Positions 1-46,222 of a stretch of 46,222 bases of DNA are shown here, one piece after another. Origin of the DNA: Candidatus Eiseniibacteriota bacterium (GTDB lineage: Bacteria > Arandabacterota > Arandabacteria > JAGLYR01). The DNA is taken from contig JAGLYR010000147.1 of NCBI GenBank assembly GCA_023132135.1, forward strand, positions 1 through 46,222. The letters run 5' to 3'. Below the pieces are notes generated by a model that searched no databases, was not told the origin of the DNA, and worked only from the letters and a program-made list of their open reading frames with translations. Both the position numbers and the translations under genes were made by a program. How positions within the stretch are numbered: position 1 is the first letter of the stretch; each line of letters starts with the position of its first letter.

Positions 1-5
1 GGGGT

Positions 6-52
6 CGATTTCGACCGGAGGCGTAGCCGATCTCCGCTGAGGATCGAAATCG
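6..52. repeat. Imperfect inverted repeat (hairpin)
   Basis: The arms CGATTTCGA (6-14) and TCGAAATCG (44-52) are exact reverse complements. Inside them CGGAG (16-20) pairs with CTCCG (32-36). No T-run follows, so this may be a factor-dependent terminator or a REP-like element at the end of a gene lying to the left of the window. Nothing in 1-100 reads as a gene. Confidence 0.55.
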
Positions 53-109
53 GCGCCGCAACGAAGTCCAGACACATCCTGCGACACTCGCAGCAGGGAT
101 TCATAAATA

Positions 110-231
110 ATCCAGGCTAGTGATAGCGTGCTTGTTGAATTGCTCTTCGAAATGTTGTATAATGGAGTTGTGCGGATGCATTTGCCTGGATCATGCCCGG
201 ATCCGCCTGGATCCAGGCACAATCCAGGCTA
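110..231. repeat. Cluster of ATCCAGGCTA / GCCTGGAT motifs
   Basis: The word ATCCAGGCTA occurs at 110-119 and 222-231, its inverted core GCCTGGAT at 184-191, and a perfect 14-bp palindrome GCCTGGATCCAGGC at 205-218. The same word forms the hairpin at the stop codon near 14667. The motifs at 184-231 lie in the leader of the first gene, downstream of its promoter. Function is unknown; an operator or a local hairpin family are both possible. Confidence 0.45.
135..163 (+). promoter_or_regulatory. Sigma70-type promoter for the first secreted protein gene
   Basis: TTGAAT (135-140), a 17-bp spacer, then a consensus TATAAT (158-163). Transcription would start near 170 and give a leader of about 78 nt containing the CCTGGAT palindrome. 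Confidence 0.75.
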
Positions 232-247
232 TGGGGAGGGTTGAGCA

Positions 248-1666
248 ATGAGATGGATGACACTTCTGGCTGTTGCAGGAATTCTGGCCGCAGTGGCCGG
301 GGTCGCGAACGCGACCCCCTACTGGAGTCCTGAGTACATCCAGTCCCTCAGGGACAGACCCGTTGTCAAGAGCGAGACCCATGAATTCCTGGCGTGGCAG
401 TCCCGGGATCATGACTACATGCTGGAATATGAACGGGTGGTCCAGTTCATCGCGTCGCTTCAGGTTATGGACCCCGAGGATCCCGACTACGGCGGACTGC
501 GGGAAGCCGAACACATGCTGAATGTAATCCAGACGGACAACACTTCCGAGCTGATCTGGGTTCTCAGCCGCTACCGGGAGATGACGGGCGATACGCAGTA
601 TGACGACCGCGTCCAGGCGGCATGGACGTACGTCATGAACTCCCCGGCATACCTGGAAGAGGGCGGCTCGGCCGCGACTACGGGTTACTATCGCATCTAC
701 AACTGCGGCTGGGCCCTGAGAGCAGAGATGAAATACCGCCAGGTGTACGGTGACGATACCTACACGGACTACGCGGACACGTGCGCAACCTACCTGGTCG
801 ACCACAATCTTCAGCTCACCGTGGATCCGACCTACATGATCATCAACCCCACGGTTCTGGCCTGGGCGGGCGGGAATCTGTACGCCTACGGCGTGGATCG
901 GGAGAACGAAACCTATCGCGAGTACGGGATGTTCCGGGGACGACGTGTAAAAAACTGGGTCGCAGCGGATTCCCTTCTCCTGGGCAAGGAAGCCTGGGCC
1001 ATGTCCGGCGGTGCGATCATGTGGGGAGTCCTGAACTCTTACTATCAGTACTATCCTGACAGTCTGGAGATCTGGGCGGGCGCGCTCGGACCCCATATGG
1101 ACACCTATTCCGATCCCGGGCAGTTCCAGAACGCCTGGAACGCCTGGTATTCTCTCGGTCATCTGGCAGCGGGCGAGACCCTGAACAGCCCGGACTATCT
1201 GGCGAACCATCATGCTCTGGTGGACACCCTTCTTTTCGAAGACGGGGACGACGACGGAGGCATTCCGGCCAAGCCGGCGGATACCGATGACATGGACCAC
1301 GCCTGGATTGCCAACTACCAAGCCTTCATGGGGCTCGATGCCCTCATCAGCACAACCGACATAGCGTGGAACACCCCAGGAAATGGTCTTAATGTTGTAC
1401 TTGAAGACAACTGGCCTAACCCGTTCAATCCATATACGACTATATGCTTCTCTATTCCTAACGCGGGGAGCGTTTCTCTTCAGGTGTTCAGCGTCGAGGG
1501 ACGGATGGTGAGGACGCTCCTGGACGGCTACTGCCAGGAGGGCCACGGGGTCGTGTCGTGGGACGGTCTGGACGAATGCGGCCGGACCGTCTCCCCCGGC
1601 GTGTACTTCTACAGACTTGCCGCAGGCGGCGAGGCCCTCAGTCGCAAGATGGTGCTGGTGAAGTAG
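248..1666 (+). CDS. Secreted protein with alpha-helical body and C-terminal sorting domain
   Basis: The 472-residue product starts with a signal peptide (about residues 1-22, ending ANA). The start is fixed by GGAGGG seven bases upstream of ATG. Residues about 25-370 are helical and rich in W, Y and A, with repeated short helical pairs and a motif DDGGIPAKPADTDDMDHAW; this resembles alpha/alpha-toroid proteins (terpenoid-cyclase or six-hairpin glycosidase type), but I see no certain catalytic residues and assign no activity. Residues about 385-472 are a FlgD-like/type IX-type sorting domain: NWPNPFNPYTTICFSIP, then SPGVYFYRLAAGG and RKMVLVK at the end. Export across the outer membrane is inferred from family knowledge. 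The next gene follows after 21 bp and probably shares the transcript. The start of the sorting domain (about 1381-1460) is clearly AT-richer than the rest. Confidence 0.8.
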   Translation: MRWMTLLAVAGILAAVAGVANATPYWSPEYIQSLRDRPVVKSETHEFLAWQSRDHDYMLEYERVVQFIASLQVMDPEDPDYGGLREAEHMLNVIQTDNTSELIWVLSRYREMTGDTQYDDRVQAAWTYVMNSPAYLEEGGSAATTGYYRIYNCGWALRAEMKYRQVYGDDTYTDYADTCATYLVDHNLQLTVDPTYMIINPTVLAWAGGNLYAYGVDRENETYREYGMFRGRRVKNWVAADSLLLGKEAWAMSGGAIMWGVLNSYYQYYPDSLEIWAGALGPHMDTYSDPGQFQNAWNAWYSLGHLAAGETLNSPDYLANHHALVDTLLFEDGDDDGGIPAKPADTDDMDHAWIANYQAFMGLDALISTTDIAWNTPGNGLNVVLEDNWPNPFNPYTTICFSIPNAGSVSLQVFSVEGRMVRTLLDGYCQEGHGVVSWDGLDECGRTVSPGVYFYRLAAGGEALSRKMVLVK

Positions 1667-1687
1667 AATGTATCGAGGTGAACCCGA

Positions 1688-4600
1688 TTGAGACAAGTCC
1701 GGCCATCCAGTCTGCTGATCACGTTGGGGATACTCGCGACCTTGAGCTCCGCAGCTGCGGGTGAGACGCTCATGCTCAGGGTCACATCCACTCCCTATGA
1801 GATCGCGCGGCTGGATTCCGGTTTCGATCGCGTGTCGATGGAGGGCTTCTCACGTTCCCTGGTTCCAGGCAAACCGCGGTTGCCCGCCAGAGTCGTCCAC
1901 GTTCCTCTCCCGCCCGGCGTAAGGGTATCGTCCGTCGAACTCGCTGCTTCGCACACCGTGCTGCTCCCCGGCCGCTATCGCGTGGAGGCCGCCGGGCCCA
2001 TGACTCCAGCGGGTGCAGATCCCCGGGATACGGAGGAGTGCCTGGAAACCTGGTCCGCCAATCACGAGAACACCTACGGATCCAACAAACCATGCCCGCC
2101 TTCGCCCATCGAACTGCTGGGCCAGAGCGCCAGGGGATCGGAGGTCTTCGCTCGTGTGAGATTCTCACCTTTCCGCTACCGTCCCCTCTCCGAAACACTG
2201 GAGCTCGTTGAATGGGCCGACATCGTGGTCCACTACGAACCACTGGACACGCCACAGCCGCTTTTCACGAAGAGGAGTACGGGCGCCCGCGACGGGTCCT
2301 TCCCCTACGTCATTGTCACTACCGATTCACTCTCTGCGGCCGTCGACACCCTGGTAACGTGGAAGACGTACGTGGGGCTGCCGACGCAGGTGGTCACGGA
2401 TTCCTGGATTGCATCGAATTACGCCGGTGAGGACATCCAGGAGAAGGTCCGCAATTTCCTGATCGACAAGTACACGGACTGGGGCATCCAGTGGGTGCTG
2501 ATCGTCGCAGACAGTACCGCAGTCCCGATGCGGGCCTGTCATCCCGTTGCCAACAGCCCGTACGGCATACTCCCCACGGACTACTACTACGCGGATCTGA
2601 CGGGCGATTGGGATTCGGACGGCGACGGGTACTATGGCGAATACGGTAACGACGACTACGACTACGTCGCCGAGGTCTTCGTGGGGCGGATCCCTTTCGG
2701 GGAGTTCGACGCCGTGAAGTCCGTTTGCGAGAAACTGGTGGCCGTCGAGGCCGACACCACAGACTGGAAACACGATGCCCTTCTCATGGGCGCGATCCTG
2801 AATTTTGAGAACGAGGCCCATATGGGACGGCCCCGAACGGACGGGGCGGAACTCATGGAACAGCTCCGGACCGACGTTTTCCTGAACGGAACCAGACACA
2901 CGTTGTACGAGAAGGAAGGCATCGAACCCTGCCCCTACGAATGCACGTGGCCTATCGAACTGTACCGGGTCCGGCAGATGTGGAGCGCCGGAGACTATGG
3001 ACTGGTCACGTGGCACTCTCACGGGCTCTTCGATGAGGCAAAGCGCAAGTACTGGGAATGGGACGACGGCGACAGTATTCCCGAATACGCTGAGCTGGAG
3101 CGATTCCCATTCTTGTGGAGCCAGGAGGCCGATTCGCTGGACGACGAGCATCCCGGAGTCGTTTTCGCTTGTGCCTGCGACAACGGGGATCAGGATGAGC
3201 CCGTGAATCTGGCTTTCGCACTTCTGAAAAACGGGGCTTCCTCCATCGTCGCGGCAACGCGTCCCGGCTACTACACCAACGGCTGGCTGGACAAGAGCGA
3301 CGGCGGCATTGCGTCTCTCGACTATTATTTCTTCGACGCCCTTGTTGGTGGGCAGAAGGTCGGCGAAGCCCTGTTCACAACCAAGGAAGTCTACGCGGAT
3401 AGTTTCTTCTGGTGGGATGTCGCCTCTCATCAGAACATGCTCACTTTCTGCCTCTACGGAGACCCTGCTTTTGTTCAGCCCGGGATCGGGGCCCTGACAC
3501 CGGAAATCGTGGTCCAGTCCCCCGCGGCGGGTGAGAACGGCATCCCCGTGTGGTCCGGAATTGAGATGACCTTCTCCCGCCCGATGAAGGCTCAGACTAT
3601 CAATGGGAACTCCTGGATTGTTACAGGGCAACGGTCGGGTCCCCACTGCGGCGTGGTGGACTACGATCCGGCCACACTTACGGCTCACTTCGCCCCGGAG
3701 CAGGAATTCGCTCCCGGCGAGCAGGTAACCGTTGTCCTGACCGACACCGTCATCTCCACAATGAGTCTGCGACTGGAGCATCCTTACGTCTGCGGTTTCT
3801 TCACCCGATCCTTTGACGGGACCGGGGACTTCGCGACCGCCGACACACTGGAGATCGCCGGGTATCCGTCTGCCGTGGCCGCCGCGGATCTCAACGCAGA
3901 CGGTTTGCCGGACCTTGCGGTCACCCCAAGTCAGGGCCATCAGGTCAGTGTTTTCCTCAACCTCGGCAACGGGCACTACGCCGGCGCTGTCGACTTCCCC
4001 GGTGGGGTAACCCCGGCAGCCATCGCACCCGGAGATCTTGACGGGGACGGTGCGGTCGACCTGGCTGTGGCCGGCGATGGGACCCTGACCCTTCTGTTCA
4101 ACGACGGCAACGGTTCCTTTCCGTCCCAATCCACCTACACCGTCGGCGACAGCGCGTCTGCCGTGGTGGTAGGTGAGATCGACGGTGACGGAGATCTCGA
4201 TCTGGTCGTGGCCGATCGAAGCCTGGACAGCGTGTGGGTGTTCTTCAACGAAGGCGACACCCTGAGCGCGCCGACGGTCCTGTGGGCGGGCGCCCGGCCC
4301 ACTGCCCTGGCGTTTGGTGACATTGACGGCGACGGCTGGATGGACCTGCTCTGTGCACTCCGGGAGAGCGATTCGCTGGCGGTCTTCATCAACGAGGGCG
4401 GGAGCTACGGCGCCAGAACCACAGTGTTGCTGGGAGGACCCTCGAGCGCTGTCACCTGCGGGGACCTGAACGGAGACACCTGGATCGACGTGGCCGTCAC
4501 CGATCCTGCTGCGGATTGCGTCCGGGTCTTTCTGAACCAGGGCGGAGTCCTGCTGCCGGATTCAACCTACAGTACCGGGGGCGCGCCCCTGGATGTGGCC

Positions 4601-5149
4601 ATCAGCGACTTCGATGGCGATGGGGACCTTGATCTCGCAACCGCCGACTACGGCGGGGCCGGCGTGACAGTTTTCCTAAACAATGGAGACGGCTTTGTCC
4701 CAACGGAACGTCCCGTTGCCGCCGGGGTGGCGGGTTTAGCCGTGTGTGATTCGGACAACGATTCCGATGTCGACCTGGTGGCGGCCCTCGCCGCTCCCAA
4801 CAGCAATGTGATGGTGTTGCTTAACTCATCTGATCCGACGGCCGCCGACGAGGGGAGCGGAATCTCCATCTCCCGCCTAGCCCTGCACCAGAACACACCC
4901 AATCCGTTCAACCCTGTGACCGAAATCCGGTTTGACCTGCCCCGGGCAATGCCGGTTTCCCTCGCCGTCTACGATGTGCGCGGCCGCCTGGCCCGCCGCC
5001 TGATGAACGCGAACCTGCCTGCGGGCGCACATCGGGTTGTCTGGGACGGCCACAACGAGCATGGCCGGCAGGTCGCGTCGGGAATCTACCTGTACCGGTT
5101 GGAAACAGGTCGGGAGACGTTGGTGCGAAAGATGGTGGTCGTTCGGTAG
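1688..5149 (+). CDS. Gingipain-like C25 cysteine protease with FG-GAP propeller and sorting domain
   Basis: The 1153-residue exported protein starts on TTG, chosen because GAGGTG lies 7 bases upstream and a signal peptide (LLITLGILATLSSAAAG) follows directly. Residues about 20-200 resemble a propeptide; 205-560 match peptidase family C25, with the histidine region TWHSHG (His443/His445) and the nucleophile region FACACDNGD (Cys497 is the best match to gingipain CxNGD). About 605-705 is an SbsA-type Ig domain (MTFSRPM). About 715-1045 carries repeated FG-GAP/VCBS blades (D.D.DG..DL.V). The end, about 1068-1153, is a sorting domain (NTPNPFNPVTEIRFDLP ... YLYRLETG ... RKMVVVR). It would be a surface or secreted protease; substrate unknown. 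It probably shares a transcript with the upstream gene and converges on tmk with only 26 bp between. Confidence 0.85.
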   Translation: MRQVRPSSLLITLGILATLSSAAAGETLMLRVTSTPYEIARLDSGFDRVSMEGFSRSLVPGKPRLPARVVHVPLPPGVRVSSVELAASHTVLLPGRYRVEAAGPMTPAGADPRDTEECLETWSANHENTYGSNKPCPPSPIELLGQSARGSEVFARVRFSPFRYRPLSETLELVEWADIVVHYEPLDTPQPLFTKRSTGARDGSFPYVIVTTDSLSAAVDTLVTWKTYVGLPTQVVTDSWIASNYAGEDIQEKVRNFLIDKYTDWGIQWVLIVADSTAVPMRACHPVANSPYGILPTDYYYADLTGDWDSDGDGYYGEYGNDDYDYVAEVFVGRIPFGEFDAVKSVCEKLVAVEADTTDWKHDALLMGAILNFENEAHMGRPRTDGAELMEQLRTDVFLNGTRHTLYEKEGIEPCPYECTWPIELYRVRQMWSAGDYGLVTWHSHGLFDEAKRKYWEWDDGDSIPEYAELERFPFLWSQEADSLDDEHPGVVFACACDNGDQDEPVNLAFALLKNGASSIVAATRPGYYTNGWLDKSDGGIASLDYYFFDALVGGQKVGEALFTTKEVYADSFFWWDVASHQNMLTFCLYGDPAFVQPGIGALTPEIVVQSPAAGENGIPVWSGIEMTFSRPMKAQTINGNSWIVTGQRSGPHCGVVDYDPATLTAHFAPEQEFAPGEQVTVVLTDTVISTMSLRLEHPYVCGFFTRSFDGTGDFATADTLEIAGYPSAVAAADLNADGLPDLAVTPSQGHQVSVFLNLGNGHYAGAVDFPGGVTPAAIAPGDLDGDGAVDLAVAGDGTLTLLFNDGNGSFPSQSTYTVGDSASAVVVGEIDGDGDLDLVVADRSLDSVWVFFNEGDTLSAPTVLWAGARPTALAFGDIDGDGWMDLLCALRESDSLAVFINEGGSYGARTTVLLGGPSSAVTCGDLNGDTWIDVAVTDPAADCVRVFLNQGGVLLPDSTYSTGGAPLDVAISDFDGDGDLDLATADYGGAGVTVFLNNGDGFVPTERPVAAGVAGLAVCDSDNDSDVDLVAALAAPNSNVMVLLNSSDPTAADEGSGISISRLALHQNTPNPFNPVTEIRFDLPRAMPVSLAVYDVRGRLARRLMNANLPAGAHRVVWDGHNEHGRQVASGIYLYRLETGRETLVRKMVVVR

Positions 5150-5175
5150 CCCGCGCCCTTTGTGGTCTTCGTGGT

Positions 5176-5796
5176 TCAAGCTTCGCCGTGCTTCTCGCAG
5201 AGATCCAGCACAGCCGCCTCGATTTGCCCCGCCACGTCATCCACCGATGCACTCGCGTCGACGTGTCTGATCCTGGGCCCCGTCAACGATCGGAACACGG
5301 CCGCCACCTTTTCGAGGTACTCCTCCCTCTCAAAACCCGTCGTCCCCTGCCCCCGCCGGTTGACGCGTCCGAGTCCGGTCGCCGGATCCGTGTCCATGAT
5401 GAGCCACAAGTCGGGCTCCGGCGCAAAAGCCTCGTTCGCCTCCCGGACGCCATCCGGCGTCATGCCCTCCAGCACACCCTGGTACGCCACGCTGGAGAAG
5501 TAGTACCGGTCCAGGACAACGATTTCCTTCTCCTTCAACGCGGGCTTGATCAGTTCCTGGATGTGCGCCTTCCGGTCGGCGATGAAAAGATCGACTTCTT
5601 CCCTGGGGGACAGGGATCGTTCAGATTTCGACGCCTCCAGAATCCGTCTCCCGTGGGGTCCCCCGGTAGGCTCACAGGACAGGGCGACGGAATAGCCCCG
5701 TTTCACGAGGGCGGCCACCAGCCGCCGCGCCTGTGTGCTTTTCCCCGTACCGTCGATCCCCTCAATGGCGATGAGGAGACCTTTGCTGAGTTGCAT
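5176..5796 (-). CDS. tmk: Thymidylate kinase
   Basis: dTMP kinase phosphorylates dTMP to dTDP with ATP in the cytoplasm, an essential step in dTTP synthesis. The 206-residue form has the P-loop GIDGTGKST (residues 13-21), the dTMP-binding DRYYFSSVAYQG segment and an RR-containing lid region; the length is normal for the family. I chose the ATG at 5796; a GTG two codons upstream (5802) lies closer to the GGAGG at 5808-5812 and is equally possible. The gene stands alone with its own promoter (5838-5866) and is divergent from the TIG-domain gene. Confidence 0.95.
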   Translation of the reverse strand: MQLSKGLLIAIEGIDGTGKSTQARRLVAALVKRGYSVALSCEPTGGPHGRRILEASKSERSLSPREEVDLFIADRKAHIQELIKPALKEKEIVVLDRYYFSSVAYQGVLEGMTPDGVREANEAFAPEPDLWLIMDTDPATGLGRVNRRGQGTTGFEREEYLEKVAAVFRSLTGPRIRHVDASASVDDVAGQIEAAVLDLCEKHGEA

Positions 5797-5837
5797 ACTC
5801 ACACGCACCTCCAGTTATCCCAGCTGAGACCGATGGC

Positions 5838-5866
5838 ATTGTTCGTGAACGCGGAATCAACGTCAA
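5838..5866 (-). promoter_or_regulatory. Promoter for tmk
   Basis: Read on the minus strand: TTGACG, 17-bp spacer, AACAAT. It lies back to back with the plus-strand promoter at 5896-5924. Confidence 0.5.
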
Positions 5867-5895
5867 GGCAATTCCGTTTTTCCGGTTTTCCCCTC

Positions 5896-5924
5896 TTGCA
5901 TAGGACTGCACCCTGTTCTACTAT
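5896..5924 (+). promoter_or_regulatory. Promoter for the TIG-domain membrane protein
   Basis: TTGCAT, 17-bp spacer, TACTAT. Expected start of transcription is about 5931, which rules out upstream in-frame starts and supports the ATG at 6003. Confidence 0.55.
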
Positions 5925-6002
5925 GGACCCGGCTTCTTGTCTAAGCATCTGCAATCGGTGATTTTGTTTCATGGGGACACTCACCCTACTGTGGAGGCAT
6001 CC

Positions 6003-7049
6003 ATGAGCGCTGCACGCGCAAGTTCCGGACTCGCACTCATAGTCATCCTCATCGCATGCGCGGCAACACCTGCGAGTGCAATGCCGGATTCCAGCACCGC
6101 GTACCATGCAATCACCGGGATTAGTCCTACCCGAGTCGCTGCCGGCGATGTTGTGACAATTCGGGGTGTCGGGTTTCCACTGGCGCCCTGGAGAACCCGG
6201 CTGGAGGTGGACGGCCAGGAAATCCCCTTGCAGCATTTCAAGATCGTCTCGCCCGCCGAGATCCACCTGACACTCCAGGCCGGTGGAGCATCGGGAACGT
6301 CCCGGGTCCCCGGGGAACGGGAACACTCGGTCGTCGTGTGGGTGGATGAACAACCGTCCAACACCGCGATCTTCACGGAGATCGGTTGGGGTGTCGTGAC
6401 ACAGCCACGTGTCTTCATCCCCATACTCGTGTATCTGGTGCTTCTTGCCGGAACGCTGCTCCTCCAGGGCGGCGGCTTGTTCCTGAGCGCCACGGGCAAT
6501 CTGAGCCTGTCGAAAATCCAGATGGGCATCTGGATCCTTCTGTTCAGCTTCTCCTACGTCCTTCTCGCCTCCATCTGGAGGGACTTTATCCCCGTGACTC
6601 CGGGAATGCTCTGGCTGTTGGGAATCAGCTCCGCCACTGCGGTCGGCGCGAAGGTCATCGCCAAGAAGAACGATCCGGACCCGCCCCTGCGGAGCCGGGC
6701 CAGCCGCATCTGCTCGGAGATTCATCCCACGCTCGGAACCTACAAGTGTGAGATTCACCGGTGCCAGGCCATGCTGTGGACGTTGATCGTCCTGGTGGTC
6801 TATGCGGTGCAGCTCATCTCGACAATGCACCTGCCGGACATCCCCGGCGTACTTCTAATCCTGATGGGTGTGGGAAGCGGGACGTATCTGGGCTTCAAGT
6901 ACCCCAAGACCGTCGTTCGCGCCCGGTCCGAGAGCAGCGCGCGGAGGCCCGAGCAGTCCGCAAAGGTGTGGAGGAAGCGGCCGCGACGGCGCCCGAGCGG
7001 CACTTCCAGCGGTACTTCCAGCGGCGCTTCCAACGGCGATAAAAAGTAG
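6003..7049 (+). CDS. Membrane protein with signal peptide, IPT/TIG domain and four TM helices
   Basis: A 348-residue protein of unknown function. GGAGG five bases before the ATG fixes the start. Order: signal peptide (1-26); an extracytoplasmic Ig-like IPT/TIG domain at about 30-125 (ITGISPTRVAAGDVVTIRG); a hydrophobic segment FIPILVYLVLLAGTLL; two more helices around 175-225; a basic cytoplasmic stretch with several Cys (RICSEIHPTL.TYKCEIHRC); a fourth helix pair near 255-300; and a strongly basic tail with Arg clusters, ending in repeats of SGTSSG. The plan suggests an envelope protein that binds something outside and nucleic acid or acidic protein inside, but this is inference. It is followed after 8 bp by a lipoprotein gene, probably a functional pair. 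Confidence 0.7.
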   Translation: MSAARASSGLALIVILIACAATPASAMPDSSTAYHAITGISPTRVAAGDVVTIRGVGFPLAPWRTRLEVDGQEIPLQHFKIVSPAEIHLTLQAGGASGTSRVPGEREHSVVVWVDEQPSNTAIFTEIGWGVVTQPRVFIPILVYLVLLAGTLLLQGGGLFLSATGNLSLSKIQMGIWILLFSFSYVLLASIWRDFIPVTPGMLWLLGISSATAVGAKVIAKKNDPDPPLRSRASRICSEIHPTLGTYKCEIHRCQAMLWTLIVLVVYAVQLISTMHLPDIPGVLLILMGVGSGTYLGFKYPKTVVRARSESSARRPEQSAKVWRKRPRRRPSGTSSGTSSGASNGDKK

Positions 7050-7057
7050 ACGCTGTC

Positions 7058-7642
7058 ATGGACACACGTGGTTCAGGCTTTTTCCTATTGCTCCTCGTCA
7101 CCTGGATACCGTCTTGTGCTCCTCCCCCACCGTTGGAGTATGTTCACGAGGAACCGGGGCCGTCCGACCATCTTTACGCCGATCATCACATCCTCGAGAT
7201 TGCTTCGCAGGTTCAGGACATCACGGTGCGCGCTGTTTCGGAGGCTGTTGTCCGTCTCGATCGCGGCACTCCGGACTATGGCCCCCTTGAGTTCACCAGC
7301 TCCCTCGGATTGAGACTGACGTACAAGGTCACGGCGGAAGATAGGCTCGACCATCACAGGATCACACTGTCCTCAACCCGGCCCCCTCTCTCCGACGCCG
7401 CCGCACTGAACATGCTCCGTTTTGTTGCCGACCTTCTGGGTGTCCAGGTATCCGAAGCCCATCGGGATGACGACCGTCGCTACGTCCTCCCCTTTGATCT
7501 CAACCGCGAAGGACAGACCGCTCTGCTGGATAACCTCCAGACCGCGTTTGACCAGGATGACATCCTCCTGATCTGGAAACAATCCGTGCTCAATCAGGTG
7601 TCCGTGAAGCCGATACGACTGGAATCGTTATATGACCAGTAG
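7058..7642 (+). CDS. Putative lipoprotein of unknown function
   Basis: The 194-residue product has a short lipoprotein signal peptide ending in a lipobox-like WIPSC (Cys20), followed by a Pro-rich linker. The rest is a soluble alpha/beta domain with no family I recognise (LRLTYKVTAEDRLDHHRI, YVLPFDLNREGQTALL). It begins 8 bp after the TIG-domain membrane gene and has no clear ribosome binding site of its own, which suggests translation coupled to that gene. The tRNA promoter starts 29 bp after its stop. Confidence 0.65.
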   Translation: MDTRGSGFFLLLLVTWIPSCAPPPPLEYVHEEPGPSDHLYADHHILEIASQVQDITVRAVSEAVVRLDRGTPDYGPLEFTSSLGLRLTYKVTAEDRLDHHRITLSSTRPPLSDAAALNMLRFVADLLGVQVSEAHRDDDRRYVLPFDLNREGQTALLDNLQTAFDQDDILLIWKQSVLNQVSVKPIRLESLYDQ

Positions 7643-7670
7643 GCCGTCGGGTCAGGCCGCTGCTTTTGTC

Positions 7671-7699
7671 TTGACACGACGGCAACGTTTTCATATTCT
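7671..7699 (+). promoter_or_regulatory. Promoter for the tRNA pair
   Basis: Consensus TTGACA (7671-7676), 17-bp spacer, TATTCT (7694-7699). Transcription would start about 7706, six bases before the first tRNA. Confidence 0.75.
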
Positions 7700-7711
7700 T
7701 CGAAGCTAAGT

Positions 7712-7785
7712 TGGGGAGTCGTCTAATGGCAGGACTGCAGACTCTGGATCTGTCTATGGGGGTTCAAATCCTCCCTCCCCAGCCA
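7712..7785 (+). tRNA. tRNA-Gln (anticodon CTG)
   Basis: The acceptor arms TGGGGAG (7712-7718) and CTCCCCA (7775-7781) pair perfectly, followed by discriminator G and an encoded CCA. The anticodon stem GCAGA/TCTGT closes the loop CTCTGGA, which places CTG in the anticodon position. The T arm carries GGTTCAAATCC. The D loop contains the usual TAATGG. Confidence 0.93.
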
Positions 7786-7812
7786 GAAAAGCAGAGATGA
7801 AGGAAACACGCG

Positions 7813-7887
7813 GCCCCATCGTCTAGTGGTCGAGGATAGATGGTTCTCAGCCATCAGACCGGGGTTCGATTCCCCGTGGGGCTGCCA
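7813..7887 (+). tRNA. tRNA-Glu (anticodon CTC)
   Basis: The acceptor arms GGCCCCA (7813-7819) and TGGGGCT (7877-7883) pair, followed by G and an encoded CCA (7885-7887). The anticodon stem GATGG/CCATC closes TTCTCAG, giving anticodon CTC. The T arm is GGGGTTCGATTCCCC. It lies 27 bp after tRNA-Gln, on the same transcript. The encoded CCA is also the base of a long hairpin (7885-7935). Confidence 0.93.
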
Positions 7888-7935
7888 GCACGCGTATGCG
7901 CCGGGCGATTATCGCCCGGCGTTTGCGCGTGCTGG
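7885..7935 (+). terminator. Two-tier hairpin after tRNA-Glu
   Basis: The outer arms CCAGCACGCG (7885-7894) and CGCGTGCTGG (7926-7935) are perfect complements. The inner arms CGCCGGGCGAT (7899-7909) and ATCGCCCGGCG (7911-7921) are also perfect. No T-run follows. It probably ends the tRNA transcript or marks a processing site. Confidence 0.6.
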
Positions 7936-7969
7936 CGGAGAGGTGAGAGGAGAAAGGTGAAAGGTGAAA

Positions 7970-7984
7970 AGCCCCGCAGGGGCT
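7970..7984. repeat. Short hairpin in the post-tRNA spacer
   Basis: AGCCCC (7970-7975) and GGGGCT (7979-7984) pair around a 3-base loop, after a purine-rich run with AAAGGTG repeats (7953-7968). I see no gene in the whole 7888-8045 spacer. Confidence 0.4.
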
Positions 7985-8045
7985 CCGCCCACAAGAAATC
8001 GGTGTTATGTCCCCGATTACGGGTGGGCTGCTGATTCCAGCTCGG

Positions 8046-9299
8046 CTACTCCTGAAGCACACGCAGTAATGCGACGGGATCCACAAACAGGTTAAAGCCC
8101 TCCCGCTCGTTTCCGTCAAGTCCTCTGGCATTCGGGACGCTGGCGCGGTCGTATCGGAAGCCGGCTACCCGTCCATAGCTCATCCCCAGACCCCATCCGG
8201 AGGTCGTGCCGCAAATGTCCCCGTCTGGGTCTCTGTAGATTCCTCTTCGAAGTGTGATTACGTTGGCCAAGGTCACCTCCCACCCCGTGGTCTTGACGGT
8301 TGACTCATCCGAGAGCTGCGATTCCTTCCAGTCCCATGTCCTTCCGTAGGAGACGAGGGGGCTGAAGAACCGCGCGGCCCACCCGAGACCCATGTCATCC
8401 AGAACGGCCCTGATGCCCGGAGGAAACCCGATGGCTCCGCGAAGCGCCCATCCTTCTAGCTTCTCATTCGGCAGAGGAGCCGTTTGCTCGACATCAATGA
8501 ACGCGATCTCGGCATCGTTGTAGCCCTTCCTTCCCTGCCCATAGCCGGCATCCAGCCGCAGTCCCCCCAACGGATCGAGAAAGCCATCCAGCGGAGGAAG
8601 GAGTCCATCAAAATCGATCGAGTTGTAGGGAGTCACCCGCGCCAGGAATCCCCAGTCCTTGGCATCGCCTACTGCTTTTGCTCCCTCGCAGGTCCACGCT
8701 GTAGGTTTGGCAAGAACAACATGGACCTTGTGAGAAGCATACCCGAGGCTGAGGTCGCCAAACCGACTGATGTGGGGGCCGTCGGCTCCCAGAAGCCGGA
8801 GCATGCTGTCGACCAGCTCCCCTACACTCACACCGATTCCCCAGGACTTCGCCTCTTCCCACGACGAGAAGAAATCGCCGGGTTCGCCGCTCTCGCCCAT
8901 CGCCTGCCATATGCCGTATTCCAGTCTCGTCTTGCCGATGTCAAGGGGACGACCTGCTAGATGCAGGGTTGCTCCGAATGCGCCGACTGTGAAGCGACTC
9001 GTCTTGAGGTACACGTCATCCGCGAGACTTGGGATGAGCTGTGTTCTGCCCCAATCGTACCGAAGGCCATGGTGATAACCCAGGAGCGCCGGATTGGCCC
9101 AGTAGTTGGGATCGCCGCCCCAGAAGACGGCCGTCCCAACCCTTCCCATACCGGCCGCCCGAACAGAGGGATTGATCGCGAGACATGGAGCGGCGGCTTC
9201 AGATACGGCCTCCGACGGCGCGGATGCCACCAGGAGGAATCCTATGACGATCGCGGCCACAACGAGATGCTTATTTCTGTACATGGCAACCCGCTTCAT
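8046..9299 (-). CDS. PorV/PorQ-like outer-membrane beta-barrel protein
   Basis: A 417-residue protein with a signal peptide (hydrophobic VVAAIVIGFLLVASAPSEA). The mature N-terminus has the pattern NPSVRAAGMGRVGTAV followed by YWANPALLGY, as in the PorV/PorQ/UPF0164 group of FadL-like barrels (small-residue GMG segment, then an NPA motif). The rest alternates short polar and aromatic strands (GWGLGMSYGRVAGFRYD), fitting a barrel of about 14 strands. In Bacteroidota PorV shuttles type IX cargo; a similar role here is inference, supported by the many sorting-domain proteins nearby. ATG at 9299 was chosen; an ATG five codons later (9284) is possible, as neither has a strong ribosome binding site. 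Confidence 0.65.
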   Translation of the reverse strand: MKRVAMYRNKHLVVAAIVIGFLLVASAPSEAVSEAAAPCLAINPSVRAAGMGRVGTAVFWGGDPNYWANPALLGYHHGLRYDWGRTQLIPSLADDVYLKTSRFTVGAFGATLHLAGRPLDIGKTRLEYGIWQAMGESGEPGDFFSSWEEAKSWGIGVSVGELVDSMLRLLGADGPHISRFGDLSLGYASHKVHVVLAKPTAWTCEGAKAVGDAKDWGFLARVTPYNSIDFDGLLPPLDGFLDPLGGLRLDAGYGQGRKGYNDAEIAFIDVEQTAPLPNEKLEGWALRGAIGFPPGIRAVLDDMGLGWAARFFSPLVSYGRTWDWKESQLSDESTVKTTGWEVTLANVITLRRGIYRDPDGDICGTTSGWGLGMSYGRVAGFRYDRASVPNARGLDGNEREGFNLFVDPVALLRVLQE

Positions 9300-9300
9300 A

Positions 9301-9330
9301 CCAGTAATTCGAGTAATCCGGAGTAATTCG
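9301..9330. repeat. Three imperfect tandem decamers
   Basis: Consecutive ten-base units CCAGTAATTC, GAGTAATCCG and GAGTAATTCG lie immediately upstream of the start codon of the minus-strand barrel gene, in its presumed leader. Possibly an operator; no factor is assigned. Confidence 0.4.
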
Positions 9331-9341
9331 GGACAAAGCCG

Positions 9342-9498
9342 CTATTAGCAGAATTCGTTACCCACCTTGGGATTACGACCTTTCGTTCTTGGCCCGAGCA
9401 ATCGTCCCAGCATTTTCTCCAGCCAGCCGCTCTCCTGTGTTTCCATCCGCTCTCAAGCCTACCTGCATTCCTCAAACAGATCAAGAACTTGTGGATCA
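9342..9498. repeat. 157-bp direct repeat, copy 1
   Basis: This segment recurs at 12884-13040 without gaps, with 15 mismatches by my hand count (about 90% identity), mostly transitions. The first half is identical; differences cluster in the second half. It sits between divergent genes, upstream of the promoter at 9511. On the minus strand both copies contain a partly conserved reading phase ending NEFC followed by two stops, with earlier stops, so a decayed end of a mobile-element gene is possible. Confidence 0.85.
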
Positions 9499-9510
9499 TG
9501 TTCGACTCCC

Positions 9511-9539
9511 TTGACTCTGCCCCTCGCCCATTGTATCCT
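9511..9539 (+). promoter_or_regulatory. Promoter for the tandem lipoprotein pair
   Basis: TTGACT, 17-bp spacer, TATCCT. The expected start near 9546 excludes the TTG/ATG at 9539-9544 and supports ATG 9560. Confidence 0.6.
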
Positions 9540-9559
9540 TGATGCGTCGGAGGTTCCCC

Positions 9560-10198
9560 ATGTCCGCATCGCCTCGTTCAATCTTCGTCTCTGCTGCACT
9601 CATCGTCCTCATTCTGTGTCTTGGCAGCTGCGCCAAGGATGCCACCAAGCCCGAGCCTCAGCCGGAACCCCATGCACGCTCCACGCTGATGGGTACCATC
9701 GAGTTCTTTGCCCAGGCGCATGAGAACGAGGATATCGAAGCCTACACGGAATGCCTGCACCCAGAGTACGCCTTCTGGTTCTCAGAGGATGACCGAGATG
9801 ATCCTAACTGGGGCTGGCAAGACTGGATCGGCACAGTTGAAGATGTCCAGGTCACTGCGGCCATGTTTGAAGCGGAGAGCGTGAGGGACATCCGTATGAC
9901 CCTGACGAATCTGATAACGAACCCCGACTCACTGGGTTTCTACGTGGGAGGAGAGACCCGCAGCAAGCACAGTTTCACGTATTTCTGGGCGATCTTCGCT
10001 GCTGACATCCACGTTGTCGAGGAAACGCAGGATCAGGAGATCGATCGCTGGGTCGACGGCCGAGCGCACATCTTCTTGCGTCCGGATCCCAACGAGAGCA
10101 ATCTCTGGACCATCTGGAAGATCGAAGACAAGGGCAACGAGCACAAGGGCACCGAGGACACCTCTTGGTCTGGAATCAAGGCACTATTCCGGAAGTGA
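9560..10198 (+). CDS. Lipoprotein, NTF2-like fold suspected, first of a tandem pair
   Basis: The 212-residue lipoprotein has signal FVSAALIVLILCLGSC with a lipobox cysteine. The start at 9560 is set by GGAGG six bases upstream, and it gives exactly the length of its paralogue next door. The domain begins with a helix (IEFFAQAHENEDIEAYTECL), then HPEYAFWFSEDD, and ends with W.IWKIED; this order resembles SnoaL/NTF2-like proteins, a tentative call with no catalytic residues identified. It ends in TSWSGIKALFRK, a tail shared with the paralogue and, in similar form, with the beta-helix protein ending at 34015. The paralogue begins 11 bp downstream. Confidence 0.75.
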   Translation: MSASPRSIFVSAALIVLILCLGSCAKDATKPEPQPEPHARSTLMGTIEFFAQAHENEDIEAYTECLHPEYAFWFSEDDRDDPNWGWQDWIGTVEDVQVTAAMFEAESVRDIRMTLTNLITNPDSLGFYVGGETRSKHSFTYFWAIFAADIHVVEETQDQEIDRWVDGRAHIFLRPDPNESNLWTIWKIEDKGNEHKGTEDTSWSGIKALFRK

Positions 10199-10209
10199 GG
10201 TAGCCGAGA

Positions 10210-10848
10210 ATGATGGCCGGGAGAAAGCACCAACTCACAGTCCTCTGCTTGATGGTTGTGCTTGCTGGCTGTTCGAACGAGAGCCTGAAACTGCCCCCCA
10301 TAAAGTTACCTGTCATCGAGCCCGACCGCACGACGATCGCCGGCCTGTTCGACGTCTTCCAAGACGCGCACCAGGATCGTGAAATCGATTCCTTCGCAGA
10401 GTGTCTGCATCCCGAGTACATCTTCTGGTTCTCCGAAGATGATCGGGACAGTCCCTCATGGAACTGGAACGACTTCATCAACAAGATCGAAGACCGGGAT
10501 GTTACTGATGAGATGTTCGAAGCCGAGATAGTGACGGACATCCAGATAGACTTCACGAATCTCACTTTCGATCCCGACACGCTGGATCTCTGGATTCACG
10601 AAGATACGGGAGATCCAGAACCGTTCACGTACTACTGGGGCGTCTTTGCAGTAGACATGCATGTTGTCGAGCAGACCGAGGATGGCTTGATCGATCACTG
10701 GGTGGATGGCCGTGCCCGGATGTACGTTCGGCCGGATCCGGCGTTCGAGGGCCTCTGGACCATCTGGAAGATCGAGGATCTGGGCAACGAGCACAAAGCC
10801 ACCGATGACACCTCTTGGTCCGGAATCAAGGCACTATTCCGGAAGTGA
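10210..10848 (+). CDS. Lipoprotein, paralogue of the preceding gene
   Basis: The 212-residue product has a lipobox signal (LTVLCLMVVLAGC). It aligns along its whole length with the upstream protein: CLHPEY.FWFSEDDRD.P, MFEAE.V.DI, YYWGVFAVDMHVVEQT, WTIWKIED.GNEHK, and the same end TSWSGIKALFRK. The last 40 or so bases of the two genes are almost identical, whereas the N-terminal halves differ much more. The two are co-transcribed. Function unknown; a small envelope-anchored NTF2-like domain is the best guess. Confidence 0.75.
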   Translation: MMAGRKHQLTVLCLMVVLAGCSNESLKLPPIKLPVIEPDRTTIAGLFDVFQDAHQDREIDSFAECLHPEYIFWFSEDDRDSPSWNWNDFINKIEDRDVTDEMFEAEIVTDIQIDFTNLTFDPDTLDLWIHEDTGDPEPFTYYWGVFAVDMHVVEQTEDGLIDHWVDGRARMYVRPDPAFEGLWTIWKIEDLGNEHKATDDTSWSGIKALFRK

Positions 10849-10863
10849 GGTTCTGATTCGCCT

Positions 10864-12834
10864 TCACTCCTTACTCGCAGGCATCTCCCCACACACCTCA
10901 CTCAGGAACGTGCGCATCATCACGCGCACCGAATCCCAATCACACCAGATAAGCGGCCAGCCGAAGTACGCCGTGCTCCCGAGATCCGGGTCGCCGGAAC
11001 TGTCCACGATCAGGGCAGCGCAGTCGCCCTGCATGACCTGGGTGGAATCCAGGCCCGGCGGCACGAAGTAATCGAACATGTACAGGGCGCGCGCGTTGAC
11101 GTACGGGTTGATGTTGTCGGATTCGAGAACCTCTACCTCCCAGAGATACGTCGTGTCCGTCTCCGTGAAGTAGGGCCACGTGTCTCCAAAAGGAAGATCG
11201 GGGTAGACGCCGGGAATGGCCGAAATGGCTCCCCGAAAGGCATCGTGGCCGACGATGAACAGCTCCCGAATGCCGAAGGCGGTGTAGCTGATGGGAATGT
11301 TCTGGTCCGGCCGGCAGATTTCTTCGCGGTACAGGAAGGGGTAGTTGGGCCGGCCCCGGCAATCCGGGTCCAGGGACAGCCCCGGCACCTGGCCGATCAT
11401 GATCACGTTTCCCCCGACCTTGACGTAGGCATCGAGATAGCGGTTTCCCCTGTGGAACAGCTCCCGAAGACAGCTGCCCTCCTCGTCATAGAAATCGACG
11501 TACCAGATGATCGTGCGGTGCCGCCCGGCCAGAGAAACGGGAGGCGCGTCCAGCTCGTGCACCAGACAGTCCCACTCGGTGAAGGGGTATCCGGAGAGAA
11601 TGTGGTCGAGAAACCGGGCCTCGGTCTCGTCGGCATTATGACCCTCCCAGGAACCGAAGGAATGGGGAATGCCCGATGCCTGCGAGTCGTCCACCAAGAG
11701 CAGCGCGTACGTGTCACCCGTGTTCGGCCCCGCCTCTACCGTGAACTTGAACAAGCATACCGATACCTCACCCAGCTCGTCGATGGACTGCACGTACAGG
11801 ACGTGGTTGCCCAGCTCCGGCAGGAACGTCCCCCCGTTCTCGGGATACTGTGTGGAACCCGAGTACCATCGGGTCCAGACCGTGCTATCCTCCAGCGCGT
11901 ACCGGTATCCGGCAACCCGGGCGCCGTACTCCGATGCGTCGGCCTCCCACTGGAATGAGATCGGCACGCCGAGAAAAATCTCCGCCACGCGGCCCACGTA
12001 GTACGGCCCGCCATTCACCCTATTCTTCCGTGTTCCCAACACCCCGCCGTGGATCGTGATTTCTGCGGACCGGATCAGAACCGGGTCGAAGCAGCACCAG
12101 TTCTGGCCGGGCACCAGGATCTGTTCCATGGCACCGGCGTTGTCCTTACCGACGACGGCAAAGGAGTTGTGGCGGCCGGTCTCGGGGAGCATTCGCGCCA
12201 CTCCGGAGAACACGACATGCGTGCAATCAGCCCCGACCCGCGACCAGGTCGAGTCGACGGCGAGCATGATCCCCCCGGGGTTGATCTTGTAATAGAAGGA
12301 ATCCACCGTCCCTTCGTCGGGATCGAAACTGGTCCACTCGAAGAGAATGTTCGACCCGGTGGCGCTGCAGTAGTTCCGGTCACAGGGACCGCGCGTGATC
12401 GTCGTCTGGGGCGCCACAGTCTCTGCCGTGAAACTGCGGTGGGCAGGGGTGGGGTCGTGCATCCCCCCGTCGTCGACGGCCTTGATCCAGAAGGTGTGAA
12501 AACTCGCGTAGTGGGACCAGTCATCAGAAGAGGGAACGCAGCTGTCGGCCGTCACCGCAAACGTGCTCCCCGTCCCTGTGGTCCACTGCCACCGGGTCGT
12601 ATCCTCCCAAGCGAAGTAATACCCAACGACCTGGCCATCGGAGTCATTCCCAAACCAGCTTATGTCCACGCTGAAGGAGGTGATGCCGGCGTGTGGGGGC
12701 GCGCTGGAAAGCAACGTCTCGGGGGCCTGGTTCGGAATCTCGTTGCCGAACTCCGATTGCGTGCAGCCGCAGACGAGAAGAAGTACGGCGAGAATGCAAA
12801 CCCGACCATGCTGCTCCGGTGCCGTCTTCTGCAT
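10864..12834 (-). CDS. Large lipoprotein with fibronectin/Ig-like repeats
   Basis: A 656-residue protein beginning MQKTAPEQHG, with hydrophobic CILAVLLLVCGC giving the lipobox cysteine. An upstream GTG (12876) would add 14 residues before the signal and is less likely. Three or so Ig/Fn3-like modules follow: PETLLSSAPPHAGITS..VDISW, VAPQTTITRGPC, and FQWEADASEYGARVAGYRYALED. The last third (about residues 380-650) begins DTYALLLVDDSQASG and has an alpha/beta pattern that may be a Rossmann-like or glutaminase-like domain (IIWYVDFYDEEG, GGNVIMIGQVPG). This layout is common in uncharacterised FCB lipoproteins. It converges with the lipoprotein pair, 15 bp apart. No enzyme function is assigned. 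Confidence 0.7.
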   Translation of the reverse strand: MQKTAPEQHGRVCILAVLLLVCGCTQSEFGNEIPNQAPETLLSSAPPHAGITSFSVDISWFGNDSDGQVVGYYFAWEDTTRWQWTTGTGSTFAVTADSCVPSSDDWSHYASFHTFWIKAVDDGGMHDPTPAHRSFTAETVAPQTTITRGPCDRNYCSATGSNILFEWTSFDPDEGTVDSFYYKINPGGIMLAVDSTWSRVGADCTHVVFSGVARMLPETGRHNSFAVVGKDNAGAMEQILVPGQNWCCFDPVLIRSAEITIHGGVLGTRKNRVNGGPYYVGRVAEIFLGVPISFQWEADASEYGARVAGYRYALEDSTVWTRWYSGSTQYPENGGTFLPELGNHVLYVQSIDELGEVSVCLFKFTVEAGPNTGDTYALLLVDDSQASGIPHSFGSWEGHNADETEARFLDHILSGYPFTEWDCLVHELDAPPVSLAGRHRTIIWYVDFYDEEGSCLRELFHRGNRYLDAYVKVGGNVIMIGQVPGLSLDPDCRGRPNYPFLYREEICRPDQNIPISYTAFGIRELFIVGHDAFRGAISAIPGVYPDLPFGDTWPYFTETDTTYLWEVEVLESDNINPYVNARALYMFDYFVPPGLDSTQVMQGDCAALIVDSSGDPDLGSTAYFGWPLIWCDWDSVRVMMRTFLSEVCGEMPASKE

Positions 12835-12883
12835 GAGAGCCAAGGGTATCCTTCTCCGCCAGGGGCATTTCGGCACAGAGCCC

Positions 12884-13040
12884 CTATTAGCAGAATTCGT
12901 TACCCACCTTGGGATTACGACCTTTCGTTCTTGGCTTGAGTGATCGTCCCAGTGCTTTCTCCAGCCGGTCGCTCTCCTGTGTTTCTATCCACTCTCAAGC
13001 CTACTTGGATTCCTGAAACAGATCAAGAGCTTGTGGATCA
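12884..13040. repeat. 157-bp direct repeat, copy 2
   Basis: Partner of 9342-9498, in the same orientation and the same context: the start of a minus-strand exported-protein gene lies to its left and a plus-strand promoter (13084) to its right. It contains no intact gene. Confidence 0.85.
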
Positions 13041-13083
13041 ATCTGCACCGCTGTCCCGAGAAACCCTCATCAAAAGCAGCATC

Positions 13084-13112
13084 TTGACTTGTTGGACCGA
13101 ATCGACTATAAT
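13084..13112 (+). promoter_or_regulatory. Strong sigma70-type promoter for the metalloprotease
   Basis: TTGACT (13084-13089), 17-bp spacer, consensus TATAAT (13107-13112). It gives a leader of about 50 nt before ATG 13170. Confidence 0.75.
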
Positions 13113-13169
13113 TATATGTGACAGATGACGTTCCGATGACTGTGGTTCCCAGTGACCCGGGAGGATGTC

Positions 13170-14669
13170 ATGTCTGCGAACCCCTCCACCCACCGTCCCG
13201 GCCGAGCGCTCCATGCCGCGGCCTCGTTCCTGATCCCGGCGGCACTCCTGCTTCTCCTCACCCCAACCGACGCCGGGTCCCGCTTCTGGCCGAACAAGGA
13301 CTGGGAGAACCGCAAGCACAAGCTGAAGGTCTGCCTCAGCGATCCTCGCGGCCGGTGCCCCGCCGGCATGGCCGACTCCATCAAGACTGCCATCGCCATC
13401 TGGGACAGCACGGGACTCACGTGGCAGTTCACCTGGACCGACAGCTGCGATTCAGCCGACATCAAGATCCAATGCAAGGTCGTCACCGGCCTCGGCAAGT
13501 GCAGGCAGCATCCGAGTGGACTCTCGGGAGGAACCTACACGATCGATCGCGCCACCATCGACATCAACCCCTTGAAGGACTGGGGCTGGTGCGACGACAA
13601 GCAGGAGATCGTCGATGTGATCATGCACGAGCTGGGCCATTGCGCCATGCTGATGGACATCAATACGAACGATCAGACGCGCTTGATGCGGGCGGCGCGG
13701 AGAGAGCAGGGGCACAGCCGTGGACTCTCCAAGGCAGACAGCCTCGAGGCGGCATCGTCGGACACATCCGGGACCGTCGGAGTGAATTCCGCACCCCAGG
13801 GCGCCGCGAGACACAACGAGTACTCGGGAATCATCACGGCCGCACCAGGCACCCCGCCCCTCAACCTCAGCCAGGCGCAGGATATCGTTCTCACGGCCTT
13901 CCAGCCGGAGTATCTCGAGATCCTGGAATACTGGCCGATGGGCGAGGAGGAGATTTTCTGGCGCGCCCTTCCCATCAGCGACCAGGACGAGATGCAGGTC
14001 TACTTCGTGGCGATCGACTACGAGAGAGGCTGGGAAGTGCGCCAGGGGATCCTCTACGTCACAAACTTCCCGTGGGAGCCGGGATGGGCGCCGGTCGCCG
14101 TCGCCCCCGCGGATACGGTCGTTCCCAACGACACTTCGCAGGTGATTCTCGACTACCAGGCCTCTACGCACCCGAGCGGATTGGTGGAGGTCGTATCGTT
14201 CGCCTGGGTGGTGGACGATACCATCTGGGTCGAGGGCGGACCCGTGACCTCCATCATGCTACCCGAGGGCCCTCATCTCGTTGAACTCCTGGCCATGGAC
14301 GAGTACGGTCTCACCGACCGGGATACGATGTTCGTGCTCGTCGAGGAATCCGTGACCGGCGTCCTCGAGGAGAGGGACCTTCCAGCTCCTGCGAACCTGC
14401 GCCTCGATTTCCAGGTTCCCTTCCGCATGGGCGGACGCCTCGCGATCCGTTACGATCTCCCCCGCCTCTCGGACGTGGAGCTCACTGTGTACGACACGCG
14501 GGGCCGGCGAGTCGCCACCCTGGTGAAGGGTGTCCTTCCTCCCGGCCAGCGCGAAACCGCCTGGAACCTCCGGGATTCCCATGGGCATCCCGTGGCGCCA
14601 GGCATCTACTTCTGCTCCCTCAGGGTCGGCGAATCGCGGACTCTCCGGAAGATGGTGCTAGTGGACTAG
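13170..14669 (+). CDS. Secreted zinc metalloprotease (metzincin-like) with sorting domain
   Basis: The 499-residue product starts at the ATG preceded by GGAGGA, not at the codon 18 bases upstream. The signal peptide ends near DAGS. Residues about 35-170 form a small protease domain with HELGHCAMLMD (153-163): HExxH gives two zinc ligands and the base, and Asp163 takes the third-ligand place, as in snapalysin-type HExxHxxGxxD enzymes; the usual Gly is Met here. Matrixins have His instead of Asp. Residues about 315-390 look like an Ig/PKD-type domain. The last 85 or so residues are a diverged sorting domain (IRYDLPRLSDVELTVYDTRG, APGIYFCSL, RKMVLVD) that lacks the NPFNP box. Expected location: exported, outside the cell. 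Confidence 0.78.
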   Translation: MSANPSTHRPGRALHAAASFLIPAALLLLLTPTDAGSRFWPNKDWENRKHKLKVCLSDPRGRCPAGMADSIKTAIAIWDSTGLTWQFTWTDSCDSADIKIQCKVVTGLGKCRQHPSGLSGGTYTIDRATIDINPLKDWGWCDDKQEIVDVIMHELGHCAMLMDINTNDQTRLMRAARREQGHSRGLSKADSLEAASSDTSGTVGVNSAPQGAARHNEYSGIITAAPGTPPLNLSQAQDIVLTAFQPEYLEILEYWPMGEEEIFWRALPISDQDEMQVYFVAIDYERGWEVRQGILYVTNFPWEPGWAPVAVAPADTVVPNDTSQVILDYQASTHPSGLVEVVSFAWVVDDTIWVEGGPVTSIMLPEGPHLVELLAMDEYGLTDRDTMFVLVEESVTGVLEERDLPAPANLRLDFQVPFRMGGRLAIRYDLPRLSDVELTVYDTRGRRVATLVKGVLPPGQRETAWNLRDSHGHPVAPGIYFCSLRVGESRTLRKMVLVD

Positions 14670-14687
14670 CCTGGATAACCCAGGCTA
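14667..14687 (+). terminator. Hairpin overlapping the stop codon of the metalloprotease gene
   Basis: TAGCCTGG (14667-14674) and CCAGGCTA (14680-14687) are perfect complements around a 5-base loop. The stop codon TAG is the first three bases. No T-run follows. A related element, TAACCTGGATAACCCGGG, starts at the stop codon of the gene ending at 34015. Confidence 0.55.
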
Positions 14688-14726
14688 AACGGGACTATGC
14701 TCTGACCAGCTCAGGGCCGAGAAACC

Positions 14727-15068
14727 CTACTTCAATGAGTATGACTCCTCAATGAAATGAGCGACATTCTTCTCTTCGATGTCACTCGCCTTATGTATCT
14801 TGATGTGCCTCATTTGCTTGCCTTTACCTTCCAGGATTTCATCTGGATCAGATAGCTCCGAACCCCTGTCGAAAATGACCGACACATATTTCTCGTAAGG
14901 CATAATGCCTACAAAGGCCCTTTCGCCTTTGAACAGGCATAGAGCATTCCACTTAATATCTTCCCTTGCTCCTCGGGATAGGCCGGAAGACAGTTCTCTC
15001 AGGAGAGATACGATATTTCGCTTTTCATCATCCAAGCCAAGAATGAATTCGCTTATTTCAGCAGTCAT
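14727..15068 (-). CDS. DUF1801 (YdhG-like) domain protein
   Basis: A 113-residue cytoplasmic protein starting MTAEISEFILGL. The central ALCLFKGERAFVGIMPYEKY followed by VSVIFDRGSEL is typical of the DUF1801/YdhG fold, where a conserved Lys, aromatic and hydrophobic pattern marks a small alpha/beta domain of unknown function. The ATG at 15068 was chosen because the upstream extension is low in complexity and overlaps the gene before it. It is the last gene of the minus-strand run that begins at zwf; the gap to the previous gene is 32 bp. Confidence 0.7.
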   Translation of the reverse strand: MTAEISEFILGLDDEKRNIVSLLRELSSGLSRGAREDIKWNALCLFKGERAFVGIMPYEKYVSVIFDRGSELSDPDEILEGKGKQMRHIKIHKASDIEEKNVAHFIEESYSLK

Positions 15069-15100
15069 ACCTGTCCTTTCTTGAGGTCTAACGGCGGAGC

Positions 15101-15463
15101 TCACTGTGGAAATCCAGCTATCAGAAACGCCAGAATGGCCACGTTCACCGGAACCCCGATCTTGGAGTCCGGCCATCCCAGAATGCTCAGCACCAGTGAA
15201 AACCCGGCGGTGCAGAGCGCCAACCAGCGCCACCACGGAAACGGAGCGATTATCCCCACGCCCGCCGCGACAAAGGCAACTGCCGCAGCAAGCCACAGGA
15301 TCCCTACGAGCCGAATGCCGACATCTCCCACATCGACCGCGCCTGAAAGCAGAGTGGTCTTGTAGGGTGCATCCTTGAGAGTAGCGATTCTCCAGGGCAC
15401 AACGAAACCAACCAGATGTGCGAGTCCGTGAACGAACAGCACTATCGCGATGCCGATGCGCAC
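15101..15463 (-). CDS. Small four-helix membrane protein
   Basis: The 120-residue product begins on GTG (15463), placed by GGGAG six bases upstream; a TTG two codons earlier is the alternative. Four hydrophobic helices are visible: IGIAIVLFVHGLAHLVGFVV, LVGILWLAAAVAFVAAGVGI, WLALCTAGFSLVLSILGW and IGVPVNVAILAFLIAGF. The first helix carries the VHGLAHL motif seen in a family of small uncharacterised inner-membrane proteins. It lies 22 bp after the phzF-like gene. Confidence 0.65.
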   Translation of the reverse strand: MRIGIAIVLFVHGLAHLVGFVVPWRIATLKDAPYKTTLLSGAVDVGDVGIRLVGILWLAAAVAFVAAGVGIIAPFPWWRWLALCTAGFSLVLSILGWPDSKIGVPVNVAILAFLIAGFPQ

Positions 15464-15485
15464 TGCCAACTCCCTTTCTCCACCA

Positions 15486-16277
15486 TCAATCCGTTAGTTC
15501 CCCGCCGAGGACCGTGATGGCCCGCCCTCCCAGATGCACCCGGTCACCCGCAACGCGGACTCTCACTACGCCTCCACGTGCTGATGCCTGATAACCTACG
15601 AGCTCATCCTTCCCAAGCCGCTTGCTCCAGAAGGGACCAAGACAGCAATGGGCCGACCCTGTCACTGGGTCTTCATCGATACCGACTGCCGGCGCGAAAA
15701 ACCGGGATACGAAATCATGTTCCCCAGACCCGGCAACGCTAGTAACCATGGTACCACGAATCGGCAACGCCCTCAGCTTGCCGAAGTCAGGCTTCAGCTT
15801 CCGCACCGTTTCCTCGGACTCCACCTCCACGAGATAGTCGTATTGGGTTCTGCCGACGTACTTGGGCACTACGCCCAACGCCTCACTCAGGCCGGCAGGG
15901 GCGCTCGCCGGTTCATCAGGAGTAGCGGGAAAACCGAGTTCGATTTCATCTCCCCTGCGCTCCGCTGTCAGCAACCCGCTTCGAGTATGAAACCGCGCTT
16001 GCTCCCGAGGAGCCAACAGACCGATTTCCCAGAGAACATGCGCGCTCGCCAGCGTGGCGTGACCGCACAATTCAACCTCGACGGCGGGGGTAAACCAGCG
16101 GAGACCGAAACCGTCCTCTTGCCTGTGCAAGAAGGCCGTTTCGGACAAGTTCATCTCTCGCGCCACATTCTGCATCCAGTCCGCATCCCGCGGTGCGGGC
16201 AGAATACAGACCCCAGCCGGGTTGCCTGTGAATAGCCGATCCGCGAACGCATCCACGTGAAAGATCTGCACTCCCAT
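15486..16277 (-). CDS. PhzF-family epimerase/isomerase
   Basis: A 263-residue cytoplasmic protein of the PhzF family, which shares the diaminopimelate-epimerase fold. The N-terminus FHVDAFADRLFTGNPAGVC is diagnostic, with the conserved Glu in MNLSETAFL (the general base position in PhzF), CGHATLASAH, and DEDPVTGSAHCCLGPFW in the second half. Members isomerise small hydroxy or dihydro acids; the substrate cannot be read from sequence, and no phenazine genes are nearby. A ribosome binding site (AGGAGA) lies seven bases before the ATG. It follows gnd by 15 bp and is likely co-transcribed. Confidence 0.9.
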   Translation of the reverse strand: MGVQIFHVDAFADRLFTGNPAGVCILPAPRDADWMQNVAREMNLSETAFLHRQEDGFGLRWFTPAVEVELCGHATLASAHVLWEIGLLAPREQARFHTRSGLLTAERRGDEIELGFPATPDEPASAPAGLSEALGVVPKYVGRTQYDYLVEVESEETVRKLKPDFGKLRALPIRGTMVTSVAGSGEHDFVSRFFAPAVGIDEDPVTGSAHCCLGPFWSKRLGKDELVGYQASARGGVVRVRVAGDRVHLGGRAITVLGGELTD

Positions 16278-16292
16278 GACGCTTCTCCTGGT

Positions 16293-17729
16293 TTACAGCC
16301 AGTCGGTATGGACAAATCCTTCCTCCGGGCGATCGGTACGCTGGTAGGTATGTGACCCGAAGGCATCGCGTTGGGCCTGGAGCAGGTTCTGAGGCAAGTT
16401 TGCCGTACGGTACCCATCGAAATACGCCAGGCTCGCGCTTGTTGCCGGAACCGGAATCCCCAGCGCGGCGGCTGCACGGACAGCCATTCGCCATCCCGCC
16501 TGATATCCCCCGATCTCTTCATTCAACCGACCGTCAAGCAGCAGACTGCGAAGACCCGGACGCGCTTCGTAGGCTTCCATGATCAAGCGGAGAAGATCTG
16601 CGCGAATAATACACCCGCCGGTCCAGATGCGTGCTACCTCCTTCGTACTGATGTTCCATCCGTATTCGTCCGAAGCCGACCGAATGAGATTCATTCCCTG
16701 GGCATAGGAGCAGACCGTGGCGGCATACAGACCGTCCCGCGCGGCGAGGAGCAGATCTCCTCTATCTGTCTCCGGAAAATCTTCGAGGGAGACCTTCATG
16801 ATCCCACTCGCCTCAACCCGGTCGGATTTGAGGGACGACAGCACGCGCGCTTCAAGCGCGGCCGTGATGGTGGGAATCGGAACACCCAGGGCCAACGCAG
16901 TCTCCACGGTCCAACGACCTGTTCCCTTCTGGCCGGCCCGATCCAGCACCAGGTCCACGAGCGGGCGGTTTGTATCCGGGTCCTTCACTGTCAGCACCTT
17001 TGCGGTGAGGCCGACCAGGAAAGACTCGAGAGGGCCCCGATTCCACTCCGCAAAAACAGCCGCAAGGTTGTCCGCATCAAGATCCAGCCCTTGCCTCAGA
17101 AGATCATACGCCTCTGCAATGAGCTGCATGACACCGTATTCAATTCCGTTGTGGACCATCTTCACGAAGTGTCCCGAACCGTCGGGACCGATATGGCTCA
17201 CGCACGGCCCCCACTCGGTCTTGGCCGCTATCGCCTCCAGAATCGGCTTCAGGTGCTCGTACGCATCCCGATTTCCCCCGGGCATGAGCGACGGTCCGAA
17301 GCGCGCTCCCCGCTCGCCCCCGGAGACTCCGAGGCCGAAGAAGCGGATTCCATTCTCACCAAGGGCCTCCTCGCGCCGGCGGGTATCCGCGAAATGGGAA
17401 TTCCCGCCATCGATAAGGATGTCACCCTTGTCCAGAAGGGGCGTGAGACTCTCCGCCACGCGATCAATCGCCTCACCGGCCTTGATCATCAGGAGAATGG
17501 AGCGAGGGCGCTCGAGCGCGCGTACGAATTCTTCCAGAGTCGTAGTTCCCGTGAACCGCTTTCCCGCGTTCTCCTCCACAAAGCGCGCCGTTTTGGCTTC
17601 GTCCCGGTTGTAAACCGCCACGGAGAACCCGTGATCTTCGATGTTGAGGGCCAGGTTCTTCCCCATCACCCCCAGCCCCATCACACCAATTCGTGCCTTC
17701 CCTTCATCGCTCCCGACTTTGTCTGTCAT
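16293..17729 (-). CDS. gnd: 6-phosphogluconate dehydrogenase, decarboxylating
   Basis: Oxidises 6-phosphogluconate to ribulose-5-phosphate and CO2 while making NADPH. The 478-residue length is that of the classic long form. Visible landmarks: Rossmann motif [16 protein letters not shown], nucleotide region YNRDEAKT, substrate region [19 protein letters not shown], catalytic Lys/Asn in [14 protein letters not shown], then KGTGRWTV and [10 protein letters not shown]. The start lies inside the end of tkt (26-nt overlap), pointing to translational coupling. Confidence 0.97.
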
Positions 17730-19752
17730 CAGTGCTCACTCCGTTGCTAGCCATGGATATTTTCACCGCTTCCGCCACAGCCTCCGCCGTGAAGCCGAAT
17801 TCCTGCATGTTGGTCTCGCCGGGAGCAGACGCCCCGAATCGCTCTATTCCCAGAATCTCTCCGGCGTCTCCGACCCACCGCTCCCATCCCATGCGAACCC
17901 CCGCTTCGACCGCCACCCGCGCCTGCACCCTGGGCAACAAGACCGAATCCCGGTAGGCTTTGTCCTGGGCCTGGAAAGCTTCCCACGAGGGCATGGACAC
18001 CACGCGGGCGGCCACTCCTTCATCGGCCAGGAGTTCCTGCGCGGCCAAAGCCACATGCACCTCGGATCCTGTGGCGATGATGATGGCTTCCGGCTGCCCT
18101 TCCTCCGGGTCGGACATAATGTACGCGCCGCGCAAGACCCCGCGAGAGGGCCCGAAACGTTCCCGATCCAGGACGGGAAGTCCCTGCCGGCCGAGGACGA
18201 GGGCCGTAGGCCCGTCCACTCGCAGAATCGCATAGCGCCACGCCTCGGCCGCCTCGTTGGCGTCTCCCGGGCGAAACACGTGAAGGTTCGGGATGATCCG
18301 AAGCGCAGCGAGATGTTCGACGGGTTGATGGGTGGGTCCGTCCTCGCCCACAGCAATCGAATCGTGGGTCCACACAAAGATCACGGGAAGGCCGCTCATG
18401 GCCGCCAGCCTGACGGAAGGCTTCATGTAGTCAGAGAAGACGAAGAACGTCGCCGTATAAGGGCGGATCCCCCCGTGATAGGCCATGCCGTTGGCTATGG
18501 AACCCATGGCATGCTCCCGCACTCCGAAGTGAATATTTCGCCCATCTCCGGAGAGACCGTGGAAATCGCCCGCGTCCTTCAGGGCCGTGTTGGTGGAGCT
18601 GGAAAGATCCGCGTCCCCGCCCATGACCCGCGGCAAGTTTGCGGCAATTGCGTTGAGTGCGGATCCCGACGCTTTTCTTGTGGCAACGGACTCCCCGGAC
18701 TTCCACCGGGGCAGATCCGCGGCCCATCCCTCCGGGAGCCGGCCGGCCATGGCCAACCTCCATTCCTCGGCCAATTGGGGATGCTCGCGTGCATAGCCGT
18801 CGAGTCTCCTCTCCCAATCCTCGCGGGCATTTGCAGATTCATCTCCCCGGGAACGGAAACGGGCAACCGCCTCGTCCGGAACGTGGAAAACCCGATCGGG
18901 ATCCCAGCCCAATGCCTGTTTCGTCAGAGCCACTTCCTCCGCGCCCAGGGGGCTCCCGTGTGCCGAGGACTTCCCCTGCTTGTTCGGCGAGCCGTAACCC
19001 AGGGTGGTCTTGATCAAGAGGATCGAAGGGCGCCGTGAATCGGACTTCGCTTCCGCTATGGCCCGGTCCATCGCGTCGAGATCCTTGTCGCCCTCCTCCA
19101 CCCGGAGAACCTGCCATCCATGCGCTTCGTACCGCTTCGCGACATCTTCCGTGAACGCGAGGGATAATGGTCCCTCCAGAGACACGTCGTTGGCATCGTA
19201 TAGGCAAATCAGTTTCCCGAGTTGGAGGTGGCCGGCGAGGGAGGCGGCCTCGGCGGAGATCCCTTCCATGAGATCTCCATCGGAGACCATTGCGTAGGTG
19301 TAATGATCAACGAGAGTATGGCCGGGACGGTTGAAGCGCGCAGCCAGCGCCCGCTCGGCAATCGCCATTCCGACCGCGTTCGCCGCTCCCTGGCCCAGCG
19401 GACCCGTGGTCGCCTCGACGCCGGGTGCGCATCGGAACTCCGGGTGCCCGGGCGTTCGGGATCCCCACTGGCGAAAGGACCTGAGATCGTCCAGGGTCAC
19501 ATCGTACCCGGACAGGTGAAGAAGCGTGTAGAGCAACGCGCTCCCATGGCCCGGAGAAAGAACGAACCGATCCCTATCCGGCCACTCCGGGGCCTTGGGA
19601 TCATGCTTGAGATGGCGGTGCCAGAGCACGAAAGCCATGGGCGCCGCACCCAGCGGAAGACCCGGATGGCCCGAGTTGGCCTGCTCAACCATATCGATCG
19701 AAAGGGTCCGGAGGGTGTTGATGCACAACCAATCCAATTCCTCGCTGTTCAT
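17704..19752 (-). CDS. tkt: Transketolase
   Basis: Thiamine-diphosphate enzyme that moves two-carbon units between sugar phosphates in the non-oxidative pentose phosphate pathway. The 682 residues are complete for a bacterial transketolase. Seen: [17 protein letters not shown] near the N-terminus, the ThDP/Mg motif [20 protein letters not shown], the pyrimidine-domain [17 protein letters not shown], the [20 protein letters not shown] block, and a C-terminal domain ending near SMASNG. GGGGAGGA upstream of the ATG is a strong ribosome binding site. The gene sits inside the zwf-pgl-tkt-gnd operon, linking the oxidative and non-oxidative branches. Confidence 0.97.
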
Positions 19753-19794
19753 TCTTCCTCCCCTTCAGCCACAGATTCGGTGGATGTTCTTTTC

Positions 19795-20499
19795 TTACTT
19801 CGCCGTGAGTCTTCCTGCCGCCGCGCGATCCAGGATCCACGTACCCCCGAGTGCCAGCTGCGCCGGGATCTTCCTGGGATCGTAAGGACCTTCGATCGCC
19901 CGGGCAACCATCTCCGCCTTTGCCTCACCGGCGACAAGGACGATGATGGAGCGAGCGGTCTCGATCACGGGTCTCGTGATGGTGATTCGAAATCTCGGCG
20001 AGATTGGTCCTTCGACGGGAAGCACCCGTCGAGTGGTTTCATCCAATGCCGGCGATCCCGGAAACAGAGACGCCGTGTGACCGTCCACCCCCATTCCCAG
20101 GAGCAGCAAATCCAATTCTGCAGGAAGCCGATTCTCATACTCGCGAGCGGCCTCCTGGCGATTTTCCTCTTCGCCCCGGATACGCTCTATTCCGGCAGGA
20201 CTCAAGCGCCCATTGCCAAGGAGGGTTTCATACACCATACGGTAGTTGCTCGCTGAATCCTCCGGAGGGACGCAGCGCTCATCTGAGAAGAGAAGATGAG
20301 TCTTGTTCCAGGGAATCTGCAGCGAGAACTCTTCACTCGCCAGCTTCTCGTAGACGGGTCTCGGAGTATCCCCGCCGGACACTGCAACGGTGCAAATGCC
20401 CCGCCCGTTCACAATTCGGTTCATCTCGGCGGCAATTCTCCCGGCCGCAACGAGGGCAAAACCTCCAGCACCCTCAGTCAGAACGAGTTCGGGCTGCAT
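19795..20499 (-). CDS. pgl: 6-phosphogluconolactonase
   Basis: Hydrolyses 6-phosphogluconolactone, the second step of the oxidative pentose phosphate pathway. The 234-residue product is of the DevB/SOL type: SGGDTPRPVYEKLAS near the N-terminus, FSDERCVPPEDSASNYRM, the catalytic region LLLGMGVDGHTASLFPG, and VAGEAKAEMV near the C-terminus. It starts 26 nt inside the end of zwf. The gap to tkt is 42 bp. Confidence 0.95.
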   Translation of the reverse strand: MQPELVLTEGAGGFALVAAGRIAAEMNRIVNGRGICTVAVSGGDTPRPVYEKLASEEFSLQIPWNKTHLLFSDERCVPPEDSASNYRMVYETLLGNGRLSPAGIERIRGEEENRQEAAREYENRLPAELDLLLLGMGVDGHTASLFPGSPALDETTRRVLPVEGPISPRFRITITRPVIETARSIIVLVAGEAKAEMVARAIEGPYDPRKIPAQLALGGTWILDRAAAGRLTAK

Positions 20500-22036
20500 C
20501 CCTGAAGCCTTTCCAGTGACACCCGTGCCTGCCGGTGAGTCTTCCGGCTTCGTCGGGCCCGGGAGATCCCGGTTTGTAGACCAGAACCGGTTCTGATCCG
20601 TTCTCCCACGCTTCGACGATGGGTGTCACGAATTCCCATTCCAGCTCGATCCCGTCCCGGCGTGCAAAGAGCATCTGGTCCCCCCGCATGCAATCGAGCA
20701 GGAGTCTCTCGTATGCCCCTCGAGGACTCTGTTCAAATGCACGCTCGTAGCTGAAGCTCATCTCCACTCCGCCGACCCAGAGATCATCCGCGGGCAGTTT
20801 GGTGGTGATGTCCAGGGCGATGCCTTCGTCGGGATCAATTCGAAGGACCAGCACGTTGCGAGGCACCAACGGACACGTGTCTTGTCCTCCAAACAGGCAG
20901 AAGGGAATCGGTTTGAAGTGGATCGCGACCTCGGTCACTTTCTCGCAGAGTCGCTTTCCTGCACGAACATAGAAGGGCACTCCTTGCCACCGCCAGTTAT
21001 CGATCATGACCTCGAGCGCGGCGTAGGTGGGTGTCCGAGAATCCGGATCGACGTTCTCCTCTTCCCGGTAGCCCTCATATTGGCCGAAAACAACGCGTCG
21101 CGTCACGTCTTCTCCCACAATGCGGCGAAGTGACCGAAACACCTTCGTCTTCTCATCGCGAATCGCATCGGCATCGAAGGAAGTGGGCGGTTCCATGGCG
21201 CAGAGAGCCAGAACCTGCAACAGATGATTCTGAATCACGTCGCGGATCACGCCGGTCTCGTCGTAGAAGTGGCCCCGACGCCCGATGCCGAGGGTCTCGG
21301 CCGCCGTGATCTGCACGTGATCTATGTACTTCTGATTCCAGATGGGCTCGAATATGGCATTTCCGAAGCGGAAAACCAGAATGTTCTGGACCGTTTCCTT
21401 GCCCAGGTAGTGGTCCACGCGGAAGGTTTGGCTCTCATCAAGGACCCGGGCAACGCGATCGTTGAGCTCCACTGAGCTCGCGAGATCCCGCCCGAAGGGT
21501 TTCTCGACCAGCACTCGCGGCCAGAGGGAGCCCTTCTCGCCGGTGACCGGCCTGAGGAGCCTTGCCTTCTCGAGGCCATCCAGGATTGTTGGGAACAGGC
21601 CGGCAGGGGTAGCGCAGTAGAAGAGAGTCCGGCCGTCGATCCCATGCTGTGCGCCGACTTCTTCGATTCGTGACCTCAGTTGTTCGTAGAGGTCTGGCCC
21701 CGAGAAATCTCCGTGCACGTAATCAATGGATGCGGCTACGTGGTCCCACGTTCCCCGGTCTACCGGCTGAGTTCGGGAGAATTCCTCCACCGATTTCCGA
21801 AGGAGATCTCGCAGTTGATCGGGACTCTGTTCGGCCCGCCCGACCCCGATCACCGGAAAGGGTTCCGGGAGAGCCGCGTCTCGAGCCAGATTGTAGATCG
21901 CCGGAACCAGCTTCCGCCGGGCCAGGTCTCCGGTGATTCCAAAGACCACCAGCGAGCACGCTTGAGGTTCTCCCTGCTTGAGAATGAGAACCCTCGAATC
22001 CGCAAAAGTACTGACTTCCGCCCTCGCGTCTTTCAT
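20474..22036 (-). CDS. zwf: Glucose-6-phosphate 1-dehydrogenase
   Basis: First enzyme of the oxidative pentose phosphate pathway: glucose-6-phosphate to 6-phosphogluconolactone with NADP+ reduction. The 520 residues carry the nucleotide motif [25 protein letters not shown], and the active-site peptide [13 protein letters not shown]. The ATG at 22036 is preferred to a GTG at 22081, because the GTG lies at the expected transcription start of the promoter at 22082-22110 and has no ribosome binding site. First gene of the operon. Confidence 0.96.
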
Positions 22037-22081
22037 CAGCCTGTACCTTTCGTGATATCGTGACAGAAGATGGTTATTCAC

Positions 22082-22110
22082 AATGTAGAATGGACATCTG
22101 CCTCGCGCAA
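22082..22110 (-). promoter_or_regulatory. Promoter of the pentose phosphate operon
   Basis: On the minus strand: TTGCGC, 17-bp spacer, TACATT. Predicted start about 22075, giving a leader of about 40 nt before zwf. Confidence 0.5.
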
Positions 22111-22236
22111 GTCATGTTTTTCCCAGCAGTTGCTCGGAACATCCGGGTGCGGGGCGCGCCCGTAGGCCGCGGTCTTTACTTCTACCGACTCGTCTGGAAC
22201 GGCAAGAGCCGCACCCGCAGGCTGATCCTCGACTGA
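22090..22236 (+). pseudogene. Orphan C-terminal fragment of a sorting-domain protein
   Basis: The plus strand from about 22141 reads [19 protein letters not shown] followed by SRTRRLILD and a stop at 22236. This matches the last 30 residues of the FlgD-like sorting domain (GR.V.SGLYFYRL...R+L.L.). Upstream, the frame stays open only to an ATG at 22090 and shows no NPFNP box, no Ig strand pattern and no signal peptide. It overlaps the zwf promoter region. I read it as the remains of a deleted exported-protein gene, not a functional 48-residue protein. Confidence 0.65.
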
Positions 22237-22396
22237 ACGGCGTTTCCCTTATCACCATTACAAATACACCATTTCCAGACCTTTCCTTCAGGAGTCCGCC
22301 GGGCACTCGAGAGTACAATTCGGGTGTAGGCGGAATGATTCATCACCGACAACGGGGCGGTTCGCCCCACGGCACACCCGAGGAAAGGAGACCACC

Positions 22397-24244
22397 ATGC
22401 GAGCCCTTTTCATCACGCTGGCAATTCTGCTCGTTCCCGCCTCTGCGTCGACCCAGGAAGCGGTCCAGACCGACTGGTCGGGCGGCGGGGGCGCGGCCGG
22501 GCCCGTCGCCGACTGGGGCCACCGGTTCGATTCCGCGTCGGGCACATCCTCGCTGTCCGTGCCCGGGCAGCTGGCGCTCTCGGGGACGGCTCTCGCCTTT
22601 CCGTCCGTACACCTTCTGAGTGACGCCTACCAGGGCACGATCGGCGTCGCCGTGGGAGACGTCGACGGGGACGGCGACATGGACGTCGTCGGCACGGCGC
22701 AGACGACGCAACTCGTCACGCTGTTCGTCAACGAGGGTGGGGACCCCGTCACCTGGTCCGAACAGACCATTGCCACCCCGGCCGGCGCTGCCGGTGTGGA
22801 TCTCGCCGACATCGACGGCGACGGGGATCTCGACGTGGTCATCATGTGCGTGGCGCCCCGTAACAAGATCCTCCTCCGGCTCAACGAGGGCGGCGACCCC
22901 ATCATCTGGAGCAATCACGTGATCCAGAATCCGTGGTACGACGCCTGGGAGATCTCCACCGGCGACGTCAATGGCGACGGCCACATGGACGTGATGTGCA
23001 CCTGCTGGTCCATGGGCGATGTCTCCTGGTGGCGCAACGACGGTAACAATCCGATTACCTGGACAGAGAACCTCGTGGACGGGAACATCTTCGGCGCCCA
23101 CTCGGTCCGCGGCGCCGATTTCGACGAGGACGGTGACATGGATCTGGCGGTGGCGGCCGGCATGGCCGACAAGATCGCCGTTTACTGGAACGATGGCCAA
23201 GACCCTATCGGCTGGACGATGCAGGTCGTCCGGGAGAACTTCGAGGGGGCCCGCTCGGTCTGGATCGGCGACATCGATCGGGACGGGGACCCCGACATCG
23301 CCGGCATCTGCTGGGAGAGTGACCTGGCCTGGTGGCGGAACGACGGCGGCGATTCCGTCTCGTGGACCGAGCAGACAATCTGCACCGACTGCCACGGGGG
23401 ACATGCCTGCTGCATCGCGGACATCAACGGCGACGGCCGGCCGGACATCCTGGGCGCCTGCTCCAACAGCAACAAAATCGCCTGGTGGGAGAACGGCGGC
23501 GGCAATCCCATCACGTGGACCGAGCGCATCCTCGCCGGCCATTGGGAGGGCGCCATCACCGTCCGCGCCGCCGACCTGGACGGCGACGGCGACGTGGATC
23601 CGGTCGGCGCGTCCTGGACCATGGGCGAGTTCTCCTGGTGGGAGGCAACGGCATTCGCGTCCCCGGGAGACCTTACAAGCTCGATCCTCGACACGGGGGA
23701 GAAATCCCGTCTCGGGGCGATCGACTGGACGTCGATCGAACCCGCCGGCACGTCGGTCGCCTTCCAGGTTCGCAGTTCAGACGATCCCGCTGATCCCGGG
23801 GCCTGGTCGGCCGACATCACAAACCCCGGCGCTCTGCCTGAGCCCCTCGACCGTTACATCCAGTACCGGGTCTTCCTCGATACCACCGACCCCGACGTCT
23901 CCCCCATCCTCCACGACGTGACCTTCGGACCCGGGATGACCGCCGTAGAGATCGTCACTTCGGACCTGCCGGCCGCCGGTCTCTCCGCACACCCGAACCC
24001 CTTCAATCCTGCGGTCACCATCGCCTTCGGTCTCAGAACGGAATCGTCCGTCCGCCTGGACGTCCTCAACGTGGAAGGACGCCGCGTGCGAAGCCTGGCC
24101 GGGACCGTCATGGCCGCCGGCGACCACCGGATCGACTGGGACGGCCGGAACGACCACGGACAGGCCCTGCCGTCGGGCGTCTACTGGGTCCGCCTGGAGA
24201 CCCCAGACATCCAGGACACGCAGAAGCTCGTCCTCCTCCGATGA
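22397..24244 (+). CDS. Secreted FG-GAP/VCBS propeller protein with sorting domain
   Basis: The 615-residue product starts at an ATG seven bases after AAGGAG, with signal peptide LFITLAILLVPASASTQ. Residues about 70-420 are a beta-propeller of repeated blades with the calcium-loop pattern D.DGDGD.D and a recurring WW.NDG..P..WTE element. About 425-520 is a beta-sandwich (LDTGEKSRLGAIDWTSIEP), as in domains that follow such propellers. The end, about 530-615, is a sorting domain: HPNPFNPAVTIAFGL, then DWDGRNDHGQALPSGVYWVR and KLVLLR. Likely a surface or extracellular binding protein; ligand unknown. It converges with the regulator gene with only 7 bp between stops. Confidence 0.82.
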   Translation: MRALFITLAILLVPASASTQEAVQTDWSGGGGAAGPVADWGHRFDSASGTSSLSVPGQLALSGTALAFPSVHLLSDAYQGTIGVAVGDVDGDGDMDVVGTAQTTQLVTLFVNEGGDPVTWSEQTIATPAGAAGVDLADIDGDGDLDVVIMCVAPRNKILLRLNEGGDPIIWSNHVIQNPWYDAWEISTGDVNGDGHMDVMCTCWSMGDVSWWRNDGNNPITWTENLVDGNIFGAHSVRGADFDEDGDMDLAVAAGMADKIAVYWNDGQDPIGWTMQVVRENFEGARSVWIGDIDRDGDPDIAGICWESDLAWWRNDGGDSVSWTEQTICTDCHGGHACCIADINGDGRPDILGACSNSNKIAWWENGGGNPITWTERILAGHWEGAITVRAADLDGDGDVDPVGASWTMGEFSWWEATAFASPGDLTSSILDTGEKSRLGAIDWTSIEPAGTSVAFQVRSSDDPADPGAWSADITNPGALPEPLDRYIQYRVFLDTTDPDVSPILHDVTFGPGMTAVEIVTSDLPAAGLSAHPNPFNPAVTIAFGLRTESSVRLDVLNVEGRRVRSLAGTVMAAGDHRIDWDGRNDHGQALPSGVYWVRLETPDIQDTQKLVLLR

Positions 24245-24251
24245 ACCGTCT

Positions 24252-26369
24252 CTATGGCAACTGATCCACGAGCACGAGATCGGAGCCGGTGATTTCGAGG
24301 CGATCGCAGATAACAGAGCGTCCGTCGGGGGACACGTCGATGTTGATGGCAAGGAAGTACGCGCTGGAGATGACGGGGGAGGCGACGCCCGTCGACCGAT
24401 CGAGGAACCGGAGCGTGAGATCCCCGTCGTAGAGGCAGAAGAAGTAGATCCCGTCGGCGGACTCCCGCCACCCGCAGGGCACCACCGTTTCCGGTTCGTT
24501 GACGACGCAATGCTCATCGGTTCCGTCCACGAGGGATTCCCAGACACCCGACGTGTCGGCCCGGGAGTACAGGAGGTGGCGGCCGTCCCGGGACTCGGCC
24601 ATGCGGAAGACATCCTTTTGCATGAGATCGGTCCGGCCGGAGCCGTCGGTCCGCATCTTCCAGACCCACCACGCTTCGTCCCGCTCCGATTTCCCGTAGA
24701 TCCAATCCCCGTCGCGCGACCAGCCGAGACACTGCTCGTGCCGCTGTGAGGACGTGACCCGGCGGACTTCACCGGTTTCCCGGTCCGCCACGTAGATGGA
24801 CGTGTAGCTCCCCGGCGCCGCGCTGAAGGCCACGTACCGCTCGTCGTAGGACCAGTGGTGGTTTTCGATGTAGGCGTTGTCGAATTCGGTCAACTGCCTC
24901 GGGTTCTTCCCGTCCACCCCGGAGACCCAGACCTGCGGACTGCCCGACCGGGTGGAGAGGAATGAGACGTACGATCCGCCCGGGGAATACTGAGGGGCGT
25001 AGTCCTGAAGCGTGGAAGCAATGAGCGGAGACGAGGGCCCCGCCTCTCCGTCCATTTCCCCCAGGCGCACGACCCAGATGTCGCAGCGCACGGACTGTTC
25101 CTCGAACACCATGGCCGGCCCATCGATCGCCGACGACGGGCGTGTGGGGCGGTCGGCGCGCGTGGGAAGCCACTGGAGGGTTCCCTCTTCCACATAGAGA
25201 CGCCACATTCGGAATCCCCCGGCGTGGGTCGGCCCGGCGGTGAAGACGATCGATTTCCCGTCGGGTGTCCAGTCGAACCCGCTGACACTGTGCTGCGAGT
25301 AGGTGAGGCGGTGGACGTCTCCCCCCTCGGCGGGAATCCAGAAGAGGTCCCGGAGGTTCGTGCGATCCCCCCGGAGGAAGGCGATCCTGCGGCCGTCGGG
25401 CGAGAACGCCGGCCGGTAGTCACCGAGCGTCCCCGGCGCGGGCAGCGTGAGCTCCCGGGATTGTCCGGTCGCGAAGGAGAATAGGTGGAGCCGGAGCGGG
25501 CGGCCCGCGTCCGGCCGGGCGGAATACGCGAGCCGACGGCCGTCGGGAGACCAGTCCAGCCCGGCGAAGCCGACCGGCGTATCCAGGATCTTCCGGGCCG
25601 GCCCGCCGATGGCGGGAAGTGTATAGATCGATTCCCCCTCCTCTTCCTCGACCGCGTAGGCCAGCGACGCGCCGTCCGGCGACCAGCACGCGTAGAATTC
25701 GCTCTTCGGCGTGTCCGTCAGGCGAAGCGGGTTCTCGGTGTTCCGCTGCTTCACGTAGATGTCGTAGTTCCCGCTTTCGCCGCCGTCCCAGGAGAAAGCG
25801 ACCCGCGTGCCGTCGGGCGAGAGGGCCGGACAGATCTCCCGGCCCTCGTAGCTGGTGAAGGGAATCTCCTCGAGCGGCGCCGGGGGAAGCGACACGGAAG
25901 AACGCGTGCGGGAGAGAAAGGGTGTGAGAGCAATCGCAACGACGATGACGACGGCGACGGCGAGAACGCCGTGCAGTCGCCGGTCGGTACCCACGGATTC
26001 CGGCCTGGCCGGGGACCGGACGGTTGCCACGATCCGGTAGCCGCCCTTGTGAATTGTCTGGATGTAGCGCGGGTTCCTGGAATCGTCCCCGAAGACGTGC
26101 CGGAGCTGAGAGATGGCCTGGGTGAGGGCTTCTTCGTTCACCACGGCTCCGCTCCAGACGGTGTCCATGAGATCGGCCCTGGAAAGGACCTGCCCGGGCC
26201 GGTGCGCCAGACAGGTGAGCACGTGCATGACGCGCGGTTCCAGCGCTGAGGACGCGCCCGCGCGCCGGACGCGATTTAGAGAAGGCTCGACGAGCCTGTC
26301 GCCGAGCTGGAAGGGCCCGGCGTCCGAGGGACGCCGGGGTAGGGAGGTCTCCGGGCCTGTACCGTTCAT
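24252..26369 (-). CDS. Membrane-bound winged-helix regulator with TolB/PD40-like propeller
   Basis: A 705-residue one-component regulator, starting at ATG 26369. Residues about 15-110 are an OmpR/CadC-type winged helix: LGDRLVEPSLNRVRR, EPRVMHVLTCLAHRPGQVLS, then RYIQTIHKGGYRIV. One transmembrane helix follows (LAVAVVIVVAIALTPFL, about 128-145). The remainder is a periplasmic beta-propeller with repeated SPDG.R.AF/SWDGG motifs typical of TolB/PD40 blades. The layout matches CadC/ToxR-like regulators with a large sensing domain. The target is unknown; the closest candidate is the adjacent convergent secreted propeller gene, which is inference. Its promoter is at 26433-26461. Confidence 0.85.
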   Translation of the reverse strand: MNGTGPETSLPRRPSDAGPFQLGDRLVEPSLNRVRRAGASSALEPRVMHVLTCLAHRPGQVLSRADLMDTVWSGAVVNEEALTQAISQLRHVFGDDSRNPRYIQTIHKGGYRIVATVRSPARPESVGTDRRLHGVLAVAVVIVVAIALTPFLSRTRSSVSLPPAPLEEIPFTSYEGREICPALSPDGTRVAFSWDGGESGNYDIYVKQRNTENPLRLTDTPKSEFYACWSPDGASLAYAVEEEEGESIYTLPAIGGPARKILDTPVGFAGLDWSPDGRRLAYSARPDAGRPLRLHLFSFATGQSRELTLPAPGTLGDYRPAFSPDGRRIAFLRGDRTNLRDLFWIPAEGGDVHRLTYSQHSVSGFDWTPDGKSIVFTAGPTHAGGFRMWRLYVEEGTLQWLPTRADRPTRPSSAIDGPAMVFEEQSVRCDIWVVRLGEMDGEAGPSSPLIASTLQDYAPQYSPGGSYVSFLSTRSGSPQVWVSGVDGKNPRQLTEFDNAYIENHHWSYDERYVAFSAAPGSYTSIYVADRETGEVRRVTSSQRHEQCLGWSRDGDWIYGKSERDEAWWVWKMRTDGSGRTDLMQKDVFRMAESRDGRHLLYSRADTSGVWESLVDGTDEHCVVNEPETVVPCGWRESADGIYFFCLYDGDLTLRFLDRSTGVASPVISSAYFLAINIDVSPDGRSVICDRLEITGSDLVLVDQLP

Positions 26370-26432
26370 GAGTGGTCGGGGCTCCTCTCGAAGGGAGCGG
26401 GGCCGTCGCCCCAGGGCGTTCCGTGCAGACGC

Positions 26433-26461
26433 ACTATACGAAAGGAAGACGCGGGGGTCAA
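26433..26461 (-). promoter_or_regulatory. Promoter for the winged-helix regulator
   Basis: On the minus strand: TTGACC, 17-bp spacer, TATAGT. Start near 26426, about 57 nt before the ATG at 26369, which excludes farther upstream starts. Confidence 0.65.
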
Positions 26462-26527
26462 GATGCTGCTTCTCGGGACAGAACTTGCATGAACCGATGA
26501 GCAGAGGTAACATGGCTCTGGCAAACT

Positions 26528-26570
26528 GGCCCGCATTTCTCACCAGCCTCGTCGCGAGGCGTTGTAGATA
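26528..26570 (-). repeat. REP-like element, copy L
   Basis: On the minus strand it reads TACAACGCC, a hairpin GCCTCG-loop-CGAGGC (26546-26560), then the tail GGTGAGAAATGCGGGC (26529-26544). It lies upstream of the regulator promoter, so it is not part of that leader. The same layout recurs inverted at 27493-27532. Confidence 0.65.
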
Positions 26571-26615
26571 CCTGTAATGACGATAAGTCCGGAATGACGC
26601 CGGCGGGAACGAAAC

Positions 26616-27380
26616 ATGTTGACCTCACTCCAGGAGCTGGATCGATGCCAAACGCCGTTGGGCGAGCTGACCCTGTGGCGGCGGCGTTCGGCGTCCCAGG
26701 GTGGGACGGAGTTCTACGAGGTCCGGCTGGACGGAGAATTTCTCATGTCCAGCCTGGTCAACCACTCCGAGATTGCCCTGGCCAAGCTGGCTCTGGCGGA
26801 ACTGCCCGATGGAGAGTGGGATATCCTGGTCGGGGGACTGGGATTGGGCTACACGGCCAAAGCGGCCCTGGATTTTCCGAATGTCCGATCCGTGACCGTG
26901 GTGGAGTACCTGGAACCCGTGATCAACTGGCACCGGTGGCAGATCGTACCTCTGGGTGTGGAACTCACAACGGACGGGCGCTGCCGCCTGGTCCAGGCGG
27001 ACTTCTTCGATATGGTGGGCCCGTCAGATGGTACCGTCGAAGCCAATCCTGCGTCTCAAACCTATCACGGGATCCTCATCGATATTGACCATTCGCCCTG
27101 CCATCTGATCCGTGCCTCCCACGCGCCTTTCTACGAAACGGAAGGTCTCCGGCGCCTGGCGGCCCACCTCGCGCCGGGCGGAGTGTTCGCCCTCTGGTCC
27201 GCCGAACCGCCGGAAGAGGAGTTTCTGGCCCGCCTGCATACCGTCTTCGCCGACGCCAAAGCCTGTGAAGTCGAGTTCTTCAATCCCCTGGTAGATGAGA
27301 AAGACACAAACTGCATCTACATTGCGGCCGGGCCGAGACGGCACCGCGGGTCGAAAAGCTCAAGTTCGCGTTTTCCTTAA
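26616..27380 (+). CDS. Spermidine-synthase-like SAM-binding protein
   Basis: A 254-residue cytoplasmic protein of the spermidine synthase/class I methyltransferase superfamily. Seen: FYEVRLDGEFLMSS and ALAELPDGEWDILVGGLGLG, the glycine-rich cofactor loop (GGLGLGYTAKAAL), acidic end of strand 2 (VTVVEYLEPV), then VQADFFD and GILIDIDHSPCHLI. The C-terminal LAPGGVFALWSAEPPEEEFL is usual for this group. The acidic polyamine-binding motif of true spermidine synthases (GGGDG, D.tDP) is altered, so a methyltransferase or another SAM-dependent role is as likely. It is a single gene between inverted REP-like copies. Confidence 0.75.
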   Translation: MLTSLQELDRCQTPLGELTLWRRRSASQGGTEFYEVRLDGEFLMSSLVNHSEIALAKLALAELPDGEWDILVGGLGLGYTAKAALDFPNVRSVTVVEYLEPVINWHRWQIVPLGVELTTDGRCRLVQADFFDMVGPSDGTVEANPASQTYHGILIDIDHSPCHLIRASHAPFYETEGLRRLAAHLAPGGVFALWSAEPPEEEFLARLHTVFADAKACEVEFFNPLVDEKDTNCIYIAAGPRRHRGSKSSSSRFP

Positions 27381-27437
27381 CCGACATGGATATTGAGGGT
27401 TAGATCCCTTGCCAGCGAGTGTGCAGAAAGATTCTGC

Positions 27438-27466
27438 TTGACCGCCGGCTCTTTTTGTACTACAAT
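27438..27466 (+). promoter_or_regulatory. Promoter for the sulfate transport operon
   Basis: TTGACC, 17-bp spacer, TACAAT. The start near 27473 leaves a leader of about 75 nt that contains a REP-like hairpin. I see no SAM-riboswitch or T-box signature. Confidence 0.65.
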
Positions 27467-27492
27467 TGGAGTGTGATTGGAGTGCAGCTAGA

Positions 27493-27532
27493 TACAACGC
27501 CGTACCAGATGGCTGGTGAAAAACGCGGGCCA
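27493..27532 (+). repeat. REP-like element, copy R
   Basis: TACAACGCC, hairpin GCCGT-loop-ATGGC (27499-27513), and tail GGTGAAAAACGCGGGC (27515-27530). Compared with copy L, the flanks are conserved while the stem sequence differs but still pairs. It ends 1-2 bases before the AAGGAGGA of sbp. Confidence 0.65.
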
Positions 27533-27547
27533 TAAGGAGGACGGATC

Positions 27548-28612
27548 GTGGATCGACTTGGATGGCTTCGCTCGAGGAGGCTGTGGGTGGCCCTGGTGGT
27601 TTTGGCCATGGCGGGGACCTCCGGCTGCGGGAGCAAGGGACAGAAGGGAGAATCCGGGACGGAGGAAGACGTCCTGGTGCTGGCCGCCTACACGGTTCCC
27701 AAGGAGGCCTACGAGAAGGAGATCATCCCGGCCTTCCAGCGGCTCTGGAAGGCGAAGACGGGTCGGGACCTCACCGTAGAGCAGTCCTACGAGGCCTCCG
27801 GCGCCCAGGCGCGGGCCGTACTGGGCGGTTTCCAGGCCGATGTTGTCGCGCTCTCCCTCGAGGGGGACGTGGACAAGCTGGTGGATGCCGGCCTCATCAC
27901 CCACAACTGGAAGAAGCGGATCTGGAACGGGTTTATCACGCGCTCGGTTGTGGCCATCGGTGTCCGCCCCGGGAATCCGAAGAACATCCGCGGCTGGGAA
28001 GACCTCGCGAGACCCGACGTGGAGGTCCTCTACCCCAACCCCAAGACGTCGGGCGGGGCGATGTGGTGCGTGAATGCAATCTACGGCGCCGGCCTCAAGA
28101 TGTCGGAAGAGAAAACAGGCAATGCGGATCCCGGACAGGCCCGTGAGCTACTCAAGCGGATCCAGAGACGCGTGAAGGTGATGGACAAGTCCGGGAGATT
28201 GTCGGTGAGCACGTTCGAGCGCGGAATCGGGGACGCCATCCTCACCTACGAGAACGAAATCCTGCTCCGCCAGCTCCAGGGCCGGGACTTCCCCGTGGTC
28301 GTGCCCCCGGCGACAATCCTGATCGAGAACCCGATCGCAGTCGTCGACAAGAACGCCGAGAAGCATGGAACACGTGATCTGGCGGATGCCTTCGTCGAAT
28401 TCTGCCACACCGACGAGGCCCAGCGGGTCTACGCCCGGTACGGATTCCGCGCCGCGAACCCCGAGATCCTCGAGGAATTCGCCGACCAGTACCCGGTTCC
28501 CCCAATGCTCTTCGACGTCGAGTATCTGGGCGGCTGGGCCCGCGTCCGGGAGACGCTCTACGGTCCGGAGGGAACCTGGACCCTCGTGACTCGGGAACTG
28601 GCGAAGGAGTAG
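27548..28612 (+). CDS. sbp: Sulfate ABC transporter substrate-binding lipoprotein
   Basis: Captures sulfate (or thiosulfate) outside the inner membrane and hands it to CysTW. The 354-residue product begins with GTG, seven bases after a near-perfect AAGGAGGA. Lipoprotein signal LWVALVVLAMAGTSGC. Family marks: VLVLAAYTVPKEAYEK, EQSYEASGAQARAVLGGFQA, DVVALSLEGDVDKLVDAGLI, YPNPKTSGGAMWCVNAIYGA, ILTYENEILL. It is lipid-anchored rather than free, unlike E. coli Sbp. First gene of sbp-cysT-cysW-cysA. Confidence 0.93.
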   Translation: MDRLGWLRSRRLWVALVVLAMAGTSGCGSKGQKGESGTEEDVLVLAAYTVPKEAYEKEIIPAFQRLWKAKTGRDLTVEQSYEASGAQARAVLGGFQADVVALSLEGDVDKLVDAGLITHNWKKRIWNGFITRSVVAIGVRPGNPKNIRGWEDLARPDVEVLYPNPKTSGGAMWCVNAIYGAGLKMSEEKTGNADPGQARELLKRIQRRVKVMDKSGRLSVSTFERGIGDAILTYENEILLRQLQGRDFPVVVPPATILIENPIAVVDKNAEKHGTRDLADAFVEFCHTDEAQRVYARYGFRAANPEILEEFADQYPVPPMLFDVEYLGGWARVRETLYGPEGTWTLVTRELAKE

Positions 28613-28616
28613 CCCG

Positions 28617-29468
28617 GTGGCCGTCGAGACGATCCAGGGCAAAAAGACCGGGCGGAGCAGCAGAGGATGGAACGCGGACCCGATGCTCCGCGGAATCTCC
28701 CTGTCCTACCTCGGCCTGTTCGTGGCGCTCCCGATTGCAGCCCTCACCGTCCGGGCGTGCGGCGGGGGGATTGCGCGGCTCTGGGTGGAGTTGACGAGGC
28801 CGGAAGCGCTCTTCTCTCTCCAGCTGACCCTGGCGATGGCGGGCGCCATGATCGTGGTCAACGTCCTGATGGGAACACTCACGGCATGGGTGCTTGTCCG
28901 CTACCGCTTTCCCGGTCAGTCCGTCATCAACGCCCTGATCGATCTGCCGTTTGCGATCCCGACTGTGGTCACCGGCCTCATGCTCGTCATGCTCTATGGG
29001 CCACAAAGCGCGGTCGGCAGCTTTCTGTCCTCCCAGGGGATCGAGATCATCTATGCCAAGCCCGGCATCGTTCTGGCTCTCCTCTTCGTCACGTCTCCCT
29101 TCGTCGTGCGCGCCGTCCAGCCGGTGTTGATGGAGATGGACCAGGACATGGAGGAGGCCGCGGCCACCCTCGGAGCCAGCCAGTGGACCGTTTTCCGGAA
29201 GGTGATCATACCGTCCATCCTGCCGGCCGTCCTGACCGGCGCCGCCCTGTCCTTCAGCCGGGCGCTTGGCGAGTTCGGTTCGGTGGTCATGGTTGCGGGG
29301 AACATCCCCATGAGGACCCAGGTCGCCCCCGTGTTCATCTACGGCGAGGTGGAGAGCGACAACCCTCTGGGCGCGCTCGGGGTCTCCCTCGTTCTCCTGG
29401 CCGGCTCTCTCACCATCCTCGTCCTCCTGAACCTGCTGCAGCGAATGGGGAGGAAACGCGATGACTGA
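28617..29468 (+). CDS. cysT: Sulfate ABC transporter permease CysT (CysU)
   Basis: One of the two membrane subunits of the sulfate importer. The 283-residue protein starts on GTG, with AAGGAG overlapping the sbp stop region. Six helices can be traced (ISLSYLGLFVALPIAALTV first). The coupling EAA loop is EEAAATLGASQWTVFRKVI, followed by SFSRALGEFGSVVMVAGNIP, which is diagnostic for CysT/CysW. The end overlaps cysW by 8 nt. Confidence 0.93.
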   Translation: MAVETIQGKKTGRSSRGWNADPMLRGISLSYLGLFVALPIAALTVRACGGGIARLWVELTRPEALFSLQLTLAMAGAMIVVNVLMGTLTAWVLVRYRFPGQSVINALIDLPFAIPTVVTGLMLVMLYGPQSAVGSFLSSQGIEIIYAKPGIVLALLFVTSPFVVRAVQPVLMEMDQDMEEAAATLGASQWTVFRKVIIPSILPAVLTGAALSFSRALGEFGSVVMVAGNIPMRTQVAPVFIYGEVESDNPLGALGVSLVLLAGSLTILVLLNLLQRMGRKRDD

Positions 29469-30348
29469 TCCCGGACTCGCTGTCCAGTTGCCCCCGGATG
29501 GCCTCCCGGTACACCGTCCCGCCGGCCGCGCGGGTCTCGGGGCCGCCCCCTGGGGCCGCTGGGGCCTCATTGCCCTGGTGCTGGTCTGGTTTACGGTGCT
29601 CACACTCTTCCCAATCGGGGCCATCATCAAGGGAGCTTGGCAGGAAGGGCTCACCGCATCTCTGGCGGCCCTGCGGACCCCGGCCGCCACCCGCGCCTTC
29701 ACTCTGACGGTGGGAATCACCGTGACGGCGGTCGTGATCAACACGTTGTTCGGGACCGTCCTCGCTCTGGTTCTGGCGCGGCAGCGTTTCTGGGGCAAGC
29801 TGCTCGTCGAGGGAATCGTGGACCTGCCCTTCTCGGTGTCACCCGTGGTGGCCGGGGTCATGTTCATTGTTCTGTTCGGACCGGAGGGCTGGCTCGGCAG
29901 ATGGTTCGAGGCCGGCGGGATCCGCATCGTCTTCGCCGTGCCCGGGATGGTCCTGGCGACGATCTTCGTCACGCTGCCCTTCGTGACGCGGCAGGTGGTG
30001 CCGGTTCTCCGGGAGTGCGGGCTGGAACAGGAGGAAGCCGCCCGGACCCTCGGCGCCAACCCATGGCAGACTTTCTGGCGGGTGACTCTGCCGTCGGTAC
30101 GCTGGGGGCTGGCGTACGGGATCACGCTGACCACCGCGCGGGCCCTCGGGGAGTTCGGGGCCGTACTTGTGGTGAGCGGCAGCATCATCGGGCGAACGCA
30201 GACCGCCACCCTCCACATCCACCAGGAGTTCACCAACTTCCACTACGCGGGCGCGTTCTCCGCCTCGCTGGTTCTGGCCGTCGTATCGTTCTGCCTGCTG
30301 CTGGCCATGGAGTTCTTGAAGACGAGAGTCGAAAGCAGAACCCAGTAG
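29461..30348 (+). CDS. cysW: Sulfate ABC transporter permease CysW
   Basis: Second membrane subunit, 295 residues, starting at an ATG inside the end of cysT with GGGGAGGA upstream. A Pro/Gly/Arg-rich N-terminal stretch precedes the first helix (LIALVLVWFTVLTLFPIGAI). EAA loop: EEAARTLGANPWQTFWRVTL; then TTARALGEFGAVLVVSGSII and a CysW-type TLHIHQEFTNFHYAGAFSAS. Forms a heterodimer with CysT (family knowledge). Confidence 0.93.
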   Translation: MTDPGLAVQLPPDGLPVHRPAGRAGLGAAPWGRWGLIALVLVWFTVLTLFPIGAIIKGAWQEGLTASLAALRTPAATRAFTLTVGITVTAVVINTLFGTVLALVLARQRFWGKLLVEGIVDLPFSVSPVVAGVMFIVLFGPEGWLGRWFEAGGIRIVFAVPGMVLATIFVTLPFVTRQVVPVLRECGLEQEEAARTLGANPWQTFWRVTLPSVRWGLAYGITLTTARALGEFGAVLVVSGSIIGRTQTATLHIHQEFTNFHYAGAFSASLVLAVVSFCLLLAMEFLKTRVESRTQ

Positions 30349-30390
30349 CCGGCCGTCCCCAGGACGCGCCGGCAACCCGGAGTGAACACG

Positions 30391-31506
30391 ATGGGGATTC
30401 TAGTCAATGGAGTGACGAAGCGGTTCCCGCCCGGACGCGGGGAAGCCCTGGGCCACCTGGCAGTGGACGACGCCACCTTCTCCGTGCCGCGCGGCCACCT
30501 GGTGGCCCTGCTTGGGCCCAGCGGGTCGGGTAAGAGCACGATCCTCCGGATCATCGCCGGCCTCGAGGAACCCGACGCCGGCGAAGTCTACCTCGACAGC
30601 GAGCTCGTCACCGCTCACCCGGTCCACCGGCGCGGCGTGGGGTTCGTCTTCCAGCACTACGCCCTGTTCAAACACGCCAGCGTGGAGAAGAACATCGCGT
30701 TCGGTCTCGAAGTCCGCAAATGGCCGCGCCCCGAAATCCAGAGACGGGTGGCCGAGCTTCTGGACCTCATCCAGCTCCAGGGGTACGAGGACCGATATCC
30801 GTCACAGCTCTCGGGCGGGCAGCGGCAACGCGTCGCCCTCGCCCGGGCGCTCGCGCCCCGCCCGCGCGTGCTCCTCCTGGACGAACCATTCGGCGCCCTC
30901 GACGCCAAGGTCCGCCGCAACCTGGCCACCCAGATTCGCCAGCTGCACAGCGAGTTCCAGACGACCACCGTCTTCGTCACCCACGACCAGGAGGAAGCCA
31001 TCGAGATCTCCGACGAGATCGTGGTCATCAACCGCGGGCGCGTCGACCAGATAGGGTCCGCCGAGGAGATCTACGACCACCCCAAGAACAAGTTCGTCGC
31101 CAGCTTCATCGGGAACGTGAATGTGATCGAGGGGTACCTGGTGAACGGCACCCTCTCCATCGGCCCTCAGAGGATCCCCGTGCCGAGCCGCCGGACTGAA
31201 GTTCCGGATGGCGAGGTCGTTCTGCTCGCCCGTCCGGAGGACGTGGAGCTGGTCGAGGAGACCATGCCCGGCGCCATGAAGGGCATCGTCAAGGAGGTCC
31301 GCTACCGGGGCGACCGCTACGAGCAGGAAATCGAGATCGCCGGCCAGACGATACGCGTGGTCGAGATCAAGAGCCGCGGTCAAGCGGTCGTTCGCCATGC
31401 GGGCCAGCGCGTGGGCGTCCGCTTCACCCGCCACCGGCTGTTCGAGGTCGAGAAGGATCACGAGGCGATCCGGGCGCAGCTGCAGAGCCTCGGGTACATC
31501 GAGTGA
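30391..31506 (+). CDS. cysA: Sulfate ABC transporter ATP-binding protein CysA
   Basis: Energises sulfate import. The 371-residue form starts at ATG 30391, with CGGAG eight bases upstream; the GTG three codons earlier is less likely. Walker [10 protein letters not shown] (42-50), Q-loop FVFQHYALF, signature [15 protein letters not shown], Walker [13 protein letters not shown] and the H-loop FVTHDQEEA are all intact. The C-terminal 120 residues are a TOBE-like regulatory domain ([14 protein letters not shown]) typical of CysA. Last gene of the operon; the next gene has its own promoter. Confidence 0.94.
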
Positions 31507-31548
31507 GTCTCCCGGGCGTCCTACTTCGCCCTCTCCCTGAACTTCGCC

Positions 31549-31577
31549 TTGAACCCACCCGCCACATTCCGTATAAT
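31549..31577 (+). promoter_or_regulatory. Promoter for the Cys-rich secreted protein
   Basis: TTGAAC, 17-bp spacer, consensus TATAAT (31572-31577). Start near 31584 sets ATG 31629 as the first usable start. Confidence 0.75.
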
Positions 31578-31628
31578 CACAGATACAGGTCAGCCGGCAG
31601 ATCCTTGTCTCAAACTCGGGAGAATCAA

Positions 31629-32702
31629 ATGTCTATCCGTATCATCGCAATCACCTTGCTGTTCCTGGTTTTCAGCGTTGCTGCCACCGACGCCGGCGCT
31701 GAGGCCATCATTGCCGATCATTCGGGAGTCTCGCAGTTCGAGGAAATCCCCGACGCAGTGATCACGTACATTCAGTCGAACTACGAGTTCTTCTACGGTC
31801 ACACTTCGCACGGTAGCCAGATAATGACGGGCCTCGACGTGCTGTACGACGAGGATCCCTTCTACGCGGAGCCTCCCTTCACTGAATACGGGGACGACCT
31901 GGGACACAACGGCGATGTCTCATGGGTTCCCCCCACCACGAACTACCTCGATTCTCACCCTGAATGCAACGTCGTGATGTGGTCGTGGTGCGGCGGCTGC
32001 TCGGACAACACGGAAGCGGGAATCAACACCTACCTGGATGCGATGAACCAGCTGGAACTGGATTACCCGTTGGTCACCTTCATATACATGACCGGGCACC
32101 TGGACGGGTCCGGACTGGCCGGGAACCTCTACGCCCGCAACAACCAGATCCGGCAGTACTGCACCGCGAATTCAAAGGTCCTTTTTGACTTTGCAGACAT
32201 AGAGAGCTGGGACCCGGACGGGAACTACTACCCCGACGAGTCCGACAACTGCTCCTGGTGCTCAGTGTGGTGCGCTTCTCATCCGTGTCCTTCCTGTGGG
32301 TGCGCCCATTCCCATTGCTTCAACTGCTACCAAAAGGGCAAAGGTTTCTGGTGGATGATGGCGAGGGTGTCCGGTTGGGATCCGACGACCGCGGTCCAGG
32401 CGGCCTCCGCGCCGGCTTCGGGCAGAGCCTCCTTCCTCGAGCAGAACTACCCGAACCCGTTCAACCCATCCACGACAATCGGCTTCCGGTTGCCGGCTGC
32501 CCTGCACGTCCACCTGGAGATCTTTGACGTCTCGGGCCATAGCGTGGCCGTCCTGCTGGACCGCCGGTTTGGGGCCGGTGACCATGTCATCGAGTGGGAC
32601 GGCAAGGACTCCACCGGCCGGCCCGTGGCAACCGGAACGTACTTCTGCCAATTGCGCGCCGGTGATCTCACAGACACGAAGAAGATGACGCTTCTCAAGT
32701 GA
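31629..32702 (+). CDS. Secreted Cys-rich protein with sorting domain
   Basis: The 357-residue product starts at the ATG preceded by GGGAGA, with signal peptide IITLLFLVFSVAATDAGA-like. The core (about 30-205) begins with FFYGHTSHGSQIMTGLDVL and contains WSWCGGCSDN and FIYMTGHLDGSG; the order of Gly/His/Ser, Asn and HLD motifs recalls SGNH hydrolases, but this is a weak match and no activity is claimed. Residues about 210-240 form a dense Cys cluster (CSWCSVWCASHPCPSCGC, then HCFNC), which could bind metal or form disulfides. The end is a full sorting domain: QNYPNPFNPSTTIGFRLP, TGTYFCQL, KKMTLLK. Confidence 0.72.
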   Translation: MSIRIIAITLLFLVFSVAATDAGAEAIIADHSGVSQFEEIPDAVITYIQSNYEFFYGHTSHGSQIMTGLDVLYDEDPFYAEPPFTEYGDDLGHNGDVSWVPPTTNYLDSHPECNVVMWSWCGGCSDNTEAGINTYLDAMNQLELDYPLVTFIYMTGHLDGSGLAGNLYARNNQIRQYCTANSKVLFDFADIESWDPDGNYYPDESDNCSWCSVWCASHPCPSCGCAHSHCFNCYQKGKGFWWMMARVSGWDPTTAVQAASAPASGRASFLEQNYPNPFNPSTTIGFRLPAALHVHLEIFDVSGHSVAVLLDRRFGAGDHVIEWDGKDSTGRPVATGTYFCQLRAGDLTDTKKMTLLK

Positions 32703-32803
32703 TGTAGAGCAAGAAGAACCCGCAGGACACGCGCAGCGTACGGTGTCGCTCGCGATTGTCCAGTCTCGTCCAGGCACCTGTCCCCCTTGCCGGGAGGTGA
32801 ACC

Positions 32804-34015
32804 ATGAGGCTCGCTATTGCTGTTTTCCTGCTCGCTTCGTTCCTCACCATATCCGCCCCCGCCCTGGCCGCGAGCTGGAACGTCCCATCTCAATGTCCGA
32901 CCATCCAGGCCGGAATCGATTCAGCAAGCGCCGGAGACACCGTGCTGGTTGCCTGCGGCACGTACCACGAATATGACATCGTCATGAAACCGGGCGTCTT
33001 GTTGAGGAGTGAAACGGGCGAGGCCGACTGCGCAACCATCCATGCCCAGCAGCAGGGCAGGATCTTCTACTGCAAGTGCCTGGACGTAACGCCCGGCATC
33101 GAGGGGTTCACAATCACGGGTGGCTATGCCACGGGAGAATACCCCGACTGTTGCGGGGCAGGCATGTACTGCGAGGCTTCTTCTCCCTTGATTGTCAATT
33201 GCACCTTTTCCGGCAACTCCGCCCAAGGCATGGGCGGCGGAATTTACTGCCGCCAGTACGCCTCCCCAACACTCATTGGCTGCACCTTCTCCGGTAACTC
33301 GGCGGGCGGCGCGGGTGGTATGTACTGCGAGAACGGCTCCTCCCCCGCGCTCACCAATTGCACCTTTGCCGACAACCTTGCCGACTGCGGCGGGGCCCTG
33401 AGCTGCATATGGGGAGGTCTTCCTGCATTCACCAACTGCACCTTCTCCGGCAACTCCGCAGCGGACGGCGGCGCTGTCGAATGCTGGGGCTCTTCTCCTG
33501 TATTCACCGGCTGCGTCTTCTCGGGCAACTCCGCCTACGGCTGGGGCGGCGGAGCAATGGGACTCCACAAGTTCTCCAATCCCACAATTACCGGCTGTAC
33601 CTTCTGCGGGAATTCAGGTCCTGAAGGCGGCGTGATACTCTGCGACATCTACTGCGATCCTGCTCTGGAGAACACAATCATCGCCTTCAGCACCGAAGGG
33701 GAAGCCATCTGCTGCCTCGGCGGCAGCAGTCCCACCCTCAGCTGCTGCGATGTCTACGGCAACGAGGGCGGCAACTGGACAGGGTGCATCGCCGGTCAGC
33801 ACGGTGTTGACGGGAACTTCTCGGAGTGCCCGCTGTTCTGCGATTCGCAGAACGGGGACTTCCATCTTCAGAACTGCTCTCCCTGCGCTGTGGGCAATCA
33901 CCCCGACGGCTGCGACTGCGGGCTCATCGGCGCGTATGACGTTGGCTGTGAGTGCGGTCTGCCAACGGCAGTGGAGCAGGCAAGCTGGTCGTCGCTCAAG
34001 ACTCTCTACCGTTAA
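32804..34015 (+). CDS. Secreted right-handed beta-helix repeat protein
   Basis: The 403-residue product has signal peptide AIAVFLLASFLTISAPALA and a strong GGGAGGTG ribosome binding site. After QCPTIQAGIDSASAGDTVLV (the usual cap of these proteins) come about seven coils with C.TFSGNSA..GGG.YC, the pattern of polymorphic-outer-membrane-protein and pectate-lyase-like beta-helices; it is unusually rich in cysteine. There is no enzymatic signature. The large sorting domain is absent; instead the protein ends in QASWSSLKTLYR, close to the tail of the lipoprotein pair at 9560-10848. The stop codon begins the element TAACCTGGATAACCCGGG. Confidence 0.8.
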   Translation: MRLAIAVFLLASFLTISAPALAASWNVPSQCPTIQAGIDSASAGDTVLVACGTYHEYDIVMKPGVLLRSETGEADCATIHAQQQGRIFYCKCLDVTPGIEGFTITGGYATGEYPDCCGAGMYCEASSPLIVNCTFSGNSAQGMGGGIYCRQYASPTLIGCTFSGNSAGGAGGMYCENGSSPALTNCTFADNLADCGGALSCIWGGLPAFTNCTFSGNSAADGGAVECWGSSPVFTGCVFSGNSAYGWGGGAMGLHKFSNPTITGCTFCGNSGPEGGVILCDIYCDPALENTIIAFSTEGEAICCLGGSSPTLSCCDVYGNEGGNWTGCIAGQHGVDGNFSECPLFCDSQNGDFHLQNCSPCAVGNHPDGCDCGLIGAYDVGCECGLPTAVEQASWSSLKTLYR

Positions 34016-34056
34016 CCTGGATAACCCGGGCCAAGGCACGGCTCTTGCGCAACGGA

Positions 34057-34085
34057 TTGACAGGCACCCGGCCTCTCCATATATT
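34057..34085 (+). promoter_or_regulatory. Strong promoter for the membrane phosphodiesterase
   Basis: Consensus TTGACA (34057-34062), 17-bp spacer, TATATT (34080-34085). Transcription would start near 34092, at the Shine-Dalgarno sequence of the next gene, so starts at 33952 or 34084 are unlikely. Confidence 0.75.
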
Positions 34086-34107
34086 GAGACAGAGAGGAGC
34101 GTCGGCT

Positions 34108-35889
34108 ACGAACAAGACTCGATTCGGATCCAGTTGGACCCGCCTGCTGGCGGGAGCGGCTGCAGGAACTGTGGTCGGTTGCCTGGCCGGGTATGTCATG
34201 GCCACCCGTACCGTGGCGATGAACGTCATCGGGCTCAGCTCCGACGGCTTCCTGCTCGGTGTCTATTTCGTCCTCATCTATGGCCTGGTCGGCCTGGGTG
34301 TGGGACTTCTCTTTGGTCTCCTCTTCTCCCTCGCGGCTCTCCTCGGCCGCCCGGCACGCGCGCAATCGGTCTTTGCAGCTTCGCTCGGCGCCGTCCTCGG
34401 TCTCTATGTTTTCCTCTCAGGAATGCGGCTCTACAACACCGACCTCTACTTCTACGACTACTCCTTCATCCATTCGTACCGCGGGATGCAGCTCTTCTTC
34501 GCCGCACGGTCGGTCATGATCCTGGCAATCGCGGCCGCCGGAGCCTGGAGCATCTTCCGGCTCGGTTGCCGTGCTCCGAAACGGGTTGTTCTCGGACTGG
34601 TCATTGTCGTGGCCGGCGGCGGTCTCTTCCTCAACATTGCAAACCGGGAACCTCCGCGGACAACGGCAACTCACCTTCCGGTTGTGGAACGGGATTCCTC
34701 CATCCCGAAGATCGTCCTCATCGGGTGGGACGGGGCTACGTGGTCTGTGATGGACCGCCTTCTTGCGGCCGGCAGGATGCCCAACACCCGGCAGCTGATC
34801 GAGCGGGGGGCCAGCGGGAACCTCAAGACACCATCCCACACGGTCTCGGCGGACATCTGGACCCGCATCTATACCGGCAAGAGCAAGAGCCGGCATGGGA
34901 TCTATGGCTTTGATTACTACGTCGTGCCGGGACTCAAGCGGCCCGTCGTTCCGCCCTGGCGGGGCCTGGGAATCTCGCGCATTCTCAGATTCTGTCTCCA
35001 CCGGAGCTGGATTGACGTCCTCATCGCCAACCGCACGCTCGGCCGCGTGACCCCCATCTGGCAAATCATGAATGACGCGGGCCGCTCCGCCGGGGTCATA
35101 GGCCCGCTCGTGAGCTGGCCCGCATCGCAGACAGAACCCTTCCTCATAAGCAGCACAACCGGAGACATTGCCCTGAAGGTTCGACGCGGTGAGATTGATC
35201 GGGGCTCATTCCTGTCCGCGGAGCTCTTTCATCCACCGGATCTCGAGGAGGGTGTATGCGAGCTCCTCCTTCAGGAAGCCCGCTGGCGGGAGGCGGTTGG
35301 GCCCTACCTCTACCGCAAGTACCGCCCGGACTTCTTCACGATCTACTTTGAAGAGCCGGATCGCACCCAGCACTTCCGGTGGAAATGGATGGAGCCCCAG
35401 TACTATTCAGGAGTGACCAAAGCCGATCTTTCCAGGTACGGGGGTAGTATCGAGGGTGAGTACGTCCGGGCCGACAGCCTGCTCGGCAAATTTCTCAGGA
35501 TAGCGGGGGACAGCACGACCGTGATGGTGCTGTCCGACCACGGGTTCAGCCCGGCCTACCGGGGAGGACCGCAGCAAGCCGGTCATTACGGGGGTCCGGA
35601 TGGCATTCTGATCGCCGCTGGTCCTGCTATCCGGCCCGGCCTTCGCGTGACCGGCGCCCACGTCCACGACATCACGCCCACACTCCTCGCCCTGGCCGGC
35701 ATGCCGGTTGCCCGCGACATGGACGGCCGCGTCATCGAAGAGATCATCCGGCCCGAGTTTCTCGAAGAGCATCCGGTGCAAACAACCGCGACCTACGAGA
35801 CGCGGGCCTCGATAATGCCCGTGAGGCAATCCGCGGCGGAAAAAGAGCTCTACGACAAGCTCAGGGCGCTGGGGTACGTGGGCGGGTAA
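34108..35889 (+). CDS. Membrane-anchored type I phosphodiesterase/alkaline-phosphatase-superfamily protein
   Basis: The frame is open from 33952, but that start overlaps the beta-helix gene by 64 nt. The only Shine-Dalgarno (AGAGGAG, 34093-34099) is 8 nt before an ACG (34108), which would begin a sensible N-terminus: basic NKTRFGSSWTR, then a helix RLLAGAAAGTVVGCLAGYVM. I therefore place the start there, as a non-canonical ACG. Five or six helices occupy the first 180 residues. The catalytic domain follows: IVLIGWDGATWSVMDRLL, PNTRQLIERGASGNL, a TxS/W..TG..P..HGI-type region (ADIWTRIYTGKSKSRHGIYG) and VMVLSDHGFSP with metal-binding Asp/His. Such proteins cleave phosphodiester or phosphate groups outside the membrane; the substrate is unknown. 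Confidence 0.75.
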   Translation, partial: TNKTRFGSSWTRLLAGAAAGTVVGCLAGYVMATRTVAMNVIGLSSDGFLLGVYFVLIYGLVGLGVGLLFGLLFSLAALLGRPARAQSVFAASLGAVLGLYVFLSGMRLYNTDLYFYDYSFIHSYRGMQLFFAARSVMILAIAAAGAWSIFRLGCRAPKRVVLGLVIVVAGGGLFLNIANREPPRTTATHLPVVERDSSIPKIVLIGWDGATWSVMDRLLAAGRMPNTRQLIERGASGNLKTPSHTVSADIWTRIYTGKSKSRHGIYGFDYYVVPGLKRPVVPPWRGLGISRILRFCLHRSWIDVLIANRTLGRVTPIWQIMNDAGRSAGVIGPLVSWPASQTEPFLISSTTGDIALKVRRGEIDRGSFLSAELFHPPDLEEGVCELLLQEARWREAVGPYLYRKYRPDFFTIYFEEPDRTQHFRWKWMEPQYYSGVTKADLSRYGGSIEGEYVRADSLLGKFLRIAGDSTTVMVLSDHGFSPAYRGGPQQAGHYGGPDGILIAAGPAIRPGLRVTGAHVHDITPTLLALAGMPVARDMDGRVIEEIIRPEFLEEHPVQTTATYETRASIMPVRQSAAEKELYDKLRALGYVGG

Positions 35890-35906
35890 TTGATGCAGAT
35901 GAAGAC

Positions 35907-35961
35907 AAAGCCGGAAGACCCTTGCCTCCGACATCTCCCGAGGCGAGGGTCTTCCGGCTTT
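35907..35961. terminator. Long hairpin between convergent genes (probable bidirectional terminator)
   Basis: Left arm 35907-35928 (AAAGCCGGAAGACCC...) pairs with 35940-35961 (...GGGTCTTCCGGCTTT) over 22 bp with one wobble position. A/T bases at both outer ends fit termination in either direction. Confidence 0.75.
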
Positions 35962-35962
35962 G

Positions 35963-35988
35963 CAGGGGCGACGCACGCGTCGCCCCTG
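35963..35988. terminator. Second hairpin between convergent genes
   Basis: CAGGGGCGACG (35963-35973) and CGTCGCCCCTG (35978-35988) are perfect complements around a 4-base loop, one base after the longer hairpin. Confidence 0.6.
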
Positions 35989-36004
35989 CTGTCCTGCTCA
36001 AGTG

Positions 36005-38743
36005 CTATTTCAGCAAGAGCATTTTCCGGGTGTCTTCGAGTCCATCCGTCCGGAGTCGATAGAAGTAGACGCCCGACGGAACGTCCCGCCCGTTGGTATC
36101 CCGACCATTCCACACCGCCGCGTGCAGACCCGCCTGTCGCACCTCATCCACGAGAGTGCAGACGAGACGGCCGGCCACATCGAACACCTCCAGACTCACA
36201 CGGCTGCTCGCCGGGATCTGGTACCGGATCTCCGTCACCGGGTTGAACGGGTTCGGCACATTCTGCTCGAGACCGAAACTCCGCGGGGTGCTGGTCTCTT
36301 CCCCGACATCAGTCACCGGAATTCCCCGAAGCATGAATGCCAGGTCAATGGACTGTCCCTGCATCTCATGTCCCGGCGGGTAGATCAGCTCGTACCACGG
36401 CCCCATGTACGGTTCCACCCCATGACCCCACACAGCGTCGTCATTCCAGTGTTCCAGAGATGTCTTCCACCCGAAAAACGCTTCCTGGTCGTGGGGTTCC
36501 GCCTGCACATCCAGCCAATACACCTGCGGCCGGTCTTCCGTACCCTCCTGACGGAAAGCCTCGGGCTGCGGGATCTCGAACTTGTACAACCAGCAGACGG
36601 TGTCCCCTGGGAAGAAGTACTCCTCCGGCGGGGTCATCCAGCCTTCCTGAATGTCGTCCTGCCAGATCTGGGCGGTGAAATCACCCGGCCCGAACATGCG
36701 GAACCACTCGACATTGCCCGGCATGCTGTACTGCGTCGGACTCATCGAGTCGGGGATATCCTTGTGGAAGCTCAAGGTAAAGGTAACCGCCTCGGGATCT
36801 TCCCCGAACGGCAGGTAGTCGTACCTCCAGGACGCCCAGACGAAGACATCGGTAATGTACCCGGCCTCCGTGCACAGGAAATCGTCGGCCAGGATATACG
36901 GCTGTGTCGCATTGACGTCAATTCCCATGATCGACAGATCCGGCCGCTGGAGCCACTTGTATGCCTGCTGCTCTTCGATCCGGACCTCGTGGTCTTCGAC
37001 CTCGCCGTCCCAGGCGGCATCCACAGGTGTCAATCCACCCGCCGTGCTGATGCGGAAGCGAGCAAAGGTCTGGCCGACGACCACGCCCACGGGAGTGGTA
37101 ACGGCTATCGTGTGATTTCCATCGGGCAACCAGCCGGCGAAAATCTGCTCGACCCCCTGCCAGATATAGTCCCCATTGAAGTCGATCCAGGCCTCGACGA
37201 CACCACCGCCGCCGCCCACCGTCACATTGATCTCACCTGTCTGGCCCTCAACAAGAACCGGGATCTGAACGCCATCCTCGTCGTCACTACCATCGTTGTC
37301 GTCGCCCAAGGCGTTGGAGTCAGGCTGTCCATCGAGTTCAGGATCGGGAGAATCCCCTCCCACACCCGAAACGTCGTCGAAGAACGGACCGCCGATCATG
37401 TGTCGGGCGCCGTTACTGACTAACAGCGTCGGATAGTTGGGGCCGCCTATGAAGTCGGGCGCATCGCCGAAGTCCCATTCCTCCGGAGGAGCTTCAATCC
37501 ACACCTCGTAGTCCTCCACCTCTCCATCGTCGGCCGGGCCGTCGGGCTGCAACCCGCCATAGGTCGTGATCCGGAAGCGGGCGAAGGTCTGCCCGACAAT
37601 TGAGGTCACGGGTGTGGCGACATTGAATGAGTGCGTGCCGTCGAGCAGTGAGCCGGCGAACACCTGTTCACTTGCCTCCCAGGACTGGCTGCCGTCGAAA
37701 TCGATCCAGACTTCCAAGACACCGCCGCCACCGTTGATTTCCACAATGATCGTCGAGAACTGGCCCTGTACCAGCGTCGGCATCAACACCCCATCTTCGT
37801 CGTCATTGCCGTCGTTGTCGTCACCCTTGGCATCCAGGGTCGGTTGCCCGTCGGGCTCCGCGTCGGGAGCGTCGTTGTCGTCACCCAACCACGGCCCCCA
37901 GATGATATGATTGGCGCCGTTGTTGATGAGCAGCGTTGGATAGCCGGGGGCCGCAGCGCCGTCGGGCGCATCACCGAAGTCCAGATCCTGCGGCTGATGC
38001 TCCCCCACCATCACGAACGCCAGATCGATGGGCTGTCCCTGCATCTCGTGTCCCGGCGGGTAGATCAGCTCGTACCATGGCCCCATGTACGGCTCCATCC
38101 CCTGCCCCCAGACGGCGTTGTCATTCCAGTGGTCCAGAGAGGTCTTCCAGCCAAGCTTCGCCTCCGGATCCCCGGGGCTCGCCTGCATGTCCAGCCAGTA
38201 CACCATCGGGTTGTCCGGAGTGCCCATTTGATAGAACGCTTCCAACGGATCGATGAAGAAGTTGTACTGCCAGCAAGTCCAGTCGGCGGGGAACTCATAG
38301 CTCTCGGGAGGATCCATCCAGCCTTCAACGATCTCACTCTGCCAGACCTGGACTGTGAATTCGCTTGGCTGGAAAGTCCGGGACCAGAGCAGTTCCCCTG
38401 GCATGCTGTAGCCCGTTGGGCTCTGCGAGGCCGGGATGTCCCGGTGGATGCTCAGCGTGAACGTCACATTCCTCGGGTTGCCGCCGCCAGGCAGGTAGTC
38501 GTGCAGCCATGATGCCCAAATGTGAATGCCCGTGAGCGGGCCAGGCAGCGTGCACTCGAAATCGTCGGCCAGGATGTACCCCTCGCCGGCTGCATCCGTC
38601 GACGCATTGACGTCGATACCCATCGGACTGAGATCCGGATACTGGACCCACTTGTACGGTTGTTCCGGGTTCCAATCCGCAAGCGTTGATGCGGGCACTA
38701 CCAGCGCGACCATCACCGTCAGCAATAGCAATCCCTGTCTCAT
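36005..38743 (-). CDS. Secreted GEVED/DUF7901-like multidomain protein with sorting domain
   Basis: The 912-residue product starts at the ATG with AAGGAG seven bases upstream and signal peptide LLLLTVMVALVVPASTLA. The domain plan is A-B-B-A: module A (about 25-245, again about 600-805) shares PYKW.Q.PDLS.MGIDVNA and PYMGPWYELIYPPGHEMQGQ; module B (about 255-420 and 425-590) is GEVED-like with DFGDAPD....PNYPTLL.NGA and GQTFARFRI.T.GGL. Asp-rich linkers (GDDNDGNDDEDGV) suggest calcium binding. The sorting domain has NVPNPFNPVTEIRYQIP, SGVYFYRL and RKMLLLK. Extracellular binding or structural role inferred; no enzyme motif seen. Confidence 0.82.
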   Translation of the reverse strand: MRQGLLLLTVMVALVVPASTLADWNPEQPYKWVQYPDLSPMGIDVNASTDAAGEGYILADDFECTLPGPLTGIHIWASWLHDYLPGGGNPRNVTFTLSIHRDIPASQSPTGYSMPGELLWSRTFQPSEFTVQVWQSEIVEGWMDPPESYEFPADWTCWQYNFFIDPLEAFYQMGTPDNPMVYWLDMQASPGDPEAKLGWKTSLDHWNDNAVWGQGMEPYMGPWYELIYPPGHEMQGQPIDLAFVMVGEHQPQDLDFGDAPDGAAAPGYPTLLINNGANHIIWGPWLGDDNDAPDAEPDGQPTLDAKGDDNDGNDDEDGVLMPTLVQGQFSTIIVEINGGGGVLEVWIDFDGSQSWEASEQVFAGSLLDGTHSFNVATPVTSIVGQTFARFRITTYGGLQPDGPADDGEVEDYEVWIEAPPEEWDFGDAPDFIGGPNYPTLLVSNGARHMIGGPFFDDVSGVGGDSPDPELDGQPDSNALGDDNDGSDDEDGVQIPVLVEGQTGEINVTVGGGGGVVEAWIDFNGDYIWQGVEQIFAGWLPDGNHTIAVTTPVGVVVGQTFARFRISTAGGLTPVDAAWDGEVEDHEVRIEEQQAYKWLQRPDLSIMGIDVNATQPYILADDFLCTEAGYITDVFVWASWRYDYLPFGEDPEAVTFTLSFHKDIPDSMSPTQYSMPGNVEWFRMFGPGDFTAQIWQDDIQEGWMTPPEEYFFPGDTVCWLYKFEIPQPEAFRQEGTEDRPQVYWLDVQAEPHDQEAFFGWKTSLEHWNDDAVWGHGVEPYMGPWYELIYPPGHEMQGQSIDLAFMLRGIPVTDVGEETSTPRSFGLEQNVPNPFNPVTEIRYQIPASSRVSLEVFDVAGRLVCTLVDEVRQAGLHAAVWNGRDTNGRDVPSGVYFYRLRTDGLEDTRKMLLLK

Positions 38744-38790
38744 ATCCGAACTCCTTCCATTCGGGTGGAAATCACTCCAACGGAGTGCGA

Positions 38791-38819
38791 ATTGTAGCAT
38801 GTTTTGCCCTCTGAGTCAA
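38791..38819 (-). promoter_or_regulatory. Promoter for the GEVED-type secreted protein
   Basis: On the minus strand: TTGACT, 17-bp spacer, TACAAT. A small hairpin CACTCC-AAC-GGAGTG (38773-38787) lies in the leader. Confidence 0.7.
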
Positions 38820-38938
38820 TACTTGACAGGAATTGGATAATCGCACTCTGTAGAATACTGATTATGCGTGGGAGACTATAGTGTCAGCGTAGTGATCCAG
38901 AGTGGTATTTCATAGTGAGTGGTGGAGCAACTGCATGC

Positions 38939-39208
38939 CTACTCGGTGCCGGAGTACTCCGGCACCTCCATCTCCGGGAATGGCAACTCCAGAATCCCGC
39001 AGTCCTGCTTGTAGACAGCCGCTTCCCGGCCCTCCGTGTCGCATGGTGATTCCCCCAACCCATCTGTGATCGGTCCCATGATCGGCGGGAGTCCGGGCAG
39101 AACGAGCCATACCCTGCCGTTCCTCCTCACGATGGGAGCAAAGGCGCCGACCCTGTGCCATCCCGGGACCGGCTCGCGACTGATATTGGTCCTTCTGGAC
39201 AAGTTCAT
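38939..39208 (-). CDS. Possible small hypothetical protein
   Basis: An 89-residue reading frame, MNLSRRTNIS..., with GAFAPIVRRNGRVWLVLPG in the middle and an acidic end (ELPFPEMEVPEYSGTE). I recognise no family. Codon composition is compatible with the neighbours, but the ribosome binding site is weak and there is no clear promoter. Apart from this, the 500-bp region 38820-39340 shows nothing I can support. Confidence 0.33.
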   Translation of the reverse strand: MNLSRRTNISREPVPGWHRVGAFAPIVRRNGRVWLVLPGLPPIMGPITDGLGESPCDTEGREAAVYKQDCGILELPFPEMEVPEYSGTE

Positions 39209-39340
39209 GTGGCACGATTCCCCGTCTGCTGGGCTGAGAATCCTTCGGGCAACACGGGTGTGTCTGCCCCTTCTGCTCTTCAGACCCAACGAACGGCAAT
39301 TCCTGCCAAGAACTTGAGCCGGCTTTCGCCCGCAACGCTG

Positions 39341-40027
39341 CTAGAAACCCACTGTAACCCCCCCATAGAAGGACCAGTGGGATCCCGGCTTTCCGAACTC
39401 CTCGTCGGACTTGATGAGATAGCGGACCTCACCGTAGAGGGCCAGGGGCAAAGCCGGGGGTTTCAGCCTGATGCCTCCCAAGCCGTGGAAACCGACCTCA
39501 AGATCCTTGTCGATGAGTTCCTTGGGATCCAGAGTATCCGTCGCGTCACTCAAACTGTCCATGATCAGGTTCTTGTTCATCACCGGGCTCACGTAGTGGA
39601 GCCCCAGTCCCCCTCCCGCATAGATCTTGACCACCGATGTCACAGGTGGGAAGGAAAGGAGATTCTTCTTGAGCGTTGCCAGAACACTGATGCGACTGTA
39701 GTAGATGTCGTCCGACGCGGCCTGTCCCTCGTTCGTTGAGTAGTCGAAGTGGTACTTCCTGAAAGCCGCCTCAGCTGCGATCTCCAGATCCAGCACGGGC
39801 AGGAGCCCTGTCCCGAGAGTCACACCAAGGAGGAGAGGCCGGTCGATCGCCTCGCGCACCAGTGTGGCCGTACCGGTCCCAAGTGTGAAGCCGGCGACTT
39901 CATGAGCATCCCAAGTCGTATGGTCAACTCCTATCCTCGCGCCGAAGTTGATGAACCCAAGCGCCGGCGATGCGGAAATGCCAACGACAACGATAGCCAG
40001 AATGGCCACACTGGTTCGGTTCTTCAT
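39341..40027 (-). CDS. Outer-membrane beta-barrel protein
   Basis: The 228-residue product starts at the ATG after CAGGAGGG, with signal peptide SVAILAIVVVGISASPALG. The mature part has alternating strands such as INFGARIGVDHTTWD, VKIYAGGGLGLHYVSP and HWSFYGGVTVGF; it ends in phenylalanine, the usual terminal residue of barrel proteins folded by BamA. Eight strands would fit the length (OmpA/OmpW-like). Function unknown. Promoter at 40072-40100. Confidence 0.75.
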   Translation of the reverse strand: MKNRTSVAILAIVVVGISASPALGFINFGARIGVDHTTWDAHEVAGFTLGTGTATLVREAIDRPLLLGVTLGTGLLPVLDLEIAAEAAFRKYHFDYSTNEGQAASDDIYYSRISVLATLKKNLLSFPPVTSVVKIYAGGGLGLHYVSPVMNKNLIMDSLSDATDTLDPKELIDKDLEVGFHGLGGIRLKPPALPLALYGEVRYLIKSDEEFGKPGSHWSFYGGVTVGF

Positions 40028-40071
40028 CGTCTTCCCTCCTGTTGTCAGGGGTTGTCGGGCAATCAGATACT

Positions 40072-40100
40072 TGGGTAGCAGACGAAAGAGCAGGTGTCAA
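40072..40100 (-). promoter_or_regulatory. Promoter for the beta-barrel protein
   Basis: On the minus strand: TTGACA, 17-bp spacer, TACCCA. The -35 is consensus, the -10 weak. Confidence 0.5.
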
Positions 40101-40157
40101 AGGAAAACCGGCGGCCACGGTCATTCCACTACTCGATTGTTCCATTGGACTTTGTTC

Positions 40158-40186
40158 TTGATCTCCTGCCACTTGTTGCGTATCCT
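40158..40186 (+). promoter_or_regulatory. Possible promoter for the lipoprotein at 40207
   Basis: TTGATC, 17-bp spacer, TATCCT, ending just before the AGGAGGTG ribosome binding site. Confidence 0.4.
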
Positions 40187-40206
40187 TGCCACAGGAGGTG
40201 ATCCTC

Positions 40207-40839
40207 ATGCGGATCCTGTGTCTGCTGGGAGTGCTCGCGATGATCGGAGGATGCGCGACCGGCGCGCCTGTCTATGACATCGCGATGGAAAACGCTACGG
40301 ATGCGGTTATCCAGGTCTACGAGGACGAGTCGATTGCGATTCGCTTCACGCCGGGTCGGGATCATCTTGCCTTCGATCTCAAGAACAAGACGAATGGTGT
40401 GATTGAGATCCTGTGGGACCAGATCATCTTCGAGGATGTGGAGGGCCACCATCACTCGGTGCTTCGTTCGGGAACCAGCTATGCGGACAAGGACAAACCG
40501 CAGGAACCCACCGCCGTCCCGCCCAAGAAGAGGATCCAGGGGGAAATCATCCCAAAGGATCACATCTCCAAATCGGAGAAGGACCCCGGGAAATGGGAGA
40601 CCGCTCCCCTGCTTCTTCCCAAGGGCATCGAGCTGATCGAGACCAAGAGTCTCTCAAACCTGGTCGTCGGGAAGAACTTCACCGTAGTTATTCCCCTCAT
40701 TGTCGGGGGTCAACGCCAGTCCTATCCCTTCAGCTTCAAGGTCATCGGAGTCTCCGGCCCCAGTGGCAAAGGCCCGCTCCAACGCCACGGAGACCGAATA
40801 GACGCCCGTCCGACAAGCAGCGGGAGAAAAGTGGACTAG
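40207..40839 (+). CDS. Lipoprotein of unknown function
   Basis: The 210-residue product starts at the ATG six bases after AGGAGGTG; upstream starts are excluded by this site. The lipobox is in LCLLGVLAMIGGC. The body is a beta-rich domain (IAMENATDAVIQVYEDE, HLAFDLKNKTNGVIEILWD, NFTVVIPLIVGGQRQSYPFS), which looks like an immunoglobulin-type sandwich of the kind found in small envelope lipoproteins, but no family is certain. Its stop codon TAG is the first part of a REP-like tail (40837-40854). Confidence 0.72.
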   Translation: MRILCLLGVLAMIGGCATGAPVYDIAMENATDAVIQVYEDESIAIRFTPGRDHLAFDLKNKTNGVIEILWDQIIFEDVEGHHHSVLRSGTSYADKDKPQEPTAVPPKKRIQGEIIPKDHISKSEKDPGKWETAPLLLPKGIELIETKSLSNLVVGKNFTVVIPLIVGGQRQSYPFSFKVIGVSGPSGKGPLQRHGDRIDARPTSSGRKVD

Positions 40840-40854
40840 CCTGCGTTTCTCACC
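40837..40854 (-). repeat. REP-like tail, third copy, overlapping a stop codon
   Basis: On the minus strand, 40839-40854 reads GGTGAGAAACGCAGGC, 14 of 16 bases as in copy L (26529-26544). On the plus strand the element begins with TAG, which is used as the stop of the lipoprotein gene. Confidence 0.55.
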
Positions 40855-40862
40855 CGGAAATG

Positions 40863-40933
40863 CGCTAGCCCGGCTCATCTGTAAAGACTACCAAGGTAAA
40901 GGTAGACAGGAGGATGGATACTCCGGGCTAGCG
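40863..40933. terminator. Long-range inverted repeat around the end of the mini-protein gene
   Basis: CGCTAGCCCGG (40863-40873) and CCGGGCTAGCG (40923-40933) are perfect complements; inside, CTACC (40888-40892) pairs with GGTAG (40901-40905). The stop codon of the minus-strand mini-protein lies in the right arm. Probable terminator for one or both converging units. Confidence 0.5.
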
Positions 40934-41023
40934 GTTTTTCTTCTTGTGGCGGTTCTTGCGGAGCCGCTTCTTTCTTTTGTGGGTAGCGATCTTGTGACGC
41001 TTTTTCTTCTTTCCACAAGGCAT
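40928..41023 (-). CDS. AURKAIP1/COX24-like mini-protein (ribosome-associated, mS38-like)
   Basis: A 31-residue protein: MPCGKKKKRHKIATHKR followed by KKRLRKNRHKKKNR. It has a perfect ribosome binding site (TAAGGAGGT, seven bases before the ATG). The sequence matches the short basic proteins annotated in FCB bacteria as AURKAIP1/COX24-domain proteins, whose mitochondrial relative mS38 sits in the small ribosomal subunit. About 60% of residues are Lys, Arg or His, so RNA binding is nearly certain; a role in the ribosome is inferred from the family. It follows HU by 18 bp and must be in the same operon. Confidence 0.88.
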   Translation of the reverse strand: MPCGKKKKRHKIATHKRKKRLRKNRHKKKNR

Positions 41024-41041
41024 AGGCAGTACCTCCTTAGT

Positions 41042-41365
41042 CTACAACACGGGCGGTGAATCCGGCGGAGTCCTTTCCGCGCTCTCCTGCTCCTGTATGA
41101 CTCTCGCCCTCAGTTCTTTCGAAGCCTTGAAGTATGGAACCACCTTCTCGGGTACGAAAACAGATTCGCCGGTCCTCGGATTGCGCGCCTGGCGCGCTTT
41201 TCTCGTCTTTGTTTTGAAGCTGCCGAGCCCACGGATCTCCACATGGCCACCCTTGACGAGCGCTTCGCAGATCCCCTCAAGAAGATGATCAGTGATAACC
41301 GCAACGTCTTTCTTGGTAAGCCCAGTTCTCGCCGCGACCCTCTCGACCAGATCAGCCTTCGTCAT
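41042..41365 (-). CDS. HU/IHF-family DNA-binding protein
   Basis: Nucleoid protein, 107 residues. Residues 1-90 are a standard HU/IHF fold: MTKADLVERVAARTGLTKKD, EIRGLGSFKTKTRKARQARN (DNA-binding arm with the RNP region PRTGE), then VPYFKASKELRARV. The last 15 residues (QESAERTPPDSPPVL) are an acidic/proline-rich extension. I cannot tell HU from IHF subunit. Promoter inside the end of dapF (41443-41472). Confidence 0.93.
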   Translation of the reverse strand: MTKADLVERVAARTGLTKKDVAVITDHLLEGICEALVKGGHVEIRGLGSFKTKTRKARQARNPRTGESVFVPEKVVPYFKASKELRARVIQEQESAERTPPDSPPVL

Positions 41366-41442
41366 GGCCCCGATCTCCTCTCACATCGCGAGCTACTCCC
41401 CGGTCCGTCCAGGATCCTTGTCTACTCGAGCTCCTGAGGGCA

Positions 41443-41472
41443 AAGGTAGCAAAGGTGTTCCTGTCATGTCAA
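41443..41472 (-). promoter_or_regulatory. Possible promoter for HU and the mini-protein
   Basis: On the minus strand: consensus TTGACA overlapping the end of dapF, 18-bp spacer, TACCTT. Confidence 0.45.
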
Positions 41473-42312
41473 TTGCTTTCCTGCACCGGTTGCCGTCCTG
41501 GTCTGGTATTCCAGGACCCCCTCATATACAACCTTCGCGTCCCCTTCCAGAGTCACCCCCCGAACACCCTCACCGTCCACGCGGTATTTCACCCTCAGCG
41601 TTCCCCCCGGCGCTCTCAATTCCACAGGTGAGCCTGCACCCTTTTGCAGACACGCTCCCACCGCCGCGGCTACCGCGCCCGTGCCGCATGCCAGAGTCTC
41701 CCTCTCGACGCCCCGCTCATAGGTTCTCAGCCTGAGAACGGACGGTCCCAGGACCTCCGCAAAATTGACGTTGGTTCCCTCAGGCTGGAACCGTGGATCG
41801 AACCGGAAGACCCGTCCCACCGCCTCCACATCCACCCGATCCACATCATCCACCCACAGAACCAGGTGCGGAACACCGGTATCGAGTGAGATACCCACAA
41901 AGACCCGACCCTCGTGCGAGAGCTCTATCTTTCCTTCACAAACCTGTGGATCCCGCATCCCAAGACAAACTCCATCCGCCAGGATCTCGGCGCGGTGCGC
42001 CCCGTCGTCGGCTTCGAGGATCAGGCTTTCGCCAACCCATCCTTTCCGAAAAGCGTAGCGAGAGGCGCAGCGGCCGGCATTGCCGCACATCCCGGCCCGG
42101 CTACCGTCCGCGTTGAGGTACACCATCCTTGCCCGGTCGCCGCCCAGCGATCGAACCGTCACCAGCCCATCCGCCCCAACGCCGTGCCTTCGGCGACAGA
42201 CATCCGCGGCCAGGCGGCTCAGAATTCCATCTTCCAACCCGCCGACGAGGTCATGATCGATCATCACGAAATCGTTTCCCGCCCCGGACATCTTGACAAA
42301 AGGCAGCCTCAC
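41464..42312 (-). CDS. dapF: Diaminopimelate epimerase
   Basis: Converts LL- to meso-diaminopimelate for lysine and peptidoglycan synthesis. The 282-residue protein has both catalytic cysteines: Cys76 in MCGNAGRC and Cys209 in LACGTGAVAAAV. Other marks are the N-terminal KMSGAGNDFVMID and GVGADGLV. It starts on GTG in a GTGA overlap with the stop of the upstream lipoprotein gene, implying translational coupling. Confidence 0.96.
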   Translation of the reverse strand: MRLPFVKMSGAGNDFVMIDHDLVGGLEDGILSRLAADVCRRRHGVGADGLVTVRSLGGDRARMVYLNADGSRAGMCGNAGRCASRYAFRKGWVGESLILEADDGAHRAEILADGVCLGMRDPQVCEGKIELSHEGRVFVGISLDTGVPHLVLWVDDVDRVDVEAVGRVFRFDPRFQPEGTNVNFAEVLGPSVLRLRTYERGVERETLACGTGAVAAAVGACLQKGAGSPVELRAPGGTLRVKYRVDGEGVRGVTLEGDAKVVYEGVLEYQTRTATGAGKQLT

Positions 42313-43421
42313 TCTTCCTCCATCTCCCTCAGGATCTCAACGTCCCGGACCACGGCACCCGCCTCAACCTCCAGGGTGTCGGCAACCGTGACCCGAGGCT
42401 CCGGAAGATCCTCGATCGTATCCCACTGCCCGTCGCCATTCATATCCTGGAATACGCTCAGGAAGTACTTCCCCGCGGGGACTCCGCCCATCCGGAATGG
42501 ACCAGGCCGGCTGATCCTCGTGCTCCTGGCAACCGTCGAATCCCCCGGGACAGACGCTTCCACCCACACTGGGAACTCCGGATCCCAGTCACCCAGTACG
42601 CAACCCATGACGAGGCCGGTCTTCCTGGAATCCCACACTTCAATCTCGATTCCGCCAATTGTGTCCGGAAACGCGGCCACGCTGACCGGCTCCGGGTAGA
42701 ACCCCGACGGATCCCCTTCCTCAAAAGCTCCCGTCCGGTTCTGGTCCAGAAAAGCGAAGAGCTCATACCCCCTGGATACCGGACGTAGAAAGGGAAGCAC
42801 GAAGTTGCCATCGGGGTCGGTCTCGGTCTGCCGGTAGGGAACGTCCACCTCCGGATCCGCCTCCCTGCCATCCTTCCAGACATACAGCAACACGCCGGCG
42901 CCCGCTACGGATTTCCCGGACCGGAGCACGCGTCCGACCAAGGCGCTCTCGTCAAGGTTGGGGCCCGTTGAGAATCCAATGGCAACCGGAATTCCAATCC
43001 GGTTGGAGCGCCGGTCCTGCACCGCCGCTCCAAGGGTTACCACGTAGGTCGTGTCTGCGTAGAGGGAATCGAGAGGGGCCAGAGTCACCACTGCCCCCGA
43101 GCACGACGGTCTGCCCCCGCGGATCCGGGGATTTACCCACAATCCCTTTTCCAACGAACGCTTGTCCAGCTTCTCGGAGAACACAAGGCGGATGGATCCG
43201 GTGACAGGAAACCCCCTCGTCCCCGCGGCCGGCTCGCTTTCCACCAGTTTGGGCGCGGTCTTGTCCACCGGTCCGCCTGGAGGAGCCGCCTGCTTGGCAC
43301 AGGAGCTCAACACGACCATCAGAGCTGCCGCTGCCAACCAAGCAACCAGGCGCGCACCTGAATACCCGGCCGTCTCGTCGCGGGAGCAGGCCTGGACCGG
43401 CCGCGAATCACCAACACCCAT
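42309..43421 (-). CDS. Lipoprotein with SbsA-type Ig domain
   Basis: A 370-residue protein starting at ATG 43421 (GAGGG seven bases upstream); an ATG 12 codons earlier is possible. A lipobox in AAAALMVVLSSC is followed by AKQAAPPGGPVDKTAPKLV, the usual beginning of the Big_5/SbsA Ig-like family common in Bacteroidota and relatives. The Ig domain (about 60-160) has FPVTGSIRLVFSEKLDKRSL. Then come carboxypeptidase-regulatory-like modules: VGRVLRSGKSVAGAGVLLYV with TDPDGNFVLPFL, and a second VMGCVLGD... with PAGKYFLSVFQDMNGDG. Probably an outer-membrane-anchored binding or scaffold protein. Overlaps dapF by 4 nt. Confidence 0.78.
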   Translation of the reverse strand: MGVGDSRPVQACSRDETAGYSGARLVAWLAAAALMVVLSSCAKQAAPPGGPVDKTAPKLVESEPAAGTRGFPVTGSIRLVFSEKLDKRSLEKGLWVNPRIRGGRPSCSGAVVTLAPLDSLYADTTYVVTLGAAVQDRRSNRIGIPVAIGFSTGPNLDESALVGRVLRSGKSVAGAGVLLYVWKDGREADPEVDVPYRQTETDPDGNFVLPFLRPVSRGYELFAFLDQNRTGAFEEGDPSGFYPEPVSVAAFPDTIGGIEIEVWDSRKTGLVMGCVLGDWDPEFPVWVEASVPGDSTVARSTRISRPGPFRMGGVPAGKYFLSVFQDMNGDGQWDTIEDLPEPRVTVADTLEVEAGAVVRDVEILREMEEE

Positions 43422-43518
43422 TCCAGCTACCCTCTTGACGCGTCCCCACATCAGCATTCCCCTGTTGAGCCAGCCTTATCCTTCCAGACTGGCCCGCGTC
43501 ATGCACGAATCTTGCGGC

Positions 43519-44424
43519 CTAGTGGATGAGCCCAGTCAGGATCGCCTTCTGAAGATGCATGCGGTTTTCAGCCTGGTCCAGGACAACGGAATTCGGCCCG
43601 TCAATCACCTCATCCGTGATCTCCTCGCCACGGTGCGCCGGCAGGCAGTGCATCACGATAACGTCCTCAGGAGCCTTCCGCAGCAGCGCCCCGTTCACCT
43701 GCAGGGAGGTCATTCCCTTCCGGCGTTTCCCCCGCTCCTTTTCCTGGCCCATGCTGGTCCACACGTCGGTGTAGATCACGTCCGCGTCCCGGACCGCCTC
43801 GGCCGGATCGTAGATGACCTCCACCTTGCTTCCGGCAAAGGCTTTGGCATTGGCCGCAATTTTCTTGTCCGGCTCCTGCCCCTTGACGGTGCAAATCGTC
43901 AGGCTCATGGGCAGAACGGAGGCGGCGTTCAACCACGAGTTTGCCACATTGTTGCCATCGCCAATGTAAACCACCTTGAGGAACTCCAGATCTCCACGCT
44001 TCTCCTGGATCGTGAGAAGGTCCGACAGGATCTGGCACGGGTGGAGGAGATCAGTCAGACCGTTGATGACGGGCACGGAAGCAGCCCGGGCCAGATCCAC
44101 GGCGATCTGGTGAGAAAAGGTCCGGATCATGATTCCGTCCACGTAACGCGAGAGCACGCGGGCAACATCGCCAATGGACTCGCGGGCGCCGATCCCGATT
44201 TCCTGGTCGGTGATGTACACGGACCGGCCTCCCAGCTGGGACATACCTACCTCGAAGCTTACGCGGGTCCTCAGGCTCGGCTTGTGAAACACGAGCGCCA
44301 GCACCTTGTTCTTCAGGACATCCGCGAAGATCCCCGCGCGGACTTCCGCTTTCATCTCCACCGCTTTGTTCAGAATACAGTGAATCCGGTCCCCGGTGAG
44401 ATCGGCGATTGACAGAAGGTGCAT
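43519..44424 (-). CDS. argF: Ornithine carbamoyltransferase
   Basis: Makes citrulline from ornithine and carbamoyl phosphate in arginine synthesis. The 301-residue product starts at ATG 44424, after AAAGGAG, not at the in-frame start seven codons upstream. Carbamoyl-phosphate motif KPSLRTRVSFE (S-x-R-T-R), LTDLLHPCQILSDLLT, GDGNNVANSW and MHCLPAHRG (the ornithine-side Cys in HCLP) are all present and distinguish OTC from aspartate carbamoyltransferase. It follows hslU by 25 bp. Confidence 0.94.
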   Translation of the reverse strand: MHLLSIADLTGDRIHCILNKAVEMKAEVRAGIFADVLKNKVLALVFHKPSLRTRVSFEVGMSQLGGRSVYITDQEIGIGARESIGDVARVLSRYVDGIMIRTFSHQIAVDLARAASVPVINGLTDLLHPCQILSDLLTIQEKRGDLEFLKVVYIGDGNNVANSWLNAASVLPMSLTICTVKGQEPDKKIAANAKAFAGSKVEVIYDPAEAVRDADVIYTDVWTSMGQEKERGKRRKGMTSLQVNGALLRKAPEDVIVMHCLPAHRGEEITDEVIDGPNSVVLDQAENRMHLQKAILTGLIH

Positions 44425-44449
44425 GGTGGCTCCTTTCTCATCCACAGCG

Positions 44450-45856
44450 CTACAGAATGTACCGGCTGATGTCCACGTCCTCGATAATGTCTTTCAGTCT
44501 CTCCTGAACGGTCTCGGCCGTGATCCTGATGGATCGCTCGCCGGAATCGGGGATGGAGAACAGGATATCCTCCAGAAGAGCCATCATCACGGTGTGGAGC
44601 CGCCGGGCTCCAATGTTCTCCATCCGCTCGTTGGCGGCATACGCAACGGCTGCCATTTCCCGGATGGCATCCTCCGTGAACTCGCACTTCACCCCCTCCG
44701 ACTGAAGGAGGGCCTCGTACTGAAGCACGAGGGCATTCTCCGGTTCGGTCAGAATCCGGACGAAATCCTCCTCTGTCAGGTTTTCCAACTCCACACGGAT
44801 GGGGAATCGTCCCTGAAGCTCGGGCACCAGGTCCGACGGCTTGGACGCATGAAACGCGCCGGCGGCTACAAAAAGAACATGATCGGTCTTCACTATCCCG
44901 TACTTGGTGGGAACTGCGCAGCCCTCGACGATCGGCAGAAGATCCCGCTGGACACCCTCCCTCGACACATCAGGTCCGCTCTTATTCCCGGGCCCGGCAA
45001 TCTTGTCCAGCTCGTCAAGAAACACGATGCCCGTGTTCTCAACTCGCTCAATTGCTTCGGCCGTCACTTTTTCCATATCCACGAGTTTCTCGGATTCCTC
45101 CTGCGAGATAATTCCCCGCGCTTCCGCCACTGTGAGCCGCTGGCGCTTGCCCCGCTGGGGCATCATACCTCCCAGCATCTGGCGGAGGCCGAACTCCATC
45201 TGCTCCATCCCCGGACCGGAGAAGATCTCAATCAGAGGCAGTCCCTTGTTCGACACATCCAGCTCCACGATCCGTTCTTCCAGCCTCCCGCCCTGCAGGA
45301 GCTCCCGCATTTTCTCCCGAGTCCGCTGCCAGCGGTCCTCTTCGCCTGCGCCGGAGTTCGTCACTTCGGAACTGTTCTCGCCAGCGGCTTCAAAGACCCG
45401 GGCCCTGGGTACCAGAAGATCCAGCAGCCGGCTCTCGGTGGCCGCCGCGGCCGCTTCCTGTACTTCCTCTGCCATCTCCGCCCGGACCATGTTCACCGCA
45501 AGGTCGGTGAGATCGCGGACGATTGATTCCACATCACGCCCCACGTACCCCACTTCTGTGAACTTCGACGCCTCGACCTTCACGAAGGGCGCCCCAGCCA
45601 GCTTGGCTAGCCGTCTCGCGATTTCCGTTTTCCCTACGCCGGTTGATCCGATCATGATGATGTTGGCGGGCAGAATCTCGTCTCTCAGATCTCCCTCGAC
45701 CTGCTGGCGGCGCCAGCGGTTCCGGAGCGCGATGGCAACGGCCCGTTTGGCCTTGGCCTGACCGATGACATAGCGATCCAGCTCCTGGACAATCTGCCGG
45801 GGCGTGAGCTGGCGCGCCAGCGATTCTGAATCTACATCCGTCTGCTTGATTTCCAT
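44450..45856 (-). CDS. hslU: ATP-dependent protease ATPase subunit HslU
   Basis: AAA+ unfoldase that feeds proteins to HslV. The 468 residues begin with [20 protein letters not shown], Walker A GSTGVGKT (70-77), the pore loop region [14 protein letters not shown] (GYVG), a central insertion (I domain, about 110-245), Walker [12 protein letters not shown], and the typical C-terminus ISRYIL that inserts into HslV. Follows hslV by 47 bp. Confidence 0.97.
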
Positions 45857-45903
45857 TGTGCCGCCTCGATTGTTTCCTTCGTGCTCTTCGCTGTTCAGGC
45901 TCT

Positions 45904-46222
45904 CTAGAGAACTTCGATCGTGATCTGATCGTTCGTGTACACGCAGATTCCCGCGGCAATTCTCAGAGCGTCCTCCACAATTTCCCTTGCCGACATCTCC
46001 GTGCGTTTCATCAGGGCCCGCGCCGCGGCCAGGGCATACGGACCACCGGACCCAATAGCGAGAATGTCATCGTCCGGCTCGATCACATCTCCCGAGCCCG
46101 AGATGAGAAACGACTGCTCCTTGTCAACCACCACGAGCAGGGCCTCCAGGCGCCTCAGCACCCGGTCGGTCCGCCACTCCTTGGCCATCTCGATGGCGCC
46201 CCGCGCCAGGTTTCCCTTGTAT
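45904..46222 (-). CDS. hslV: ATP-dependent protease proteolytic subunit HslV (partial)
   Basis: Only the C-terminal 105 or so residues are in the window; the gene continues past the right edge, so the catalytic Thr1 is not visible. Seen: [67 protein letters not shown] and [14 protein letters not shown], all characteristic of HslV. Partner of HslU. Confidence 0.95.

Follow-up and report, generated by a model that had tools for sequence, protein, structure and literature searches.

The window, the whole 46,222-nucleotide stretch of DNA analyzed here, encodes three exported proteins that end in similar short C-terminal tails. Two of them are lipoproteins encoded on the plus strand at 9560..10198 and 10210..10848, with lipoboxes LGSC and LAGC, respectively. 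The first has a SnoaL-like body, with a weak SnoaL_2 match in the profile search (E 0.6), and its start codon may lie at 9542. The tail TSWSGIKALFRK is encoded on the plus strand at 10160..10195 in the first lipoprotein (W codon at 10166) and at 10810..10845 in the second (W codon at 10816). The third carrier, an exported right-handed beta-helix protein (32804..34015, plus strand; PF13229, E 5.3e-24), ends in the full tail PTAVEQASWSSLKTLYR, encoded on the same strand at 33962..34012 with the W codon at 33986 and made up of the junction P-T-A-V-E and the core ASWSSLKTLYR. All three tails were found where, and as, an earlier note on this DNA had described them, and the motif pattern matched three times in the window compared to none in 100 dinucleotide shuffles. 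As examples, however, the three carriers amount to two independent cases, since the lipoproteins are tandem duplicates with 56% identity.

Proteins with larger C-terminal domains are encoded around these carriers. An exported neighbor at 31629..32702 (plus strand) has a FlgD-type domain, a type A sorting domain of the type IX system (T9SS) (PF13860, 3.8e-7; TIGR04183, 28.2 bits against a cut-off of 23), and proteins with an NPFNP-type C-terminal domain are encoded at 1688..5149 and 22397..24244 on the plus strand and at 36005..38800 on the minus strand. No Por_Secre_tail or FlgD_ig match was present at the C-terminus of any of the three tail carriers among the families listed in the profile search. 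The contrast that had been drawn, with FlgD/Por_Secre-type domains on the neighbors and none on the three carriers, was thus borne out on both sides by the profile searches.

Counts in the window's genome were made by DNA pattern scans and sampled loci in place of a full proteome count. The strict pattern, degenerate DNA for W-x-x-[hydrophobic]-K-x-L-[FY]-R that could match with or without a following stop codon, matched 16 times in the whole 3.4-Mb genome compared to 0 times for the reversed-pattern control. All 16 matches were located at protein C-termini, no more than six residues from the stop: 13 ended in R-stop, two in RK-stop (the window lipoproteins), and one lay six residues before the stop. 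A looser, stop-anchored pattern gave 40 matches in the same genome against 1 for the control. The motif is therefore vastly over-represented at C-termini, and chance as its source was ruled out by the reversed-pattern controls.

Over 235 distinct tails, the consensus was P-[ST]-[PA]-V-E-x-x-[ST]-W-G-x-I-K-[AS]-L-[YF]-R-stop, with a nine-residue core of W-[GS]-x-I-K-x-L-[YF]-R, and the stop directly followed the R of the motif in 231 of the 235. The search pattern itself required W, K, and R but placed no condition on S/T at −1 (96% of tails) or E at −4 (59%), and with these two positions the conserved element is longer than had been claimed. Information was highest at W, K, R, and Y, followed by G, I, L, and the S/T at −1. 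The residue spacing would suit a short amphipathic helix that is N-capped and carries W, I, L, and Y together on a single face. Codon usage across the tails was diverse, with six Arg, both Lys, and four Gly codons as well as many synonymous codons at the Ile positions, indicating that selection acts on the peptide and ruling out a DNA-level repeat as the origin of the tail. In the AlphaFold model of a 187-residue carrier family, the body is a cohesin-like beta-sandwich (pLDDT about 80–92; best Foldseek match to cohesins, E 1e-5) and the tail is an exposed, flexible end with two helical turns at a pLDDT below 50. The model of the second window lipoprotein was poor (mean pLDDT 53), and its short helix over WSGIKA is a hint of helical structure.

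Signal peptides were called by a simple home-made rule that was applied equally to all complete open reading frames in the fetched loci. A signal peptide or lipoprotein signal was present in 123 of 133 carriers (92%) compared to 152 of 496 other nearby reading frames (31%; p = 1.5e-40), and 26 of the 27 carriers in the window's genome had a signal peptide, five of these being lipoproteins. Carriers are thus mainly exported, where a mostly cytoplasmic set had been named as evidence against a signal. When both ends were trimmed, 124 carriers fell into 57 body clusters, ruling out homology of the whole domain, the other explanation that had been raised. Body types included beta-helix, NHL propeller, MAM, CBM20, PKD, Calx-beta, and lamin-tail domains, among others, and there were paralogous groups of 13 beta-helix proteins and 10 cohesin-like proteins. 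In one carrier, a choice-of-anchor J domain (54.9 bits, cut-off 30) immediately preceded the tail; NCBI named this domain for its occurrence with various anchoring signals. Motif carriers had been predicted to be depleted for the FlgD-like domain, and no sampled carrier has one: the NPFN motif was found in 0 of 133, and no Por_Secre_tail or FlgD_ig match was present at the C-terminus of the 124 carriers among the families listed. The sampled tail carriers had a median length of 263 amino acids, compared to 678 for carriers of FlgD-type domains. The tail is a real motif at the protein level, sits exactly at the C-terminus, and occurs on exported proteins with many different folds.

The motif extends well beyond this genome. 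In the window's phylum, the strict pattern was present in 8 of 8 genomes, with 80 matches against 4 for the control. In a sample of 60 genomes, G032 was the sole strong outsider (44 matches), and in its phylum (the second phylum) the stop-anchored motif was present in 79 of 80 genomes with up to 54 copies each. Among named genomes, the matches came mostly from Candidatus Eisenbacteria and Krumholzibacteriota, along with one Aegiribacteria, one Effluviviaceae, and records under the labels Latescibacterota, Gemmatimonadota, and UBP1. A survey of 318 diverse genomes added further multi-copy genomes with 12 to 61 copies (G152, G155, G185, G279, G292, G295, and G322) and three with two or three tails each (G188, G190, and G325).

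Distant matches in G008, G014, G052, and G058 proved to be one orthologous protein with a signal peptide, one FN3-like domain, and the end TWGSIKAMFR, the ten tail residues being identical in bodies that are 32–40% identical. This FN3-tail protein was found in 13 genomes of 10 families, ending in [TS]WGSIKA[MLI]FR in 12 and in TWGSIKALLK in the 13th. Elsewhere, the same FN3 domain runs directly into a T9SS-type C-terminal domain (CTD), for example in G288, G141, G283, G352, G226, G362, and G326, and G014 has both versions, FN3 with the tail and FN3 with the T9SS CTD. Other bodies behaved in the same way: a tail protein in locus L071 resembled FlgD-CTD proteins in L128 (35%) and L047 (30%), another in L211 resembled a FlgD-CTD homologue in L162 (44%), and the beta-helix protein of the window resembled a FlgD-CTD protein in L097 (32%). 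The tail is interchangeable with the T9SS CTD on homologous bodies. The neighborhoods of the 13 FN3-tail genes shared little, with an M23 peptidase in four and a DUF4835/PorD relative in two (directly before the FN3-tail gene in G008, where the DUF4835, PorD-type match had an E of 4.5e-25, and near it in G379), and no dedicated partner gene was found beside the tail genes in these 13 neighborhoods. A receptor devoted to the tail did not come to light either.

The distribution of the tail was compared to that of the type IX system. Of the 318 genomes surveyed, 87 encode SprA_N, a domain of the T9SS translocon. All 33 genomes with real tails belong to these 87, 20 of them having at least two genuine tails and 13 having the FN3-tail protein (Fisher p = 1e-21, a value that ignores shared ancestry). 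The 231 SprA-negative genomes gave single matches only, at about the reversed-control rate. In the 318-genome survey, then, real tails were confined to T9SS-bearing genomes. All 8 genomes of the window's phylum also have SprA_N, as do 56 of 66 drafts from the second phylum. One genome, G085, has 15 tails and no SprA match in a 90%-complete draft, in which the missing match is probably a gap. C25 peptidases were found in 38 of 38 genomes checked; C25 alone does not prove PorU. Tail genomes belong largely to FCB-type lineages, and their co-occurrence with SprA is not independent of phylogeny. FlgD-type domains are abundant in genomes with or without tails. Because many SprA-positive genomes are without tails, such as the Bacteroidota-like G288 and, as the clearest case, G065 with SprA, C25 peptidases, and at least 150 FlgD matches, the tail cannot be a core requirement of the T9SS.

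The earlier note had proposed a second, compact C-terminal signal, and this proposal is supported: C-terminal frequency, signal peptides on the carriers, and diversity of their bodies all came out against the observations it had listed as reasons for abandoning it. The signal could be one for secretion, anchoring, or processing, and the choice is narrowed because the tails are nested inside type IX genomes. We favor, at a probability of roughly 55%, the reading that the tail is a minimal, compact sorting signal that works alongside the type IX system and probably by way of it, its route, receptor, and processing being inferred. A carrier would first cross the inner membrane by its Sec signal peptide, and the tail would be read afterwards. 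The flexible linker P-[ST]-[PA]-V-E would hold out the helix [ST]-W-G-x-I-K-x-L-Y-R-COOH, N-capped and amphipathic, to a type IX receptor in the periplasm or the outer membrane, for which a PorV-type shuttle or the SprA complex would be the first choice. This candidate reader may then bring the carrier to the outer membrane or through it, so that the tail would stand in for the bulky FlgD-type CTD, chiefly on small proteins. A more specific version, which we hold tentatively and at slightly less than even odds, is that type IX signals have a second, minimal class, represented by WGxIKxLYR, in which a helical peptide of nine residues takes the place of a CTD of roughly 80 residues. The peptide would be ancestral in the single conserved FN3 protein of many T9SS lineages, would have expanded to dozens of cargo proteins per genome in Krumholzibacteriota and Eisenbacteria-type lineages, and would have its own receptor. 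A separate receptor stays in play because of the lipoprotein carriers and the absence of tails from many T9SS genomes; lipoproteins are unusual T9SS cargo, and several carriers, two in the window, are lipoproteins.

The same two observations would suit a sorting or anchoring signal that is independent of the T9SS and acts through a separate outer-membrane or periplasmic receptor or a processing enzyme, the overlap with the T9SS being due to shared ancestry. The tail has no resemblance to CTDs, and most FN3-tail genes do not adjoin T9SS genes, which also argues for such a signal, but it would not be expected to fall to control level in SprA-negative genomes or to swap with T9SS CTDs on homologous bodies, and we consider it unlikely. 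Alternation with secretion domains, together with the strict register that places R next to the stop, likewise suits a sorting signal better than a retention or binding peptide, in which a cationic amphipathic helix would bind the surface, the envelope, or a partner, as in a dockerin-like assembly, with no translocation. The putative N-capped helical pattern with its one-sided W, I, L, and Y, the flexible and exposed tail of the AlphaFold model, and the cohesin-like fold of one common body family are consistent with binding of this kind, which nevertheless appears improbable.

Much harder to sustain is a quality-control or turnover tag for a periplasmic tail-specific protease or chaperone. Such a tag could well be short, exposed, and exactly C-terminal; it would hardly be kept on dozens of cargo proteins per genome or swapped with secretion domains, and typical degrons are non-polar rather than fixed in W, K, and R. 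That there is no signal at all, the tails having come about by whole-domain homology, a DNA repeat, or chance, draws on the paralogy of some carriers (the beta-helix and cohesin-like groups) and is already contradicted by the number of body clusters, the synonymous codon diversity, and pattern controls near zero.

If the type IX reading is correct, the tail defines part of the surface or secreted proteome of several uncultured phyla, a part that is invisible to present annotation because most carriers match no family. No shorter signal would so far have been tied to a type IX system, and this one would be small enough for direct peptide-binding tests. The single FN3-tail protein, whose last ten residues have hardly changed across deep divergence, lends itself as a probe with which to find the receptor.

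Among the Pfam and NCBIfam matches listed, no model covers the tail, and no trace of it was found in the open-access literature (subscription journals and preprints fall outside that scope), so this C-terminal tag on exported proteins is apparently undescribed so far. PEP-CTERM, GlyGly-CTERM, MYXO-CTERM, and LPXTG are likewise short signals at the C-termini of modular exported proteins, among them proteins with choice-of-anchor domains. In these signals, a transmembrane segment and a basic cluster come after the motif, whereas the tail has no transmembrane segment and stops at R (231 of 235). The closer parallel is with the T9SS type A CTD (TIGR04183, PF18962, and FlgD_ig PF13860). Both are found at the C-terminus of proteins that have signal peptides and many unrelated folds, occur by the dozens in the same genomes and in the same place after homologous bodies, and have a basic residue at the very end; each is sometimes preceded by a short T/S-x-V-acidic stretch. 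The tail differs in its length (9–17 residues compared to about 70–100), in being predicted as flexible, disordered, or a short helix (one tail model, of low confidence) rather than an Ig-like beta-sandwich, and in having no motif B, D, or E and no profile match. With regard to wider features of T9SS cargo, carriers combine a Sec signal peptide (123 of 133 by the home-made rule) with a C-terminal signal, in genomes that encode a T9SS translocon and a C25 sortase-type peptidase. The tail junction P-[ST]-[PA]-V-E, at its fixed distance, was considered as a T9SS cleavage site and is a lead only: it would be uncommon for a proline to follow the scissile bond, and FlgD-type proteins had a comparable T-G-V junction in only 12 of 30 cases compared to 5 of 30 upstream. 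CTDs of Prevotella intermedia are cut at PT/GI (PMC11969387). In the same species, the authors' data and models indicate that a reduced T9SS signal can work: its short CTDs have 40–55 residues, are three-stranded in models, carry motifs B, D, and E, and were mostly found by CTD profiles (PMC11969387), while the tail, at 9–17 residues, is shorter still and without these standard motifs. In HBP35, the T9SS targeting signal lies within the last 22 residues (PMC11285876), and a short T9SS signal is therefore plausible.

Two loci, L134 (1869-3044) and L149 (1366-2550), each encode a fused tandem duplicate of the tail-bearing SnoaL-like lipoprotein, in which the tail of the first copy survives as an internal remnant, GTSWGVIKYCF in L134 and GWGGIKYCF in L149, as if the stop separating two genes had been lost. 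A further lipoprotein, at L316:1504-2118 from the distant SprA-positive genome G326, has a weak likeness to the tandem lipoproteins of the window (E 0.039) and the C-terminal end SWGYVKWIFR, suggesting that this type of tail carrier is old. Exported proteins at L272 and L273, both from G046, a genome of a further lineage with only a marginal match to the translocon protein SprA, end in LTTTWG-x-[VL]-K-x-x-[Y]R, which reads as a variant or convergent tail with a longer T-T-T lead.

TAG was the stop codon of 33 of the 40 tail genes counted across the window's genome, compared to 11 of 30 larger ORFs taken from the window only. The same 3.4-Mb genome holds 27 matches to the C25 (gingipain/PorU-type) peptidase, for example in C141, C143, and C80.

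Four tandem genes at L113:96-3402 encode exported proteins of ~185 residues each, all with the tail, and their predicted fold resembles that of cohesin modules.
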